From an uncultured Rubrobacteraceae bacterium (lineage in GTDB: Bacteria > Actinomycetota > Rubrobacteria > Rubrobacterales > Rubrobacteraceae), in NCBI GenBank assembly GCA_902806065.1, contig CADCVE010000054.1:1-64000 (forward strand): a DNA stretch of 64,000 bases, written 5' to 3'. Both the position numbers and the translations under genes were made by a program. Positions 1-64,000 of the stretch are shown one piece after another (the stretch's first letter is position 1; every line of letters starts with the position of its first letter). Below the pieces are notes generated by a model, which was not told the DNA's origin, did not search any database, and saw nothing but the letters and a program-made list of their open reading frames with translations.

Positions 1-108
1 CACTTGGTTGGCAGGCTGCTTCGGAAGGTTCTCAGCCACACCGTTGCCTTCTTGCTCAACCATCGGGCGGGTAACCGACCCCTGCAACTGGCTCGACTAC
101 TCCGCTAG
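1..108 (+). CDS. C-terminal end of an insertion-sequence transposase (partial)
   Basis: The frame opens at base 1 and ends at TAG 106-108, giving 35 residues with HTVAFLLNHRAGNRPLQLA near the end. That pattern of a helix with HT, an LN and a closing LQLA resembles the tail of DDE transposases of the IS982/IS4-like type. The start lies outside the window. Just after the stop, AACCCG-CACAC-CGGGTT (about 109-125) is an inverted repeat that may be part of the element's end. No catalytic residues are visible in this fragment, so the family call is tentative. Confidence 0.5.
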   Translation, partial: HLVGRLLRKVLSHTVAFLLNHRAGNRPLQLARLLR

Positions 109-588
109 AAACCCGCACACCGGGTTAGTTACTTTCAAGAGCTAAGGGGAGAACCAGAAGCTTGAATCAGAGGTGCGTTCGACGAAATTTGGGATATTGT
201 AACCGCGTACTTGAGCTTCTCGCCCGAAAGAGTCAGCTCGATATTCTGGAAGCGGAGTTGATTGCGTAAGGCCGCCCAAAGACGTAGCGCGACACCTTAC
301 AAGGCGCAGGAGGTGACTCCGCGGGTCGAAGCAAAAGATGTCGCGACAAGAAGCAAGCAGCATGACTACCGCCGCGGCGGAAGCGTAGGTCTCGACCGGA
401 GTGTCGTTAGTAGTCCCTGCCAATGATGGGCTACCGTCGGCGAAACCATGCTTGGTCGAAACGTCTGGCAGGCTGATGACCCGGTTCGGAGGCCGGTGGC
501 CCTATGCGGGGTCTGTATGGTGGTGGGAAACTAGGAACACGCCCACATGTACGTACGTTGGGACCGAAAGCAGGAGAAAGAGAGGAAA
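109..588. other. Non-coding or degenerate stretch between the transposase tail and the first sugar gene
   Basis: About 480 bases hold only short open frames on both strands, none with recognisable protein features or a convincing ribosome binding site. It lies beside a mobile-element tail and is probably disrupted sequence. The end of the stretch carries AGGAGAAAG (572-580), the ribosome binding site for the next gene. Confidence 0.5.
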
Positions 589-1470
589 ATGACGCAAGAG
601 AGCACGCAGGCCTCGTCCTCCGACCGCGTCCGGATCCCGGACGGGCTCTATGAGGGCTACATCTTCGACCTGGACGGCACCATCTATCTCGGTGACGAGT
701 TATTGCCGGGGGCGAAGCGCCTTATCCTGGAACTGCGCGAGCGAGGTAAGAAGGTCGTCTTCCTCTCCAACAACCCAACCAAAGACCCAGAGATGTACTC
801 CGAGAGATTGACCAGGCTTGGACTTCCCCCCCCGAAGGAAGAGACCGTCAACACCGTCGTCACCATGACGCAGTGGCTGCTTCACAATCACCCCCACGCA
901 ACCGTATTTCCGATAGCGGAGGAGCCCCTGAAGAACGCTCTGCAAGCCGCGGGCGTCAAGATGTCCGAGAAGCCTGAAGATATAGACATCGTGATCGCCA
1001 GCTACGACCGCGGCTTTGAGTACAGGAAGCTGCAGATCGCCTTCGACGCCATCTGGTTCCACAAGAGAGCGATACTCGTTACTACCAACCCGGATCGCTA
1101 CTGCCCGTTCCCCGGAGGCCGTGGAGAGCCGGACGCCGCCGCGATAGTAGGCGCTATAGAAGCATGTACGGGGATGAAGTGTCAGGTGAACGTTGGCAAG
1201 CCCGACCCGATTATGCTCGAAACCATCATGGACATGGTTGGGCTAAATGCGTCCGAGTGCATCATGACCGGTGACCGACTCTATACCGAGATCCGGATGG
1301 CCCTCGATGCTGGGATGCCGTCGGCAGTGGTGTTGACGGGCGAGACGACCACGGAGATGCTGGCTGCGGAAAGCGAGGAGAACAAGCCCGAGTACGTATT
1401 GGACAGGATAGACCGCCTGATCCCGCGCAAAATATGGGACGAACTCGGCTGGACCGAAGTCGAAGGGTAG
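589..1470 (+). CDS. HAD-IIA (NagD/AraL-type) sugar phosphatase
   Basis: A 293-residue HAD-superfamily phosphatase of subclass IIA, the NagD/AraL group, which dephosphorylates sugar and polyol phosphates in the cytoplasm. Visible are motif I DLDGT (residues 27-31), motif II with FLSNNP (about 58-63), a cap domain, the motif III lysine in NVGKPDP and motif IV GDRLYTE. The ATG at 589 is preferred over an upstream in-frame ATG at 547 because AGGAGAAAG and AGAGG lie just before it. It is followed by an AraM-like dehydrogenase gene; the araL-araM pair is also adjacent in the Bacillus subtilis arabinose operon, which supports a role in removing phosphorylated polyol or sugar by-products. Substrate is not determinable from sequence. 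Confidence 0.85.
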   Translation: MTQESTQASSSDRVRIPDGLYEGYIFDLDGTIYLGDELLPGAKRLILELRERGKKVVFLSNNPTKDPEMYSERLTRLGLPPPKEETVNTVVTMTQWLLHNHPHATVFPIAEEPLKNALQAAGVKMSEKPEDIDIVIASYDRGFEYRKLQIAFDAIWFHKRAILVTTNPDRYCPFPGGRGEPDAAAIVGAIEACTGMKCQVNVGKPDPIMLETIMDMVGLNASECIMTGDRLYTEIRMALDAGMPSAVVLTGETTTEMLAAESEENKPEYVLDRIDRLIPRKIWDELGWTEVEG

Positions 1471-1555
1471 CCCTGGCGAAGCCAGAACGATAGGAAGGCG
1501 AGATGACGCGAGTAGAAATAGCTCGTTCCGTCCCACCCCGAATAGGAGGTAGCGC

Positions 1556-2902
1556 ATGAGTGACGAGCGAATCAACGCGGCTCTGCGCGATGCAACCGAT
1601 ACGCGTGATGTCACGATCGGCCCGGGGATGCTCGCCTCGGCCGGCGACCTGTTCGAGCAGAGCTTCGGCGACTAACCGGCGGTTATCGTGGCGGACGAGA
1701 ACACCTTTGAAGTAGCAGGCGAGGAGGTGCGGCGGAGTCTCGAAAAAGCCGGGCGCGAGTTAATCGAGCCGTATATCTTTCCCGGTCAGCCGACGCTGTA
1801 CGCGAAGTACACGAACATCGAGAAGCTCGTGGAGTCGCTGCGTACCCACGACGCTATCCCGGTCGCCGTCGGCTCGGGTACCCTCAACGATATTGCCAAA
1901 CGTGCAGCTTACGAATGCGATAGGCTTTACTTGTGCGTCGGTACCGCCGCGTCGATGGATGGGTACACGGCCTTTGGCGCGTCGATCGAGAAAGATGGGC
2001 ATAAGCAGACGCTGACCTGTCCGGCGCCGCACGCGATGCTGGCCGATGTGAACGTCTTGGTAAACGCCCCCGGCTGGATGACTGCTTCCGGGTACGCTGA
2101 TCTGTTAGGCAAGGTGACGGCGGGCGCCGACTGGATAATCGCCGACGCGCTTGGGGTCGAGAAGATCGACCCGAACGCATGGTCGTTGGTGCAGGATCAC
2201 CTGCGCGAGTGGACTGGTAGACCGGCTGAGTTGAAAGCCGGAGATCAGGAAGCCATGGATCAGCTTGTAGAGGGCCTGGTTATGTCCGGTCTGGCGATGC
2301 AGGCGTACCAGTCTTCCCGCCCGGCCTCCGGAGCCGAGCACCAGTTCAGCCATCTCTGGGAGGGAGAGGGACTGGGCCGCGACGATGACCCGCCGCTCTC
2401 CCACGGGTTCAAAATCGGGGTGGGTTCCATTGCGATAGCCGCCCTGTACGAGCGAGTTTTACAGCGCAACCTGGATAATCTGGATATAGAAGCGCTGCGT
2501 AATCATTGGCCTGCCTGGGAGGAGGTGGAGAGAGAGGTGCGGGCGGCGCATACGATGCCGGAACTGGAGGAGGCCGCCGTCAAACAGAGCGGCGCCAAGT
2601 ACATCGATGTGGATCAACTCGCGGAGAGGCTCGAGTTGCTTCAACAGCTCTGGCCGGAGCTGCGAGAGCGGGTGCAAGCTCAGTTGATTCCCGCCGAGCA
2701 ACTCCGCGAGCAACTGCGGGCTGCCGGATGTCCCACCTCCCCCTCTGAGATCGGGTTGTACGATGAGGGACTCAAGGCGACGTACTACAGGGCGCAGACG
2801 ATCCGCTCGCGGTATACCATCCTCGACCTTGCCAGGGAGACGGGCATCTTCGAGGAATGTCTCGAAGAGCTATTCGCGCCGGGAGGATTCTGGGATTCGT
2901 GA
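1556..2902 (+). pseudogene. AraM-like sn-glycerol-1-phosphate dehydrogenase interrupted by an in-frame stop
   Basis: From ATG 1556, behind AGGAGGT, the frame encodes a good family N-terminus ending in FEQSFGD. It then meets TAA at 1673-1675 and continues in the same frame to 2902 with PAVIVADENTF and the whole AraM/G1PDH fold. The rest is intact: GSGTLND (NAD site), MDGYTAFGAS, SGYADLLGK, and metal-ligand histidines in GAEHQFSH and LSHGF. A GTG at 1688 could restart translation, but I see no ribosome binding site before it and the product would lack the first beta strand. A one-base change from CAA or another sense codon would explain the stop. An 18-codon frame starting at ATG 1503 ends in the ATGA overlapping this start, suggesting translational coupling. 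Either a recent pseudogene, a read-through gene or a sequencing error. Confidence 0.75.
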
Positions 2903-3096
2903 TGCGGCTACAAGGACACCGCTGGAAGCCGAGTGCGAGTAATCTCCTACATCATGAGTGTAGCGCGTGACGGGATCTACTTCGAGCGAGCGAGGCTCAG
3001 AGGGGTATGAAGATGTAATGAAGCCGTAAGGGGCGGAGTACAGTCCTGGCGGATAGAATCATGTGTGTCGAGAAAGTCCGATAGGGAGGTAAGGAC

Positions 3097-3401
3097 ATCA
3101 AAAAGACAGGCATCAGTGTGGGCGGTCCGGCCCTCGAACTCAAGGGTCCGCTTGAAGAGCACCTCGAAGAGAACGGCTACGAGGTCCGGGATTACGGGAG
3201 CCGCGGAGAAACCTACTACCCGGACGTGGCCGTCGAAGCAGTTGCGGCAGGTGAGCGCGACTGGGCTATCTTATGCGGCGGAACAGGACTCGGCATGAGC
3301 ACTATGCGAAAGTAGTGTCGGAGTTTGGGAGCGGATCTTCGCCTGAGAAGGTCGAGAAGATGAAGGAGGTCGACCGCCGCTGTTGTAGTATTAACGCATA
3401 A
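3097..3401 (+). pseudogene. Broken RpiB/LacAB-family sugar-phosphate isomerase
   Basis: After GGGAGGT (3084-3090) the frame begins at ATC 3097 rather than ATG and encodes an RpiB-like N-terminal half: ELKGPLEEHLEENGYEV, a DYG, YPD, and CGGTGLGMS, the phosphate-binding loop. It ends at TAG 3313. From 3300 another frame gives AKVVSEFGSGSS and then PEKVEKMKEVDRR up to TAA 3399, which is the family's C-terminal helix. The middle of the family, including the catalytic histidine region and the ND motif, is missing. So an internal deletion fused the two ends out of frame, and the start codon is lost too. RpiB relatives isomerise ribose-5-phosphate or, in polyol pathways, tetrose phosphates. Its place before transketolase fits pentose- or tetrose-phosphate feeding. 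Confidence 0.8.
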
Positions 3402-3501
3402 TACAAAAAGCGCGGCAAGAAGCGTGTGGGCCGTGTGGAAACCGGTCTCTCGGTGGCCCGGCTCTCGAATCGTCTGGAGCAACACTTCAACAGGAGGTAT
3501 T

Positions 3502-5586
3502 TTGGATCTCAAGATCGAGCAAAACGTGGCACGGCGCTCCATTGACGCCGTGAGGACTCTGGCAATGGACGCGGTGCAGAAGGCCGGCAACGGACACCCT
3601 GGAACCGCGATGGCGCTCGCTCCGCTTGCGTACACCATCTTCACGAAGTTTCTGCGCCACAACCCGGAGAACCCTGGCTGGAGAGACCGGGACCGCTTTA
3701 TCCTCTCGGCGGGCCACGCTTCGATCCTGCATTACTCACTGTTGCACCTCACCGGCTACGATCTACCCCTGGACCAGATAAAGCGCTTCCGACAGACGGG
3801 CTCCATTACCCCGGGCCACCCCGAGCACTTCATGACGCCTGGTGTCGAGACGACGACCGGGCCGCTCGGTCAGGGCTTCGCTAATGGCGTCGGGATGGCG
3901 ATGGCCGAGCGGTTCCTGGCTGACCGCTACAACCGCATCGGGCACGATATCGTAAACCACCGGACCTTCGCCATCTGCTCCGACGGTGACCTTATGGAGG
4001 GAGTGTCCAACGAGGCCGCCTCTCTAGCCGGACAGAACGCGCTCGGGAAGCTCGTCTACTTCTACGACGATAACCGCATCACTATAGACGGCACGACCGC
4101 CATCTCCTTTGACCGCGAGGACAAAGGCAAACGCTTCGAGGCGCAGGGCTGGCACGTCCAGCACGTCTCTGACTCCGAGGATCTGGAGGCGCTCGCCGAG
4201 GCCACGCAGAACGCTATCGACGAGGAAGAGCGGCCGTCGCTGGTCATAGTGCGCTCCCACATCGCCTATCCTGCTCCCAACGCCGTCGACACAGCTGCCG
4301 CGCACGGCGCGGCCCTGGGGGAGGATGAGGTTCGGGCGGCCAAAGAGGCTCTCGGCCTCGACCCCGACGCTCACTTCGATGTCCCGGACGAGGTCTACGA
4401 ACACATGGACCAGAGGCCGCGAGGACGCGAGCTCGAAGAAGAGTGGAACGGGCGTTTCGACGAGTGGCGCGAGGAGTTCGCAGACCTCGCCGGGGAGTGG
4501 GAGCAGGCGTGGAGTGGGAATCCCGTGCCCGGCTACGAGGAGGTATTACCGAAGTGGGAGCCTTCGGCGACGGCGAAGATGGCGACGCGCAAGGCCGGCG
4601 GGGCGGCGATGGACGCCTTCAAAGGCTACACGCCGACCATGATCGGGGGAGCGGCGGACCTTGTAGGCTCGACCAATACTACCTTCTCTGGTGGCGGAAT
4701 CTTCTCTCCAGCGAACGCCGGACGCAATATTGCCTGGGGTATCCGTGAGCACGCGATGGGCTCTTGCGTCAACGGCATCGCGGTGCACGGCGGGATGGTC
4801 CGTCCCTACGGCTCGACCTTCCTCGTCTTCTCCGACTACATGCGCCCCGCCGTCAGGCTATCGGCGCTCATGGGCGTTAAAGTCGCCTGGATCTGGACGC
4901 ACGACTCGGTCGGCCTCGGTGAAGACGGCCCGACCCACCAGCCCATCGAACACTACATGGCCCTCAGGGCGATACCGAACCTCACTGTTATAAGGCCCGC
5001 GGACGCCAACGAGACCTCGATGGCCTGGCGGAGCATCTTCGACACCGATGGACCCGTGGCGCTCCTCCTCACGCGCCAGAACGTCCCGGTCCTGGACCCA
5101 GGACCGGCCGAGGGCGCGCTCAAGGGCGCGTACATCCGCGCTGAGGCGGGTGAAGGCGGCGGCGACCCGGACGTCATCCTGATCGGGACCGGCTCCGAGG
5201 TACACGTGGCTCTGGAGGCGAGGGAGGTACTCGCCGGGCAGGGCGTGCAGGCCAGGGTCGTGAGCATGCCGTCGTGGGAGATCTTCGACGCGCAGAGCCA
5301 GGACTACAAGGACTCCGTGTTGCCGCCGTCGGTCGAGGCGCGAGTCTCGGTCGAGGCGGGCGTTCCAATCGGTTGGGAGCGTTACGTCAGCTTCCGCGGC
5401 CGGAGTGTGGGTATCAACCGCTTCGGGGCCTCTATGCCAGGTGAGGAACTGTTGCAGGAGCTCGGCATAAGCCCGGAGAACGTGGCGAACGAGGCTCTGG
5501 GCCTGCTCGGCCGCTCCGAGCGGGTGGGCGAGGAGCCGGGCACGCCGGCGGTCGAGGACACCGATCCATCCGAGGGTCATTCATAG
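3502..5586 (+). CDS. tkt: Transketolase
   Basis: A 694-residue thiamine-diphosphate enzyme that moves two-carbon units between sugar phosphates in the non-oxidative pentose phosphate pathway. Visible are GNGHPGTAMAL near the N-terminus, the thiamine/Mg motif beginning SDGDLMEG and ending in DDN, the catalytic Glu in GIREHAMG, the pyrimidine-domain Arg/His region HDSVGLGEDGPTHQ, and a C-terminal transketolase fold. Length matches bacterial transketolases. The TTG at 3502 is chosen because AGGAGGT lies six bases upstream and the product starts like other family members; the in-frame extension to 3424 overlaps the isomerase remnant. Transaldolase follows after 84 bases, so the two reversible pentose-phosphate enzymes are probably co-transcribed. 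Confidence 0.96.
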   Translation: MDLKIEQNVARRSIDAVRTLAMDAVQKAGNGHPGTAMALAPLAYTIFTKFLRHNPENPGWRDRDRFILSAGHASILHYSLLHLTGYDLPLDQIKRFRQTGSITPGHPEHFMTPGVETTTGPLGQGFANGVGMAMAERFLADRYNRIGHDIVNHRTFAICSDGDLMEGVSNEAASLAGQNALGKLVYFYDDNRITIDGTTAISFDREDKGKRFEAQGWHVQHVSDSEDLEALAEATQNAIDEEERPSLVIVRSHIAYPAPNAVDTAAAHGAALGEDEVRAAKEALGLDPDAHFDVPDEVYEHMDQRPRGRELEEEWNGRFDEWREEFADLAGEWEQAWSGNPVPGYEEVLPKWEPSATAKMATRKAGGAAMDAFKGYTPTMIGGAADLVGSTNTTFSGGGIFSPANAGRNIAWGIREHAMGSCVNGIAVHGGMVRPYGSTFLVFSDYMRPAVRLSALMGVKVAWIWTHDSVGLGEDGPTHQPIEHYMALRAIPNLTVIRPADANETSMAWRSIFDTDGPVALLLTRQNVPVLDPGPAEGALKGAYIRAEAGEGGGDPDVILIGTGSEVHVALEAREVLAGQGVQARVVSMPSWEIFDAQSQDYKDSVLPPSVEARVSVEAGVPIGWERYVSFRGRSVGINRFGASMPGEELLQELGISPENVANEALGLLGRSERVGEEPGTPAVEDTDPSEGHS

Positions 5587-5670
5587 GAGATCAGGGTAAG
5601 CAAAATCGTAGAAACCCAAGGAGGCGGGACCTTTGGAAGACTCGTCTCCGGCGATAGGAGGCATTAGATA

Positions 5671-6771
5671 GTGAACGAGAACCTAAAGAAGGCCGCCGAG
5701 CTAGGACAAGGGATATGGATAGACTCCATAAGCCGCGACGATCTGGTCGAAGGTGGTGCATTGCACAAGCTGATAGAGGATGGGGTCGTAGGCGTTACGT
5801 CCAACCCTTCCATCTTTCAGAAGGCGATCTCCGAGTCCGAACTCTACGACGAGCAGCTAGAGGAAGTCTCTAAAGAGACCGACGACGCGAAGGAGATCTT
5901 CTGGAAGCTCGCGGTCAAGGATATTCAGGACGCCTGCGACATCCTCGCTCCGGTCTACGAGCGCACCGCCAGGAAGGACGGCTACGTCTCCCTGGAGGTA
6001 TCGCCGGACATCGGGTATGACGCTCCAAAGACCGTGGACGAGGCTCTGATGCTGCACGAGTTGGTCGACCGGCCAAACCTGTTGGTCAAGATTCCTGCAA
6101 CGCAGCCGGGGCTAGCGGCTATCGAAGAGGTCATCGCCAACGGCAAGAGCGTGAACGTCACCTTGATCTTCTCTCTGGAACGCTACAAGGCCGTCGCGCG
6201 GGCTTATATCCGGGGTCTGCAACGCCTAGTAGCCGCCGGGGGCGACCCGTCCGGGGTGGCGAGCGTGGCGAGCTTCTTCGTGAGCCGGGTCGACTCTGAG
6301 GCTGATAAGAGGCTAGACGAAGTCGGCCGCCCGGACCTGAAGGGCAGACTTGCTATCGCCAACGCCAAGCTCGCGTATGCGGCTTTCGAGGAGATCTTCT
6401 CGGGTGACGACTGGACTTTCCTGGAATCCAAGGGCGCGAACAAGCAGCGTCCTCTGTGGGCCTCGACCTCGACCAAGAACCCGGAGTACAAGGACACCAT
6501 CTACGTCGACAACCTCATCGGCCCGGACACGGTGAACACCATGCCCGGTTCGACGCTCGAAGCGACGATGGATCACGGGGAGATACGGCCGACTCTAAAG
6601 GAGGGTATCGAGGACGCGAAGCGTCTGCCTCGCATCCTGGCCGAGGCCGGCGTGGACTACAAGGACGTAACCGAGATGCTGGAGAAGGAAGGTGTCGCCA
6701 AGTTCATGGACTCCTTCTATGAGATGCTGGACGTAATAAGTGAGAAAGGCCGGAAGCTGGTGCGGCAGTAG
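5671..6771 (+). CDS. tal: Transaldolase
   Basis: A 366-residue transaldolase of the longer actinobacterial/cyanobacterial type, transferring dihydroxyacetone units between sedoheptulose-7-phosphate and glyceraldehyde-3-phosphate. It shows TSNPSIFQKAI near the N-terminus, the Schiff-base lysine in LLVKIPAT, VNVTLIFS and SFFVSRVD. The GTG start has AGGAGG (about 5656) in position. In many bacteria this domain is fused in front of a glucose-6-phosphate isomerase of the kind found at 7604-9298; here the two are separate genes with a HAD gene between them. Very likely a functional cytoplasmic enzyme working with the adjacent transketolase. Confidence 0.95.
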   Translation: MNENLKKAAELGQGIWIDSISRDDLVEGGALHKLIEDGVVGVTSNPSIFQKAISESELYDEQLEEVSKETDDAKEIFWKLAVKDIQDACDILAPVYERTARKDGYVSLEVSPDIGYDAPKTVDEALMLHELVDRPNLLVKIPATQPGLAAIEEVIANGKSVNVTLIFSLERYKAVARAYIRGLQRLVAAGGDPSGVASVASFFVSRVDSEADKRLDEVGRPDLKGRLAIANAKLAYAAFEEIFSGDDWTFLESKGANKQRPLWASTSTKNPEYKDTIYVDNLIGPDTVNTMPGSTLEATMDHGEIRPTLKEGIEDAKRLPRILAEAGVDYKDVTEMLEKEGVAKFMDSFYEMLDVISEKGRKLVRQ

Positions 6772-6815
6772 AGCGGTAAGTCTTGATAGAGGTTCTTTAG
6801 GGGAGAGGAGAGAGA

Positions 6816-7607
6816 GTGGCGACGGGGTTTAGAGGGGCCATCTTCGACGTCGACGGGGTGCTGGTGGACTCGCCACACGAGCAGGCGTGGCGCGAGGGAT
6901 TGAAGCAGCTAATGGAGAACGAGTGGAGCGGCATACGGGATCAAACCTCGTACTCGCCCGAAGCGTTTACGCCGCGAGTCTACCAGAGCGAGATGAGCGG
7001 CAAGCCACGCTACAAGGGCGCTCAGGCGGCTCTGGAGTACTTCGGGGTGCCCGACGCCGAAAGGCGCGCCCGGGAGTACGGCGACCAGAAGCAGGTGATG
7101 ATAGTCGAGCTTATCGAGCAGAGTCGGTTCTACGCGTACCCGGATGCCCTGCGCTTCGTGCTCAAGGTAAAGGACGCGGGGATGCGTATAGGGGCCGCCT
7201 CCTCGTCCAAGAATGCCAACGCGTTCCTGGAGCGCATTATGATAGATGAGTTCGTCGAGAGCGAGGGTCTCGGCTACGAATTCGTGCAGCCCGGTATGAC
7301 GTTGCTGGATATGTTGGACGCGAACGTGAGTGGGCGGGACTTCGAGCAGGGGAAGCCACATCCCATGATCTTTTTGACCGCCGCCGAGGAGTTGGGCACC
7401 TCTACCGAAGAGAGCTTCGTGATCGAGGACGCCGTCAACGGCGTGCAGGCGGCCAAGGCCGGGGAGATGGCGGCTCTGGGCCTCGCTCGCGCCGACGACG
7501 AGGCGGCTCTTGCGGAGGCGGGCGCGGACCTTGTGGTGACGAGCCTCGACGATGTCTCCCTCGAAGCTCTCTCCAAAGGCCGGCTGGAGCAGGGGAGCGT
7601 GCTATGA
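6816..7607 (+). CDS. HAD hydrolase, beta-phosphoglucomutase-like
   Basis: A 263-residue HAD protein of the beta-phosphoglucomutase/phosphatase group. Motif I is FDVDGVLVDS (residues about 10-19), motif II lies in GAASSSKN, the motif III lysine in QGKPHPMIF and motif IV in VIEDAVNGVQAAKA. The second Asp of motif I is the acid/base used by mutases and phosphatases alike. GTG 6816 follows GGGAGAGGAG. The 3-prime end overlaps pgi by four bases (ATGA), indicating coupled translation. Beta-phosphoglucomutase would link the inverting GH65 phosphorylase at 15176 (beta-glucose-1-phosphate) to glucose-6-phosphate and then to the neighbouring isomerase; that partnership is inferred from context. Confidence 0.85.
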   Translation: MATGFRGAIFDVDGVLVDSPHEQAWREGLKQLMENEWSGIRDQTSYSPEAFTPRVYQSEMSGKPRYKGAQAALEYFGVPDAERRAREYGDQKQVMIVELIEQSRFYAYPDALRFVLKVKDAGMRIGAASSSKNANAFLERIMIDEFVESEGLGYEFVQPGMTLLDMLDANVSGRDFEQGKPHPMIFLTAAEELGTSTEESFVIEDAVNGVQAAKAGEMAALGLARADDEAALAEAGADLVVTSLDDVSLEALSKGRLEQGSVL

Positions 7608-9298
7608 TGCCCCGGGATACCGCCTTTCTGGGCAAGTACGAGGACGCGGTGGCGAGTGCCCTGAGCGAGATGCGGGATGTGCGCATTGTGGAGCGTATGT
7701 GGGAGGGTGACCACACCGTCTGGGGACCGGACCCGGACGAGATAACGAACCGTCTCGGCTGGCTGCGCAGCCCGGAGGAGACGGAGAAGGCGCTGCCGGA
7801 GATACTCGGCCTCGCCGAAGCAGTTCGGGAAGAAGGGATCCAACACGTACTCCTCCTGGGTATGGGTGGATCTAGCCTCGCCCCCGAGGTCTTCGGCTTC
7901 GCCCTCGAAAGCAGGGAGGGCTACCCGATCCTCGCCGTGCTCGACAGCACTGACCCCGAGGCCGTCCTGCGCCACGTCGATAATCTCGACCTCTCACGGA
8001 CGCTGTTTATCGTGTCCACTAAGTCCGGCGGCACGGTAGAGACATTCTCGTTCTTCAAGTATTTCTACAACCGCGTCGTGGAGGTCGTGGGCGAAGACCT
8101 GGCCGGATCGCGCTTTGTGGCGATCACCGACCCTGGAAGCGGGCTGGTGGATACCGCCGAAAAGTACGACTTCCGCGCCACGTTCCTCAACGACCCGAAC
8201 ATCGGGGGACGCTACTCGGCGCTCTCGCACTTCGGTATCGTGCCAGCGGCCTTTACTGGCGTCGACGTCTCTAGGCTCCTTGACAGTGCGAGGAGCATGG
8301 CCCGCGAGTGTGAGCCGGGGAACGAGGTCGAGAATAACCCGGGGGCGTGGCTTGGCGCGGTGATCGGGGAACTGGCACGCTCTCAACGACGCGACAAGCT
8401 GACGTTGCTGGCCTCTCCATCCCTCTCTGTTTTCGGCCCGTGGGTGGAGCAACTCGTCGCCGAGAGCACCGGCAAGGAAGGGGTCGGCATCTTGCCGGTA
8501 GCCGGAGAGCCGGAAGGTTCACCGGAGGTGTACGGTAGCGACAGGCTGTTCGTAAGCATGAGGCTGAGTGAAGAGGAGCCGGACGGCTTGTTGGAGAAGC
8601 TGCGGGAAGAGGGGCATCCCGTGATCGAGGTGCAACTGGAGAATGCCTACGACCTCGGCGGCGAGATGTTCCGCTGGGAGGTAGCGACCGCCATCGTCGG
8701 ATGGCGGCTTGGCATTAACCCCTTCGACCAACCGAACGTAGAGTCGGCGAAGATCCAGGCGAGAAACATGGTCGCCGAATACCAGAAGAAAGGTGAGCTG
8801 CCGGAACTCGAACCCACGGTCGTGGACGGAGATATGTCCATCTATTCACCCGGGAGCGCCGCGAGCGCCGACGAGGCGCTCGAAGGGTTTCTATCTCTGA
8901 CCAGACCCGGCGACTACGTCGCCCTGCAAGCTTACCTTCCGCCTTCGGAAGAGACTACCACGGCCCTGCAAAGGCTTCGCGTTCGCCTCAGGGATAGGTT
9001 GAAGGTTGCGACGACTTTAGGTTACGGGCCTCGTTTCCTGCACTCCACGGGCCAGTTGCACAAGGGCGACGGCGGCAACGGGCTGTTCGTGCAGTTCACT
9101 GCCGGTCATACTCGGGAGGCCCCGATCCCGGACGAGGCGGGCCGTCCTGATTCGTCGCTTGACTTCGGGGTGCTAGAAGCCGCTCAGGCGCTCGGGGACC
9201 GGCAAGCGCTCCTGGATGCGAACCGGCGGGTGATCCGAGTATACCTCGACGGGGACGTAACCGGCGGGCTGGAGGGTCTGGTAGAGATTGTTTCGTGA
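7604..9298 (+). CDS. pgi: Glucose-6-phosphate isomerase (type found in Tal-Pgi fusions)
   Basis: A 564-residue phosphoglucose isomerase that interconverts glucose-6-phosphate and fructose-6-phosphate. The SIS-fold signatures GMGGSSLAPEVF, STKSGGTVETFSFFKYF (sugar-phosphate loop) and the C-terminal region with LHSTGQLHKGD are clear. The latter contains a histidine and lysine expected in the active site. The sequence belongs to the divergent group found as the C-terminal half of transaldolase-phosphoglucose isomerase fusion proteins rather than to the classical E. coli type. It starts at ATG 7604 inside the stop of the HAD gene. Likely functional, and positioned to connect glycolysis, the pentose phosphate pathway and the trehalose genes downstream. 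Confidence 0.93.
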   Translation: MMPRDTAFLGKYEDAVASALSEMRDVRIVERMWEGDHTVWGPDPDEITNRLGWLRSPEETEKALPEILGLAEAVREEGIQHVLLLGMGGSSLAPEVFGFALESREGYPILAVLDSTDPEAVLRHVDNLDLSRTLFIVSTKSGGTVETFSFFKYFYNRVVEVVGEDLAGSRFVAITDPGSGLVDTAEKYDFRATFLNDPNIGGRYSALSHFGIVPAAFTGVDVSRLLDSARSMARECEPGNEVENNPGAWLGAVIGELARSQRRDKLTLLASPSLSVFGPWVEQLVAESTGKEGVGILPVAGEPEGSPEVYGSDRLFVSMRLSEEEPDGLLEKLREEGHPVIEVQLENAYDLGGEMFRWEVATAIVGWRLGINPFDQPNVESAKIQARNMVAEYQKKGELPELEPTVVDGDMSIYSPGSAASADEALEGFLSLTRPGDYVALQAYLPPSEETTTALQRLRVRLRDRLKVATTLGYGPRFLHSTGQLHKGDGGNGLFVQFTAGHTREAPIPDEAGRPDSSLDFGVLEAAQALGDRQALLDANRRVIRVYLDGDVTGGLEGLVEIVS

Positions 9299-9419
9299 TA
9301 CGCGCCACTAACGGGGGAAAGACGGGCCGGTAGCATCATTACCGTAGAGGAGGTGTTGCCTTTGCGCCACGGTTTGTAAGATAAAAATAGTGATCCTTTT
9401 GGGAAAGGGAGGAAGAGCT

Positions 9420-10991
9420 ATGGCTGAAGGACCGTACGTGATGGGGATAGATTTCGGGACCGGGGGCGTAAGGGTCGGCGTCTTCGACCGCGAGGGAACG
9501 CCGGTGGTCTTTCATGGCGTCGAGTGGGAAACGCGCTTCCCGCGTTCCGGCTGGGCCGAGCAGGACCCCGAGGAGTGGTGGTCCAGTCTGGTAGAGGCGT
9601 CGAACAATGCCCTCGACGAGGGAGGCGTCTCGGCCGAGGAGATAGCGGGCATCTCCATAGATGCCACGGCTTCGACGGTGTTGGCGATGGACAAGAACGA
9701 CCGGCATATGCGGCCCGCGATCATGTGGATGGACGTGCGTGCTTCGGACCAGGCCGACCGCATCGCGCAGACCGGAGATCCGGCGCTGAAGTACAACGGC
9801 TTCGGCGCTGTTTCCGCTGAGTGGGGGTTACCGAAAGCGATGTGGCTCAAGGAGAAAGAGCCCGAGATCTACAACAACGCCAGGCACATCTGTGACTGCG
9901 CCGATTGGTTGATCCACCGTTTAACCGGTGAGTGGGCATCATCCATAAACATCGCCAGCTCGAAGTACTACTTCGACCGCGACACGGGCGGCTTCCCGAA
10001 GAGTCTGTACAAGGCAGTCGGTATCGAGGACGTGCTGGAGAAGTTCCCCGGGGATGTCCTGGATCTCGGCGTCGTGGTCGGGGGGCTGCGGAGAGAGGTT
10101 GCGGAGGAGCTTGGTCTCAAGGAGGGCACGCCCGTGGCGCAGGGCGCGATCGACGCTTACGCCGGGGCACTGGGGCTGGGGGTGACCGAGCCTGGGGTGA
10201 TGGCGCTCATCACCGGCTCCTCGCACGTCCTGATCGGGCAGACAGCGGAGCCCATTCACGACCAGGGCTTCTGGGGCTCCTACACGGACGCTATGATCCC
10301 GGGCCAGTACACAGTCGAAGCCGGTCAGGTATCGACGGGCTCCATCGTGGCCTGGTTCAAGAATAGCTTCGCCTCGGACGCCAGAGCGGAGGCGAAGAAG
10401 CGCGGCGTGGATACCTACGACGTGTTGAATGAGATGGCCGAGAAGGTGCCCATCGGTTCCGAGGGGCTCATCGTGCTCGATTACTTCCAGGGGAACAGGT
10501 CGCCGCATACGGATCCGCTGGCGCGAGGTGTGATCTGGGGCCTCTCCCTGGGTCACACCCCCGGCCACATCTTCCGCGCGATTATCGAGGGGATCTGCTT
10601 CGGGACGGAGTCTATCTTCCGCGCCATGCGTGGACACGACTTCGAGCCCAGGCTGAACGTCGTATCCGGTGGGCCCGCCAACAGCGAACTGTGGATGCAA
10701 ATGCACGCCGACGTCTCCAACGTCCCGATCGGGTTTACGAAGGTGAGCGAAGGACCGGTTCTGGGCGCGGCAATGCTGGCCGCCGTGGGCGCCGGAATCT
10801 ACCCGGACATCCAGACCGCCGCGAAGAACATGGTTCACACCGAGCGCACCATCGAACCGGACCAGGAGAGGCATGAGGAGTACAGGTTCTACATGGACCG
10901 CTACATGGAGACCTATCCGCAGATGCGCGAGTCGATGCAAGAGATGTCACGGCACGAGGCGGGCCGCAAATCCGCCCCGGCGGGAGAGTAG
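9420..10991 (+). CDS. FGGY-family sugar/polyol kinase
   Basis: A 523-residue ATP-dependent FGGY carbohydrate kinase. It has the N-terminal phosphate-1 motif GIDFGTGGVRVGVFD, ISIDATASTVLAMD, IMWMDVRA (sugar-binding region), the catalytic Asp in GAIDAYAGALG, and the adenosine motif VVSGGPANSELWMQM. ATG 9420 follows GGGAGGAAGAG; an upstream TTG-type extension to 9390 lacks support. It resembles the D-ribulokinase/ribitol/erythritol kinase branch more than glycerol kinase, but the substrate cannot be fixed from sequence. GpsA-like and GlpD-like dehydrogenases follow, so a phosphorylated polyol (glycerol, erythritol or a pentitol) is the probable pathway intermediate. The 121 bases before it contain no obvious gene. 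Confidence 0.9.
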   Translation: MAEGPYVMGIDFGTGGVRVGVFDREGTPVVFHGVEWETRFPRSGWAEQDPEEWWSSLVEASNNALDEGGVSAEEIAGISIDATASTVLAMDKNDRHMRPAIMWMDVRASDQADRIAQTGDPALKYNGFGAVSAEWGLPKAMWLKEKEPEIYNNARHICDCADWLIHRLTGEWASSINIASSKYYFDRDTGGFPKSLYKAVGIEDVLEKFPGDVLDLGVVVGGLRREVAEELGLKEGTPVAQGAIDAYAGALGLGVTEPGVMALITGSSHVLIGQTAEPIHDQGFWGSYTDAMIPGQYTVEAGQVSTGSIVAWFKNSFASDARAEAKKRGVDTYDVLNEMAEKVPIGSEGLIVLDYFQGNRSPHTDPLARGVIWGLSLGHTPGHIFRAIIEGICFGTESIFRAMRGHDFEPRLNVVSGGPANSELWMQMHADVSNVPIGFTKVSEGPVLGAAMLAAVGAGIYPDIQTAAKNMVHTERTIEPDQERHEEYRFYMDRYMETYPQMRESMQEMSRHEAGRKSAPAGE

Positions 10992-11067
10992 ACCGTGAGC
11001 GCCGTCCCGAAGGTCGAAGCACCGTTCGGAACGGCGCTGTTCATTCTGAGTATTGGAAGGTAGGGAA

Positions 11068-12150
11068 ATGACTACCATAAGCATTTTGGGCTCCGGCATA
11101 ATGGCGACGGCGCTCTCGTGGCCGCTGACCGATAACGGCCATGAGGTGCGGCTGGTCGGCACCCACCTCGACCGCGACATCATAGACAGCATCAAAGCCA
11201 CCGGCGTTCATCCGAACCTCGACCTGCAAGTCCCGGAAGGCGTGCGCGCCTACCAGCTAGAGGAGGCCGAAGAGGCGTTCGAGGGCGCGGAGATCGCCAT
11301 GAGCGGGGTCAACTCTTTCGGGGTGCGCTGGGCCGGCGAACAGTTGGCCTCCTTGTTGAAGCCGGGCATGATGGTACTCGCCGTCACCAAAGGGATGGAG
11401 GCTGATGAGAGCGGCAACCTGCGCATCCTACCCGAGGTGCTGGCTTCGGAGGTGCCGGAGGACTTGAGAGAGCGGGTCACCTGGTCGGCGATCACCGGCC
11501 CGGCCATCGCTGGCGAGGTGGCCGTGCGGCACGACACCTGCGTGGTCTTCGCGGGTCTCCAGGCGGACGTGCTGGAGAAGCTGGCGCAGACCTTCCGAAC
11601 CGATTACTACCACGTCTGGACTAGCACGGATTTCGTCGGGGCCGAGGTGTGCGCGGCGATGAAGAACTGCTACGCCTTCGGAGGCGGGTTCATGGAGGGT
11701 TTGCTGGACAAGGAGGGCAAGTCGGAGGCGAAGTACCGCAGATACAACTACGCGGCGGCGCTCTTTGGACAGGCCACGCGCGAGTTGGGGCAGTGGATGC
11801 AGCTTCTGGGTGGGGACCCGGAGACGCCTACCGGGCTTCCCGGAGTCGGGGACATGTTCGTTACTACCATGGGAGGGCGTAACGTGAAGGCGGGGCGGTT
11901 CGCCGGGGCGGGCGTGCCATTCTCCGAGGTCCAGAACGAGCGGATGAAGGGCGTAACGCTGGAGGGCGTGGCGGCGATCAGGGTCGTCGGTGGCGCCCTG
12001 CTCAGGCTAACGGAGCGCGGGGTCGTCGGCCCCGAGGACTTCCCTCTGATGCGCCACCTCTACGCCGTGGTCGCGGAGGATGAGCCGCTGAATATGCCCT
12101 GGGAGACATTCTTTGGGGGCGAACGAAAAGCGAAAGCAAGAAAGGGATAA
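11068..12150 (+). CDS. NAD(P)-dependent glycerol-3-phosphate dehydrogenase, GpsA-like
   Basis: A 360-residue member of the GpsA family, which interconverts dihydroxyacetone phosphate and glycerol-3-phosphate. The dinucleotide fold begins LGSGIMATALSWPL, a GxGxxA-type motif. AVTKGME carries the conserved lysine, ITGPAIAGEV is the family motif, and CAAMKNCYAFGGGF corresponds to the substrate lysine region usually written as ALKN. ATG 11068 follows GGAAGGTAGGG; the frame also opens at TTG 11053. It is two bases upstream of the glpD-like gene, hence certainly one transcript. The family motif variants (IMATALSWPL, CYAFGGGF) differ from biosynthetic GpsA, so a related polyol phosphate is a possible substrate. 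Confidence 0.85.
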   Translation: MTTISILGSGIMATALSWPLTDNGHEVRLVGTHLDRDIIDSIKATGVHPNLDLQVPEGVRAYQLEEAEEAFEGAEIAMSGVNSFGVRWAGEQLASLLKPGMMVLAVTKGMEADESGNLRILPEVLASEVPEDLRERVTWSAITGPAIAGEVAVRHDTCVVFAGLQADVLEKLAQTFRTDYYHVWTSTDFVGAEVCAAMKNCYAFGGGFMEGLLDKEGKSEAKYRRYNYAAALFGQATRELGQWMQLLGGDPETPTGLPGVGDMFVTTMGGRNVKAGRFAGAGVPFSEVQNERMKGVTLEGVAAIRVVGGALLRLTERGVVGPEDFPLMRHLYAVVAEDEPLNMPWETFFGGERKAKARKG

Positions 12151-12152
12151 AG

Positions 12153-13880
12153 ATGAACTCACGGATACCACAAGACATCGAGAGGCAGTACTTCGATGTG
12201 ATCGTGGTGGGCGCCGGCATCAACGGAGCGGGCATAGCCCGCGACGCCGCCATGCGCGGCCTCAAGGTGCTCATGCTGGATAAGGGTGACATCTCCAGCG
12301 GAACAACGCAGTGGGCGACACGACTGATCCACGGCGGCCTGCGTTACCTGGAGCATTACGAGTTCGCGCTCGTGAGGGAGTCTTTGAGGGACAGAGAGGC
12401 GCTCCTTCACATAGCGCCACATCTGGTCAAGCCGCTGGGGTTTCTGGTCCCGGTCTACGACCGGAGCGCTCGCGGCCCGCTGATGATCCGCCTTGGTATG
12501 ACCCTCTACGACGCGCTCTCCTTCGACAAGAGCATGGAGCACCACAAGATGTTCAGCCGTGACAGGGTACACGATCGCGAGCCGGGCCTGAACACCGAGG
12601 GTCTGAAGGCGGCTGCTTTCTACTACGACGCGCAGGTGGAGTACGCGGAGCGCGTCGCCGTGGAGAACGCCATCTCCGCCCGCGACCACGGCGCGACCAT
12701 CATCACCTACGCGAACGTCGAGCGCCTGCTGATGGACAACGGCGACGTCAAAGGCGTGCAGTTCACCGACGTACTCGAGGGTGAGAGCTACACGGCCAGG
12801 GCCCAGGTCACGGTGAACGTCGCCGGTCCCTGGGTAGACGAGGTCCTCGCGGAGTTGCAAAGACCCGACGATGACGAGAACGTCGGGCGCTTCATGGGCG
12901 GTACCAAGGGGAGCCATCTCGTCGTGGACCCGTTCCCCGGAGCACCGAAGGGTGAGGCTCTGTACGTCGAGGCGCGCAAGGATGGCCGACCGTACTTCAT
13001 CGTGCCGTGGAATGGCCGGTACCTGATCGGCACGACCGACCTGCGATACGAAGAAGACCTCGACTACGTCTCCGCGAGCGAGGAAGAGATCCAATACCTC
13101 CTCGATGAGACTAACTACGTCATACCTGAAGCGAGACTAACCCGCGAGGATGTGCTGTTCACCTACTCCGGCGTTAGACCTCTGCCATACAATCCGGAGG
13201 GTGAAACTGGTGGCGTTACCCGCAGCCACGTCGTCTTCGATCACGCCAAAGGAGAGTCTGCGGCTGGCGGCAAGGTGACGAGCGCCAGCGCCGAGATGCC
13301 GCAGGTCGGGGGCCTGCTCTCCATTATCGGCGGTAAGCTGACCACCTATCTGAACCTGGGACGCCAGACGACGGATGCCGTCTTCAAGAAGTTGGGCCGG
13401 AAGGCGCCCAAGAGTAAGTCTCGCAAAGTCCCGTTGCCCGGAGGCGGTACCTCCGACTTCGCGGCTTTCGCGGCGGGGTTCAAGTCCGCGAGCAACATAC
13501 CCGAGGTGCTTTCAGAGAGGCTTCTAAAGCTCTACGGCGTCCGGGCGGCCGAGGTGCTGAGGTTGGCCGGGGGTGATCCGGAGCTACTTACGCCTCTGTC
13601 TCCCAACGTAAGCGTAGAGACGGCTTTGATCGGGGCGGAGGTGCTCTGGGCTTTCCGCGAGGAGATGGCCGAGACGCTCTCCGACGTCATGCTCCGGCGC
13701 ACGATGGCCGGATACGGCCCGGATGTCGGTCTCGATGTAGTCGAGGCGGCGGCGGAGGTCGCGGTCAAGCACATCGGGTGGGATAGGGAGCGGGCCGAAC
13801 GCGAGGTACGGGAGTATCGCGAGTGGATCGAACGGTACACTCCGAAGCGGTACCGCGAACGCGAATCGGCGCGAGCCTAG
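12153..13880 (+). CDS. glpD: FAD-dependent glycerol-3-phosphate dehydrogenase, GlpD-like
   Basis: A 575-residue flavoprotein of the GlpD family, oxidising glycerol-3-phosphate (or, in EryB relatives, L-erythritol-4-phosphate) at the membrane and passing electrons to quinone. The FAD-binding motif VVGAGINGAGIARDAA (residues about 15-30), TRLIHGGLRYLEHYEF, NVAGPWVDEV, IGTTDLRYEED and a C-terminal GlpD helical domain are present. ATG 12153 lies two bases after the GpsA-like gene. Having an NAD enzyme and a flavin enzyme of the same chemistry side by side suggests a catabolic module with separate reductive and oxidative steps. The precise polyol phosphate is open. Confidence 0.9.
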   Translation: MNSRIPQDIERQYFDVIVVGAGINGAGIARDAAMRGLKVLMLDKGDISSGTTQWATRLIHGGLRYLEHYEFALVRESLRDREALLHIAPHLVKPLGFLVPVYDRSARGPLMIRLGMTLYDALSFDKSMEHHKMFSRDRVHDREPGLNTEGLKAAAFYYDAQVEYAERVAVENAISARDHGATIITYANVERLLMDNGDVKGVQFTDVLEGESYTARAQVTVNVAGPWVDEVLAELQRPDDDENVGRFMGGTKGSHLVVDPFPGAPKGEALYVEARKDGRPYFIVPWNGRYLIGTTDLRYEEDLDYVSASEEEIQYLLDETNYVIPEARLTREDVLFTYSGVRPLPYNPEGETGGVTRSHVVFDHAKGESAAGGKVTSASAEMPQVGGLLSIIGGKLTTYLNLGRQTTDAVFKKLGRKAPKSKSRKVPLPGGGTSDFAAFAAGFKSASNIPEVLSERLLKLYGVRAAEVLRLAGGDPELLTPLSPNVSVETALIGAEVLWAFREEMAETLSDVMLRRTMAGYGPDVGLDVVEAAAEVAVKHIGWDRERAEREVREYREWIERYTPKRYRERESARA

Positions 13881-13885
13881 CGCCT

Positions 13886-14056
13886 GTGATCTCCGCCGTA
13901 GTCTTCGACCTGGACGGCACTCTGGTGGAGATGGAGGAACTGAAGGCTGTCGCACACGCCTGCTCCGTCATGCAACTGCGCCCCTAGGTCCCGGAGGAAG
14001 AGGTGATCTCCGCTCACGCCAACGCTCTAGTAGGCTGGAGGAAGACGAGAGGGTAA
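13886..14056 (+). pseudogene. Truncated beta-phosphoglucomutase-like HAD gene
   Basis: Starting at GTG 13886, five bases after glpD, the frame gives AVVFDLDGTLVEMEELKAV, a clear HAD motif I with the following cap helix. It meets TAG at 13985-13987, continues in frame with VPEEEVISAHANALVGW and ends at TAA 14054. The remaining two thirds of a HAD protein are absent. The order of this remnant, otsB and GH65 matches the domain order of the mycobacterial fusion protein OtsB1 (Rv2006: HAD, trehalose-phosphatase, GH65). So it looks like the decayed first unit of that module. Confidence 0.8.
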
Positions 14057-14059
14057 CCA

Positions 14060-14881
14060 ATGAGCAGAAATATCGACGATTTACCGCACGCGCTAACGAA
14101 CGAGGGTGAGTTGGAGCGGCGTCTTGCGGGCAAGCGGCCCGCCATGTTTCTGGATTACGATGGCACGCTCACGCCCATCGTCGACCGGCCGGAGGACGCG
14201 ATTATCTCGGAGAGCATGAGGGAGGCGGTTCGAGGGCTCGCCGAGCGTTGTCCGGTCTGCGTGGTCAGCGGGCGGGATCGCAAGGTGGTGCAGGAGCTTA
14301 TGGGTCTGGACAACCTGATCGTGGCGGGCAGTCACGGCTTCGACATCTGGACCCCCGGCGAAGGCACCATCGAGCACGACGCGGGCAGCGGGTTCGAGGG
14401 GCTCATCGAGGAGGTGAAGGTCCGGCTGGACGAGGAGATCGGGCCTTTCGAGGGTGCCTCGGTCGAGCCCAAGAAGGCATCCGTCGCGGTCCACTATCGG
14501 CTCGCCTCCGAGGAGGAGAGACCGAAGATAAAGCAAATAGTCGAGGACCTTCTCGCCGAGCGCCCCGACGAACTGAAGGTAACGCCCGGCAAGATGGTCT
14601 ATGAGATCCAACCGAAGATCGACTGGGACAAAGGGAAGGCGGTCCTCTATCTACTGGAGGCGCTGGAGCTGGATGGCGAGGACGTAGCACCAATATATGC
14701 AGGCGATGACGTGACCGATGAGCATGCCTTCGAAGCGCTTGCGGAGACTTCGGGTGGCGGCATTGGCATCTTCGTCGGCGAAGTGGACGACCCGGAGACC
14801 GCGGGCCGGACCACCTCCGCCGACTACGTCCTGTACACGATGGACGAGGTGGAGCGATTCTTGAATACGCTCGCGCGCTGA
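14060..14881 (+). CDS. otsB: Trehalose-6-phosphate phosphatase
   Basis: A 273-residue HAD-IIB phosphatase that removes phosphate from trehalose-6-phosphate, the last step of OtsAB trehalose synthesis. Motif I FLDYDGTLTPIVDRP (residues about 31-45), motif II VVSGRDR, the trehalose-phosphatase PKKASVAVHYR segment, lysine in IDWDKGKAVLYLL and motif IV YAGDDVTDEHAF are all visible. ATG 14060 follows GAGAGGGTAA and sits three bases after the HAD remnant. No otsA (trehalose-6-phosphate synthase) is in the window, so the substrate must come from elsewhere. Trehalose as a compatible solute is known in Rubrobacter, which fits the inferred host. Confidence 0.95.
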   Translation: MSRNIDDLPHALTNEGELERRLAGKRPAMFLDYDGTLTPIVDRPEDAIISESMREAVRGLAERCPVCVVSGRDRKVVQELMGLDNLIVAGSHGFDIWTPGEGTIEHDAGSGFEGLIEEVKVRLDEEIGPFEGASVEPKKASVAVHYRLASEEERPKIKQIVEDLLAERPDELKVTPGKMVYEIQPKIDWDKGKAVLYLLEALELDGEDVAPIYAGDDVTDEHAFEALAETSGGGIGIFVGEVDDPETAGRTTSADYVLYTMDEVERFLNTLAR

Positions 14882-14937
14882 CGCTCGCTGGCCAGAGTGT
14901 CCGGCGAACAGGGGCACGTCTAAAGAGGAAGCAACGC

Positions 14938-15159
14938 ATGAAAGGGTCTGGACTCCAATCGTTTTGGGCGGCGCCAGGCCGGGCACTCTGGGTCCTGGGG
15001 AGTTGGTCTACTAACCGCGCAGCGAAGAAGGAAGTGGTGAAGGCGAAGACGGAGGCGCTCGGGCAGGCCAGTCATGCTGGCGACTATACGCAAATCACCC
15101 TGCGGGAGATGGGCGAGTGTTACGAGGAGCAGGGGCACCAGCTTATGCCGGTGGCTTGA
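14938..15159 (+). CDS. Hypothetical 73-residue protein between otsB and GH65
   Basis: The frame runs from ATG 14938 (AGAGGAAGCAACGC just upstream) to TGA 15159. It encodes a basic N-terminal half (NRAAKKEVVKAKTEALG) and an acidic C-terminal half (LREMGECYEEQGHQL). I recognise no family. It occupies almost all of the otsB-GH65 gap and ends 16 bases before the GH65 start, so it may be a real small co-transcribed gene or a piece of an eroded linker. The coding signal is weak. Confidence 0.3.
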   Translation: MKGSGLQSFWAAPGRALWVLGSWSTNRAAKKEVVKAKTEALGQASHAGDYTQITLREMGECYEEQGHQLMPVA

Positions 15160-15175
15160 AGAAAGGGAGGAGCGC

Positions 15176-17602
15176 ATGACGAACTGGACGCTGGCCTACG
15201 ATTCGTTCGAACCGGAGGAGGAAGGGCTGCGCGAGGCGCTAACCTCGACCGGCAATGGCTATTTCTGTACGCGGGGTGCCTTTGCATGGGTTGAGGCCGA
15301 TGGCGTTCATTATCCCGGCACCTACATGCACGGCGGCTTCAACCGCGAGACCACGATCATGGCCGGGCAGCCGGTCTTGAACGAGGACCTGGTAAACCTG
15401 CCCAACTGGCTCTTGCTTCAAATCCGGATCGAGGGTGAAGAGGCGATAACGCTGGACAACGTGGAGCTTCTTTCATACCGGCACGAGCTAGATATCCGCA
15501 ACGCCGTGGTCTCGCGCAACCTGAGCATCCGAGACCGGGCGGGCCGCGAGACTACGCTGGAGACCCGGCGCTTCATCAGCATGTCAGACGAGCACATCGC
15601 GGCGATGGAGTGGAAGATCATCCCGGAGAACTGGTCGGGTAGATTGGAGGCGATCACGGCGCTCGACGGCCGGCTCACGAACAAGGGCGTCGCTCGCTAT
15701 AGGGACCTCGAAGGGCGCCATCTCGACCCGGTAACGCCGCGTACCTTCGGACCCGAGATCATCGCCCTCGAAGCCCGTACCCGCCAATCACGCATCTACG
15801 TTGCCGAAGCAGCCCGCACACGCGTCTTTGGAGAAGGGGGGATGCTGGACGTACGGCGCAACCTCTTCCAGATGCAGGACTACATCCATCAAATCCTGGC
15901 CTTCGAGGTTCGGGAGAAGGAACCGGTTCACGTGGAGAAGATGGTCGCCTTCTACAGCTCCCGGGACTCCGCCCTGAACGAGCCGCTGGCGAACGCCGGC
16001 AAGGCCGCGAGCCGCTCGGGGACGTTTGTCGAGGCTCTGGCGCCCCACGTAAGGGCGTGGAGAGAGTTGTGGGACGTCTGCGACGTGCAGGTACCTCATG
16101 ACGATAGGGTTCAGCTACTGCTCCGGCTGCACATCTATCACATACTCCAGGTCTGCTCCCCCAACACCGCCGACCTCGACGCCGGTGTTCCCGCGCGCGG
16201 CCTGAATGGGGAGGCATACCGGGGGCATATCTTCTGGGACGAGCTGTACATCTACCCGTTCCTCAACTTCAGGTTACCGGACGTTACACGATCTCTCCTC
16301 CTGTACCGCTACCGCAGGTTGAATGAGGCCCGAGCGGCGTCCAGGGAGGCCGGCTACGAGGGGGCGATGTACCCGTGGCAGAGTGGCTCCGATGGGCAGG
16401 AAGAGACCCAGAGCGTGCACCTCAACCCCAACTCCGGGAAGTGGGACCCGGACATGAGCCACAACCAGCGGCACGTCAGCGCGGCCATCTTCTACAACGT
16501 CTGGCAGTATTACCAGGCCACCGCCGACTCGGAGTTCTTGTACGATTATGGTGCCGAGATGATGCTGGAGATTGCTCGCTTCTGGTCCTCCATCGCGCAC
16601 TTCAATCCCGAACGCGGGCGGTACGAGATACACGGTGTCATGGGTCCGGACGAGTTCCACGAGAAGTACCCCGACTCCGATGAGGAAGGGCTGCGCAACA
16701 ACGCCTACACCAACGTGATGGTTGCCTGGATCTGCGAGATCGCCCAGGAGGTGCTGGACCTCTTGCCCGAGCGCCGCCGCAGGTCTTTAAGTACCAAGAT
16801 CGGCCTGAAGGACCAAGAGATCGAGACGTGGCAGGACATGAGTCGCAAGATGTTCGTGCCGTTCCACTCGGACCCCGACACGGGCGACGGCATCATCAGC
16901 CAGTTCGAGGGTTACGACGACCTGGAGGAGCTGGACTGGGACGCCTACCGGGCCCAGTACGGCAACATCCAGCGGCTCGACCGTATCCTGAAGGCCGAGG
17001 GCAAAGACCCGGACCGCTACAAGCTCACCAAACAGGCCGACACCGTACTGCTCTTCTTCCTGTTCTCGGAACGGGAGCTAAAGAAGGTCTTCGAGCGGCT
17101 GGGCTACGATTACACGCCCGAGATGGTCCGCAAGAACGTCGATTACTACGACGAGCGGACATCTCACGGCTCGACCTTGAGCTTCGTCGCCCACGCCGGG
17201 ATACTGGCGGACATCGATCCCGAGAGCTCGTGGAAGCGGTACATGGTCGCGCTGGAGAGTGACATCGGTGACGTGCAGGGCGGGACTACCAGGGAGGGCA
17301 TCCACATGGGGGTCATGGCCGGGACCCTGGACCTGCTCCAGCGAAGGTATATGGGGTGCGAGATCCGCGACGGAATCCTCTACTTCGCCCCGAAGATGAC
17401 GGATAAGTTGGACGGGCTGTCTTTCTTTATGCGCTTTCGCGGCACCCTGATAGAGGTGAAGTTGGAGGCCGGCAAGCTGACGGTCGCCGCAAAAGACGAC
17501 GGTTTTGGAAATTGCATAAAGGTCGGTGTGGGGGAGACGGTGCGGGAGATCAAGGCGGGCGAGGAACATACCTTCGACGTCCGTACCTCCGCCGTTTCGT
17601 GA
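15176..17602 (+). CDS. Glycoside hydrolase family 65 phosphorylase (trehalose/kojibiose/maltose type)
   Basis: An 808-residue GH65 enzyme. Members are mostly inverting phosphorylases that split alpha-linked glucose disaccharides into beta-glucose-1-phosphate and glucose. The N-terminal beta-sandwich begins TLAYDSFEPEEEGLREAL, followed by the (alpha/alpha)6 barrel. The general acid is the Glu in GVMGPDEFHEKYP, and FWDELY, KLTKQADTVLL and RTSHGSTLSFVAHA are family landmarks. ATG 15176 sits behind AGGGAGGAGC; the frame extends upstream to 15074 without support. Next to trehalose phosphatase, the likely substrate is trehalose or a related disaccharide, and beta-phosphoglucomutase (6816-7607) would process the product. 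A GH65 domain of unclear role also occurs in mycobacterial OtsB1. Confidence 0.92.
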   Translation: MTNWTLAYDSFEPEEEGLREALTSTGNGYFCTRGAFAWVEADGVHYPGTYMHGGFNRETTIMAGQPVLNEDLVNLPNWLLLQIRIEGEEAITLDNVELLSYRHELDIRNAVVSRNLSIRDRAGRETTLETRRFISMSDEHIAAMEWKIIPENWSGRLEAITALDGRLTNKGVARYRDLEGRHLDPVTPRTFGPEIIALEARTRQSRIYVAEAARTRVFGEGGMLDVRRNLFQMQDYIHQILAFEVREKEPVHVEKMVAFYSSRDSALNEPLANAGKAASRSGTFVEALAPHVRAWRELWDVCDVQVPHDDRVQLLLRLHIYHILQVCSPNTADLDAGVPARGLNGEAYRGHIFWDELYIYPFLNFRLPDVTRSLLLYRYRRLNEARAASREAGYEGAMYPWQSGSDGQEETQSVHLNPNSGKWDPDMSHNQRHVSAAIFYNVWQYYQATADSEFLYDYGAEMMLEIARFWSSIAHFNPERGRYEIHGVMGPDEFHEKYPDSDEEGLRNNAYTNVMVAWICEIAQEVLDLLPERRRRSLSTKIGLKDQEIETWQDMSRKMFVPFHSDPDTGDGIISQFEGYDDLEELDWDAYRAQYGNIQRLDRILKAEGKDPDRYKLTKQADTVLLFFLFSERELKKVFERLGYDYTPEMVRKNVDYYDERTSHGSTLSFVAHAGILADIDPESSWKRYMVALESDIGDVQGGTTREGIHMGVMAGTLDLLQRRYMGCEIRDGILYFAPKMTDKLDGLSFFMRFRGTLIEVKLEAGKLTVAAKDDGFGNCIKVGVGETVREIKAGEEHTFDVRTSAVS

Positions 17603-17674
17603 GCAAGGGACGCAGCCGCGGCGAGCCGCGAGTAACCTGCCGGAAGACGAACGATGCGGGATAAGGAGGTTAGC

Positions 17675-18556
17675 GTGCCAAAGAACGGAAAGAAGGACGG
17701 CAAAAAGGGCGCGAAGTCTCGGGAGGCGAGTTCCTCTAGGAATGGGGGAGACTATCCAAGGCATAGCGTCTCGCCTGGAGAGAAGATGGTGCTGGCGGCC
17801 GTGGACGCGGATCAATCCGAGCATTACACCAGAAAAAAGGATGTCGAGGAGGAGTTGGAGGTACAGCGCCAGCGCATCCAGGATTTGCAGGCCCGGCAGT
17901 ATGCCGAGAACAAGCAGGGGCTCTTGATCGTGCTGCAGGCAATGGACACCGGTGGCAAGGACGGGACGATCAAGCACGTCTTCAGCGGCGTGAACCCTCA
18001 AGGCTGCCGGGTCTCTTCGTTCAAGGCCCCGAACCCGGAGGAAGCGAACCACGACTTCTTGTGGCGCTATCACAAGAGCGTGCCCGCCCGCGGACGCATA
18101 GGTATATTCAACCGCTCCCACTACGAGGACGTGCTCGTAGTCCGCGTCAAGAACCTCGTCCCCGAGGAGGTCTGGCGCGCGCGTTACGGGCTGATTAATG
18201 ACTTCGAGTACAACCTCACCCGGGGCGGTATTGCCGTCATCAAGTTCTACCTGCACATCTCAAAGGACGAGCAGAAGCGGCGTCTGGAGAGCCGGCTCGC
18301 CGACCCGGACAAGAGGTGGAAGTTTTCGACGAACGACATCAAGGAGCGCGCCTTTTGGGACGACTATCAGGTGGCCTTTGAGGACGCCATCAACAATACC
18401 TCGACGGAGTACGCTCCCTGGTACGTCGTGCCGGCCAACAAGAAGTGGTACCGCAACCTCGTCGTAGCCCGCACCATCGCCAACACCCTGGAGGCAATGG
18501 ATCCTAAGTTTCCCCCGGCGGAACCAGGGCTGGAGAAAATCTCTATCCCAGACTAA
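17675..18556 (+). CDS. ppk2: Polyphosphate kinase 2 family protein
   Basis: A 293-residue PPK2 enzyme, transferring phosphate between polyphosphate and nucleotides in the cytoplasm. The Walker A loop lies in LQAMDTGGKDGTIKHVF (about residue 85), the Walker B region in IGIFNRSHYEDVLVVRV, and the lid helices contain KRRLESRLADPDKRWKF. The N-terminal 45 residues are a lysine/serine-rich tail. GTG 17675 is preferred to ATG 17654 because AAGGAGG is perfectly placed before it. Sequence alone does not say whether it prefers AMP, ADP or GDP. It lies directly after the trehalose genes with a 72-base gap, so it may be part of a stress and energy-storage operon. Confidence 0.92.
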   Translation: MPKNGKKDGKKGAKSREASSSRNGGDYPRHSVSPGEKMVLAAVDADQSEHYTRKKDVEEELEVQRQRIQDLQARQYAENKQGLLIVLQAMDTGGKDGTIKHVFSGVNPQGCRVSSFKAPNPEEANHDFLWRYHKSVPARGRIGIFNRSHYEDVLVVRVKNLVPEEVWRARYGLINDFEYNLTRGGIAVIKFYLHISKDEQKRRLESRLADPDKRWKFSTNDIKERAFWDDYQVAFEDAINNTSTEYAPWYVVPANKKWYRNLVVARTIANTLEAMDPKFPPAEPGLEKISIPD

Positions 18557-18649
18557 CCCGGTTATAAAGCGAGGATACTTCCATCAGTGCCTGGCAGGCA
18601 GTAGGGAGGCGGGTGGACAGGCGCGCAGTAGTATTAGCCCACCGAAGAT

Positions 18650-18686
18650 AATCATAAATTGATTGATGCTAATATTACATTAGAGT
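18650..18686 (+). promoter_or_regulatory. Probable promoter with overlapping inverted repeats before the sugar porter
   Basis: An AT-rich island in GC-rich sequence. TTGATT (18659-18664), a 16-base gap and TAGAGT (18681-18686) resemble a housekeeping sigma promoter. It is overlaid by AATCA-TAAAT-TGATT (18650-18664) and CTAAT-ATTAC-ATTAG (18669-18683), both operator-like inverted repeats. The downstream gene is a sugar transporter, for which repressor control is common. Prediction only. Confidence 0.4.
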
Positions 18687-18734
18687 AGGCTGGTTGGATC
18701 GCGTTGCTCGGAGCGTGAGGGGAAAGGAGGAAGC

Positions 18735-20132
18735 ATGTCAGCAGGAAATGCTGTTGCGACTGGCAGTCAGCGAAGGTTCGTCAGGGTTGCCGCGACGATC
18801 ACGGCCACGGGGGGGTTGCTCTTCGGTTACGACACGGGTGTGATCTCGGGGGCCTTGTTGTTTATTCGAGGGGATTTCGTGCTCTCTACGTTCATGGAGG
18901 GCGTGGTCGTGAGCTTCTTGCTCGTTGGGGCGGTGACCGGTGCTTTGACGGGTGGGCCACTCTCCGACCGGTTTGGCCGCAGGCCGATCACACTACTGGC
19001 CGCGCTCATATTCGCCGTGGGAGCCATAGCCGCGGCCCTGTCGCCAACCGTCGGTATCCTGGTCCTCGCCCGCTTTATCCTCGGGCTCGGGGTCGGGTTG
19101 GCCTCGTTGATCGTGCCGCTTTATATAGCCGAGATAGCCCCTCCGGATAGTCGCGGGGGGTTAGTCTCTCTGAACCAGCTCATGATCACCATCGGTATCT
19201 TGCTCTCGTACATAGTAGGTGTCTTGTTTACCCCCATCGAGGGGTGGCGCTGGATGTTCGGCGTGGCGGTGATCCCGGCGGTGATCCTGGGGGTAGGGAT
19301 GTTTTTCCTGCCGGAGAGCCCACGCTGGTTGGTCAAGAACGGCAAGCTGACCAAAGCGCGCCTCGTGCTCGCCCGTAGCCGCGTCGAGTCCGAGGTGGAG
19401 ACGGAGATGCAGCAGATGGAAGAGCTGGAACGCCTGGAGCGCGAGCAACCCCAGACCGGCTACAAGGAACTGCTCACGCCCTGGATCCGTCCGGCGCTCA
19501 TTATCGGGGTCGGGCTGGCCGTCTTCCAACAGATAACCGGCATCAACACCGTTATCTACTACGCTCCGACGATCCTCGAAATCGTTGGCTTCTCGGCGGC
19601 GGGCGCCATTGCGGCCACCGCCCTTGGGGTGGGCGTGGTGAACGTAGGGTTCACGATCCTCGCCGTTCGGATCATAGACAGGGTGGGCCGGAGACCGCTG
19701 CTCATCATCGGGCTTATCGGCATGACCATCAGCCTGGCTCTCCTGGGCCTGGTCTTCTCGCTGGAGTCCACCTCGACCGCGGCTGGCCTGTTGGCTACCA
19801 TCTGCCTGGCGTTGTACATAGCCTCCTTCGCGATAAGTTTGGGTCCCGTTTTCTGGTTGATGATCTCGGAGATCTACCCCTTGAGCATCCGCGGCTCGGC
19901 CATGAGCGTCGCCGCCATCTGCAACTGGGGCTCGAACTTTATCGTCGCGCTTTTGTTCCCCGTTTTGCTGGCGGCGCTGGGAGGAGCCGGCGCGTTCTGG
20001 TTGTTCGCGGTGATAGGCGTTGTGGCATGGCTCTTCGTGTTCTTCATGGTGCCGGAGACCAAGGGGCGCAGCCTGGAGGAGATAGAAGCCGACCTGCGCG
20101 GAGCTGTAGTACCGGCCAGCCGCGTCAGGTGA
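18735..20132 (+). CDS. MFS sugar porter (sugar:H+ symporter family)
   Basis: A 465-residue integral membrane transporter of the sugar porter family (XylE/AraE/IolT relatives) with 12 predicted helices. Signatures are LLFGYDTGVISGAL in helix 1, DRFGRRP in loop 2-3, the PESPRWLVKNGK motif after helix 6, QQITGINTVIYYAP in helix 7, DRVGRRPLL in loop 8-9 and the C-terminal PETKGRSLEEIE. ATG 18735 follows GGAAAGGAGG. It probably imports the hexose, pentose or polyol handled by the surrounding enzymes; the exact sugar cannot be read from sequence. Confidence 0.95.
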   Translation: MSAGNAVATGSQRRFVRVAATITATGGLLFGYDTGVISGALLFIRGDFVLSTFMEGVVVSFLLVGAVTGALTGGPLSDRFGRRPITLLAALIFAVGAIAAALSPTVGILVLARFILGLGVGLASLIVPLYIAEIAPPDSRGGLVSLNQLMITIGILLSYIVGVLFTPIEGWRWMFGVAVIPAVILGVGMFFLPESPRWLVKNGKLTKARLVLARSRVESEVETEMQQMEELERLEREQPQTGYKELLTPWIRPALIIGVGLAVFQQITGINTVIYYAPTILEIVGFSAAGAIAATALGVGVVNVGFTILAVRIIDRVGRRPLLIIGLIGMTISLALLGLVFSLESTSTAAGLLATICLALYIASFAISLGPVFWLMISEIYPLSIRGSAMSVAAICNWGSNFIVALLFPVLLAALGGAGAFWLFAVIGVVAWLFVFFMVPETKGRSLEEIEADLRGAVVPASRVR

Positions 20133-20144
20133 TAAGGGAGAGCG

Positions 20145-20234
20145 ATGCGTTCTCGCGGCGCTACCTTCGATGTGGACGGCTTGCTCGTAGATCCGTTGAC
20201 GAGCAAGTTTGGCGCTAGGGGCCGCAACAATTGA
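20145..20234 (+). pseudogene. Short N-terminal remnant of a HAD (beta-phosphoglucomutase-like) gene
   Basis: After AAGGGAGAGCG, ATG 20145 begins MRSRGATFDVDGLLVDP and stops at TGA 20232-20234. RGATFDVDGLLVD closely matches RGAIFDVDGVLVDS of the intact HAD protein at 6816, so this is the start of a second copy whose remainder has been deleted. Twenty-nine residues cannot form a HAD fold. Confidence 0.7.
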
Positions 20235-20244
20235 TGGAGAAATA

Positions 20245-20283
20245 GGGGTAGTACGACTCCGGTCCAGGACGTCGTACTACCCC
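20245..20283. repeat. Perfect 13-bp inverted repeat upstream of zwf
   Basis: GGGGTAGTACGAC (20245-20257) and GTCGTACTACCCC (20271-20283) are exact reverse complements around a 13-base spacer. It could be a regulator operator for the zwf gene starting at 20341 or an RNA hairpin ending transcription from the porter. No T-run follows on the + strand, which argues against a standard terminator. Confidence 0.75.
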
Positions 20284-20340
20284 GAGAAGTTACGCGTGAG
20301 ACTTACTAGACGGTCGTGTCCGGCAGGAGGAGGATTCGTT

Positions 20341-21780
20341 GTGAAGCGCATAGTGATCTTCGGGGCGACGGGGGATCTGGCGGCGCGGTACCTGATACCC
20401 GCTCTCGCGAAGCTCTACGAAACGGAACAGCTACCCTGTGGGATCAAGATAACCGGCGTGGACCGGAGAGGTTGGAAGAACGACAAGAACGGCTTCCGGC
20501 GCCTGGTTCTGGACAGTCTGGAGCGCCACGCTGGCGGTGTATCCGCTGATGCTCGCGCACGGCTGGTCGTCGAGGCCCTGGAGTACAAACAAGCCGACGT
20601 TACCGACGCCGGAAGCGTGATCGAAGCCCTGGAACCCCTGGATGAACCCATCGTAGCCTACCTGGCCCTGCCCCCAGCGGTCTTCGCCCCGACTATCGAA
20701 GCCTTGAAGAGAGCCGATCTGCCCGAGGGTAGCCGGATCGCCATTGAAAAGCCCTTCGGGGAGGACCTCGAATCGGCCGAAAATCTCAACCAGCTGTTGC
20801 ACGAGTTCCTCCCCGAGAAGTCGGTGTTCCGCGTGGACCACTTCCTGGCCTGGCAGCCGTTCCCGGCGATTATGGGACTGCGCTTCGCCAACGGCATCTT
20901 CGAACCACTGTGGGACCGCAACCATATAGAGCGCGTGGAGATCCTCTGGGAGGAGACCCTGGCGTTGGAGGGTCGGGCCGGCTACTTCGACCACGCCGGG
21001 GCCTTCAAGGACCTGCTCCAGAACCACCTCCTGCAGCTTCTATGCCTGACCGCGATGGAGGCCCCCACCGCCCTTCACCGGCGCAGCCTGCGCGACCGCA
21101 AGATCGACCTGCTGCGAGCCATCCGGCGTCTCTCCCCGGAAGAAGCGCGGAGTCAGACCGTGCGCGCCCGCTACACCGCCGGTACGATTGGAGACCGCGA
21201 CATCCCGTCATACGCCGACGAGGAGGGCGTCGACCCCGATCGCGGCACCGAGACCTTCGCAGAGGTCACGCTTGCTATAGAGAACCTGCGCTGGGCGGGG
21301 GTGCCGTTCGTACTGCGCGGTGGCAAGGCTCTCGCCGGGAACCGCGGTGAGATCGCCGTACACTTCAAGCCGGTGCCCCACCTCGCATTCCAGAAGGCAG
21401 GCGACCCTCGACCCAACGTACTCCGCCTCCGGCTGGGACCCGACCGGGTGACCCTGAACCTGAATGTAAACGGCCCCTACGACCCCTTCGACCTGGAACA
21501 AATGGAGTTGAGCGCCGACTTCGCTCCCCAGGCTTTCTTCTCCGCCTACGAGCGCATCTTCCTCGACCTGCTGGAGGGGAACACTACCTTATTCATCAGG
21601 GCCGACGAAGCCGAAGAGGCCTGGCGGGTCTCCGAGCCGATATTGGATGCCTGGGAGAAGGGATTGGTACCGCTCCTCGAATACCCCGCCGGCTCGAACG
21701 GCCCGGCTGGAGCGCTGCCGACACCGGAACCTTCCGGCCTCGTGGAGACCCAAACAACACCGGGACTGGAGCCTCGCTGA
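20341..21780 (+). CDS. zwf: Glucose-6-phosphate dehydrogenase family protein with altered substrate lysines
   Basis: A 479-residue member of the glucose-6-phosphate dehydrogenase family, whose usual role is oxidation of glucose-6-phosphate to 6-phosphogluconolactone. The Rossmann motif IFGATGDLAARYLIPAL, IEKPFGEDLESA, FEPLWDRNHIERVEI, GRAGYFDHAGA, LQNHLLQLLC and VLRGGKALAG are present. Two lysines that bind the substrate in Leuconostoc enzyme are replaced: the DLAKRK lysine (K21) is Tyr in DLAARY, and the DHYLGK lysine (K182) is Trp in DHFLAW. The catalytic His of QNH is kept. GTG 20341 follows AGGAGGAGG; the frame opens earlier at 20209. The changed pocket may mean another sugar phosphate. 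It converges with the cyclase-family gene. Confidence 0.88.
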   Translation: MKRIVIFGATGDLAARYLIPALAKLYETEQLPCGIKITGVDRRGWKNDKNGFRRLVLDSLERHAGGVSADARARLVVEALEYKQADVTDAGSVIEALEPLDEPIVAYLALPPAVFAPTIEALKRADLPEGSRIAIEKPFGEDLESAENLNQLLHEFLPEKSVFRVDHFLAWQPFPAIMGLRFANGIFEPLWDRNHIERVEILWEETLALEGRAGYFDHAGAFKDLLQNHLLQLLCLTAMEAPTALHRRSLRDRKIDLLRAIRRLSPEEARSQTVRARYTAGTIGDRDIPSYADEEGVDPDRGTETFAEVTLAIENLRWAGVPFVLRGGKALAGNRGEIAVHFKPVPHLAFQKAGDPRPNVLRLRLGPDRVTLNLNVNGPYDPFDLEQMELSADFAPQAFFSAYERIFLDLLEGNTTLFIRADEAEEAWRVSEPILDAWEKGLVPLLEYPAGSNGPAGALPTPEPSGLVETQTTPGLEPR

Positions 21781-21785
21781 TGGTG

Positions 21786-22451
21786 TTAGTCTACGCGTTG
21801 GATCTCGCGCAAGACAGCCCGGGCGGGGGCGCCGTCGCTGCCCTGTACCTTGAGCGGCAGGCAGATCAACTCGTACTCGCCCGGTCCTACCTCTGAAAGG
21901 TCGAGGCCCTCGATGACCCAGATACCGGCCCCGAGGAGCGCCTCATGCGTCTCGACGCCGTCTTTATGGAACCCGCCGACCGAGAGGTAGTCGACGCCGA
22001 CGGTCCTCACCCCGCACTCCACGAGGTAGCGGGCTGCTTCTTGCGAGACGTACACGAAGTCCTCGACGAACTCGTCGGTCTGCCAGACCCGGGACGAGTT
22101 CAGCGTCTTGAACAGGATACGCTCGCCGGGAGCGATCCCGAGCGGGCGAAGCTCGTCGGGCGTGATGGAGGTGGGGTCCTGAATCTCGACCACTCGCGCC
22201 CGCCCGATCGTGGCGTCGAGCGGCATTCGGTCCATGCCCCCTCCGCCACGTACGAAGTGGACCGGCGCGTCCATGTGCGTACCGGTGTGCGCCCCCAACG
22301 AGATCAGGGAGACGTTAGCGGTGTCGCCCCGCTCCATGTCGAGCATCCGCTCGATCCGGACGGGAGGGTTGTCCGGCCAGTGAACCATCCCGCTGCGCAA
22401 CGGAACGGAGACATCGATCCATCCTTGTGTGTCGAATCCCCCAGCAGTCAT
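21786..22451 (-). CDS. Cyclase-family (kynurenine formamidase-like) metal hydrolase
   Basis: A 221-residue protein of the cyclase/metal-dependent hydrolase family. The hallmark HTGTHMDAPVHF (residues about 54-65) supplies metal ligands, and DYLSVGGFHKDG plus ETHEALLGAGIWVIEGLDL are further conserved segments. Relatives include bacterial kynurenine formamidase, isatin hydrolase and several lactone or amide hydrolases. ATG 22451 follows GGAGAGGAGA on the minus strand. It is transcribed divergently from a KDG kinase gene and sits beside zwf, so a sugar-acid lactone is a conceivable substrate, but that is a guess; no tryptophan-degradation genes are near. Confidence 0.85.
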   Translation of the reverse strand: MTAGGFDTQGWIDVSVPLRSGMVHWPDNPPVRIERMLDMERGDTANVSLISLGAHTGTHMDAPVHFVRGGGGMDRMPLDATIGRARVVEIQDPTSITPDELRPLGIAPGERILFKTLNSSRVWQTDEFVEDFVYVSQEAARYLVECGVRTVGVDYLSVGGFHKDGVETHEALLGAGIWVIEGLDLSEVGPGEYELICLPLKVQGSDGAPARAVLREIQRVD

Positions 22452-22588
22452 ACAATCATCTCCTCTCCAAGACGAGCCTCAGTATATCCCGGCGACAGAG
22501 GGGGTACATACTGGCTGTTGCTACCGGGGATACGAGAATAGCTTATCAACCGGTCCAGAATATCTAACGAAAGAGGTCCTAAAAGAAC

Positions 22589-23542
22589 ATGAGCGCGCCT
22601 TTGCACGTGACGACCCTGGGCGAGGCTATGGTCGTGATGGACCCACTCTCCAGGGGACCTCTGAGGCAGGTCAACACGTACGAGAAGAATCTGGGTGGGG
22701 CCGAGTTGAACGTGGCCGTGGGTCTCGCGCGGCTCGGGCACCGGGCCGGATGGGCTGGGCGGCTCGGGGACGATGAGTTTGGGAGAGAGATTCTGGCCTT
22801 CATGCGGGGAGAGGAGGTGGACGTCTCCGGGGCGAGCCTGGACCCTGAGGCTCCTACCGGCCTCTACTTCAAGGAGTGGCGGGCCTTGGGCCAGTTGCGT
22901 GTCCACTACTACCGGGCGGGGTCTGCTGCGAGCCGGATGCGGTTCGAGCAACTGGATCTGGAGTACCTGCTCTCCGGGGGAGTCCTGCACCTCACCGGCA
23001 TCACGCCCGCTCTTTCAGAGAGCTGTCACGACCTTATCGAACGCCTTATCTCCGCCGCCAACGAGCGTGACGTGACGGTCTCCTTCGATCTCAACGTCCG
23101 CTGGACTCTGTTCGAAGGGCGGGATCCCCAAGAGATCCTCGCGCCCCTTGCCGCCCGTGCTGATCTGCTGTTCCTCTCGGACGACGAAGCCGAGTTGTTG
23201 TTCGGCGGGAGCGATCCCGACTCCATCACCGATGCTCGGCGAAGCATACGCGCCGAAACCGTAGTCGTTCACGGGGCTGAGGGGGCCTTTGCTGTCGGAG
23301 AGAGCGGGGTCTCCGAGAAGGCAGCCTATCCGGTAGAGGTGGTGGACACCGTAGGCGCTGGAGACGCGTTCGTCGCGGGCTTCCTGTCCGGGCGGCTGCG
23401 AGGATGGAGTGCCGGGGAGAGTCTGGATCTCGGCAACGCCTGCGGGGCGTGCGCGGTAACCGTGCCGGGGGACCTGAAGGGGCTCCCCACCTTGGAGGAG
23501 GCGCTTGCGCTGATGCGCGGCCGTCCTGGTGTCGAACGCTAA
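22589..23542 (+). CDS. kdgK: PfkB-family sugar kinase, probable 2-keto-3-deoxygluconate kinase
   Basis: A 317-residue ribokinase-fold (PfkB) kinase. Visible are LGEAMVVMDP at the start, NLGGAELNVAVGLARLG (sugar-binding GG), DLNVRWTLF and the ATP/catalytic motif VVDTVGAGDAFVAGFLSG, where the Asp is the base. Similarity of the N-terminal GEAMVVM and its place right before KDPG aldolase and a sugar-acid dehydratase indicate phosphorylation of 2-keto-3-deoxygluconate (or the galactonate epimer). ATG 22589 follows GAAAGAGG. The last 14 bases are read close to the aldolase start, with AAAGGAG lying right after the stop. Confidence 0.88.
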   Translation: MSAPLHVTTLGEAMVVMDPLSRGPLRQVNTYEKNLGGAELNVAVGLARLGHRAGWAGRLGDDEFGREILAFMRGEEVDVSGASLDPEAPTGLYFKEWRALGQLRVHYYRAGSAASRMRFEQLDLEYLLSGGVLHLTGITPALSESCHDLIERLISAANERDVTVSFDLNVRWTLFEGRDPQEILAPLAARADLLFLSDDEAELLFGGSDPDSITDARRSIRAETVVVHGAEGAFAVGESGVSEKAAYPVEVVDTVGAGDAFVAGFLSGRLRGWSAGESLDLGNACGACAVTVPGDLKGLPTLEEALALMRGRPGVER

Positions 23543-23561
23543 AGAAAGGAGAGACAGGGTG

Positions 23562-24206
23562 ATGGAACCCAACCGCTCCCTGACGAGGATCGAGGATCTG
23601 GGCCTGCTGGCCGTGGTGCGCGGGAAGTCGCGAGCGGCCGCGCTGGATGTCGTCGGCGCCCTGGTCGAAGGCGGCGTTCTTGGCATCGAAATTACCTTTA
23701 CCACCCCCGAAGCTCCCCAGGTCATACAAGACCTGCATGAGGAGTACGGCGATCACATCCTACTAGGCGCCGGCACCGTAACCACCCGCGAGCAGGTGGA
23801 GCAGGCCGTCGAAGCCGGGTCGACCTTCCTTGTAAGCCCCGGCTGCGACCCGAAGCTCTTACCCGCCATGCTCGAAACCGGGCTCCTGGTACTGCCGGGC
23901 GTCCTGACCCCCTCGGAGGTCATGCTTGCCCGCCGGATCGGCGTACCGGCATTGAAGCTCTTTCCGGGCTCCTCGGGCGGTCCGCCCTACCTCAAGGCCC
24001 TGCGCGGGCCTTTCCCCGACATCGCCTTCGTGCCCACTGGCGGCGTCTCCGTGGAGAACATCGCCGACTGGTTCGCGGTGGGCGCTCTCGCTGTCGGTGC
24101 TGGAGGCGCGCTGGCCCCGCCGTCGCTCGAAGGACGCGACCGCGGCGAGGTCGTCGAGAACGCGAGGCGGTTCACCGAGGCCGTGCGCGAGAGCCGCGTA
24201 CGGTAA
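23562..24206 (+). CDS. eda: KDPG/KHG aldolase
   Basis: A class I aldolase of about 214 residues that splits 2-keto-3-deoxy-6-phosphogluconate (or the galactonate isomer) into pyruvate and glyceraldehyde-3-phosphate. The catalytic Glu lies in GIEITFTTPEA, the phosphate region in GAGTVTTREQ, the Schiff-base Lys in VPALKLFPG and the C-terminal phosphate loop in PTGGVSVENIADW. AAAGGAGA at 23546 points to GTG 23559 or ATG 23562; an in-frame ATG at 23529 would overlap kdgK. With kdgK and the dehydratase it completes an Entner-Doudoroff-type route. Confidence 0.92.
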   Translation: MEPNRSLTRIEDLGLLAVVRGKSRAAALDVVGALVEGGVLGIEITFTTPEAPQVIQDLHEEYGDHILLGAGTVTTREQVEQAVEAGSTFLVSPGCDPKLLPAMLETGLLVLPGVLTPSEVMLARRIGVPALKLFPGSSGGPPYLKALRGPFPDIAFVPTGGVSVENIADWFAVGALAVGAGGALAPPSLEGRDRGEVVENARRFTEAVRESRVR

Positions 24207-24269
24207 GAGCAGGTATGCTTGGGAGACGACGCGAGAGAATAACAGTCAAACAGAGCCTTAGACTCGACG

Positions 24270-24331
24270 AACCGTCCAGCATGGCGGATGCGGTGCCTGT
24301 AATGCTGCATCTTTACAGACTACGGACGGTT
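24270..24331 (+). promoter_or_regulatory. Nested inverted repeats upstream of the sugar-acid dehydratase
   Basis: AACCGTCC (24270-24277) pairs with GGACGGTT (24324-24331). Inside it CTGTAA (24297-24302) pairs with TTACAG (24313-24318). The whole sits between eda and the TTG start at 24346. It could be a two-site operator or a folded 5-prime leader controlling the dehydratase. The ribosome binding site GAAGGAGC follows directly. Confidence 0.45.
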
Positions 24332-24345
24332 AGAAGGAGCAGACT

Positions 24346-25623
24346 TTGAAGATAACAGACATCAGGACGGCCGTGGTGGAGGCCAACTACGACTGGACTT
24401 TCACCAGGGTTTATACCGACGAGGAGATCACGGGCATCGGAGAGAGCTTCCTGGCCCCCGGACTCGTCAGCATCATAAACGAGCTCAAGCCTCTGCTTAT
24501 CGGGGAGGATCCCCGCAACGTGGACAAACTGTGGAGCAAGATGCGCTGGGCTGCCTCGGGGGCCGGTTCGATGGGTGGCATCGTCTACAACGCGATCTCG
24601 GGGATAGAAGCAGCCCTCTGGGACGTCGTCGGCAAGCACTACGGAGCCCCCATCCACGACTTTTTGGGTGGCAAGTATCGCGACAGGGTGCGCGTCTACG
24701 CTGACTGCCATGCTGGGGAGGCCCTCGAAGCCCTGACTCCTATCCTGCTAGAACGTCAGCCCAAGTGGGTCGAGGTGGGAGCAGGGGAGCCAGCGGGCGA
24801 CGACGCCGGGATAAACTACCCGGCTCATGGTCGAGCCCACGGAGACCCTTCGACGGAGGAGGTCTTTACACCCGAGATGTACGCTGACCGTGCCCGCGAG
24901 GTCGTAAGCGAGATGGGCTTCACCGCCCTCAAGTTCGATCTGGATGTCCCGAACCCCTACACTCAAGACACCCACTCCGGCACTTTGACCTACGCAGAGG
25001 TAAAATTCATGGCCTCTCTGGTCCAGGCCGTCCGTGAGGCTGTCGGGGATACCATAGATCTCGCGTTTGACTGCCACTGGAGATACAACGTCTCCGATGC
25101 TCTACGTCTGGCGTATGAGCTAGAGCCTTATGGTCTGATGTGGTTAGAGGATCCCGTCCCGCCCGAGAACATCGGGGCAATGCGGAGGGTCACTCAGGGA
25201 ACCAAGACGCCCATAGCCAGTGGCGAGAACTACTATTTGCGCTTTGGGTTCCGCGAGATCCTGGAGACCGGTGCTCTGGATATTATCGCGCCGGACCTCC
25301 AGAAGGTCGGCGGGTTGTTAGAGGCGCGCAAGATCGCGGACATGGCCGACACTCACTACGTCGCCGTCGCGCCCCACTGCATCGCGAGCCCCATAGGCAC
25401 CATCGCCTCCGCTCACGTCGCTACCGCTATCCCGAACTACGTCGCCCTGGAGTGGCACGGTATGAGTGTCCCGTTCTGGAACGACATGGTCACCGGGCTG
25501 GACGGGCCGGTGATCGAGGACGGCTACATAAAAGTCCCCCAGGGACCGGGACTCGGCGTGGATCTCAACGAAGAAGTTGCCCGTCAGTACGCCAAGGAAG
25601 GTGAGCCTTTCTTCGGCGAGTAG
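24346..25623 (+). CDS. Enolase-superfamily sugar-acid dehydratase (galactonate dehydratase-like)
   Basis: A 425-residue mandelate racemase/muconate lactonising-family enzyme that would dehydrate an aldonic acid to its 2-keto-3-deoxy form. Metal ligands are the Asp in LAFDCHWRYN, Glu in MWLEDPVPPEN and Glu in ASGENYYLRFG. The general base region has a His in VAPHCIASPIG, and a Lys lies in ALKFDLDVPNPY. TTG 24346 is used because GAAGGAGC precedes it and the protein starts at the usual KITDIRTAVVEANYDWT. Next to kdgK and eda it supplies the keto-deoxy acid. Galactonate, gluconate or another aldonate are possible; residues alone do not decide. Confidence 0.85.
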   Translation: MKITDIRTAVVEANYDWTFTRVYTDEEITGIGESFLAPGLVSIINELKPLLIGEDPRNVDKLWSKMRWAASGAGSMGGIVYNAISGIEAALWDVVGKHYGAPIHDFLGGKYRDRVRVYADCHAGEALEALTPILLERQPKWVEVGAGEPAGDDAGINYPAHGRAHGDPSTEEVFTPEMYADRAREVVSEMGFTALKFDLDVPNPYTQDTHSGTLTYAEVKFMASLVQAVREAVGDTIDLAFDCHWRYNVSDALRLAYELEPYGLMWLEDPVPPENIGAMRRVTQGTKTPIASGENYYLRFGFREILETGALDIIAPDLQKVGGLLEARKIADMADTHYVAVAPHCIASPIGTIASAHVATAIPNYVALEWHGMSVPFWNDMVTGLDGPVIEDGYIKVPQGPGLGVDLNEEVARQYAKEGEPFFGE

Positions 25624-25942
25624 TCGTCAACCCAGGGTGGCGCGCTGTCGTGCGCTGCTTCAGCAAAGGAGCGAGCATCAGTCTCTCCGCGACCCCCCCG
25701 AACCTGGAGAGCTGTTGCTCGCGTAGTCGACGTCAGGGGCAAGGTATGCGCTCTGGACTCGGTCCGCTCGTCTGCCCGGCCACGGTTAAAGCTGAGGTGG
25801 CTCTTCACGAAGGAGCCGGAAGGTATGGTGGCGAGATGGTTATTTTGGACGAGGGCGGACTGGGACAGGTGCAAGGTGAGCCTAAAGACCTATCTCTTGC
25901 TCGCGCTCGGCCCCTATGAGTCAGCATCCTTGCCGTAGGGAA
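25624..25942. other. Stretch without a recognisable gene
   Basis: Short open frames exist on both strands, up to 96 residues, but none has a family motif and the two strands compete. One + frame reading LKLRWLFTKEPEGMVARW looks protein-like but lacks a start. Possibly an eroded gene. Confidence 0.4.
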
Positions 25943-26377
25943 TTACCTCCGCAAGAAGGAGACGATGCTCACGCCCACGACGAGGGTATGCAAGAGTCCC
26001 AGCGCGAACTGAGCAGCTATCGTTACGCCGGCGAAGCGGGGAGATACGCTATAGGTCAGGCGCCAGGGGAGGTAGTAGGAGGCGACGAGCAAGGCTATCC
26101 CGGCCGCTACGAAGACGAGGTGCAGCGCCCGCTGGTCGCGGACGAACGTCCACAACAGGAGGTACCCCACTGTTGATATGAGCGGCCCCGCGACGCTCCC
26201 GGCGACGATGGGCGCCGGCGTGAAGGGCGCGAATCCCGACGGCACGTTGGTGAGCCGTGCGAACACGAAGCCGAGCACGAGGTTGAGCGGCACGAGCAGA
26301 CCGGCGGCGAGCACGAAGCGCCCGAGGATCTCGGGGAAGGTCAGCGAGGTTAGAGAGCTCACAAGTCTCCTGTGCAT
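25943..26377 (-). CDS. Four-helix membrane protein, DUF6069-like
   Basis: A 144-residue hydrophobic protein with four predicted membrane helices: FVLAAGLLVPLNLVLGFVF, VAGPLISTVGYLLLWTFV, LVFVAAGIALLVAS and FALGLLHTLVVGVSIVSF. The pattern matches the actinobacterial DUF6069 family, of unknown function. Start ATG 26377. It lies next to another small membrane protein gene on the same strand and ends about 320 bases from the dehydratase. No catalytic residues are apparent. Confidence 0.7.
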   Translation of the reverse strand: MHRRLVSSLTSLTFPEILGRFVLAAGLLVPLNLVLGFVFARLTNVPSGFAPFTPAPIVAGSVAGPLISTVGYLLLWTFVRDQRALHLVFVAAGIALLVASYYLPWRLTYSVSPRFAGVTIAAQFALGLLHTLVVGVSIVSFLRR

Positions 26378-26422
26378 CGGAGCGCCACAGCCGAGTCGAC
26401 TGAGTTGGCGTTCAGCCTCAAT

Positions 26423-26830
26423 TCAACCTGTGTTTGATACTTGTTGTTTGTTTCTGCGAAACAAGCCATACACAGATGGTGCGCCTGCGAAACACCACAG
26501 GGCTATTACGGGATCGGTAACGGCACATCCGAATGACGAATCCGCGGCGAATGGAACGATGAGATTCCCATAGAGGTGGTGCAGGACATCCCAGCCAGTA
26601 TGCAAAAGCCATCCAACGCCTATGAAACCATACGATCGTAGTCCTTTGTACGCACAGTAGGTGAGCACGGCGGTGAAGGCAAATTCCCATACGCCGAACC
26701 CTCCATTCAGGTACGCCGCGCCTGCTCCCGTAATAAAGATCGCGTTGAAGTTTCGTCTGCTCGGCTCTTCTAACAAGGAAGTGAGCGAAATATAGATAAA
26801 CGCGATAAGGATCGGCGCGAGTATAGTCAT
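26423..26830 (-). CDS. Small membrane protein, DUF6010-like
   Basis: A 135-residue membrane protein. It starts MTILAPILIAFIYISLTS, continues with GAGAAYLNGGFGVWEFAFT and has the conserved-looking segment GWLLHTGWDVLHHLYG, which fits the DUF6010 family. Several His and Asp residues in that helix could bind metal or heme, but no function is known. AT content is higher than in neighbouring genes, hinting at recent acquisition. It is 45 bases upstream of the DUF6069-like gene on the minus strand. Confidence 0.7.
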   Translation of the reverse strand: MTILAPILIAFIYISLTSLLEEPSRRNFNAIFITGAGAAYLNGGFGVWEFAFTAVLTYCAYKGLRSYGFIGVGWLLHTGWDVLHHLYGNLIVPFAADSSFGCAVTDPVIALWCFAGAPSVYGLFRRNKQQVSNTG

Positions 26831-26872
26831 GATGGGCTGGGCCTGGATTCCCTCAACAACATTGTTCCCCTT

Positions 26873-27000
26873 TCATGGAGCGATCCCGTGCAAGAGTTTG
26901 AACTCGGAATCCTTGACGAGAACCGTCGCGGGATCGGCGTTCGTCATGATTTCGTAGACGCGTACACTTTCAAGCCCTTCTTCTGCCTAGTCCAGTAGTA
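26873..27000 (-). pseudogene. Possible C-terminal remnant of an unidentified gene
   Basis: On the minus strand an open stretch ends at TGA 26875-26873 with VRVYEIMTNADPATVLVKD and SEFKLLHGIAP. It reads like a genuine protein C-terminus, but a stop lies about 40 codons upstream and no start is seen. The rest of 26831-27288 contains no gene I can support; it includes the leader of the GlxA-type regulator. Confidence 0.3.
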
Positions 27001-27288
27001 GCCGCCCTGTTGTTACGGTTGCCTGCCTGCGTCGGACGACGAATCGGCGACTAATCCTCGCACGCGAACGTGAGCCATCTCCACAACCTCCCGATGGGTG
27101 TCTCGACTTTGTCGACCTCATACTAAGCTGCCGACGCGACACCGGAAAGTGGCACGATTGACAAGTACCAACGAGTTTTCGCCATTAGGCTAAAGATCCC
27201 GCTTTTGCTGCTCACGAGAAGGCAATATCACCGTGGGCAAGCAATAGCTGAGGTTGGAAAGATATGTTCGAGCGGGTATGTTGCTGCT

Positions 27289-28239
27289 ATGCACACGGTC
27301 GCTGTTCTGGCTCTGGATGGGGTGCTGGCCTTTGATCTGTCTACCCCGGTCGAGGTCTTCGGTCGCGTCCGGCTGCCCAACGGGCGGGCGCCGTACCAGG
27401 TGCGCGTCTGCGCCCCGACGGACGAGGTCGATGTGGGGGCGTTCTCCATGCGTGCCCCTTGGGGGGTGGACGCGCTCGCAGGGGCCGACACGATCATCCT
27501 TCCCGGACTGGCCGACCCTACGGTGTCGATCTCCGAGGACGTTCTGGATGCGTTGCGAGCCGCGGCGGAGGGTGGCACCCGGGTCGCGTCGATCTGCGTG
27601 GGCGCGTTCACCTTGGCCGCCACCGGGCTTCTAAACGGTTTGCGCGCGACGACGCACTGGGCCGCGGCGAAAGAGCTCTCTCGCTTGTACCCGGATGTTG
27701 ATGTAGACGCAGACGTCCTTTTCGTAGACAACGGGCGGATCCTGACTTCTGCCGGTGCCGCCGCCGGGCTAGACCTTTGTTTGCATATGGTCCGTCAGGA
27801 TCACGGCGCTGCTGTGGCAGCCGACGCTGCCCGGATAGCCGTGATGCCCCTGGAGCGGGATGGCGGGCAGGCCCAATACATCGTGCACGAGCAACCAGGC
27901 GCGGATGGGGCCAGCCTCGAACCACTGTTACGGTGGATGGAAGAGAACGCTCACCGGGAACTCACCCTCGACTGCATCGCGACCCGGGCGATGATGAGTA
28001 CCCGCACCTTAAACCGGCGCTTCCGCGAGCAGACCGGCACGACCCCGCTGCAATGGCTACACAGGTCCCGAATCCGCCAGGCGCAATACCTGCTCGAAAC
28101 CACGGGGCATTCCGTCGAGCGGATCGCTATCCGCGTCGGATTTGGCTCCCAGACGACCTTCCGTGATCGCTTTAAGAGGCTCGTGGGCACCAGCCCACAG
28201 GTTTACAGGCGTACGTTTCAAGGCCCACCGGCATGCTGA
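27289..28239 (+). CDS. GlxA-type transcriptional regulator (DJ-1/PfpI domain plus AraC HTH)
   Basis: A 316-residue regulator. The N-terminal DJ-1/PfpI-like domain (residues about 1-180) has DGVLAFDLSTPVEVFG and the nucleophile-elbow-like SICVGAFTLAATGLL. The C-terminal AraC-type DNA-binding domain has two HTH motifs: TLDCIATRAMMSTRTLNRRF and SVERIAIRVGFGSQTTF followed by RDRFKRLVGTSPQVYRR. ATG 27289 gives the standard HTVAVLALDG start; the frame runs back to 27205. Such regulators often control small-molecule catabolism and sense a metabolite through the DJ-1 domain. It may regulate the carbon genes to its left, but no operator repeat links them visibly. Confidence 0.9.
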   Translation: MHTVAVLALDGVLAFDLSTPVEVFGRVRLPNGRAPYQVRVCAPTDEVDVGAFSMRAPWGVDALAGADTIILPGLADPTVSISEDVLDALRAAAEGGTRVASICVGAFTLAATGLLNGLRATTHWAAAKELSRLYPDVDVDADVLFVDNGRILTSAGAAAGLDLCLHMVRQDHGAAVAADAARIAVMPLERDGGQAQYIVHEQPGADGASLEPLLRWMEENAHRELTLDCIATRAMMSTRTLNRRFREQTGTTPLQWLHRSRIRQAQYLLETTGHSVERIAIRVGFGSQTTFRDRFKRLVGTSPQVYRRTFQGPPAC

Positions 28240-28681
28240 CCGTGCGATTCGTTCTGCGCAGCGACAACGAGTCCCGCACCCATTCTGCTTTGCACCAGGG
28301 GCCAGCTACGCAAGGAGTAGACCTGGAAGAAGGTTATCGCCCTGACCATTCACTAGCTCCTTAGCAATCAAAACGGCGCATTCATGCAGAACAAAGTAAA
28401 CAAAAGCGCCGAACGAGAGAGAGGAGAGCGAAAACGGAGGAAGCGCGTGTAAGATTAGGTTATCCCTGTTCCTCTGAACTCTGTCCAAGCGCTCAAACCG
28501 GAACTCGTGAAGGGACTGGGTAAGGGCTTCTTGCGAAGCGACGCTTGGGCGGTACGGCTCTTCTGGGCCGGGTCGTTTGCGGTCATACCGCTAAGCGGCG
28601 TTTAGGGTTGCTAGTAGTGGTTTAATTAGCGTGCAATGCTGGGGTTTACCATAGTCATTTAGAGAGGACGTGTTTTCGGGC
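28240..28681. other. Intergenic region before the aro operon
   Basis: About 440 bases without a supported gene; a 60-residue minus-strand frame at 28306-28488 has no recognisable feature. The last 70 bases become AT-rich (TTTAATTAG, TTTACC, CATTTAG) and probably contain the aroC promoter, though I cannot place the boxes confidently. Confidence 0.4.
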
Positions 28682-29854
28682 GTGAGGTTTGATTTTGCAA
28701 CGGCGGGTGAGTCGCACGGGCCTGGGGAGGTGACCCTGGTAAGCGGGGTGCCGGCGGGTCTCGGGCTCCTCTCGGGAGATGTCAACGGCGATCTGGCGCG
28801 CAGGCAGCGGGGCTACGGGCGCGGCGGCCGCCAGAAGATAGAGAAGGATGAGATCGAGTTCCTAGGCGGCGTGCGCCACGGGTACACCCTCGGGTCCCCG
28901 ATCGCGATGCTCGTACGCAACAACGACTACGCTAACTGGGAGGCCCGGATGACCCCGGACCCACCAGAAGAGACTCCAAAGAAGGTCACGCTCCCGCGCC
29001 CCGGCCACGCGGACCTCGCCGGGATGCAGAAGTACGCCTTCGACGATTTGAGGAACGTCCTCGAACGCTCCAGCGCCCGCGAGACGACCGCCCGGGTCGC
29101 CGCTGGCGGCGTGGCCAGGAAGCTTCTCTCCGAGTTCGGCGTCACCATAAACAGCGCGGTGTACCGTATAGGAGAGGCCGCCATCGAGAAGGAGCAGGCT
29201 GCGCTCCTGGCCGCGAAGGCTGATGACTCGGATGTGCGCTGCCCGGACGAGGACGCGACCGAGAGGATGAAGGCGGAGATCGACGCCGCCCGCTACGCTC
29301 GCGATGCCCTCGGCGGCGAGTTCGTCGTGGTCGCCGAAGGGTGTCCGCCGGGGCTCGGGTCTTATGTGGACTGGCGCGACAAGCTCGATGCGAAGCTGGC
29401 TCAGGCGGTCATGTCTATCAACGCCATAAAAGGTGTGGAGATCGGGCTGGGCTTCGGGGTCGCCAGCCGCCGCTCAAGCGAGGTCCAGGATGAGATCCTG
29501 CTGGAAAACGGCGAGCTCGTCCGGTCTAGCAACCGGTTGGGTGGCTTTGAAGGCGGTATGACGAACGGCGAGCCGGTGGTTGTCGCCGCCGCGATGAAGC
29601 CGATCTCCACGATAGCCAAGGCGCTACGCACCGTCGACCTCTCGACCTACGAGCCCGCGCGGGCGTTCCGCGAGCGTGCCGACTCCTGCGCCGTGCCCGC
29701 CGCCGCCGTGGTCGGCGAGTCGATGGTCGCGATCATACTAGCCGAAGCGTTCCTGGAGAAGTTCGGCGCGGATAACATGACCGACATCCACGCCTCCTAC
29801 GACTCCTACATGGCTCGCCTCCGCGCCGCCGGCAAACCGGCCCCCGGCAGGTAA
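28682..29854 (+). CDS. aroC: Chorismate synthase
   Basis: A 390-residue chorismate synthase, converting EPSP to chorismate with reduced FMN. Motifs are TAGESHGPGEVTLVSGVPAGL at the N-terminus (shown here only as family hallmark TAGESHG), RRQRGYGRGGRQKIEKD, the family signature with ARETTARVAAGG, and VVAAAMKPISTI. Two GTG codons compete: 28670 has GAGAGGAC almost touching it, while 28682 gives the usual short MRFDFATAGESHG start and is used here. It begins the shikimate operon aroC-aroK-aroB-aroQ, with short gaps or overlaps between all genes. Confidence 0.95.
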   Translation: MRFDFATAGESHGPGEVTLVSGVPAGLGLLSGDVNGDLARRQRGYGRGGRQKIEKDEIEFLGGVRHGYTLGSPIAMLVRNNDYANWEARMTPDPPEETPKKVTLPRPGHADLAGMQKYAFDDLRNVLERSSARETTARVAAGGVARKLLSEFGVTINSAVYRIGEAAIEKEQAALLAAKADDSDVRCPDEDATERMKAEIDAARYARDALGGEFVVVAEGCPPGLGSYVDWRDKLDAKLAQAVMSINAIKGVEIGLGFGVASRRSSEVQDEILLENGELVRSSNRLGGFEGGMTNGEPVVVAAAMKPISTIAKALRTVDLSTYEPARAFRERADSCAVPAAAVVGESMVAIILAEAFLEKFGADNMTDIHASYDSYMARLRAAGKPAPGR

Positions 29855-29869
29855 ATCTTGGAGGGGCCA

Positions 29870-30361
29870 TTGGCCATAGTCGGGTATATGGGTAGCGGCA
29901 AGACCACGGTCGGACGAGTCCTTGCCGAAGAACTCCACTGGAAGTTCTTGGACCTGGACTGGGTCGTGGCTGAGAAGGCGGGGCGGTCTATACCGGAGAT
30001 CTTTGAATCCTCCGGGGAGCCTTTCTTCCGCAACCTCGAACGCCTCACGCTACTCGAAGTCCTCGATGGACCCCGGGAGCGCGTGCTCGCCTGCGGAGGC
30101 GGCGTGGTGATAGATCCCCGTAACCGCGCCCGCCTCGCGCAAGTCCCAACAGTCTTTCTGTGGGAGGACGCGGATGTCCTCTTTCGCAGGACACGCGGTC
30201 CGGCGCGCCCCCTGCGCGGCACTAACTTCGAGGACTTCGCCCGCCGCTACGCGGAGCGCCTCCCCTACTACCTGGAGGTGGCTGCCCTCCAAATAAACCC
30301 CAACGACCGCCCACCCCGCAGCGTCGCCGACGACATCCTGGAATGGATGCAAGGCGAATGA
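29870..30361 (+). CDS. aroK: Shikimate kinase
   Basis: A 163-residue P-loop kinase that phosphorylates shikimate. Visible are the Walker A motif GYMGSGKTTVGR, the substrate-binding DLD motif in FLDLDWVV, the Arg in FRNLERLTL, LACGGGVVIDP (GGG motif) and the lid Arg in ARPLRG. TTG 29870 is preferred since GGAGGGG lies five bases before it and the product then begins with the beta strand AIVGYMGSGK; TTG 29858 is an alternative. Sixteen bases after aroC, and its TGA overlaps the aroB ATG. Confidence 0.94.
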   Translation: MAIVGYMGSGKTTVGRVLAEELHWKFLDLDWVVAEKAGRSIPEIFESSGEPFFRNLERLTLLEVLDGPRERVLACGGGVVIDPRNRARLAQVPTVFLWEDADVLFRRTRGPARPLRGTNFEDFARRYAERLPYYLEVAALQINPNDRPPRSVADDILEWMQGE

Positions 30362-31455
30362 GAGGGAGCGTTAACGTCGCGGCGTCTACCCCTTACGAAG
30401 TCCTTGTGGAACCAGCCCTCGACCTCGCCGATGCCGTCTCCGCTATCTCCCCCGGAGCATCCGGAGAAACGGCCATACTCCTCACCGACTCCACCGTTGG
30501 TCCACTCCACGCCCCCGCCGTCGTCGCGGCAATCCAACGAGCCGGATGGGACGTGCTCGACACCGTAACCGTCCCCGCCGGTGAGGCCTCCAAGAGCCTC
30601 TCTGTCTACGAAGGGGCCGTGCGCGGTCTGGCGGACGCGGGGCTACCTCGCGGCGGTACGCTCTTCGCGCTCGGCGGCGGGGTGGTCGGCGACCTCGGCG
30701 GTTTTATTGCGAGTAGCTATATGCGTGGTATCGGTTTCGTCCAGCTTCCGACCTCCCTGCTCGCAATGGTAGATAGCTCCGTCGGTGGCAAGGTCGGTCT
30801 GGACCTCCCCGAAGGCAAGAACCTCCTGGGAGCCTTTCTACAACCTCGCCTCGTCGCCGCGAACCTCGACTGGCTGGAGACCCTCCCCGCCAGCGAGGTC
30901 TCTCACGGTCTCGCCGAGGTTATCAAGATGGGCCTCCTCGCTGGCGGAGAGTTCTTCGAGGATCTTCAGCGCCTCCTGGAGGCCGCGCGCGTGGGAGACT
31001 CTGAGGCCCTGCAAGCCCTGATCCTGCACTCCGTCCGCTACAAAGCCTTCATCGTCTCCGAAGACGAACGCGAGGCCGGCCCACGCGCCGTCCTCAACTA
31101 CGGTCACACCATCGGCCACGGTCTCGAAGCCGCCGCGAGCTACGACCTCCCCCACGGTCAGGCTATCGCCCTCGGCATGCTCGCCGCCGCCCGGCTAAGT
31201 AGAGAGAAGTTCGACGTAGACCTCATCGGTCTCCACGAAGACCTCCTACGCGCCGCCGGCCTCCCACTAAAGGCGCCCATGACCGCCGTGCAGCCCGTCC
31301 TCGCCGCGATGGGCCGGGACAAAAAGCGCCGCGGCTCTGACCAGGCCGGAACACACCGCTTCATTCTCCTGAACGACGTCGGCCAACCACAGCGTGACGT
31401 GCCGGTCAGCTCCGCCGAAGCCCGCCGCGCAATAGAGGCTACCATTGCCTCCTAG
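30358..31455 (+). CDS. aroB: 3-dehydroquinate synthase
   Basis: A 365-residue NAD- and zinc-dependent enzyme closing DAHP into 3-dehydroquinate. Conserved blocks: VPAGEASKSL, ALGGGVVGDLGGF, QLPTSLLAMVDSSVGGK, GLAEVIKMGLL, with zinc ligands Glu in GLAEVIK and histidines in NYGHTIGHGLEA and DLPHGQAIALG. ATG 30358 forms an ATGA overlap with the aroK stop; the upstream ATG 30343 is in frame but less likely. Its end overlaps aroQ by eleven bases. Codon third positions here are strongly C-biased, in contrast to genes after 31,560. Confidence 0.95.
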   Translation: MRGSVNVAASTPYEVLVEPALDLADAVSAISPGASGETAILLTDSTVGPLHAPAVVAAIQRAGWDVLDTVTVPAGEASKSLSVYEGAVRGLADAGLPRGGTLFALGGGVVGDLGGFIASSYMRGIGFVQLPTSLLAMVDSSVGGKVGLDLPEGKNLLGAFLQPRLVAANLDWLETLPASEVSHGLAEVIKMGLLAGGEFFEDLQRLLEAARVGDSEALQALILHSVRYKAFIVSEDEREAGPRAVLNYGHTIGHGLEAAASYDLPHGQAIALGMLAAARLSREKFDVDLIGLHEDLLRAAGLPLKAPMTAVQPVLAAMGRDKKRRGSDQAGTHRFILLNDVGQPQRDVPVSSAEARRAIEATIAS

Positions 31456-31888
31456 GATCTTCGTCCTCAACGGGGTCAACCTCGGAACCCTCGGACAACG
31501 CCGCCCGGAAGTTTACGGAACCCTAACCTTGAACGATATCGAGAGTCTCTTGAAGACCGAGTTCCCTGTTGTGGAGTTCGAGTTCAGGCAGACGGACTAC
31601 GAGGGAGAGATGGTGGGCTTTGTGCGGGAGGCGGGGGGAGCGGCGGGTCTGGCAATAAATCCCGGGGCGTGGACACACTACTCGTATGCTCTGCACGATG
31701 CCCTGGAGGCCTTGGATGTACCGAAGGTAGAGGTTCACTTGTCAAACGTTCACAAGAGAGAGGAATGGCGGCGGCGTTCGGTCGTGTCACCGGCGGTGGA
31801 CGCGGTGGTGGCGGGGATGGGGGCGCATGGTTACGCGGCTGCGGTTCGGTACGTGCTCGAGCGTGGAGAAGGTCAAGTCAGCGGGTGA
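31445..31888 (+). CDS. aroQ: Type II 3-dehydroquinate dehydratase
   Basis: A 147-residue type II dehydroquinase. The N-terminal FVLNGVNLGTLGQRRPEVYG carries the lid Arg and the base Tyr; INPGAWTHYSYALHDAL and VEVHLSNVHKREEWRRRS carry the substrate Asn and catalytic His. Two usual positions differ (NGPN is NGVN, FRHHS is WRRRS), which is mild divergence. TTG 31445 overlaps aroB. About 100 bases into the gene the + strand composition switches abruptly from C-rich to G-rich. Confidence 0.93.
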   Translation: MPPRIFVLNGVNLGTLGQRRPEVYGTLTLNDIESLLKTEFPVVEFEFRQTDYEGEMVGFVREAGGAAGLAINPGAWTHYSYALHDALEALDVPKVEVHLSNVHKREEWRRRSVVSPAVDAVVAGMGAHGYAAAVRYVLERGEGQVSG

Positions 31889-31932
31889 GGAAACGCGTAT
31901 TGGTGTGTAGAGCCATGTGTGAAAGGGTGCTC

Positions 31933-32005
31933 GCCTCGTTCGAGGCTTGGTGGGGGCGACCGTAAATCGAGCAAATTGTGCAATAATGGACCGGCATTTT
32001 AGAGT
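31933..32005 (+). promoter_or_regulatory. Palindrome and candidate promoter before efp
   Basis: GCCTCG-TT-CGAGGC (31933-31946) is a short perfect hairpin that could end the aro transcript, though no T-run follows. TTGTGC (31976-31981), 18 bases, then TAGAGT (32000-32005) resembles a promoter 38 bases before the efp start. Both are predictions. Confidence 0.4.
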
Positions 32006-32042
32006 AACGAGTCTAGTGTCTTTTGAGGAGTAGCAAGCAGGG

Positions 32043-32600
32043 ATGATCTCCACGAACCAGTTCAGGAACGGAGCGGCTATCCGGGTGGATGGCAAGCGCT
32101 TCACCATTTTGTACTTCCAGCACGTCAAGCCCGGCAAGGGCGGGGCCTTTGTCAGGACTCGGTTACGGAACCTCGACACGGGGGCCATTATCGAGAAGAC
32201 CTTCCGGGCCAGCGAGAAGCTAGAGAGTGTGAGGACCGAGTCGCGGGTTATGCAGTTCCTGTACCGCGATGGGGACCTCTACTACTTTATGGACTCCGAG
32301 AACTACGAGCAGACCGCTGTCCCGGTCGAGGTCATAGGCGAGTCTGCGGGCTTTATCGTCCCGAACGGGGAGGTAAAGGTACTCTCGGCGGATGGTGGGG
32401 TCGTGAGCATCGAGCCTCCGGCGCACGTAGACCTGGAGGTGGTCGAGACCGACCCGGGCCTGAAGGGTGATACCGCTACCGGAGGCAGCAAGCCCGCGAC
32501 GCTGGAGACGGGGCTCGTGGTACAGGTGCCGCTCTTCGTCAATATCGGGGAGAGGGTGCGGGTGGACACACGCACCAATGAATACCTGACGAGGGTTTAG
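32043..32600 (+). CDS. efp: Elongation factor P
   Basis: A 185-residue translation factor that rescues ribosomes stalled at polyproline. It begins [20 protein letters not shown], and the conserved loop PGKGGAF carries the lysine that is modified in many bacteria. The C-terminal OB domain ends with [17 protein letters not shown], the standard EF-P signature. ATG 32043 follows GAGGAG at about 32024. It lies in the usual aroQ-efp-nusB order. The window also encodes polyproline proteins (37562, 52718) that would depend on it. Confidence 0.97.
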
Positions 32601-32612
32601 AGAGGCTTCTTT

Positions 32613-33059
32613 TTGAGCAGCCGGCGCACCGCCCGCAAGAACGCCTTTCTCACGCTGTACCAGAGTGACGTCACGTCCAGGCCCGTAAGTGAGACTTTGA
32701 GACTCTGGCGTGCGTATCGCGGTGAGATTGATCCTCATGCGGAGATGCTTGCTCGCGGGGTCGAGGAGGAGCGCGAAGACCTCGATGAGAGGCTCGGCGA
32801 GGTCTCCGTCGGGTGGCCGGTACATCGCATGAGCGCAATAGACCGTACTATCTTGCGTCTCGCGCTCTACGAGATGTTGCACGTAGAGGATCTGCCCGCC
32901 GAGGTGGCTATCAACGAGGCTGAGGAGCTCGCGCAGGGTTTCTCCAGCGAAGAGGCGCCCCAGTTCGTCGGCGGCGTTCTGCGCGGGGCGAAGGACGCCT
33001 GGCTCGGGGAATTCGAACAGGAGATCGAGAGCCAAGACCACCCGGTAGAGCATGGATAA
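32613..33059 (+). CDS. nusB: Transcription antitermination factor NusB
   Basis: A 148-residue RNA-binding NusB. It starts RRTARKNAFLTLYQSDVTS, contains MSAIDRTILRLALYEML (helix bundle core) and AEVAINEAEELAQGFSSEEAPQFV with the closing GVLRG. It acts with NusE and NusA in rRNA transcription antitermination. TTG 32613 follows GAGAGG after a gap of 12 bases from efp. A strong hairpin just after its stop precedes ispA. Confidence 0.93.
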   Translation: MSSRRTARKNAFLTLYQSDVTSRPVSETLRLWRAYRGEIDPHAEMLARGVEEEREDLDERLGEVSVGWPVHRMSAIDRTILRLALYEMLHVEDLPAEVAINEAEELAQGFSSEEAPQFVGGVLRGAKDAWLGEFEQEIESQDHPVEHG

Positions 33060-33072
33060 GGGCATCGATAGA

Positions 33073-33102
33073 ACGCGCGGCGCTTCACGGAGCGCCGCGC
33101 GT
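33073..33102. repeat. Perfect 12-bp hairpin between nusB and ispA
   Basis: ACGCGCGGCGCT (33073-33084) and AGCGCCGCGCGT (33091-33102) are exact reverse complements around TCACGG. It falls 14 bases after the nusB stop and just before the GGGAGGAG that serves ispA. All pairs but a few are G-C. It may be a terminator/attenuator or mRNA processing site within the operon. Confidence 0.75.
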
Positions 33103-33129
33103 GGCTCGTCGCGGTGGGAGGAGCATCGG

Positions 33130-33984
33130 GTGCGGTTCGAGGAGTATCTGGAGGGGCTGGTGTTCTCGGAGGAGCCCCGGCTCGCGGGGCTTGTGGAGGT
33201 CATGCGCTACTCGATGCTCGGCGGGGGCAAAAGGGTGCGTCCGACGTTGTGCATGGAGGTTGCGGGCGTCTTTGGGGCCGATCCGGGGCTCGTGTTACCG
33301 AGTGCGGCGGCGGTGGAGTTGATCCACACGTATTCTCTGATCCACGACGACTTGCCGGCAATGGATGATGACGATTACAGGCGTGGCAGACCGACGGCCC
33401 ACAAGAAGTACGGAGAGGCGATGGCTATTCTGGCGGGCGACGCCTTTTTTGGGGAGTCGTTGACCCTTATCACCTTGCATCAGGAGGGGTCGGCGGAGCA
33501 AGTTCTGGAGGTCGTGCGCGAGCTCGCTGGTTCGACCGGCGTGAACGGGATGGTTGGGGGGCAAGTCATAGACATGAATCAGACCGGGGTGGGGGAGGCG
33601 ACGGACCCCGAGACCCTCTGTATGATCCACACGTTCAAGACCGGCGCGCTGATCCGGTCAAGCGCGAGGATAGGCGCGATCCTCGCGGGCGCCGATGAGC
33701 GCGGGCAGGCGGCCATCTCGGAGTACGCGATGGAGCTTGGCCTGTGCTTCCAGATCGTGGACGACGTACTCGACGCTACCTCCACCCGAGAGGTCCTGGG
33801 CAAGAGTGCCGGGAGCGACGCCGAGCAAGGCAAGGCGACCTTTGTCGGCGTTTACGGTCTCGATGGCGCCCGGAAAGAGGCGGACACGGCCGCTGAGAAG
33901 GCGCTCGCGGCCCTCTCGACGATAGACGGCGACACCTCGGGCCTCGGAGAGCTGGTCCTCTTCGTCCGCCACCGGGGTTTCTAG
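33130..33984 (+). CDS. ispA: Polyprenyl diphosphate synthase (farnesyl/geranylgeranyl type)
   Basis: A 284-residue trans-prenyltransferase. MRYSMLGGGKRVRPTL is the diphosphate-binding start, DDLPAMDDDDYRRGRPT the first Asp-rich motif, MVGGQVIDM and FKTGALI the middle conserved blocks, and DDVLD the second Asp-rich motif. GTG 33130 is chosen because GGGAGGAG (33116-33123) stands six bases before it; the longer frame from ATG 33052 would run through the strong hairpin at 33073-33102. Product chain length is not determinable with certainty. xseA, xseB and dxs, often nearby in other genomes, are absent here. Confidence 0.92.
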   Translation: MRFEEYLEGLVFSEEPRLAGLVEVMRYSMLGGGKRVRPTLCMEVAGVFGADPGLVLPSAAAVELIHTYSLIHDDLPAMDDDDYRRGRPTAHKKYGEAMAILAGDAFFGESLTLITLHQEGSAEQVLEVVRELAGSTGVNGMVGGQVIDMNQTGVGEATDPETLCMIHTFKTGALIRSSARIGAILAGADERGQAAISEYAMELGLCFQIVDDVLDATSTREVLGKSAGSDAEQGKATFVGVYGLDGARKEADTAAEKALAALSTIDGDTSGLGELVLFVRHRGF

Positions 33985-34000
33985 CGGCCCGGCAGAAGCA

Positions 34001-34870
34001 GTGAAAGGGACGGGGAAACCCCCCAGCGTACCCGAAAACGCCTCGCGAAAGAACACTACCCGAAGCAGCAAACGCAAAGCCGCGCTACGCTTGGACGCCT
34101 TGCTCGTAGAGAGGGGTTTCGTGGAGAGTCGAACGAGGGCGCAAGCATTAGTCATGTCAGGCGCCGTGCGGATCGGCGGCGAGGTCGTTACCAAAGCTGG
34201 TCTGAGTGTCCCGCCCGGCTCGGACCTCCAGGTAGAGGCGCCACGGGGAAGCTCATTCGTTTCCCGAGCCGGGGAGAAGCTGGACCACGCCCTCGACGCG
34301 TTCGGAGTCGAGGTCGAAGGCCGCGATTGCCTGGACGCGGGGGCCTCCACCGGCGGTTTCACAGACGTGCTGCTGCGCCGCGGCGCTGGCAGGGTCGTCG
34401 CGGTGGATGTCGGCTACGGACAGCTTGACTGGGCCCTCCGGCAAGACCAGCGCGTCGCGGTTATGGAGCGCACCAACGCCCGCTACCTCTCCGGAGAAGA
34501 CCTGCCATTCGCGCCTGACTTGCTGGTCGCCGACCTCTCCTTTATCTCTCTGGTGGTCGCTCTCTCGAATCTGTTGGCTACCGCGCCGTCCATCCGCGAG
34601 GCGATAGTGCTCGTCAAGCCACAGTTCGAGGCTGGTCCGAAGCAGGTGGGACGTGGCGGGCTCGTGCGGGACGCGGCGGTGCGCGCGGCGGTGATCCGCA
34701 AGGTGGCCGGGGCGTTCGAGGGTCTGGGGTTCGGGGCCGTGGACGTGACGCGTTCGCCGGTCGCGGGGAGGCGGGCTGGTAACGTGGAGTACCCTCTGCG
34801 GCTCTTGCGCGGCGTGGAGGCGACGCTGGACGAGGGACGCATCCTCGCGGTAGTAGGGGAAGAGGTTTGA
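34001..34870 (+). CDS. tlyA: TlyA-family rRNA 2-prime-O-methyltransferase
   Basis: A 289-residue protein with a basic N-terminal extension (residues 1-28), an S4 RNA-binding domain (ALRLDALLVERGFVESRTRA) and an FtsJ-like SAM methyltransferase domain with LDAGASTGGFTDVLLRRGA, VAVDVGYGQL and LVKPQFEAG. TlyA proteins methylate cytidines of 16S and 23S rRNA, affecting capreomycin sensitivity; older annotation calls them hemolysins. GTG 34001 is the likely start. Its TGA overlaps the nadK TTG. + strand composition switches to G-rich near 34,620, inside this gene. Confidence 0.92.
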   Translation: MKGTGKPPSVPENASRKNTTRSSKRKAALRLDALLVERGFVESRTRAQALVMSGAVRIGGEVVTKAGLSVPPGSDLQVEAPRGSSFVSRAGEKLDHALDAFGVEVEGRDCLDAGASTGGFTDVLLRRGAGRVVAVDVGYGQLDWALRQDQRVAVMERTNARYLSGEDLPFAPDLLVADLSFISLVVALSNLLATAPSIREAIVLVKPQFEAGPKQVGRGGLVRDAAVRAAVIRKVAGAFEGLGFGAVDVTRSPVAGRRAGNVEYPLRLLRGVEATLDEGRILAVVGEEV

Positions 34871-35682
34871 GCGAGGCCGTCGGGAAGATCCGGAAGGTCG
34901 GGATCGTCGCGAACCCCAAGGTCGACGATGGACACTCCGAGCGTCTGGTTCGTATTCTGGAGGAGAGAGGAGTCGAGGTCCAGCGTCTGGAGAAGCCTGC
35001 GGAGCCCACGGGAGACCGGAAGGATGGGAGTACTGACCTCGTATTCGTGCTCGGCGGAGATGGGACGATGCTAAGGGCGTCGAGGATGTATCCGGGGCGG
35101 GTGTTGCTCGGGGTCAACCTCGGCACGGTCGGCTTCATGAGCGGGATGCGGCCGGAGGATTTGGAGTCAGGGGTGGAGAAAGTCCTCAACGGGGCGTTGC
35201 ACATCCAGGATTACCGGATGCTGGAGATCCGCATGAAGGGCGAGGAAAAAGTCCGCCTGGCGGCGAACGACGCCGTGCTACTCAAGGAGAAGCCACACCA
35301 GATCGCTGCGGTAGACGTAGCCGTCAACGGGGAGGACCTGGTCTCCTACCAGTGCGACGGGCTGATAGCCGCGACCCCTTTAGGTTCGACTGCCTACGCC
35401 CTCTCTGCTGGAGGGCCTTTGATCTCCGGCGACATCGCCTGCTTCGTGCTCGTACCAATTGCCCCGCATTCTCTGGTGAGCCGTCCGCTCGTGCTGGGCG
35501 AGGACCAAGTCGTGGAACTGCGCATAAAGGAGCGGGATGCGTTGCTCTCGCTAGATGGGGGGGACCCGGAGGTGATCCCCGCTGGCGAGAACCTCTCCGT
35601 GGGCCTCTCGCACGAAAGCGTTAAAATAGGCAGGACCGACGAGTGGAGCTGGTGGCGGGCCGTGCGGAGGACTTTCCTGTAG
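34867..35682 (+). CDS. nadK: NAD kinase
   Basis: A 271-residue kinase making NADP from NAD. FVLGGDGTMLRASR is the GGDG nucleotide-binding motif, LGVNLGTVGFM follows, then NDAVLLKEKPHQIA, where the usual NE pair is ND, and CDGLIAATPLGSTAYALSAGG is the substrate motif. TTG 34867 overlaps the tlyA stop as TTGA. The tlyA-nadK-recN order is widely conserved in Gram-positives. Confidence 0.94.
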   Translation: MSEAVGKIRKVGIVANPKVDDGHSERLVRILEERGVEVQRLEKPAEPTGDRKDGSTDLVFVLGGDGTMLRASRMYPGRVLLGVNLGTVGFMSGMRPEDLESGVEKVLNGALHIQDYRMLEIRMKGEEKVRLAANDAVLLKEKPHQIAAVDVAVNGEDLVSYQCDGLIAATPLGSTAYALSAGGPLISGDIACFVLVPIAPHSLVSRPLVLGEDQVVELRIKERDALLSLDGGDPEVIPAGENLSVGLSHESVKIGRTDEWSWWRAVRRTFL

Positions 35683-35712
35683 GGTTCCGCGAAAAGGGGG
35701 CTTGAAAGAATA

Positions 35713-37380
35713 GTGCTCGCGGAGATCTCCGTAGAAAACATAGCCCTGATCGAGGAAGCCACCCTCGAACTCGCCTCCGGCCTGAACGCCATCACCGGCG
35801 AGACGGGCGCGGGCAAGACCCTTCTCGCCACCGCCCTCCAGATGCTCCTCGGCGGCCGTGCCCGCGCCGAATCCGTCCGCGCGGGCGCCAAAAGAGCTAC
35901 CATCGAAGGCACGTTCGTGCTCCCCAACGATATCTCGGAGAAGATGCTCCACGAGACTCTGGGCGACCTCGCCGAAGAGGTGGACGGCGACGAGGAGATC
36001 GTGCTGCGGCGCACCCTCACAGAGGAGGGCCGCTCCCGCTGCTATGTAGGTGGAGTGAGCGTCCCGGTAAAGGCTATGGCTTCTTTGGGCGAACGCCTCG
36101 TCTCCTACCACGGCCAGAGAGAACAAGCCCGACTCACCGACCCCGGAGAACAACTCGGCATCCTCGACGATTTCCTGAACGAGGACGCGTTGCAAGCGAA
36201 GGTATCACTGGGCGAGCTGTGGAGCCGGGTAGAGAAAGACCGGCGGGAGCTTGCCGAACTCAAAGGGTCGGCGGAGGCGCGTATAAGGGAGGTCGAGTTC
36301 TTGCGCTATCAGGTGGCGGAACTCGAGGAAGCGGACTACAGCGCCTCCGAGTACGGCGACCTCACCCGCGAGCGCGACCGCCTGCGCAACATCACGGACC
36401 TCCTGGATGCCGCCTCTACCGCGACGGTGTCCCTCTCCAACGAAGAGGGAGGCGCGGCTGATGCCGTCGCTCGTGCCGAGTCGGAGCTGGACCGGGCGGC
36501 CCGCTATGACGAGGGCCTGCAGAGCTTGCTCACCCGCGTCCAGGGGCTCTCGGCGGAGCTTGGGGACATCGTCTACGAGCTCCAGGCTTACCTCGATGAG
36601 CTTGAGGCCGACCCGAACCGCCTTGAAACTATCGAGGACCGGCTGCAAGCCCTACGAGCGCTGGAGCGCAAATACGGCGAGGACGTGGAAGGTTACCTGG
36701 CGGAGGCAAAGGCCCGTCTCGCACGCATCGAGAACTTCGAGGAAGAGACGGCGGAGCTGGAAGAGCGCATACGAGAGGGCGAAGCGGATCTGGAGAAGCT
36801 CGGTGACGCGCTCTCTGCCGGCCGAGAGAGAGCCGCTGAGGAGCTTTCGGGTAAGGTGCAGGCGAACCTGGGGGACCTGAACCTGGGGAGGACGACGTTT
36901 CGGGCAAACCTCGTCGAGGGTACGTTGGGACCGAATGGCAAGGAGCGGGTGGAGTTCGTAATCCGGCCGAACCCCGGAGAACCCGAGCTGCCGGTACGGC
37001 GTTACGCCTCGGGCGGGGAGCTGAGCCGCATCATGCTCGCCATCCGACTCTCCCAGGAGCGCATCGAGCCCGGAGCCACATACGTCTTCGATGAGGTAGA
37101 CGCAGGCATAGGCGGCGAGACGGCCACAGCGGTTGGGGCGAAGCTCAAGGAGCTAGGACAGCGCAACCAGGTACTTACTATAACCCACCTCCCCCAGATA
37201 GCCTCCGAAGCCTCCTCCCACGTCGTCGTCGCCAAAGCCACCGCCGAGGGCCGCACGCTAACCAAGATCCAAAAAGTCGAAGGCGAAGAACGCCGCCGGG
37301 AACTCGCCCGCATGCTCTCCGGCAGAATAGACGAGGCCTCCCTAGCCCACGCCCGCGAGCTACTCGTCGGAGAACGCTGA
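35713..37380 (+). CDS. recN: DNA repair protein RecN
   Basis: A 555-residue SMC-like ATPase for double-strand-break repair. Walker A GETGAGKTLL lies at about residues 30-39; two coiled-coil arms (residues about 150-370, rich in Glu, Arg and Leu) flank the middle; the signature YASGGELSRIMLAI and Walker B TYVFDEVDAGIGGETA are near the C-terminus, followed by ITHLPQIASEASSHVVV. GTG 35713 is used, starting LAEISVENIALIEEA. SOS control is common for recN but I see no LexA box upstream. AT-rich sequence with TATAATAC begins right after the stop. Confidence 0.95.
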   Translation: MLAEISVENIALIEEATLELASGLNAITGETGAGKTLLATALQMLLGGRARAESVRAGAKRATIEGTFVLPNDISEKMLHETLGDLAEEVDGDEEIVLRRTLTEEGRSRCYVGGVSVPVKAMASLGERLVSYHGQREQARLTDPGEQLGILDDFLNEDALQAKVSLGELWSRVEKDRRELAELKGSAEARIREVEFLRYQVAELEEADYSASEYGDLTRERDRLRNITDLLDAASTATVSLSNEEGGAADAVARAESELDRAARYDEGLQSLLTRVQGLSAELGDIVYELQAYLDELEADPNRLETIEDRLQALRALERKYGEDVEGYLAEAKARLARIENFEEETAELEERIREGEADLEKLGDALSAGRERAAEELSGKVQANLGDLNLGRTTFRANLVEGTLGPNGKERVEFVIRPNPGEPELPVRRYASGGELSRIMLAIRLSQERIEPGATYVFDEVDAGIGGETATAVGAKLKELGQRNQVLTITHLPQIASEASSHVVVAKATAEGRTLTKIQKVEGEERRRELARMLSGRIDEASLAHARELLVGER

Positions 37381-37561
37381 GATACACTGATTAGTCCATT
37401 TCACAACTTATAATACTACTGACACCATCTAAGGTTTCACATCTTTATGCTTCAGGAATAAAGGCAACCCTGCACCTCTTGCAACCGTGGGAACCGATGG
37501 GTTAGTGTGTAGCGACTAGGATCCCACGTGGGGTCTTCGAGGGGCAAAGGAGAGATGATAA

Positions 37562-38398
37562 ATGCCAGGCATACTGCGTCTGATGTCACTTGGCATAACT
37601 GCCATGCTGGTGTTTACCACGGGGGCCACAGCCCAAGAGGATGAAGAAGTCGAGTACGATGAGACTGTAACGGTCGAGAGAATAGTGGATGGGGACACGA
37701 TCAGGATTGATCCTGCCGTCGACGGCATCGATGAGGTCAGGCTCATAGGTATAGACACCCCAGAAACAAAGGATCCTGATTGCGACGTGCAACCCTACGG
37801 CCCGGAAGCCTTGATTTTCACCCGCGATGAACTCTTGGATGAGGAGGTCGATTTAGAGTTCGACGAAGATAGAGAGGACCAATACGACCGCCTCCTGGCA
37901 TACGTCTATTTGGACGATGAGATGTTCAATGAGACGCTTCTTGAGGAGGGTTATGCTCAGGTTTACACTGTCTCCCCAAACGACAAGCACGAGGACCGCT
38001 TTGAGGAGGCTCAGGAAGCTGCCCAGGAGGAGGAACTTGGGATCTGGGGGTTGTCATACTCTGAGCAGGATCTACTGGCGGACCGGGAAAACGGGATTGG
38101 TGGCGAAGAGTGCAGCCCAATCTCGACCCCGACGCCACCTCCCACGCCAGATGTACCAGAGGTAGATGTCTCAGAGCCAGACGTGCCAGACCCAGATGTG
38201 CTACCTGTACCTACCCCCACGCCTGTTGTGCCAGACCCTGATATACCGCCCGCTCCTACCCCTATACCAGACGTGCCAGAGTTTGACGTGCCCACGCGTA
38301 TTGGTGGTGCAGATTGCTCGACAGGCGTGAAAGACGTACTGGTCGTGCCAGGAAGTAAGGGGGACCGTGACGGCGACGGGGTAGCGTGCGAAAGTTGA
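37562..38398 (+). CDS. Secreted thermonuclease-like protein with proline-rich linker and Excalibur domain
   Basis: A 278-residue extracellular nuclease. A signal peptide (residues 1-25, LGITAMLVFTTGATAQ) precedes a staphylococcal-nuclease domain (about 35-165). That domain has VERIVDGDTIRI, VRLIGIDTPET (catalytic Arg and Asp) and DQYDRLLAYVYLDD with the second Arg. A 75-residue linker of P, T, V and D repeats (PTPTPVVPDPDIPPAP) follows. The C-terminus DRDGDGVACES is an Excalibur calcium-binding motif. ATG 37562 follows GGAGAGATGATAA; TATAATAC at 37409-37416 may be its -10 element. It probably degrades DNA or RNA outside the cell. Codon use is less GC-biased than in neighbours. Confidence 0.88.
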   Translation: MPGILRLMSLGITAMLVFTTGATAQEDEEVEYDETVTVERIVDGDTIRIDPAVDGIDEVRLIGIDTPETKDPDCDVQPYGPEALIFTRDELLDEEVDLEFDEDREDQYDRLLAYVYLDDEMFNETLLEEGYAQVYTVSPNDKHEDRFEEAQEAAQEEELGIWGLSYSEQDLLADRENGIGGEECSPISTPTPPPTPDVPEVDVSEPDVPDPDVLPVPTPTPVVPDPDIPPAPTPIPDVPEFDVPTRIGGADCSTGVKDVLVVPGSKGDRDGDGVACES

Positions 38399-41153
<2,755 letters not shown>

Positions 41154-41199
41154 CTCCATGCGGCATTTTTCTCGTTGGGTGCTGGATCACGGGCCGCGT

Positions 41200-41267
41200 T
41201 CAAGGTAACCTTGAGGAATGACGTATGATGCTGTGTACGATGCTATACCTCTCGTCGCGAACGCGAC
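41200..41267. promoter_or_regulatory. Two operator-like palindromes upstream of the alanine-dehydrogenase-like gene
   Basis: TCAAGGT-A-ACCTTGA (41200-41214) is a perfect palindrome with a single central base, typical in size of dimeric regulator sites. GTCGCG-AA-CGCGAC (41254-41267) is a second perfect palindrome 40 bases further on. Both lie in the 153-base gap before GTG 41307, with TATGAT and TATACC between them as possible -10 elements. Confidence 0.5.
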
Positions 41268-41306
41268 CTTTGTGTTCGTGATGCGAGGACGCTCCGGGGA
41301 GGCTCC

Positions 41307-42452
41307 GTGAGGATTGGGATTGTGCGTGAGTTGACGCCTGCGGAGGGGCGGGTAGCTCTCACGCCCTACGCGGTGTATGAGCTTACAAAGGCCGGGCACA
41401 GAGTCTCCGTCGAGACCGGGGCCGGGGCTGAGGCCGCGCTAACAGACGACGAGTACACCGCGGCGGGGGCGAGGCTCGCCAGGGACGCCGCGGCGGTGTG
41501 GCGCGACTCCGAACTCATCGCCAAGGTATTTGGCCCGGTGGATGGAGAGTACAGACATCTGAGGGAGGGTTTGATCGTCTTGGCCTTCCTCTCTCTCTCC
41601 GTAAACCGCCGCCTCGTGAGCGCGCTGATCGAGTCGCGCTGCGCGGCGTTCTCTATGGAGACCGTCCGGGACGAGAGAGGCGGTCTCCCTGTCCTGACCC
41701 CGATGAGCGAGATCGCCGGCAGCCTCGTCCCGCAGATCGGAGCCCATTATCTCCAGCGCCCGGCCGGGGGACGCGGCATCCTGCTCGGAGGCGCGACCGG
41801 CGTCCGTCCGGGCCGCGTCGTCGTCCTGGGCGCGGGTATTGTCGGCTCGGGCGCGGCCCGCGTCGCCAGCGGTCTCGGCGCCGAAGTTCTGGTCATCGAC
41901 CGCGACCTCGACCGCTTGAGACGTATCGAGGTGATGCGCCTCGGCGGTAGTCTCGGCGGGGTTAAGACGCTGGCGGCGAGCAGCATGGGCATCCGCGACG
42001 CTGTTCTCTGGGCGGACCTCCTCATCAGCGCGGTTCAGGTCGTTAGCTCCAGAACTCCGCACCTCGTGGACCGTGAGACCGTCAAGGAGATGAAGGCGGG
42101 CAGCGTCATAGTAGACGCTGACGTGGACCAGGGTGGCTCCATCGAGACCAGCAGGGCAACTACTCTGCACGACCCCGTCTTCGTCGAACACGACGTGATC
42201 CACTACTGCGTGAAGAACCTGCCCGCCTCCGTCCCCGTGACCGCCACACGGGCTCTCTCCAACGCCCTTCTACCCTACGTGCGCAAGATAGCGGGCCACG
42301 GCCTCGTGGACGCCCTGAACTCGGACGCGGGCCTCGCGCGTGGGGCCACCGTGATCGAGGGACGTATGATCGACGAAGACCTTGCCCACGAGTACGCAAT
42401 GGACCACCATCTCCTCCAGTCCGTACTCCCCCTCCACAAGGAGGCCCGGTGA
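41307..42452 (+). CDS. Alanine dehydrogenase/PNT-family protein with substituted active-site residues
   Basis: A 381-residue member of the alanine dehydrogenase/pyridine nucleotide transhydrogenase family. The fold is complete: MRIGIVRELTPAEGRVALTP, LTPMSEIAGSLVPQIGAHYL, VVVLGAGIVGSGAARVA (NAD site), and VIVDADVDQGG with the conserved Asp. The Arg of RVALTP is kept. But the catalytic Lys of the KVKEP motif is Phe (KVFGP) and the catalytic His of the FLHLA motif is Ser (AFLSLS). It is therefore unlikely to be an ordinary alanine dehydrogenase. GTG 41307 follows GGGGAGG, and its TGA overlaps scpA. Pairing with condensin genes is probably positional rather than functional. Confidence 0.85.
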   Translation: MRIGIVRELTPAEGRVALTPYAVYELTKAGHRVSVETGAGAEAALTDDEYTAAGARLARDAAAVWRDSELIAKVFGPVDGEYRHLREGLIVLAFLSLSVNRRLVSALIESRCAAFSMETVRDERGGLPVLTPMSEIAGSLVPQIGAHYLQRPAGGRGILLGGATGVRPGRVVVLGAGIVGSGAARVASGLGAEVLVIDRDLDRLRRIEVMRLGGSLGGVKTLAASSMGIRDAVLWADLLISAVQVVSSRTPHLVDRETVKEMKAGSVIVDADVDQGGSIETSRATTLHDPVFVEHDVIHYCVKNLPASVPVTATRALSNALLPYVRKIAGHGLVDALNSDAGLARGATVIEGRMIDEDLAHEYAMDHHLLQSVLPLHKEAR

Positions 42453-43198
42453 GCACGATACAGCCCGGAGGCCGCGCCACGGGACGCGCCCTCTCAGCCT
42501 TTACGATAGATCTGGATGTTTACTCCGGACCCTACGAGGGCCTGCTCGCTTTGATACTGAAGGACGAGCTGGAGATCTTCGAGGTCCCCCTGCGCGAGCT
42601 GGTAACCCTGTACCGGAACACAAATCCCCCAACCCCCCCCGGAGAGACCCCCGGTGTTCTGGAGCGCGACACCGATTTCGTGGACTCCGCGACCTCTCTC
42701 GTTCTCCTCAAGGGCCGCGCTCTCGCCCCGGCACACGAACCCGATGGGGAGGAGGACGATGAAGGACCCTCCGCCCAGGACCTCGAAGAACGCCTCGTCA
42801 CCTACCTGAAGATAAAGCGGGGCGCGGACGCCCTGGCGGAGCGCCTCGCGCATAACGCCTGTCTCTACCCCTCGGCGCATGCTTTGCCTCCCCGCCCGGG
42901 AAGTCTCCGGCTGAGCAAAGACCGCCTCGCCAAGAGCCTGCGCCGTGCCATTGCACGCACGGCCGAACCCGGAGTGTCTCATCTCGGCCAGATCACCGTG
43001 ACCGTCCAGGAGCTTGCCGCCTTGATCCGCGCCTCTCTACTCCATGGACCTCTCTCTTTCGAGGACCTCATCCGGGACATGGACCGCCTCCGCTCCGCTG
43101 TCGCCTTCTCCGCCGCCCTCTCTTTGGCCGCCGAGGGCCGCCTCACCCTCTCTCAAACAGAGCCTTTCGGCCCCTTGACCCTAACGCCCGGAAAATGA
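42449..43198 (+). CDS. scpA: Segregation and condensation protein A
   Basis: A 249-residue kleisin that links the SMC heads of bacterial condensin. The N-terminal signature is IDLDVYSGPYEGLLALILKD followed by LEIFEVPLRELVTLY; a charged, variable centre (GEEDDEGPSAQ) and a C-terminal winged helix (HGPLSFEDLIRDMDRLRSAV) follow. GTG 42449 overlaps the preceding stop as GTGA. scpB starts immediately after its TGA. No smc gene is in the window. Confidence 0.9.
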   Translation: MSTIQPGGRATGRALSAFTIDLDVYSGPYEGLLALILKDELEIFEVPLRELVTLYRNTNPPTPPGETPGVLERDTDFVDSATSLVLLKGRALAPAHEPDGEEDDEGPSAQDLEERLVTYLKIKRGADALAERLAHNACLYPSAHALPPRPGSLRLSKDRLAKSLRRAIARTAEPGVSHLGQITVTVQELAALIRASLLHGPLSFEDLIRDMDRLRSAVAFSAALSLAAEGRLTLSQTEPFGPLTLTPGK

Positions 43199-43855
43199 AT
43201 GACAGACGGTAACGGATACGAAAGCACCTCCCAACCTGACGCCGCTACGCCATCCGCGGTCTTCTGTATAGAGGCCGTTCTCTTCTTGAGCCCCCGTCCC
43301 GTGGCCCTGTCAACCATCCTCCAGGTTACCGCGCTCTCTGAAGAGGAAGCGCGAGCAGCGATCTCCGAACTGAAAGAGCGCTACTCGCCTCGGTACTGCG
43401 GCATCGTGTTACGCGAGGTCGCTGGAGGCTTGCAGTTCGTGACGAACTCGCTCTGCTCCGCTCTCGTGGAGCGGTTCCGCGAGGAGGCCCGTCCGGCCCC
43501 ACTATCGGGGGCGGCGCACGAGGTTCTCTCCTGTGTTCTCTACCTGGGTCCGCTCACCCGCGCCGCCATCAACGCTGCTCGCGGCGTTAACTCCGACGCC
43601 GTGGTCCGCAATCTCCTCGACCGCAACCTTCTCACCGAGGCCGGCCGCGACCAGACGAGCCCCGGCGCGCCCGCTCTCCTCGATGTCACCGAGGACTTCT
43701 TACTCGCCGCCGGCGCCCGGGACCGCGAAGACTTCCCCACCCTCGAAGAGATCGTGGAACCCGCGGAGATCTCGCGCGTCCGCGAGCGTATCAAAGGACA
43801 AGAGAGCGAACATCCAAGAATGGATGAACCAATCCGTGACCCGGAGGGTGGGTAA
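43199..43855 (+). CDS. scpB: Segregation and condensation protein B
   Basis: A 218-residue tandem winged-helix protein that partners ScpA and SMC in chromosome condensation. CIEAVLFLSPRPVALSTIL is the typical start, GIVLREVAGGLQFVTNS and ALVERF complete the first winged helix, and HEVLSCVLYLGPLTRAAINAARGVNSDAVVRNLLDRNLLTEAGR the second (cited in parts). ATG 43199 is directly adjacent to the scpA stop. Its end lies four bases before rluB. Confidence 0.9.
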   Translation: MTDGNGYESTSQPDAATPSAVFCIEAVLFLSPRPVALSTILQVTALSEEEARAAISELKERYSPRYCGIVLREVAGGLQFVTNSLCSALVERFREEARPAPLSGAAHEVLSCVLYLGPLTRAAINAARGVNSDAVVRNLLDRNLLTEAGRDQTSPGAPALLDVTEDFLLAAGARDREDFPTLEEIVEPAEISRVRERIKGQESEHPRMDEPIRDPEGG

Positions 43856-43859
43856 AAAG

Positions 43860-44591
43860 ATGCGCCTCCAGGCCTTTCTGGCTCGTAGCGGCGCGGCTCC
43901 TTCGAGGCGCAAGGCGGAGATCCTGATCTCCGCCGGTCGCGTCCTCGTAAACGGCGACACCGCCAACCTCGGAGAGAGCGTCGCCCTTACCGACGACATT
44001 CTCCTCGATGGTGAGCCCGTAAGCCTCCCCGAAACTCACGCCTACCTCGCCCTGAACAAGCCCGCAGGCTATCTCACTACCCTCAAAGACGACCGAAACC
44101 GCCGCACCGTCGCGGATCTCATGCCAGAGAACGTTCCCGGACTCGTCCCTATAGGCCGCCTCGACGTCGGAACCACCGGACTCCTCCTCCTCACTAACGA
44201 CGGACCCCTGGCCCATCATATCGCCCACCCCTCCTCCGAGATAGAGAAGGAGTACGAGTTGATCCTGAAGACCCCCGAAGCGGATCTCGAAGAACGCCTG
44301 GCCGCCCTCGCCCAAGGCCCACAGCTCGAAGACGGCAAGATGCTCCCTCCAAGGCTCCAAAACCTCCGCCAAACTCCCAAGAGACTCACTTTAAACCTGA
44401 CGATCCACGAGGGCCGTAACCGCATAATACGTCGAGCCTGTGCGGCGATAGGGCTGGTCCTGCTCTCCCTCAAGCGCGTACGCGTTGGCCCCGTAAGCTT
44501 GGGTAGCCTCCCGGAAGGCCGGTACCGTAAACTCACCGAACAGGAGATAAACATCTTCGAAAAGAGCATGGGAAGAAGAACTAATGGATAA
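43860..44591 (+). CDS. rluB: Ribosomal large-subunit pseudouridine synthase B
   Basis: A 243-residue RsuA/RluB-type pseudouridine synthase. An N-terminal S4 domain (MRLQAFLARSGAAPSRRKAE) is followed by LALNKPAGYLTTLKDDRNR, the catalytic motif GRLDVGTTGLLLLTNDG with its Asp, and EGRNRIIRRACAAIGL. It modifies a uridine of 23S rRNA, usually position 2605. ATG 43860 follows GGAGGGTGGG; the longer frame from 43533 overlaps scpB and is rejected. Its last eight bases overlap aroA. Confidence 0.94.
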   Translation: MRLQAFLARSGAAPSRRKAEILISAGRVLVNGDTANLGESVALTDDILLDGEPVSLPETHAYLALNKPAGYLTTLKDDRNRRTVADLMPENVPGLVPIGRLDVGTTGLLLLTNDGPLAHHIAHPSSEIEKEYELILKTPEADLEERLAALAQGPQLEDGKMLPPRLQNLRQTPKRLTLNLTIHEGRNRIIRRACAAIGLVLLSLKRVRVGPVSLGSLPEGRYRKLTEQEINIFEKSMGRRTNG

Positions 44592-45927
44592 AAGAGACAG
44601 TATCCTCGCCGCGACTCGTATCGCACCCGCAAGTCCTCTGCGCGCGGAGATCTCAGTCCCTTCGGACAAGTCGCTCTCGCATCGGGCCGCCCTCGTCTCA
44701 CTCCTCGCCGAACACCCGGTAACCATCCGCAACTACCTCCCCGCCGAAGATACGCTGGCAACCCTGAACGCCATAAGCACCTTTGGGGCTCGCGTGGAAC
44801 GTAAAGAGATCACCGTCCAAATCACCGGCGCCGGCATGAAAAACATCCCGGAACCCTCGAACGTCATAGACGCCAGCAACTCCGGTACTCTTATACGCAT
44901 AATATTGGGAATAGCGGCAGGATTGGGACGGTTTTCTTGTTTCACGGGGGATGCTTCGTTGCGGGGGCGGCCGATGGGGCGGGTGGTACAGCCGTTGAGG
45001 GAGATGGGAGCAGAGATCGTGGGTGTCGGTGGGGGCGAGATGTTGCCGATCGCGGTTCTTGAGAACGGTGGAGGGTTGCGGGGCTCCGAGCATGTCTTGC
45101 CGGTGGCGAGCGCGCAGGTGAAGAGTTGCCTTCTCTTCGCCGGGCTGTTCGCTGACGGGGTAGTGAGTGTCACAGAGCCGGGGAGAAGCAGGGACCATAC
45201 CGAGCGGTTGCTGCAGGCGTGTAGCGTGATGGTCGGGATAGAGGAGATGTCCTCGGGGGGGCGAAAGGTGAGCGTAGAGCCCCCGGGTTCTTTACGGGTT
45301 CCTGGTGAAATCGAGATCCCGGGGGACTTCTCATCGGCGGCTTTCTGGATCGCGGCGGCGCTGGTCGTGCCGGGCAGTGAGGTGCTGGTCCGCAAGGTCG
45401 GGCTCAACCCGACCCGGACGCGGTTCTTGGATATACTGCGCGGAATGGGTGCGGACTTGGAGATACGCGGCGCGGGTGAGGACGCCATCGGTGAGCCGGT
45501 CGGCGAGGTCGTGGCGCGACACTCGCCTTTGAAGGCGACTACGGTCAATCCAGAGGACGTACCGGGTGCCGTGGACGAGTTGCCGCTGCTGGCTCTGCTG
45601 GGAGCATTCGCCGAGGGGGAGACCGTGGTACGGGGCGCGGAGGAGCTACGCGTCAAGGAGACAGATCGGATACAGGCCGTCTGCGAGGAGTTTCGCAAGG
45701 TGGGCGTGGAGATTGAAGAACGCCCGGACGGTTTTACTGTTACAGGTGACCCGGATCGAGGTATCCGGGGTGGACGCGCGAGCAGCCGGGGCGACCACCG
45801 CATCGGGATGGGTCTGGCCGTCGCCGGGCTTGCGTCGAAGGAAGGGGTCGAAGTGGAAGACCTTGAGGCGGCATCCGTCTCCTACCCCGGTTTCCTGCGA
45901 GACCTTGCGAGCATTTCTTGCCGGTAA
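44584..45927 (+). CDS. aroA: 3-phosphoshikimate 1-carboxyvinyltransferase (EPSP synthase)
   Basis: A 447-residue EPSP synthase joining phosphoenolpyruvate to shikimate-3-phosphate. Conserved parts: ISVPSDKSLSHRAALVSLLA (phosphate Lys), ASNSGTLIRIILGIAAGL (phosphoenolpyruvate loop, NSGT form), RGRPMGRVVQPLREMGAEI, LPVASAQVKSCLLFAGLFA, AVDELPLLALLGAFAEG (catalytic Asp) and RVKETDRIQA. The loop differs from the classical GNAGTAMR. Strikingly, the first 110 codons end in C and the rest in G: the + strand flips from C-rich to G-rich at an AT-rich seam near 44,900. Confidence 0.95.
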   Translation: MDKRDSILAATRIAPASPLRAEISVPSDKSLSHRAALVSLLAEHPVTIRNYLPAEDTLATLNAISTFGARVERKEITVQITGAGMKNIPEPSNVIDASNSGTLIRIILGIAAGLGRFSCFTGDASLRGRPMGRVVQPLREMGAEIVGVGGGEMLPIAVLENGGGLRGSEHVLPVASAQVKSCLLFAGLFADGVVSVTEPGRSRDHTERLLQACSVMVGIEEMSSGGRKVSVEPPGSLRVPGEIEIPGDFSSAAFWIAAALVVPGSEVLVRKVGLNPTRTRFLDILRGMGADLEIRGAGEDAIGEPVGEVVARHSPLKATTVNPEDVPGAVDELPLLALLGAFAEGETVVRGAEELRVKETDRIQAVCEEFRKVGVEIEERPDGFTVTGDPDRGIRGGRASSRGDHRIGMGLAVAGLASKEGVEVEDLEAASVSYPGFLRDLASISCR

Positions 45928-45946
45928 CACAACCTGCGGGATCACC

Positions 45947-46618
45947 GTGCTCGTAGCGATAGACGGTCCCGCCGGGAGTGGGAAGAGCTCGGCCGCCCAG
46001 GCTATCGCCGGGCGCCTGGGGCTCGTCAACCTGAACACGGGCGCGACCTACCGGGCTGTAGCACTCGTGGCGTTGCGAGAGGAGATGGATCTGGGGAACG
46101 AGGGCGCTCTTATTGCTGTCGCGGCTCGCATGGAGCTTTCGGCTGATGGTGTCTCCTATGGGGGAGCCCATATCCTGGAGGATGCCCTGCGCTCTCCCGA
46201 GGTCTCCGCGGCAGCCTCCAAAGTCAGCGCGCATCCGGGACTCCGCCGCGTCCTCGTCGAGAGACAGCGGGACGCGGCCCGGAAGGCGGAGGTGTCGGGA
46301 GGCGGCGCCGTCGTCGAGGGGCGCGACATCGGGACGGTCGTCCTGCCGGAGGCGGACCTCAAGATCTTTTTGTCGGCCTCGGCCGAAGAGCGAGCTCGCC
46401 GCCGCGCCCTGCAGACCGGCCGCGAATCAGAGCTGGAACGCATAAGTAAGGCCATGCACAACCGCGACAAACGTGATTCAGAGCGCGAAGCCTCCCCCCT
46501 GAAGCCCGCTCCCGATGCCGTCGTCCTGGATACCACGAGCCTCTCCCTTGAGAGCGTCGTCTCACGTGTCGTCGAGCTGGCCAACGAACGCCGGAACAAT
46601 GTGAGGAAGTCGTCTTGA
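45947..46618 (+). CDS. cmk: Cytidylate kinase
   Basis: A 223-residue (d)CMP kinase. It starts LVAIDGPAGSGKSSAAQAI (P-loop), LNTGATYRAVAL is the CMP-binding region, VVEGRDIGTVVLPEADLKI the conserved core and RRALQTGRESELE the lid. GTG 45947, 19 bases after the aroA stop, is the first start that gives a standard N-terminus; the ORF opens far upstream inside aroA. Its TGA overlaps plsC. aroA-cmk-plsC-der is a common Gram-positive order. Confidence 0.94.
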   Translation: MLVAIDGPAGSGKSSAAQAIAGRLGLVNLNTGATYRAVALVALREEMDLGNEGALIAVAARMELSADGVSYGGAHILEDALRSPEVSAAASKVSAHPGLRRVLVERQRDAARKAEVSGGGAVVEGRDIGTVVLPEADLKIFLSASAEERARRRALQTGRESELERISKAMHNRDKRDSEREASPLKPAPDAVVLDTTSLSLESVVSRVVELANERRNNVRKSS

Positions 46619-47274
46619 AGGTTGGTATACAGCGGCCCCCGGGTAGGGTGCGGGAGGTTTCGCGAAATATGTCGCCGCGGTACCGTCTCTTCAGGCGCGT
46701 CATGCGCGCGCTCGGCTGGCTATTGTTTGGCTTTACGGTGCATGGCGCGCAGAGAGTTCCCAAGGAGGGGCCCCTGATCCTGGCCTCCAACCACCATCGC
46801 TACGCGGACCCGGTCCTGGTGTGCATGGCCGTGCCCCGTAGAATACAGTGGATGGCGAAGAAAGAGGTCTTCGTCCCCCCGTTCGACAAGTTCTTCTACT
46901 TCATCGGTTCCTTCCCCGTGGACCGCAGTAAAGGTGGCCGTACAGCACTCAAAACCTCCCTCGAACTCCTCACCGAGGGCTGGACTCTAGGCATCTTCCC
47001 CGAAGGCACCCGCCGCAAAGCCGGCCGCCCCGAAGACGCCCCGAAGCACGGAGTAGCCATGCTCGCCGCTCGCGGTGGCGCGCCAATACTCCCCGTATTC
47101 GTCAGCGACATCCCCAGCCCACTCCAACGCCTCCGTGGCAAGAGACTCCGAATATTTATCGGTGACCCTATTAATACCGATAATACTAAGAACAGTAAGC
47201 AGGCACGTGCGGAGGTTGCGGGGGAGGTCTTGCGCGAGATCTACGCGCTCGGCGAAGGGTCGGGGGCGTTATGA
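46615..47274 (+). CDS. plsC: 1-acyl-sn-glycerol-3-phosphate acyltransferase
   Basis: A 219-residue membrane-associated acyltransferase making phosphatidic acid. Motif I is SNHHRYADPVLV (HxxxxD), motif II around FFYFIGSFPVDRSK and motif III IFPEGTRRKAG. A hydrophobic stretch LGWLLFGFTVHGA precedes motif I. TTG 46615 overlaps the cmk stop as TTGA; ATG 46669 is an alternative. An AT-rich seam (47,160-47,190, with ATAATAC) near the 3-prime end separates C-rich from G-rich sequence, and the protein there changes from a conserved core to NTDNTKNSKQARAEV. Confidence 0.92.
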   Translation: MKVGIQRPPGRVREVSRNMSPRYRLFRRVMRALGWLLFGFTVHGAQRVPKEGPLILASNHHRYADPVLVCMAVPRRIQWMAKKEVFVPPFDKFFYFIGSFPVDRSKGGRTALKTSLELLTEGWTLGIFPEGTRRKAGRPEDAPKHGVAMLAARGGAPILPVFVSDIPSPLQRLRGKRLRIFIGDPINTDNTKNSKQARAEVAGEVLREIYALGEGSGAL

Positions 47275-48596
47275 CGTCTCTACCAGTCGTGGCGATAGTG
47301 GGGGCGCCTAACGTCGGGAAGAGTACGTTTGTAAACCGGGTCCTCGGACGGCGGCAGGCGGTGGTCGCCGATGAGCCAGGCACGACGCGCGACCGGTCGT
47401 ATAACCGCGCTGAGTGGAGCGGGCGGGAGTTCATGCTGGTGGATACCGGTGGGATGGAGCCAACTGCCAGGGGTGGATTGGAGGCGCTGGTCACCTTGCA
47501 GGCGCGGGTCGCGGTCGAGGAGGCCGACGCTATCATACATATCGCTGATGCGCGTCTCGGGATAACCGAAGCAGACGCCGCGATAGCAAGGGAGCTACGC
47601 CGCGGAGACAAGAAGGTCGTGCTCGCCGCCAACAAGCTGGACAACCCGGTTGATGACTCTGGACGCTACCTCTTCTACTCACTTGGGGAGGGTGAGCCGT
47701 ATGCTATCAGCGCGAGTCACGGGCTCGGGATGGGGGACCTGCTGGACGCCATCGTTTCGCTGCTGCCGGAGGCCGAGCCGGCCGAAGAGAGCCAACTGCC
47801 CCGCGTCGCGGTAATCGGACGTCCAAACGTAGGCAAGAGTACGCTGCTAAACCGCCTGCTCGGCTCTGAGAGATCGGTCGTCTCCGAAGTCGCGGGCACC
47901 ACCACCGATGCCGTGGCGCACGAGATCGAGGTCGTCCCGGGTCGCGGCGCTCCGGATGCTGGCGTAACGCCGGAGCGTTTCGTACTGCTGGATACGGCCG
48001 GGGTAAACAGAGGCGCGCGGCGTGCGGATGGTGTGCCATACTACTCTACGCTCAAGACGGATGGTGCGATCCGGCGCGCGGACGTCTCACTTCTTCTGGT
48101 AGATGCCGTCGATGGGCTCTTCGGTGAGGATCTCCGGCTGGCGCGCCGCGTAGAGGAAGCGGGGCGGGCGTGTGGCGTCCTGATCAACAAACGCGACCTC
48201 GTCCCGCCTGAGCGGCTGCAAGAGATCGAAGATACCCTGACCTCCCGAATGACGGACCTCAGGCCCCCCGCCCTCCCTATCTCCGCTCTTACAGGCGCGG
48301 GCGTGGAGGGTGTCATGCCGCTCGCGGCACGCCTGTATTCGTCCTACAATATGAGGGTGAGCACACACGAGATCGCAGAGTTCATCAACGCCCTCGTCGA
48401 GAGAAGCGCCCCGCCAAGGGGCGTGAAAATACGCTTCTCCACCCAGACCGGCACGGCTCCTCCCCGCTTCACCCTCTTCGCCAACCGTCCCAAGGACGTC
48501 CCCGACGGATACCTGCGCTATGTAGAGAACTCCCTGCGCCAACGCTATAACCTGTACGGCGTTAGCGTGCGCATCAGGCTCAAGAGCAGCCGTTGA
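47271..48596 (+). CDS. der: Ribosome biogenesis GTPase Der (EngA)
   Basis: A 441-residue protein with two tandem GTPase domains and a KH-like C-terminus, needed for 50S assembly. First G1 GAPNVGKSTF, G3 DTGG, G4 NKLD; second G1 GRPNVGKSTLLNRL, G3 DTAG, G4 NKRD. The KH-like end includes STHEIAEFINALVERSAP and NRPKDVPDGYLRYVENSLRQ. ATG 47271 overlaps the plsC stop (ATGA). The linker after G3 of domain 2 (ADGVPYYSTLKTDGAIRRAD) is typical. A perfect hairpin 55 bases after the stop probably ends the operon. Confidence 0.96.
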   Translation: MTSLPVVAIVGAPNVGKSTFVNRVLGRRQAVVADEPGTTRDRSYNRAEWSGREFMLVDTGGMEPTARGGLEALVTLQARVAVEEADAIIHIADARLGITEADAAIARELRRGDKKVVLAANKLDNPVDDSGRYLFYSLGEGEPYAISASHGLGMGDLLDAIVSLLPEAEPAEESQLPRVAVIGRPNVGKSTLLNRLLGSERSVVSEVAGTTTDAVAHEIEVVPGRGAPDAGVTPERFVLLDTAGVNRGARRADGVPYYSTLKTDGAIRRADVSLLLVDAVDGLFGEDLRLARRVEEAGRACGVLINKRDLVPPERLQEIEDTLTSRMTDLRPPALPISALTGAGVEGVMPLAARLYSSYNMRVSTHEIAEFINALVERSAPPRGVKIRFSTQTGTAPPRFTLFANRPKDVPDGYLRYVENSLRQRYNLYGVSVRIRLKSSR

Positions 48597-48650
48597 GAGG
48601 ACCGCATAAACCTCTCTACGGCAAAGCCTGATCAGTAAGCTCTGAGAATC

Positions 48651-48682
48651 CTCTTCGCGACCAGCGCGAAGAGCGGTGTTTT
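48651..48682 (+). terminator. Probable terminator after der
   Basis: CTCTTCGCG (48651-48659), loop ACCAG, CGCGAAGAG (48665-48673), then CGGTGTTTT. A perfect 9-bp stem near the end of the long aroA-der gene string, with a weak T-run. Good position for transcript termination. Confidence 0.6.
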
Positions 48683-48749
48683 GGGGAGAATATTCCCGCC
48701 GCGATGGTCTTTGTGGATGCACTAGCCGTATGATGGCTTCTCGCTTTTT

Positions 48750-48814
48750 TTGGAGAGTGACGCTTTTCGGGTTAAGATACGAGTCGATAAGGGGGGCAAG
48801 GTGACGGTACCGTC
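48750..48814 (+). promoter_or_regulatory. Candidate promoter and GACGGTACCGTC palindrome upstream of the rsiG gene
   Basis: TTGGAG (48750-48755), 17 bases and TAAGAT (48773-48778) form a reasonable housekeeping promoter. GACGGTACCGTC (48803-48814), a perfect 12-base palindrome, lies where the transcript would start to extend and could bind a regulator. The following 275 bases up to rsiG contain no convincing gene, so any transcript would have a long leader. Confidence 0.45.
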
Positions 48815-49091
48815 TTGAATGGTGCCGGACGCGGTTGTTGTTTACAACGCGAGGGGCTGTGGGAGAGGTAGTGTTTTGTGCGTGGTTCCGGGGCGCTCGC
48901 TTGTGACGGGCGCCTTGGATGTTGGGCAGATAGAGGGACGTTTTCGGGGTTGCTCGGGGTACGGGAGCTGAAGACGATGATCAAATCGGGGCTCCGGCTT
49001 TGGATACAGATCTGCTTCGACGACTCCACCTACGGCTCTGTAAGGCGTCTAAGACTGTACTTCAGGTTCAGGGGAGGGTATACTTCAGCGT

Positions 49092-49439
49092 ATGACGGAT
49101 GAGAATATTTTTAGAGGCGCTGGAGGGCGTGAGGATGAGATGTATGAGTGGGAGGGGGAGCCGGATCTCACGTCCATCTCCGAGGATGAGTTGAGGGTTC
49201 GTCTACGGGAGCTCGCCGTGGAGGAGCGCGAAATCAGCTATCGTAGGCGCGTTATACAGGGCAGAATAGACCTCATAAGGTCTGAGCTCGTTCGGCGTGG
49301 TGGCGTTGCGCTCTCCCCCGAGGAGTTGGTTCGTGTACTCCTTGGTGACGAGAGACAAGCTCGAGGCCATCATGAGACCCGGTATGAGGACCAGGAGGGG
49401 CCTAATTCCGGGCCTTCCAGGCGGGAGGAGGGTAGTTGA
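49092..49439 (+). CDS. rsiG: RsiG-like cyclic-di-GMP-binding anti-sigma factor (single-motif form)
   Basis: A 115-residue acidic, coiled-coil-rich protein. Residues about 45-65 contain EREISYRRRVIQGRID, an exact match to the E(x3)S(x2)R(x3)Q(x3)D motif by which RsiG binds cyclic di-GMP and then holds sigma factor WhiG. Streptomyces RsiG has two copies of the motif in one hairpin. Here there is one, which implies a homodimer; to my knowledge single-motif RsiG has been described in Rubrobacter. ATG 49092 is preceded by TATACT 12 bases upstream, so a leaderless or very short-leader message is possible. Its TGA overlaps the FHA gene TTG. No whiG gene is in the window. Confidence 0.8.
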   Translation: MTDENIFRGAGGREDEMYEWEGEPDLTSISEDELRVRLRELAVEEREISYRRRVIQGRIDLIRSELVRRGGVALSPEELVRVLLGDERQARGHHETRYEDQEGPNSGPSRREEGS

Positions 49440-49909
49440 GCAACTGCCCCGAGTGTGGCGCCGAAGTTACCCCGCAGATGAAGTTCTGCGCGGAGTGCGG
49501 GATACGGTTGGTCCACGCGCAATCTACCGTCTCCTACGCGCCAAGCTTCGAGGAAGACGACAACGGTGCGACAGGCACTGGGCGTGACAATGCTCCCGAG
49601 GGAGCGGCGCTCATTGAACTAGATCAGGTCGAGGGCACGGCAGGCAGAAGGATGCACGATATCGGTGATGAGATGGTGACTGTCGGGCGCAGCCCCGAGA
49701 GCGCCATCTTCCTCGATGACGTGACGGTCAGCAGGCAGCACGCGGAGGTATTCCGGCGGGAGCGCCCCGAAGAGAAGGGGTTCAGGATCCGGGACGCCGG
49801 TTCACTAAACGGCACCTATGTAAACCGGGTGCGTGTAGACTCCGTGGACCTCAGAAACGGCGACGAGATACAGATAGGCAAATATCGCTTCAAGTTCGTA
49901 TACACCTGA
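49436..49909 (+). CDS. Zinc-ribbon plus FHA-domain protein, GarA/OdhI-like
   Basis: A 157-residue protein. The N-terminus CPECGAEVTPQMKFCAECG is a four-Cys zinc ribbon (residues 4-22), a flexible acidic linker (about 35-60) follows, then an FHA phosphothreonine-binding domain with VGRSPESAIFLDDVTVSRQH and GSLNGTYVNRVRVD. The FHA part strongly resembles mycobacterial GarA and corynebacterial OdhI, which control 2-oxoglutarate metabolism, but the phosphorylated ETTS-like N-terminal tail is replaced by the zinc ribbon. The following MerR gene matches the garA-merR (Rv1827-Rv1828) order. TTG 49436 overlaps the rsiG stop. Confidence 0.88.
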   Translation: MSNCPECGAEVTPQMKFCAECGIRLVHAQSTVSYAPSFEEDDNGATGTGRDNAPEGAALIELDQVEGTAGRRMHDIGDEMVTVGRSPESAIFLDDVTVSRQHAEVFRRERPEEKGFRIRDAGSLNGTYVNRVRVDSVDLRNGDEIQIGKYRFKFVYT

Positions 49910-49958
49910 AATAAAGTACATGTGGGAGAGATGCAAGCGAGGATGGGAGTAGAACGGT

Positions 49959-50633
49959 TTGGATATGACGGAGAACGGCGGCCAGAAAGACCATTACACT
50001 ATAGGAGAGGTCGTGGCTCGGCTACGCAAGGAGTTCCCAACCCTTAGTGTAAGCAAGGTACGTTACCTGGAGCGCCGGCGCTTGATAACCTTGACCCGTA
50101 CCCGCGGTGGGTACCGCCTTTTCTCCCCCAAAGACGTGGAGATGCTTCACTACATCCTGACCCTTCAAGACAAGGAATACCTCCCTCTCAAGGTCATAAA
50201 GAAGCGCATCGAGGGCGGAATGCCCGTCGCGGCAGGCGATACGGGTGGGGGCCTCTCAAGAGTCCTCGAGAACAGGACTTACACCAAGGAAGAGCTCGCC
50301 GACGCTATAGAAACCGAGACGCGCTTCGTCGAGGAGCTCGGCGCTGTTGGCGTCATAGGACGCGGTGGAGAGTTGACTCAGAGGGACGTCGAGATAGCGC
50401 GCATGGCCCTCGAGATGGCCAAGTACTCCATCCAACCCCGCCACCTGCGCGGCATCATGGCCGCCGTCGAGCGCGAAGCCGCTATGTTCAAGCAGATCCT
50501 CAACCCTGAGCTCCGCAGCGGCGACGAGCAACGCGTCCAGGATGCCGTCAACAAAGCTCGCCACCTCGCCGCCGTAGACTCCAAGCTCAAAGAGCTCATC
50601 ATGGACAACGTCATAGACGGCTTCGCCTCGTGA
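49959..50633 (+). CDS. MerR-family regulator, FtsR (Rv1828)-like
   Basis: A 224-residue regulator with an N-terminal MerR winged HTH (YTIGEVVARLRKEFPTLSVS, then KVRYLERRRLITLTRTRGGYR cited in parts) and an unusual long C-terminal helical region in place of a metal site. The wide FPTLSVSKVRYLE spacing is typical of the mycobacterial Rv1828/corynebacterial FtsR group rather than metal-sensing MerR proteins. TTG 49959 or ATG 49965, both behind GGATGGGAG. The FHA-MerR adjacency is as in mycobacteria, where FtsR activates division genes. Its TGA overlaps apt (GTGA). Confidence 0.88.
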   Translation: MDMTENGGQKDHYTIGEVVARLRKEFPTLSVSKVRYLERRRLITLTRTRGGYRLFSPKDVEMLHYILTLQDKEYLPLKVIKKRIEGGMPVAAGDTGGGLSRVLENRTYTKEELADAIETETRFVEELGAVGVIGRGGELTQRDVEIARMALEMAKYSIQPRHLRGIMAAVEREAAMFKQILNPELRSGDEQRVQDAVNKARHLAAVDSKLKELIMDNVIDGFAS

Positions 50634-51184
50634 CGGCTCCTAGCCCAAGTGAGCCCTCGCCCGAGGAGACGATAGCGCGCTACATCCGGGAAGTCCCCGA
50701 CTTCCCGCAGCCAGGCATCTCCTTCAAAGACATAACCCCCCTTATTGAGAATGGTCCCGCCTTCCACACTGCCGTGGACGAAATGGCCCGTGCCATCAAC
50801 GGTATAGACTACTCGCTTATCTTATCCGCCGAGGCCCGCGGCTTTGTCTTTGGAACGGCCCTCGCATACCGCGCCCGCAAAGGACTCATCCTCGCCCGCA
50901 AGCCGAACAAGCTCCCGCGCCAGACCATCTCCGCCGCCTACGAACTCGAGTATGGTCAGAACACCCTGGAAATCCACAGTGACGCAGTCACCAAAGGAGT
51001 CCGTGTCCTCGTCGTAGACGATCTGCTCGCCACCGGTGGCACCGCCCGTGCGATGTGCCAGCTCGTCGAAAACGCCGGCGGCATAGTGGCAGGTGTCGCC
51101 TTTCTGCTAGAGCTTCAATTCCTCAACGGCCGCAAGCGTCTCGCCCCATATCCTGTCACCTCCCTTATCTCCTACAAAGACTGA
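50630..51184 (+). CDS. apt: Adenine phosphoribosyltransferase
   Basis: A 184-residue purine-salvage enzyme making AMP from adenine and PRPP. IREVPDFPQPGISFKDITPLI is the usual start, EARGFVFGTALA and RKPNKLP the substrate region, and VLVVDDLLATGGTARAM the PRPP-binding motif. GTG 50630 overlaps the preceding stop. Length and motif spacing are standard. In stringent-response organisms apt often lies near relA, which is not seen here. Confidence 0.95.
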   Translation: MTAPSPSEPSPEETIARYIREVPDFPQPGISFKDITPLIENGPAFHTAVDEMARAINGIDYSLILSAEARGFVFGTALAYRARKGLILARKPNKLPRQTISAAYELEYGQNTLEIHSDAVTKGVRVLVVDDLLATGGTARAMCQLVENAGGIVAGVAFLLELQFLNGRKRLAPYPVTSLISYKD

Positions 51185-51195
51185 GCACCCGGCCA

Positions 51196-52182
51196 ATGAA
51201 CCAGGCGGACCATACCCTCCCGGCCATCCAAGAACACCACTCCACAATAGAGCCACCGGCCCTACAACAACCCGAGATACAACGCCTCATCGACGTATAC
51301 CTGCGCACCCTCACCAGCCCCCAAACTACAAGAACCTATAATACCGAAATACGCATGTTCGTATCATTTGCTTTTGACGCAAATGGGGGATTAGGGCGTT
51401 CTTCGCTAGCGGAGTTAACGGTGGAGGATATCTCCTTGTACAGGGAGCACTTGTTGAAGGCGTATGCGCAGGCGACGGTAGCCAAAAAGCTGGCAACGCT
51501 TCGCAGGTTTCTGACTTTCGCATACATGGGTGGCGCGGCTAGTATCAATCCGGAAGCGCTACGATTCTTCGCCAAGAGCCCAAAAGTAACCCAGGATCCC
51601 TCCTACAACGTGCTCACGGAAGAGGAACTGGGGCGCATGCTCGTGGCGGCGCGCGCAGCGAACCACCGGGACTACGTACTATTGGCAGTGTTAGCTGGCG
51701 CGGGACTCAGGGAGGCGGAGGTGGTGGGGCTGAAGATCGGGGACTTCCAGGATTCGGGAGAAGGTCAGGTGCTCCTGCGCATTATGGGTAAGGGCGCCAA
51801 GATCCGCTCGGTCCCTATCTCCCCGGAGCTGTGGCAGCTCGTCCAGCGCCACGTCCTTCTTACCGGACGCAGTCTCGTCTCCCACTCGGACGCCCGCAAG
51901 CCCCTGCTATTCTCTCGAGAAGGGGGAGGAAACAAACCCCTGACTACGCGCTCCGTTCGATACATCGTCAAAAAGTACGCAAACGCCGCTAGGATAACCA
52001 AGGCCATATCTCCACACTCCATACGCCACACGGTCGGTACTAACATGGCCGTAAACCAGGCTCCACTCCTGATCATCCAACAATTCCTCGGCCACTCCGA
52101 CCCCAAAACCACTATGCGTTATATTAGACGCGCAGAGCAACTCGCTAACAAAGCGTATACGTATAATACGCTTCCGCTGTAA
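51196..52182 (+). CDS. Tyrosine recombinase, XerC/XerD-like
   Basis: A 328-residue site-specific recombinase. The N-terminal SAM-like core-binding domain (residues about 30-120) includes TRTYNTEIRMFVSFAF. The catalytic domain has Arg in GAGLREAEVVGLK, Lys in MGKGAKIRSVPIS, HxxR in SPHSIRHTVGTN, His in FLGHSDPKTTMRYI and the nucleophile Tyr in that last motif. ATG 51196 is the first start outside apt. It could be the chromosome-dimer resolvase or an integrase. Within the first third the + strand flips from C-rich to G-rich at AACCTATAATACCG. The gene end is a GTAT-rich inverted repeat (52151-52173). Confidence 0.88.
   Translation: MNQADHTLPAIQEHHSTIEPPALQQPEIQRLIDVYLRTLTSPQTTRTYNTEIRMFVSFAFDANGGLGRSSLAELTVEDISLYREHLLKAYAQATVAKKLATLRRFLTFAYMGGAASINPEALRFFAKSPKVTQDPSYNVLTEEELGRMLVAARAANHRDYVLLAVLAGAGLREAEVVGLKIGDFQDSGEGQVLLRIMGKGAKIRSVPISPELWQLVQRHVLLTGRSLVSHSDARKPLLFSREGGGNKPLTTRSVRYIVKKYANAARITKAISPHSIRHTVGTNMAVNQAPLLIIQQFLGHSDPKTTMRYIRRAEQLANKAYTYNTLPL
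52151..52173. repeat. Inverted repeat at the 3-prime end of the recombinase gene
   Basis: AAGCGTAT (52151-52158) and ATACGCTT (52166-52173) are exact reverse complements around ACGTATA, lying within the last codons of the recombinase gene in an AT-rich patch. It includes TATAATAC. It could be a terminator stem, an autoregulatory site or a recombination site of the adjacent enzyme. Confidence 0.45.
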
Positions 52183-52214
52183 AGCTAGTTATAGGGGTGG
52201 TAGAGCTTACGAAG

Positions 52215-52679
52215 TTACGAAGGGTAGCAGGCTGTGTCTTTCTGAAGCGGGTACTCTTTCGGGCAGGCACCAGTTGGCATCAGGGGCACAGGGCCGTCCT
52301 CCGGACCGCCGGCTTCAAGCAGATCGTCTCCCTGGCTTGTTCTGCCAAAGAAGTCGCCTTCGTCGCAAGCCGTACTGTTAAAGTCTGGGTCAAGAGCGTC
52401 GCCGAAGAGGATCTGGTCCAGTTCAAAGACTTCCTGTGCCTGCTGCTTATTATCGAAGTCTGAGCACTGTACATCCCCGTAGCGGTCGAGGAGTTGCTGA
52501 ATCTGCTGATCTACATCCGCGGAAGACTGCGCCGTAGCACGAAAGCCAGATAAGATACCCGCTTTCTCAGCGATGTTCTCTCCCTCCCAAACAAGCCTTG
52601 CCCCTAGAAGGAAGAGCACGATAATTCCTACCAGTACGCAGTAAGTTGACGCCTTAAAGGCTACCTGCCCAGACCGCAC
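52215..52679 (-). CDS. Membrane-anchored surface protein with Excalibur-like and EAGGP/CP-CY motifs
   Basis: A 154-residue protein with one N-terminal membrane helix (STYCVLVGIIVLFLLGARLV) and an extracellular remainder. The middle QCSDFDNKQQAQEVFELDQ and FNSTACDEGDFFG resemble a degenerate Excalibur calcium-binding domain. The C-terminus EAGGPEDGPVPLMPTGACP followed by KEYPLQKDTACY matches that of the next gene. GTG 52679 follows AAGGAGGGT. Function unknown; likely a cell-surface or secreted protein with a disulfide between the two C-terminal cysteines. Confidence 0.75.
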   Translation of the reverse strand: MRSGQVAFKASTYCVLVGIIVLFLLGARLVWEGENIAEKAGILSGFRATAQSSADVDQQIQQLLDRYGDVQCSDFDNKQQAQEVFELDQILFGDALDPDFNSTACDEGDFFGRTSQGDDLLEAGGPEDGPVPLMPTGACPKEYPLQKDTACYPS

Positions 52680-52717
52680 AAACCCTCCTTGTAAGCGCTA
52701 CAAACTCTTGATCGCGA

Positions 52718-53176
52718 CTAGTATCCCTCGACGTAGCAGCCATCACTCTTCTCCACCGGGAACTCCTCGGGACAACCACCACCCGGCATCGTAGGCAAGG
52801 GACCAGCCGAAGGACCGCCAGCTTCCATCAGCGTACCCGGATTAGGTGCCGGAGGCGGAGGAGGAGGAGGAGGAGGTGGTGGTGGTGGTGGCGTCTTTGG
52901 CGCTCCTGGAGGGGTTGGTGGTGGTGTCTTCGGTGTGCCCGGGGGTGTGGCAGAAGGGCTCTTCTCTGCTTCTTTAGGCTGGTTGGTGGATGGCGGTGAA
53001 GAACCCGGCTTGGGTTGAGCTCCGCCATTGTACTGTTGAGCGGCTGCGTTCTTTGTGGAATCAGCCTGAAATCCGGCCTGCCCGCCCGAGAAGACAGCGC
53101 CCAATACTGCCAAACCACAAACCGCTACAAACCCCAAAATCGCCGCTTTTGCCGGTAAACCTACTCCGCGCAACAC
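52718..53176 (-). CDS. Polyproline surface protein sharing the EAGGP/CP-CY C-terminal motif
   Basis: A 152-residue protein with an N-terminal membrane helix or uncleaved signal (AAILGFVAVCGLAVLGAVFS). A long Pro/Thr/Ser/Lys stretch follows, including 14 consecutive prolines, and the C-terminus is EAGGPSAGPLPTMPGGGCP then EEFPVEKSDGCY. The C-terminal 35 residues are clearly homologous to those of the preceding gene on this strand, while the middles are unrelated. GTG 53176 with GGGGGG upstream; a strong promoter lies at 53212-53241. The proline tract spans a cell-wall-like distance and would require EF-P for translation. No known family recognised. Confidence 0.75.
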   Translation of the reverse strand: MLRGVGLPAKAAILGFVAVCGLAVLGAVFSGGQAGFQADSTKNAAAQQYNGGAQPKPGSSPPSTNQPKEAEKSPSATPPGTPKTPPPTPPGAPKTPPPPPPPPPPPPPPAPNPGTLMEAGGPSAGPLPTMPGGGCPEEFPVEKSDGCYVEGY

Positions 53177-53211
53177 AAAACCCCCCGCAAATCTTCGCCA
53201 TGTTAAGGTTT

Positions 53212-53241
53212 ATTATAGCCAGATTTGCAAGCTCGGGTCAA
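53212..53241 (-). promoter_or_regulatory. Promoter for the two surface-protein genes
   Basis: On the minus strand TTGACC (53241-53236), an 18-base spacer and TATAAT (53217-53212) closely match the housekeeping consensus. It lies 36 bases before GTG 53176 and probably serves both EAGGP genes. Confidence 0.7.
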
Positions 53242-53409
53242 AGGTAGGCTCGGCAACACCTGACCCACAACCACAAACCGTCAGCTTCGAATCCAAACCG
53301 CGCAATAGATACTGAGCTTCACTCATATGTCTCAATATTACGCCTCACAGGTTATCAGAGAAAACAGAGAAAAAGCGAGAGCGTGAAATGATGAAGGTCA
53401 CACGCTATA

Positions 53410-53445
53410 GATCATACTTTTGGTCGGCGACGATCCTACTTTTGG
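53410..53445 (+). repeat. Two 14-base direct repeats upstream of the Trp-rich peptide gene
   Basis: GATCATACTTTTGG (53410-53423) and GATCCTACTTTTGG (53432-53445) differ at one base and start 22 bases apart, about two DNA helix turns. They are about 90 bases before ATG 53536. The arrangement suits an activator or repressor binding as two copies on one DNA face. Confidence 0.55.
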
Positions 53446-53535
53446 GGGATGCGGCCCTGTGATGAACATGTTTTTGTTATGAAAGATGCAAAAGCGATCA
53501 AGGGGGAGGTCGCCGAAGGAAGGGAGGCGGTCTCT

Positions 53536-53763
53536 ATGAGACGCGTCAAGATCATTCTGGCGGTGCTGGCGATGATGATGGTGATGGTAGCGAGCGCCGC
53601 TCCCGCCATGGCCCGCCACAACAACGACGGCTGGTGGGACGACTGCGATTGGATCTTCAACCCGTGGTGGGGTTGGTTCGTCGTTTGCCAGGTCGATGAT
53701 GACTGGTGGGACAATGACAACCACCGGCATGGCAACGACTGGGAGTGGAACAACTGGTGGTAG
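53536..53763 (+). CDS. Small secreted Trp/Asp/Asn-rich peptide
   Basis: A 75-residue precursor with a signal peptide (MRRVKIILAVLAMMMVMVAS, then AAPAMA, probable cleavage at AMA) and a mature peptide of about 48 residues. That peptide holds some thirteen Trp, many Asp/Asn, a few His and two Cys: HNNDGWWDDCDWIFNPWWGW, then FVVCQVDDDWWDNDNHRHGN. ATG 53536 follows GGAAGGGAGGCGG; the frame opens earlier at 53449. No family recognised. The two cysteines may form a disulfide, and the Asp/His content could bind metal or calcium. Two hairpins follow the stop. Confidence 0.7.
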   Translation: MRRVKIILAVLAMMMVMVASAAPAMARHNNDGWWDDCDWIFNPWWGWFVVCQVDDDWWDNDNHRHGNDWEWNNWW

Positions 53764-53797
53764 GTAGCTTCCGTAGGCTCGGTGAGTAACACAAATC

Positions 53798-53866
53798 GGG
53801 GTAGGTCCAATAGCCTACCCCAATCTCTCTTTCAGTTTCCGAGAATTGTACTTATCGGAAACTGAA
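53798..53866 (+). terminator. Tandem hairpins after the Trp-rich peptide gene
   Basis: GGGGTAGG (53798-53805) pairs with CCTACCCC (53814-53821), followed by AATCTCTCTTT: a plausible terminator. Ten bases on, TTCAGTTTCCGA (53831-53842) pairs exactly with TCGGAAACTGAA (53855-53866), a 12-bp stem with a 12-base loop. The rest of 53867-54023 shows no gene. Confidence 0.6.
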
Positions 53867-54023
53867 TATCGAGTTTGGTGGAATGAGGCTTTACGAGAGT
53901 AATGTCTCAGGGAGTCATCTACACAGCCTTTCGAGGTCTCTGTAGGGAAAGCCACCGTTCTGCTCCTGAGCAGCTTTGCAGGGCAGTGCCGTTCGGGCTT
54001 TGTTATCACGGCGGTCAGCATGG

Positions 54024-54719
54024 CTAACTATTTGGGTCTGTTTTGAGATTTTTGAGATGGTAGCGGAGAAAAAGTTCGCCATGTGCAGCGTGTATTGAGA
54101 GCAGGTCTGCCGAAAAGTCTGTTCCGGGTGGGAGGGCTGGACCATGAAGGATTCCGGGTGATGATGGTCCTTGGCCACCAGTTAGCTTAGGAGCTAGGGT
54201 AAGGAAGATCTCGTCGACGAGGCCACCGCGGACGAGTGAGTAGTTCAGGGAGGGGCCACCTTCTACAAGGAGCACGGTTACTCCGTGTCGAGCCTTGAGC
54301 ACGTGCAGGGCTATACGAAGATCTATTGAATCACCTTCTACAGGCAGGGTCTCGACCAACGCCAGTTGCGAGAGCGTGGCAAGGCACTCTCCCGGGATAC
54401 CGGGAACGGTGAAGACGAGCCGGTCCTTGGGGGACGGACCCAGCAAGTTCTCTTTCAACGGCAGGTCCCCGCTCGCGCTTACGAGAACGGCCAAAGGTTG
54501 CGGCTCGCGGCCCTGGCTGACCCGAGTGCGACTGAGGTCCTCAGGGACAGACAGGTTGAGCTTCTCTGCACGCAAGGTAGAGGCGCCGATCATTACAGCA
54601 TCAACCCGGGAACGCAGAGAGCGCATTATGAGTCGATCGACCGGGCTACCGATGCTGCCGGCCTTTCCACTATTGGTAGTCACCTTTCCATCGAGCGAAG
54701 AGACCATGTTGATGACCAC
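54024..54719 (-). CDS. RibD C-terminal-type pyrimidine reductase
   Basis: A reductase of the RibD C-terminal/dihydrofolate-reductase-like family, NADPH-dependent and often tied to riboflavin synthesis or to unknown reductions when it stands alone. VINMVSSLDGKVTT is the substrate motif, DAVMIGASTLRAEKLNL the second block and LLVEGGPSLNYSLVRGGLVDEIF the NADPH motif. GTG 54719 is the first ordinary start. But the frame stays open upstream with PEVTRLFPEPSV and NPPDRPYV, typical of the family N-terminus, so the true start is probably earlier at a rare codon (ATT 54848). It follows hflX on the same strand. Confidence 0.87.
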   Translation of the reverse strand: MVINMVSSLDGKVTTNSGKAGSIGSPVDRLIMRSLRSRVDAVMIGASTLRAEKLNLSVPEDLSRTRVSQGREPQPLAVLVSASGDLPLKENLLGPSPKDRLVFTVPGIPGECLATLSQLALVETLPVEGDSIDLRIALHVLKARHGVTVLLVEGGPSLNYSLVRGGLVDEIFLTLAPKLTGGQGPSSPGILHGPALPPGTDFSADLLSIHAAHGELFLRYHLKNLKTDPNS

Positions 54720-54831
54720 ATAGGGCCTGTCGGGAGGGTTGACGGGGAAGGATAGTTCTCCGTAGACCTCTCCGACGGTGCGCGTTACGCTAGGTTCGGG
54801 AAAGAGCCGGGTGACCTCTGGCTCTTCAGGG

Positions 54832-56139
54832 TCAAGGGGAACGGTAATGCGCGTACCTGCGAGCTTGAGGTTTTGGTAGCGTGACTTCTAGCTCAAGACC
54901 CTCATTCGTGTCCTCGCGAGTATGTATCTCCGCCCGTCCGTAGAGGCCGTTTATTGCGCCGTACTCGGCGTGCGGAATGAGTAGACGCATACGCACACGG
55001 CTGCTGGCCAGAGCCTCGTTTATCGCGTCGAGTAAGGGAGTAGCATCCTGCCTGGCGCTTATCAAAACGGCCTTGGGGTACGCATCCAAAAGCTGCCGGC
55101 GGCGCTCCGCGGAGAGCATATCTGCCTTATTGAGGCACAATACGGACTCCTTCACGATATCGGAATTACCATGATCCGCTCCTGATAAAGCGTCTGCCAG
55201 TGTGTCTTCGACGGTGAGAATCTCCTCCCCAAGCTTCTCACTTGCGGCATCAGCGCACAGGATGATCACGCTGGCGTCTCTCGCGGCTTCAAGGGTGCTG
55301 GCGAAAGAATAAACAAGCTGGGTGGGCAGCTTCCTTATAAATCCAACTGTATCGGTCAATACGAAGTCGGGACGTGCGACAGCGCCGACGCGGTCTCTCC
55401 CTTGAGCATCGTCCGCTGGTACGGTGTTGTTTACGATCCTGCTCGTGGTCTCCAGGGTTTCGAATAGTCTGTCGGCGGTGGAGCGTCGCTCGCCGCTCAG
55501 GGCATTTAGGATCGTGGTCTTACCCGCGTTGGTGTACCCGACTAGAGCGACGCTCGGTGGACCTTCTTTTTTCAGGCGAGCACCCTGGGTCTTTCTTGCG
55601 GACCTCTCCTCCGCGAGGCGCTTGCGGATTCTCTCCATCCGCTGCCGTATGACGCGCCGGTCGTACTCCAGTTGCTGCTCGCCCGGCCCCCTGGTGACAA
55701 CGCCACCGCCACCGAGCCGGCTCAGGGCCTTGTAGCCTCCCCTTACCCTGGGTAACCGGTAGCTCAACTCCGCGAGCTCGACCTCGAGGCGGCTGGCGGC
55801 ATCCCTGGCATGAGCCTCGAAGATGCGAATGATCAGAAGCGTCCGGTCCACGACCTGTACTCCTGCCGCCTTCTCCAACACTCTTGCCTGTGAAGGCGCG
55901 AGCTCATCGTCGGTCACGACGACTCCAGCTCCAACACTTCCTACGAGTTCCCCTAGCTCCTCGCGCTTACCACGCCCCAGATATCCGACACCATCACGCC
56001 TACCCTGCTCTAAAAGCCCAACAACCTCAAGCCCTAGCGTCTCGGAAAGCCGGCCAAGCTCCGCTACCTGCCGATCCTCCCCCGCGCTCACTAATACCGC
56101 CCGACTCTCTAACTCCTGCTCGTTCACGCCCTTATTCAT
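54832..56139 (-). CDS. hflX: GTPase HflX
   Basis: A 435-residue ribosome-associated GTPase that rescues or splits stalled ribosomes. The N-terminal HflX domain has GRGKREELGELV, VVDRTLLIIRIFEAHA (cited in part) and the glycine-rich loop RGPGEQQLEYDRR. The G domain has G1 GYTNAGKTTILNALSG, G3 DTVGFIRKLP and G4 NKAD. ATG 56139 overlaps the miaA end by four bases. miaB-miaA-hflX is a common order. The gene ends where the RibD-type frame begins, with probable overlap. Confidence 0.94.
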   Translation of the reverse strand: MNKGVNEQELESRAVLVSAGEDRQVAELGRLSETLGLEVVGLLEQGRRDGVGYLGRGKREELGELVGSVGAGVVVTDDELAPSQARVLEKAAGVQVVDRTLLIIRIFEAHARDAASRLEVELAELSYRLPRVRGGYKALSRLGGGGVVTRGPGEQQLEYDRRVIRQRMERIRKRLAEERSARKTQGARLKKEGPPSVALVGYTNAGKTTILNALSGERRSTADRLFETLETTSRIVNNTVPADDAQGRDRVGAVARPDFVLTDTVGFIRKLPTQLVYSFASTLEAARDASVIILCADAASEKLGEEILTVEDTLADALSGADHGNSDIVKESVLCLNKADMLSAERRRQLLDAYPKAVLISARQDATPLLDAINEALASSRVRMRLLIPHAEYGAINGLYGRAEIHTREDTNEGLELEVTLPKPQARRYAHYRSP

Positions 56140-56990
56140 CCTTCTAGTATATCATGCACTATATGCTTAATATGCGGAGCGCTCGCTTCTTTCGGGGTAT
56201 CCAGGACGATGTGTGGGGTTGTATCGGGTAGGTTGCGGATGAGTTTGTCGAACCAGCGTATCTGCCTGCGGGCGAGTCTGCGGGTGCGGATGGCTATCTG
56301 CTCTTCGGCCTGGTTGGAGTGAAGTTCTCCGGAGGCGACGAGGAGCATCTCCTTTATGCCTATTGCCGTGCGTGCGGAGGGGTTTGGCAAGGTACCGGAT
56401 CCTATAAGACGCTTCGCTTCCCACAGTCCGTCGCGTGAGATCCTGGATGAGCGGACAGCTATGTTTCTGTCTAATTCCGATCTCTCCGGGCGCAGGTACA
56501 AGAAGGTAGCATCGCATGTCATCTGGCTTTTGCGGGTGCCCCAGATCGAACCGCGCTCCGGGGCACCGGTGAGATCTAGCTCAAGTCTCCTGGCTTCTCG
56601 CCTTGGGTTCGTGGCGTTAACCGCGAGGTTTGCGGCATTTGCCCGGACTTCGGCAGGAGCCTTGGGAGCTAGTGGTATATCCAGCAACATAGCATTCAGG
56701 TACATGCCGGTGCCAGCATCTAGCACGAATGGAAGATCGGCAGACAGAGAAGATATTATCGACTCAGAGTGGTCCTTATGGTGGGCTACGGTCCATTCAT
56801 CAGCCACGGAGACTATTCCTACCATCTCGGCCGCACGCGTGCGCCCCTGGTTGGTTAGCAGTGGGACCTCCCGGTATACCTGCATGGAATCCACTACTAA
56901 GGTTGTCGCCCATTCCCCGAACTTCTCGGAGATAGTCTCCGCTAACACATCCGCGAGGGCACTCTTGCCAGCGGCTGTCGGGCCGCACAC
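56136..56990 (-). CDS. miaA: tRNA dimethylallyltransferase MiaA (divergent)
   Basis: About 284 residues, transferring dimethylallyl to A37 of tRNAs reading UNN codons. GPTAAGKSALADVLAE is the P-loop, VVDSMQVYREV the conserved Asp-Ser-Gln block, DAGTGMYLNAMLLDIPLAP the third and RTRRLARRQIRWFDKL the C-terminal block. The TxKP and HHLID motifs of classical MiaA are altered (TNQGRT, GIVSVADEWTVAHHKDH). GTG 56990 is the first ordinary start, but it removes the first beta strand. In frame upstream, CTG 57029 overlaps the miaB stop as CTGA and adds the missing NRKAVVV strand. Confidence 0.88.
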   Translation of the reverse strand: MCGPTAAGKSALADVLAETISEKFGEWATTLVVDSMQVYREVPLLTNQGRTRAAEMVGIVSVADEWTVAHHKDHSESIISSLSADLPFVLDAGTGMYLNAMLLDIPLAPKAPAEVRANAANLAVNATNPRREARRLELDLTGAPERGSIWGTRKSQMTCDATFLYLRPERSELDRNIAVRSSRISRDGLWEAKRLIGSGTLPNPSARTAIGIKEMLLVASGELHSNQAEEQIAIRTRRLARRQIRWFDKLIRNLPDTTPHIVLDTPKEASAPHIKHIVHDILEG

Positions 56991-57025
56991 GACGACGGCC
57001 TTACGGTTTCTCTCGCCAGGTTTCG

Positions 57026-58459
57026 TCAGCGCGGTCTCTCCCTGGGTGCTCTATCCCCAGAGTTAGCTTCTGCTGGGTCCGCGTATAGAACGTGCGGACC
57101 CGCGGAGCCTATCCTCGCGGTGACGTATGTTCCGGGTGGGGCATTGGTCTGAACGTGTACGGCATGGCCGCTCCAGGTCTCGCCGATGGCGTTACCCTCC
57201 TCAGGGTTACGTCCATATCGAATGTAGATTTCCTCGGTCGAGCCGATCTTCTTCTGGTTATTCTCGAAGGCGTTTTGCTCCACGGCTCGCAGTACTTCCA
57301 CGAACCTTCTCTGGACGACCCTCTCCGGCGGCGTCCCCGGTAGTTCGGCCGCCTCTGTACCGCGACGAGGGGAGAACTTGAAGATGTAGGCGGAATCGAA
57401 ACGGCAGTCCTCGACCAGCCTCAAGGTTTCTTCGTGGTCGTGCTCGGTCTCTCCAGGGTGCCCTACTATAATATCGGTGCTTAGAGTTCCATCCGGGACG
57501 GCCTTGCGGAAGACCTCTATCTTCCGGCGGTACCTCTCGGATTTATACCCCCGGTGCATGATCTTCAGCATCCGATCCGAGCCCGACTGCACTGGTAGGT
57601 GCAACTTCTTCACCAGCGTCTTCTTCTCCCCGATCAACCTGAGCGTCCTGTCTTCCATGTTGGACGGGTGACTGGTCGTGAACCATACTCGCGGCGCCTC
57701 CTCCGCTATCCTCTCCAAGAGATCACAGAACCTCTTGCCACTCTCACGCCAGGCATCCACCGTCTGGCCTAACAAAGTCACGTATCGCGTCCCCGTAGAA
57801 ACCAGCCCATGAACCTCGTCTACTATGTTCTCCATCGGCCGGCATGACATCCTGCCCCGAACGGACGGCACTACACAATAGCTGCATTTGTAGTTGCAAC
57901 CAGTCATTATGGTAACGAACGCCGAGTGCTCGCCCTCTGTTCCTGGTAGCTCCGGTGTATGTGTTTCTTCCATACCTGGCAGACCCACGAATTCAGCCAG
58001 CTCGTAAGTATTATGAGTACCCAATACGAGGTCTATCCCAAATTGTCGTTGTAGATCTCTTGACTCACCGGAAGCGCCGATGCAGCCGGTCAGGGCGAAC
58101 TTCTTGACGCGGCCTTCTCTCTTGAGACGACTGAGTTCACCGAGGTGGCCGCGTACGCGGTCCACAGCATTCTCCCGGACGTAGCAGGTATTGAGGACTA
58201 CAATGTCAGCGTCTTCGTAGCGGTTCACCTCGGCGTATCCAGCGTCCAGAATCATGCGACGCATCCGGTCAGAGTCGTGGACGTTCATCTGGCAACCAAA
58301 GGTTCGTATGCAAGCCGTCTTTGACGCGCCCTGCCCGCTACGCGTCCACGAGTTCTCGGGGTCTTCTGGGGCGCCAAAAGAGGGTTTGCTGGAGAGCGGG
58401 ATCGGGGTTATGCTCTTTGCTGTTTGGTTTGCGTACTGAACGTGATCAGTGCTACTCAT
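57026..58459 (-). CDS. miaB: tRNA-2-methylthio-N6-dimethylallyladenosine synthase MiaB
   Basis: A 477-residue radical-SAM methylthiotransferase acting after MiaA. The N-terminal domain supplies the auxiliary cluster cysteines in TFGCQMN, LNTCYVREN and ALTGCIGA. The radical-SAM motif is GCNYKCSYCVVP, HLPVQSGSDRMLKIMHRGY follows and a TRAM domain ends the protein. ATG 58459 is chosen since GGAGGA lies five bases before it; an in-frame ATG at 58477 has no such site. The first 50 residues are an unusual Ser/Pro-rich extension before the core. Confidence 0.95.
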   Translation of the reverse strand: MSSTDHVQYANQTAKSITPIPLSSKPSFGAPEDPENSWTRSGQGASKTACIRTFGCQMNVHDSDRMRRMILDAGYAEVNRYEDADIVVLNTCYVRENAVDRVRGHLGELSRLKREGRVKKFALTGCIGASGESRDLQRQFGIDLVLGTHNTYELAEFVGLPGMEETHTPELPGTEGEHSAFVTIMTGCNYKCSYCVVPSVRGRMSCRPMENIVDEVHGLVSTGTRYVTLLGQTVDAWRESGKRFCDLLERIAEEAPRVWFTTSHPSNMEDRTLRLIGEKKTLVKKLHLPVQSGSDRMLKIMHRGYKSERYRRKIEVFRKAVPDGTLSTDIIVGHPGETEHDHEETLRLVEDCRFDSAYIFKFSPRRGTEAAELPGTPPERVVQRRFVEVLRAVEQNAFENNQKKIGSTEEIYIRYGRNPEEGNAIGETWSGHAVHVQTNAPPGTYVTARIGSAGPHVLYADPAEANSGDRAPRERPR

Positions 58460-59420
58460 ATTCTTCCTCCGGTTCATAAACGCGGCCTCTTATGATTACC
58501 TCTCCGGGGCGCGCATCGAAGTCTAACCCCGCGAGCTCCAGGTAACTCGCCGCCGCCGCCCTCCGCAGGACGCCGCGGATCTCCGCAAGGTCGTCGTTGC
58601 CAATGGAGAGTATAGGCCCTCCAGGACTCTCCGACCTCGCCTCACGAGAGCCCACACGGCTACCGCCTCTCACAGCGCTCCCCGAACTCGAGGATATATC
58701 CTTCGCGGCCGTAACCTCCCCCGCGACAACCCTCTGAACTGTCCTCAGTGATACCTCTAAACCTAAAGCCAAAGCCGCCTCCCTTATCCCCTGCGCTTGC
58801 GAGTGGTCCCCTTGTGTGTCCCTGACAAGTCCTTGTATTATGTGGTTTTGTAGCAGGCGGGCGAGGATGCTAGCGGGCGAGGCTTGGTAGATGCGGGGCT
58901 GGAGGATGGAGGGGATGGAGGGGCTAGCAGCGAATCTGGTTATGGTAGCGAGGAGGTTGGTTTTGGAGGGGCGGGAGCCCGCCTGGAGGGTCTTCTCGGG
59001 GAGGGTGTGAGTATCGAAGACTAGTTTTATAGCGGTTGGTGAAGTCGTGGAGAGGACTTCGGCGTAGAGTGCGGCGTTCTTTACATGGTAGAGGGAGAGG
59101 CCCGCGCCATGCGGGAGGTCTTCTTCGGTTCCGGGGAGTATGGGATCGAGGTGGCGGGTGGTTACGCCAGGCTCGAAGATAAGGTGTCTGTGAGTTTCGG
59201 GGATGCCCTGTCCGTCATCCAAAACTACAAGGGTACGATATCGGCGAGCGCGGAGCGAGGAGGCGACGTAGATGTTACGGGCGCCGGCATCGCGAGAGTT
59301 ACGGAGAAGCTCGTGGAGGGCGTCCTCGACGTAGAGGATACGCCCCGGACTGCGGCGGGCGCCTTCGGCTCCAAGTAGCCGGGCGAAGCCGTTCCCGAGA
59401 TCCCTGTATGGTCCTTGCAC
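58452..59420 (-). CDS. GHKL-family ATPase with C-terminal helix-turn-helix-like region
   Basis: A 322-residue protein. Residues about 1-125 form a Bergerat ATP-binding fold: the N box LHELLRNSRDAGA, the G1 box LDDGQGIPE and the G2 box HGAGLSLYHVKNAALYA, as in MutL, Hsp90 and histidine kinases. No histidine phosphoacceptor or MutL C-terminal region is seen. Residues about 200-240 (GIREAALALGLEVSLRTVQR) look like a helix-turn-helix. GTG 59420; its stop overlaps miaB by eight bases. The function is unknown; it lies between rny and miaB, so a role in DNA or RNA metabolism is conceivable. Confidence 0.75.
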   Translation of the reverse strand: MQGPYRDLGNGFARLLGAEGARRSPGRILYVEDALHELLRNSRDAGARNIYVASSLRARRYRTLVVLDDGQGIPETHRHLIFEPGVTTRHLDPILPGTEEDLPHGAGLSLYHVKNAALYAEVLSTTSPTAIKLVFDTHTLPEKTLQAGSRPSKTNLLATITRFAASPSIPSILQPRIYQASPASILARLLQNHIIQGLVRDTQGDHSQAQGIREAALALGLEVSLRTVQRVVAGEVTAAKDISSSSGSAVRGGSRVGSREARSESPGGPILSIGNDDLAEIRGVLRRAAAASYLELAGLDFDARPGEVIIRGRVYEPEEEYE

Positions 59421-59443
59421 GGGCTTTCTGACCTCTGTACTTT

Positions 59444-60988
59444 TTAGCGGGCGACCTCGGTAACGCGGCTCTCGCGGATGACGGTGACCCGGATCTGGCC
59501 GGGGTATTCGAGATCGCTCTCGATCTGTTTGGAGATGTCGAAGGCGAGCTTGGCGGCGATGCGGTCGTCCACCTCACTCGGTTGGACCATTACCCGGATC
59601 TCACGTCCAGCCTGGATGGCGTAAGCTTTGTCTACACCGCGGTGGCCTAGAGCGATGTCCTCCAACGAGCGCAACCTTTCGATGTAGGTTTCCGTGGTCT
59701 CGCGCCTCGCGCCTGGACGGGCAGCCGAGACGGCGTCGGCGGTGGCTACCAGCACATCCTCGACGGTCTGCATCTCGATCTCGTGGTGGTGGGCGGAGAC
59801 GGCACGCACGACATCGTCGACCTCGCCGGCTTTCTTGGCCAACCTTCCACCGATAAGGGCGTGGGTGCCTTCCACTTCGTGATCCACGGCCTTTCCAATA
59901 TCGTGCAGGAGAGCGCCGCGGCGAGCAATCTTCACGTTTGCACCTAGCTCGGCAGCCATCATTCCACAGAGGTTCGCGACCTCTATAGAGTGGGCGAGGA
60001 CATTCTGGCCGTAAGAAGTGCGGTACTTCAGGGCACCGAGCAAACGGAGCAAATCGCCGTGCATGCCGCCGGAGATCTTGGCGTCGTAAAGCGCCTGGCG
60101 TCCGGCGTTTTTTATCTCTTTTTCGACGTCTTTTCGGGCTTTTGCAACGACCTGCTCTATGCGGCCCGGATGGATGCGTCCGTCCTTCACCAACTGCTGC
60201 ATCGCGATCCGGCCGATCTCCCGCCGCACCGGATCGAAACTAGAAACAACCACCGTCTCCGGCGTATCGTCGATGATCACATCAACCCCCGTCGCCGCCT
60301 CGAACGCCCGGATGTTCCTACCCTCGCGCCCGATCACACGCCCCTTCATGTCATCAGACGTGAGCGTGACAGCCTTGACCGTGGACTCAGCGGTTATATC
60401 CGAAGCAAGCCGCTCCATTGTAGCGGCCGTGATGCGCCGTGCCTCCGCGTCAGCCCTCTCATCCGCCTCTAGCGTCCTGTCGCGAACCATGCGCCCGAGC
60501 CTGTCCTCTAGCTCCACTTCAAGGTTATCGAAGAGCCTGCGCTCGGCCTCGGCTCTCGTTAACCCTGCAACCTCTTCCAGAGCTTTAACCTGGTCAAGTT
60601 CGCGTGTTTCGAGTTCGGTGGTGCGTTTCCGCAGCTCCTCTTCCCTGCGAGCGAGGTCACGACGTTCGCGGTCGATCTCGGAGTCTCGTCTGTCGAGAGC
60701 GGCGTCACGGTTATCGAGCCTCTCCTCGACACGGCCCAACTCGGCGCGCCGCGCCCGGATCTCCGTCTCGGCCTCGGCCTTGAGCGCGAGAGCAGCCTCC
60801 TTGGCTGAGAGTTCGGCCTCGCGACGGGCATTCTCCGCTGAGCGCTGAGCCTCTTCGACAATGGAGCGGGCATCGGATCTAGCCTCGGCCTGGCGAGCCA
60901 CCATCCTTGATTTGCTAAACAAGTAGCCTGCGATGAGGCCAACCGCGAGGCTAGCGACAAGCCCCAGGACCAGCAATAAAACGTTCAC
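59444..60988 (-). CDS. rny: Ribonuclease Y
   Basis: A 514-residue membrane-anchored endoribonuclease starting mRNA decay. An N-terminal membrane helix (VLGLVASLAVGLIAGYLF) leads into a long coiled coil (about 30-190, Glu/Arg/Ala-rich), a KH domain (SDDMKGRVIGREGRNIRAFE) and an HD phosphohydrolase domain with the HD of ALLHDIGKAVDHE. GTG 60988 is chosen because GGAGGAAAG precedes it by eight bases; the TTG at 61003 overlaps that site. A very stable hairpin sits just upstream. The coiled-coil part shows a C-to-G strand switch near 60,590. Confidence 0.95.
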   Translation of the reverse strand: MNVLLLVLGLVASLAVGLIAGYLFSKSRMVARQAEARSDARSIVEEAQRSAENARREAELSAKEAALALKAEAETEIRARRAELGRVEERLDNRDAALDRRDSEIDRERRDLARREEELRKRTTELETRELDQVKALEEVAGLTRAEAERRLFDNLEVELEDRLGRMVRDRTLEADERADAEARRITAATMERLASDITAESTVKAVTLTSDDMKGRVIGREGRNIRAFEAATGVDVIIDDTPETVVVSSFDPVRREIGRIAMQQLVKDGRIHPGRIEQVVAKARKDVEKEIKNAGRQALYDAKISGGMHGDLLRLLGALKYRTSYGQNVLAHSIEVANLCGMMAAELGANVKIARRGALLHDIGKAVDHEVEGTHALIGGRLAKKAGEVDDVVRAVSAHHHEIEMQTVEDVLVATADAVSAARPGARRETTETYIERLRSLEDIALGHRGVDKAYAIQAGREIRVMVQPSEVDDRIAAKLAFDISKQIESDLEYPGQIRVTVIRESRVTEVAR

Positions 60989-61011
60989 TAAACTTTCCTC
61001 CAAAACGTCGC

Positions 61012-61053
61012 CCGCCGCGGCGACCGGGTCGTAGGACCCCGTCGCCGCGGCGG
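61012..61053 (-). repeat. Strong 13-bp hairpin with inner stem upstream of rny
   Basis: CCGCCGCGGCGAC (61012-61024) and GTCGCCGCGGCGG (61041-61053) pair perfectly. Inside, GGGTC (61026-61030) pairs with GACCC (61035-61039) around GTAG, leaving one C-C mismatch. Read on the minus strand it follows recX and precedes rny, with TTTT ten bases later. It may terminate recX transcription or control rny. Confidence 0.8.
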
Positions 61054-61076
61054 CGGTCGGTATACTCCGGTCGTTA

Positions 61077-61691
61077 CTAGTCGGCTTCCCCGCGGTAATC
61101 GCGGGCTACCTCCGCACAGATGTCAGCAGAATAGCCCCGCCGCATAAGGAAGCCATGGACCCGGCGCGCCTGCGCGCCAGACCCTCCACCGGTATTATAA
61201 CGCCGCCGCGCGGCCTCGCGGGCCGCCTCGCTCTCGGAGCCCTCCGTAAATGCTTCCTCAATGATCTCCCGCGCGATCTCTTCATCCACCCCAGCCCGCC
61301 TGAGGTCCCCGTAGATCCTGCGCGGCCCATACTTTCTGGCCTCGGCGCGGACGAGCTCTCGCGCGAACCCTTCATCGTCGATATAGCCCATCTCTTCCAG
61401 ACGCTCGACCACGACGTCTACAGTACCCTCAGCATAGCCCACCCGGTGAAGCCTCTCATTAATCTCCCCGCGTGAACGAGCCCGGTACCCCAAGATGTTC
61501 AGGGCCTTGTTCATCGCCAGCGGCCTCTCCCCCGCGATCCTGACCTCCGCAAGCTCCTCCACAGAGAACGTGGCACCCTCACGCAAGCCGCGCTCGGTAG
61601 CAACACCCGCGTCCAACTCCGCCCAAAACTCACCGTCGACCTGGACCCTGATCCTGCCACGCCGCTCATGAGCGCCGGTTATGATCGGCAC
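61077..61691 (-). CDS. recX: Regulatory protein RecX
   Basis: A 204-residue modulator that binds RecA filaments and limits recombination. It consists of helical repeats: ALNILGYRARSRGEINERL, VVVERLEEMGYIDDEGFARE with the conserved YIDDEGFA, RKYGPRRIYGDLRRAGVDEE and FLMRRGYSADICAEVARDY. The N-terminal 60 residues form a beta-strand-rich extension (GRIRVQVDGEFWAELDAGVA) found in actinobacterial RecX. It follows recA by 40 bases on the same strand, the usual arrangement. Start ATG 61691. Confidence 0.94.
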   Translation of the reverse strand: MPIITGAHERRGRIRVQVDGEFWAELDAGVATERGLREGATFSVEELAEVRIAGERPLAMNKALNILGYRARSRGEINERLHRVGYAEGTVDVVVERLEEMGYIDDEGFARELVRAEARKYGPRRIYGDLRRAGVDEEIAREIIEEAFTEGSESEAAREAARRRYNTGGGSGAQARRVHGFLMRRGYSADICAEVARDYRGEAD

Positions 61692-61731
61692 CCGGCCCCC
61701 TTGAATTCCCTACCACAAATAGCCGGAGTCC

Positions 61732-62799
61732 CTACGCCAGACGCCCAGAGGATGCCTCAGCGCCCTGGCGCTCAGTGCCCGAAGCCTCTTCCTGGCCGTC
61801 AAGGGGGGGTGCGGGACTGGTGAATCCTAGCTTCTCGTGGATGTCGGCGAGGATACGTGCGCGCACGTCGTCGTTCTCCTTCAGGAACTGCTTGGAGTTC
61901 TCCCGGCCCTGCCCGAGCCTCTCATCCCCGTAGGCGAACCAGGCACCCGACTTCTGCACCACGTTGTGGAGGATGCCCACGTCGAGCAGACTCCCCTCCT
62001 TGGAGATACCTTCGCCGTACATAATGTCGAACTCCACGACCTTGAACGGCGGCGCTACCTTGTTCTTGGCAATCTTGACCTTCGTCTGGTTGCCTACCGT
62101 ATCGTTGCCTACCTTGAGAGCCCCGATGCGCCTTATGTCCAGCCTGACGCTCGAATAAAACTTGAGCGCCCGTCCGCCCGGCGTCGTCTCGGGAGACCCG
62201 AACATCACCCCAATCTTCTCCCTCAACTGGTTGATAAAGATGGCCGTCGTGTTGGAACGGCTCAACGACCCCGAGAGCTTCCTCAAAGCCTGGCTCATTA
62301 GTCGAGCCTGCAGCCCTACGTGCGAGTCTCCCATCTCACCCTCGATCTCAGCTCTAGGCACGAGGGCGGCGACGGAGTCGATCACGACGATGTCGAGAGC
62401 GCCGGAGCGGATGAGGGTATCGGCTATCTCGAGGGCCTGCTCACCATTGTCGGGCTGGGAAAAGTACAGGTTTTCGAGGTCCACGCCTATGGCTTCGGCG
62501 TAGGTGGGGTCGAGGGCATGTTCGGCGTCTATGAACGCGGCGAGACCACCCGTCTTTTGGGCCTCCGCGATGATGTGTAGGGCGAGAGTAGTCTTGCCGC
62601 TAGATTCAGGACCGTAAATCTCCACGATACGGCCCTTGGGGACGCCGCCGACACCAAGCGCCAGGTCCAGCGCCAGGGCGCCCGTGGAGATCGAAGCGAC
62701 CTTACGCGGCGGTTCGTCGCCCATGCGCATGATCGCACCCTTACCAAACTGCTTCTCTATATGAGAGACGGCGGCGCCCATAGCCTTCGTCTTGTCCAT
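61732..62799 (-). CDS. recA: Recombinase RecA
   Basis: A 355-residue strand-exchange ATPase and SOS co-protease. The P-loop lies in [13 protein letters not shown], Walker B in [20 protein letters not shown], loop L1 nearby, and loop L2 in [30 protein letters not shown] (parts cited: [20 protein letters not shown]). The acidic C-terminal tail is replaced by a Ser/Glu-rich one. ATG 62799 is chosen, with GGAGG eight bases upstream; the TTG at 62814 overlaps that site. No intein is present. A promoter with TTGGGA and TATAAT lies upstream. Confidence 0.98.
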
Positions 62800-62853
62800 C
62801 TTCTCGTCCTCCAAAAAGGTTGCTTAGCACTGATTCTTGCTTGGAACAACCAG

Positions 62854-62882
62854 ATTATACTGCAGGCCGCGACGCCTCCCAA
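62854..62882 (-). promoter_or_regulatory. recA promoter
   Basis: On the minus strand TTGGGA (62882-62877), a 17-base spacer and TATAAT (62859-62854) form a good promoter 55 bases before the recA ATG. I did not find a convincing LexA (GAAC-N4-GTTC) box around it. Confidence 0.65.
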
Positions 62883-62905
62883 TACTAATCAGGAAGCGAC
62901 GTATA

Positions 62906-63802
62906 TCAACCTGCGGGCTGCACCGGGAAGTCGCGGGTGACGGGTTGGCCGGGGTTTCCGGCGCGGCCAAGGTTCCGCCCGTCCGCCTCGACCTCGATAA
63001 TACCGCCGTTTCTGGCGGAGACGGTAAGCACCCGCCGCGCCTCAAAGGTCTGCGAGAAACCTGTTTGCGCGACGCCATCGTAAACGACCACCCCATCTAC
63101 AGAAAGCGTCATTCCTGTGGAGCCGCCGCTTACACTCACCGTCATGGGTACCGTCTCGGTAGCGGCAGCTTGTTCGTCGGAGCCGTCTTCGTCGTCCGCG
63201 GGGCTGGAGCTACCGGTGTCGTTGACCCCCGTGCCGTTCGTGGTCTCCGTAGCGGGCTCTTCGCCTTGCGAGGGGGTCGGATCTGGGGGCTCTTCTTGCT
63301 CGGCTACAGGTCCTTGGACGGCGTCGTCACCGCCGCTGCCTACCGATCTGGAGCCGACATAATACAGGCTCCCAATCACACCCGCGAGTACGAGCGCGGC
63401 GAGTGCGAAGATGAGGACGGTGGCCCCGGAGATCCTTCGGCGCTCGACCCCACCTACGCCACCGGGAGTTATGAGGGGTGCGTCGGCTTCGCTTACCCGG
63501 GAGGAACTCTGGTAGTCGAACTGCCGCTCCCGGCGTGGCGCCCGGCGGTCTTTGAGCTCCCTGCTCAGACTTTCGCCGTCGAGGCCGAGGAAGTTCGCGT
63601 AGGTCTTGAGAAACCCGCGAGCATAGATCGGGTCGGGGAGCACGGTCGGATCCTCGCGCTCCAGCCCCTCGAGGTAGCGAGTCCGTATCTTGGTCGCATG
63701 CTCGACCTCTTTGAGAGAGAGACCTTTTTCGAGGCGTTTTCTCTCCAGGATCTGGCCTATCTGCCCCGCGAACTGCCCGTTGTCCTGGTCCCCTACGCTC
63801 AT
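62906..63802 (-). CDS. RodZ-like protein: cytoplasmic HTH, one membrane helix, extracellular domain
   Basis: A 298-residue bitopic membrane protein. Residues about 10-85 are a HTH_25-type helix-turn-helix (GQILERKRLEKGLSLKEVEH, LPDPIYARGFLKTYANFLGL). A membrane helix (ATVLIFALAALVLAGVIGSL) is followed by an extracellular acidic Pro/Glu/Thr/Ser linker and a C-terminal DUF4115-like beta domain (TVSVSGGSTGMTLSVDGVVV). This matches RodZ relatives, which link MreB to the cell wall in rods; mreB is not in the window. ATG 63802 is used; TTG 63820 is in frame. It lies between ftsK and recA as in many Gram-positives. Confidence 0.85.
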   Translation of the reverse strand: MSVGDQDNGQFAGQIGQILERKRLEKGLSLKEVEHATKIRTRYLEGLEREDPTVLPDPIYARGFLKTYANFLGLDGESLSRELKDRRAPRRERQFDYQSSSRVSEADAPLITPGGVGGVERRRISGATVLIFALAALVLAGVIGSLYYVGSRSVGSGGDDAVQGPVAEQEEPPDPTPSQGEEPATETTNGTGVNDTGSSSPADDEDGSDEQAAATETVPMTVSVSGGSTGMTLSVDGVVVYDGVAQTGFSQTFEARRVLTVSARNGGIIEVEADGRNLGRAGNPGQPVTRDFPVQPAG

Positions 63803-63818
63803 GTTCGGAGAGTACCAC

Positions 63819-63846
63819 AAAGAAAGGAGCCGCCGCGAGGCTCCCC
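63819..63846 (-). terminator. Intrinsic terminator after ftsK
   Basis: On the minus strand GGAGCC (63844-63839), loop TCGCGGC, GGCTCC (63831-63826), then TTTCTTT. A standard stem with T-run directly after the ftsK stop codon. Confidence 0.75.
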
Positions 63847-64000
63847 CTAAACGCCGCCATCCGGCGGTCTGCGTGACTCTCTTTGCTCATCTCCGCCAGA
63901 TGGTGGCTGCCCCCCGTCCCCGTCGAAGATGTGGGTCAGGTCTAGCTCGGTGGCGACAACCGAGCGGCTCTTTGAGCCTTCGTAGGGACCGACGATGCTC
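63847..64000 (-). CDS. ftsK: C-terminal end of DNA translocase FtsK (partial)
   Basis: The minus-strand frame entering from the right edge gives SIVGPYEGSKSRSVV, which matches the end of the FtsK gamma winged helix (usually GIVGPSEGSKPR). A 35-residue tail rich in Gly, Pro and Asp follows to TAG 63849-63847. The gamma domain recognises KOPS sequences and touches XerD. Only the last 51 codons are in the window, so the call rests on a short motif and on the ftsK-rodZ-recA gene order. Confidence 0.7.
   Translation of the reverse strand, partial: SIVGPYEGSKSRSVVATELDLTHIFDGDGGQPPSGGDEQRESRRPPDGGV

Follow-up and report, generated by a model that had tools for sequence, protein, structure and literature searches.

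An oriented DNA word at strand-composition switches around the predicted dif of Rubrobacteraceae, a candidate replication fork trap

We analysed a window of 64,000 nucleotides (the whole stretch, positions 1 to 64,000 of contig CADCVE010000054.1) from an uncultured soil Rubrobacteraceae bacterium, whose genome is called G000 below; handles of the same form denote the genomes used for comparison, including G002 from the same genus. The right-hand part of the window holds rluB, aroA, plsC, xer, miaB and a GHKL-ATPase gene, a conserved palindromic element that we predict to be dif from its palindromy, its conservation and its position near the strand switch, and copies of an oriented, non-palindromic DNA word with the consensus TAAMCRCATAATAC and the core YATAATAC. 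For each position we computed D by subtracting the GC skew of the left flank from the skew of the right flank, which gives a quantity left unchanged by reverse-complementing, and we delimited the C-rich and G-rich arms by segmentation. The features were as follows:

3395..3404, + strand: exact word, a counter-example without an up-step (D -0.19)
37407..37416, + strand: intergenic copy of a core word variant, CTTATAATAC (D 0.29)
43984..44906, no strand: C-rich arm preceding the aroA word (skew -0.23, segmentation)
44421..44430, + strand: word CGCATAATAC in rluB (D 0.15-0.16)
44896..44905, + strand: aroA gene, one-base variant CGCATAATAT located at the switch near 44.9 kb (D 0.63)
44907..45871, no strand: G-rich arm following the aroA word (skew +0.30, segmentation)
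47177..47186, + strand: plsC gene, variant CCGATAATAC located at the switch near 47.2 kb (D 0.56)
50419..51345, no strand: C-rich arm preceding the xer word (skew -0.26, segmentation)
51055..52182, + strand: xer, a Xer-type tyrosine recombinase gene (PF00589, PF02899) adjoining the predicted dif
51335..51344, + strand: xer gene, core word CCTATAATAC located at the switch near 51.35 kb (D 0.43)
52160..52169, + strand: 3' end of xer, core word CGTATAATAC (D 0.37)
53831..53866, no strand: conserved palindromic element, predicted dif
58008..58017, - strand: variant CTCATAATAC in miaB (D 0.22), not independent because it lies inside the arm of the GHKL site
58617..58834, no strand: C-rich arm on the left side of the word in the GHKL gene (skew -0.38, segmentation)
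58835..58844, - strand: GHKL-ATPase gene, word CACATAATAC located at the switch near 58.8 kb (D 0.76)
58835..59320, no strand: G-rich arm on the right side of the word in the GHKL gene (skew +0.43, segmentation)
61192..61199, - strand: core TATAATAC, convergent, a counter-example without an up-step (D -0.15)
63356..63365, + strand: GACATAATAC, the sole core copy of 39 aimed away from dif, without a step (D 0.03)

Several of these places recur in relatives. The GHKL-gene place carries the word or a one-base variant in all 12 aligned genomes (D 0.50-0.91), and TATAATAC is retained in xer in 6 of 7 aligned sequences. At the codon of the window's aroA variant G004 has CGCATAATAC (D 0.60), and at the aligned place in plsC both G007 and G008 have CACATAATAC (D 0.53-0.69). 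Copies in rluB range from D 0.03 (in G004) to 0.66 among the relatives, and further words without a step were found at 1482763 and 1513520 of G012.

The palindrome was found by blastn of G000 against G002, and 31 to 32 of its 36 positions match in G002, G003 and G012; six other stretches of G003, G010 and G011 yielded no match within 13 mismatches. Searching with a dif pattern (at most 3 mismatches) returned 8 window matches where 4.2 were expected, and no clear match in the terminus centres, except that in G012 it returned the word itself. The eight proteins around the predicted dif were assigned to Pfam families, giving RsiG, FHA, MerR, RibD_C, SNase and HflX-type GTPase domains and two proteins without a family, with no evident terminator-protein candidate among the eight. 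Rfam gave no match on 28-64 kb.

An earlier note on this DNA had described a sawtooth of abrupt C-rich to G-rich switches, always in that direction and falling inside genes. We recounted its 12 hand counts of C:G, all of which were exact, and the sawtooth is real in that sharp C-to-G steps outnumber G-to-C ones. The skewness of D (250 bp) was 0.68 ± 0.21 at 28.6-64 kb of the window and 0.05 ± 0.05 at 1-28.6 kb, 0.36 ± 0.08 over 19 other stretches of G000, 0.21 ± 0.08 over 20 stretches of G002 and 0.06 ± 0.05 over loci from other bacteria (73 of 80 loci, all above 9 kb, after discarding 7 under 9 kb; one of the 73 is from Rubrobacteraceae). Over 1.06 Mb, a three-state segmentation gave 15 direct C-to-G changes versus 2 G-to-C, and strong steps (at least 0.45) numbered 71 up and 18 down. 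The predominance of up-steps thus held, though not "always": contig C54 has 12 up and 2 down at 28.6-90.5 kb, including a down-step of 0.60 at 53058. The switches in aroA, plsC, xer and the GHKL gene do lie inside genes, while that at 56.16 kb sits at the hflX/miaA junction rather than deep in a gene. Genome-wide, 30 of the 71 strong up-steps fall between divergent genes, an ordinary location. Strong steps well inside called genes numbered 13 up and 10 down in the 972 kb outside contigs C54 and C37, so that the polarity of steps inside genes is a local property of the terminus; the equality of up- and down-steps, which the earlier note had named as a refutation of its reading, is almost reached in those 972 kb.

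Four of the six switches listed earlier (aroA, plsC, xer and the GHKL gene) fall on the word, its core or a one-base variant; those in aroQ and at the hflX/miaA junction have no word and are both without explanation. The exact form CRCATAATAC occurs in 104 copies versus 31 for the reversed control across 13 Rubrobacteraceae genomes (6 to 13 copies per genome), and in 11 versus 6 across 8 genomes of other families. Within the terminus stretches, only 8 of 29 strong up-steps have the strict word CRYATAATA[CT] within 60 bp (C54 3/12, C37 0/4, G002 2/5, G012 3/8); the xer and plsC switches carry variants, and the remaining up-steps that lack the strict word are without explanation in this analysis. 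An unbiased 6-mer scan ranked ATAATA and GTATTA at the top in G002, not in G000. The word is conserved at the level of DNA: [RH]II is encoded by CGCATAATA in 8 of 20 cases in the G002 terminus versus 0 of 6 elsewhere, ATA making up 927 of 5,952 Ile codons.

At the 38 core copies directed toward dif, mean D was 0.304 and 34 copies were above 0, against a mean of -0.001 for random positions (maximum of 20,000 draws, 0.097). The arms, 0.25-0.7 kb long, are C- and A-rich before the word and G- and T-rich after it, and the step is symmetric about the word, at synonymous sites, over hundreds of bases. GC skew at 4-fold sites changed from -0.68 at -100..-40 to +0.40 at +12..50 of the word (71 distinct sites). 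We then compared orthologous places, dropping 39 HSPs with less than 40% identity or under 80 residues, and obtained a mean D of 0.36 with the word (n=49) versus 0.04 without it (n=28); genes found in both states agreed in direction in 9 of 9 cases (p 0.004), so the step tracks gain and loss of the word. This filtered comparison is the more trustworthy one, because another cross-genome alignment included some duplicate loci and distant paralogues. The step also becomes weaker the farther a site lies from dif (Spearman -0.46, p 0.03, 22 sites). The earlier idea of a strand-specific gradient with resets at fixed points fits insofar as one word is common to many seams and 4-fold sites show the gradient most strongly; the aroQ and hflX/miaA seams have no word.

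Two chromosomes have a main contig that starts at dnaA, at position 346 of contig C1 in G002 (4,156,492 bp) and 1245 of contig C4 in G012 (2,960,953 bp). Both show the feature expected of a fork trap that sites lie only opposite oriC: all nine exact copies of G002 lie at 2.047-2.194 Mb, within 147 kb, and eight of the nine of G012 at 1.440-1.572 Mb of C4, within 132 kb, the ninth being on another contig. Also as expected, several non-palindromic copies around the terminus are oriented toward dif: of 39 YATAATAC copies found in the terminus stretches of three genomes (G002, G012 and G000), 38 aim at the predicted dif. Outside these stretches, 340 kb of G002 yielded a single core copy and 972 kb of G000 yielded three. 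At the predicted dif the genes change strand and the word changes orientation, with 104 of 111 genes rightward on its left and 87 of 88 leftward on its right in G012. Nearly all word copies are on the coding strand and nearly all terminus-zone genes are directed toward dif, so that replication polarity is not separated here from transcription or gene polarity. The earlier reader could not have seen that the switch points have a word in common, that this word aims at a palindrome resembling dif, or that it lies opposite the origin.

With four of six switches on a one-way word that lies opposite the origin and aims at the predicted dif, the word is likely a replication stop sign. We consider it probable, from sequence, that the word-bearing switches mark replication-fork barriers around the predicted dif opposite oriC, with a putative protein binding the word; the data show the word, its location, its aim at the palindrome, its conservation as DNA and the step that accompanies it, while fork arrest, protein binding and the arms as a mutational scar are what we infer. 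Such a protein would admit forks to the terminus and block their exit. Forks that meet or break at the barrier could give rise to short outward synthesis, by over-replication or strand-invasion repair, and for a few hundred bases the strands exposed in it would be depleted of C through deamination. Outward synthesis is proposed because the sign of the arms, which corresponds to DNA synthesis outward from the word, is the reverse of the ordinary termination step. It is also opposite to lagging-gap deamination; deamination on 5'-resected ends or in a lagging gap was dropped as a cause, since it would give the wrong arm sign. Weighing against the barrier reading are this arm sign, the many strong up-steps that lack the strict word, the words without a step, the 6-mer ranking in G000, the shared direction of genes and words, the absence of a binding protein from the searches made, and the stepless Ter sites of E. 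coli.

Other readings of the word were weighed against these data. It could be a segregation direction mark, like the FtsK-orienting KOPS, or the site of another terminus protein, with the arms arising from breaks or from processing at the word. The orientation toward dif would agree with this, and strand-invasion repair of breaks might also leave such arms, but KOPS-like words are abundant on both chromosome arms in the portion available of PMC5993296, against some ten copies here, all within 147 kb in G002; we regard this reading as unlikely. Alternatively, the words could be two-way promoters inside genes, outward transcription exposing the non-template strand to C loss on both sides, an idea that had first come from the AT-rich seams. 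The core does hold a -10-like CATAAT or TATAAT, with TATTAT on the other strand, the arm sign is consistent, and many up-steps elsewhere lie between divergent genes. Positions -20..+29 nevertheless show no conserved -35-like element (at most 0.21 bits at -20..-15), mean D in G000 genes is 0.000 at TATAAT (n=26) and -0.002 at CATAAT (n=125), and the terminus location and convergence on dif are left unaccounted for; higher means in G002 genes (0.18 at TATAAT, n=5; 0.11 at CATAAT, n=11) come from sets that include word copies. Because of the absent -35, the stepless -10-like words of G000 and the location, we set promoters aside as the main cause and think them unlikely.

Selection on message or protein (rare ATA ATA codons, an R-I-I peptide) or local codon usage would fit the fact that most gene copies lie on the coding strand and are read there, in frame, as CGC ATA ATA. 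The xer core, however, lies in a different frame from the R-I-I copies, the copies are confined to the terminus, and the step is synonymous and symmetric over hundreds of bases, which makes this account very unlikely. We give the least credence, very little indeed, to chance or to the mosaic of recombination tracts that the earlier note had also offered. Exchange does happen in this region, since G000 and G004 had their aroA swapped for an unrelated form that shares 33% identity with the others, but the step recurs at the same codon in many genomes, including ones whose proteins are only about 50-70% identical, and is lost with the word. The mosaic is thus disfavoured for the word-bearing switches; it may account for those in aroQ and at hflX/miaA.

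Returning to fork barriers, we see an even balance for and against the wider proposal that Rubrobacteraceae have a third, independent fork trap, with its own word and a putative terminator protein, each barrier leaving a polarity scar in nearby genes at base level. If this is true, the existence of such a trap in an actinobacterial family would mean that fork traps arise repeatedly, and since barriers would scar the genes around them, fork-trap use would be readable from sequence alone, the skew step offering a route to such sites without experiment; the sign of the step bears on the fate of DNA where forks meet. Searching the open-access literature for "Rubrobacter" with "fork trap" or "replication terminus" returned no paper (subscription papers and preprints being outside this scope), and among the matches listed for fork traps in Actinobacteria none was reported in a title or the start of an abstract.

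Like dif/XerCD sites, the predicted dif is a palindrome beside an xer gene at a strand switch, and it may resemble the dif of B. subtilis; it departs, however, from the dif pattern tried. The site layout is like that of Tus/Ter in Escherichia coli, where several non-palindromic sites, about ten per chromosome, surround dif and are directed to it (available part of PMC6549158). The word differs, however, and the Tus family (PF05472) was found in none of five genomes, with a positive control search in E. coli. We also examined six stretches of E. coli MG1655, where three sites matched a Ter pattern and all lacked a step (D -0.20, -0.02 and 0.13); this control is small because the pattern missed the other Ter sites, and the three sites argue against such a scar marking fork traps in general. 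RTP/Ter of Bacillus subtilis likewise has convergent polar sites around dif, but the RTP site, of about 30 bp as described in the accessible text of PMC3317982, is unlike the word, and the RTP family (PF02334) was found in none of the five genomes, with a positive control search in B. subtilis. KOPS-like or architecture-imparting words, which that part of PMC5993296 describes as strand-biased, terminus-oriented and highly abundant along both arms, share the orientation of the present word, which in contrast is rare and confined to the terminus (in G002, none outside the 147 kb). In yeast, GC and TA skew jump upward at 71 termination zones (excerpt of PMC3459929), and the upward GC jump is as here; those zones, as far as the excerpt goes, are kilobase-scale and have no shared oriented word, whereas here single words have arms of 0.25-0.7 kb and the AT skew is the opposite, with A before the word and T after it.

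We searched ten genomes of the genus, among them G000, the 3.75-Mb draft genome (112 contigs) that holds the window (C54:1-64000), and three of sister genera, making up one family, plus eight from other families of the phylum; by recA, the closest named relative of G000 in the genome collection was an uncultured Rubrobacteraceae bacterium (83% identity). Steps were scored as D, the GC skew of the right flank minus that of the left, which is unchanged by reverse-complementing, so that a step has one polarity whichever strand is read. The 12 hand counts behind an earlier note of C-to-G switches in the window were exact on recount. D was skewed to sharp up-steps (C-rich to G-rich) at 28.6-64 kb of the window, in other G000 stretches and in genome G002, and not in 73 loci of other bacteria. 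In 1.06 Mb sampled from G000, 71 up-steps and 18 down-steps were at least 0.45, and 29 and 3 at least 0.55; C-to-G steps are thus the commoner kind, as the note had it, but down-steps exist and its "always" fails. The excess is in part ordinary, because 30 of the 71 lie between divergent genes and strong steps well within called genes of G000 outside contigs C54 (the window's own) and C37 number 13 up and 10 down, these counts being approximate since they rest on our own gene caller, which missed the GHKL gene. Up-steps between divergent genes at G000 C12:3360, C12:7629 and C15:3907 contain palindromes with GGTATAA-type arms, which we take to resemble TetR-family operators. In a 6-mer scan of the G000 sample, the mean D of GATC-containing words (GAGATC, n=1443) was just below zero (-0.03, z -7.8), opposite in sign to that of AT-rich words.

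Every GHKL locus from the ten genus genomes steps at one place, where CRCATAATAC or a form differing from it by one base stands. In G001 the GHKL gene (loci L185 and L186) was matched as two pieces with a stop between; either the gene is broken or the assembly is wrong there. The consensus from 39 exact copies of this oriented word is TAAMCRCATAATAC, with little information outside it, and an unbiased 6-mer scan by D put ATAATA and GTATTA on top in G002 and other AT-rich words on top in G000. Where the word falls within a gene, it is usually on the coding strand and in frame as CGC ATA ATA C. In xer, TATAATAC stands in a different reading frame in six of seven aligned sequences (the seventh, lacking it, is just 28% identical), and [RH]II triplets are encoded as CGCATAATA in 8/20 cases in the G002 terminus and 0/6 elsewhere, ATA making up 927 of 5,952 Ile codons. 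The out-of-frame copy and this terminus-biased coding despite available ATA point to constraint on the word at the DNA level.

The main contigs of G002 and G012 start with dnaA; exact copies fall within 2.047-2.194 Mb of 4.156 Mb in G002 (9/9) and within 1.440-1.572 Mb of 2.961 Mb in G012 (8/9, the ninth on another contig). Between the innermost opposed copies lies a conserved palindrome (G000 53831; G002 2,115,935; G012 1,512,121), predicted to be dif; it is present in G003 too and was not found in six further stretches, taken from G003, G010 and G011, where the locus need not be. In the terminus stretches round it in the three genomes, 38 of 39 copies of the core YATAATAC are aimed at it, the odd one having no step, and D declines with distance from it (rho -0.46, p 0.03, 22 sites). 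Gene strand flips there as well, with 104/111 and 87/88 on the two sides in G012, 106/119 and 90/104 in G002, and 45/49 and 34/35 in C54; outside the terminus, 204/319 genes of G002 are leading-strand. Few genes occupy the stretch beside the predicted dif at window positions 52600-53480; it has a strong down-step (53058) between two up-steps (52793 and 53348) and matched no Rfam family.

At orthologous places a first pass averaged D 0.42 over 64 cases having the word and 0.00 over 47 lacking it; the averages were 0.36 (n=49) and 0.04 (n=28) in a stricter pass, in which all nine genes having both states differed in one direction (mean 0.32, p 0.004); the difference in rluB was just 0.03, and the plsC group without the word includes near-words that still step. 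An exact word in truB (G000:C54:72831-72840, outside the window; D 0.71-0.73) recurs in five genus or family relatives, and G012 has neither word nor step. The aroA of G000 and G004 (window 44584-45927; locus L170), about 33% identical to the same-place aroA of five other genus genomes, is an in-place replacement, and the replaced gene has its own copy of the word at a different codon. Of the six switches in the earlier note, four carry a form of the word:

44.9 kb, aroA, one-base variant of the word
47.2 kb, plsC, variant of the word
51.35 kb, xer, core of the word
58.8 kb, GHKL gene, exact word

The word is absent at the aroQ (31.5 kb) and hflX/miaA junction (56.2 kb) switches. These strong up-steps (window 31530, 0.54; 56159, 0.65) are weaker or unseen in relatives; D at the aroQ place in three of them is 0.09, -0.20 and -0.19. 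The strict form CRYATAATA[CT] lies within 60 bp of 8/29 strong up-steps in the terminus stretches, of none of the 59 elsewhere in G000 or the 6 elsewhere in G002, and of no down-step, so the word explains some steps and not others: it covers the strongest in G002 and G012 and several in G000.

Around 32 CATAATAC copies chosen without reference to skew, GC skew runs from -0.19 (-100..-50) to +0.27 (+10..50), with AT skew toward A before and slightly toward T after. In-frame 4-fold skew over 71 distinct sites falls from -0.07 (-900..-700) to -0.68 (-100..-40) before the word, then goes from +0.40 (+12..50) to about 0 past +300, giving arms of about 0.6-0.7 kb before and about 0.25 kb after. Ordinary replication asymmetry is small, since in G002, away from the terminus, leading genes have a coding-strand 4-fold skew of -0.13 and lagging ones of -0.17; with the leading strand slightly G+T-richer, it would predict a down-step where forks meet, and the arms are of opposite sign and far greater size.

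The word, its place, direction and conservation, and the linked step are established. A putative protein bound to it would block forks on their way out of the terminus, and where forks are blocked or merge, DNA would be resynthesised outward from the word, the exposed strands losing C. Outward synthesis is plausible given that E. coli fork fusion sites give rise to flaps and over-replication (PMC6393302, PMC10331603), but a simple transfer is disfavoured because the review (PMC10331603) has over-replication begin at freely fusing forks, not Tus-blocked ones. Alternatively, the arms might come from a break at the word that is mended by strand invasion, with the same sign expected. For yeast, PMC3459929 likewise describes skew jumps at fixed termination zones. 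Judged by its sequence arrangement, the word system has a fork-trap layout with putative polar arrest, gene and replication direction being confounded, and by protein it is neither Tus/Ter nor RTP/Ter, five genomes having given no match to the Tus or RTP family.
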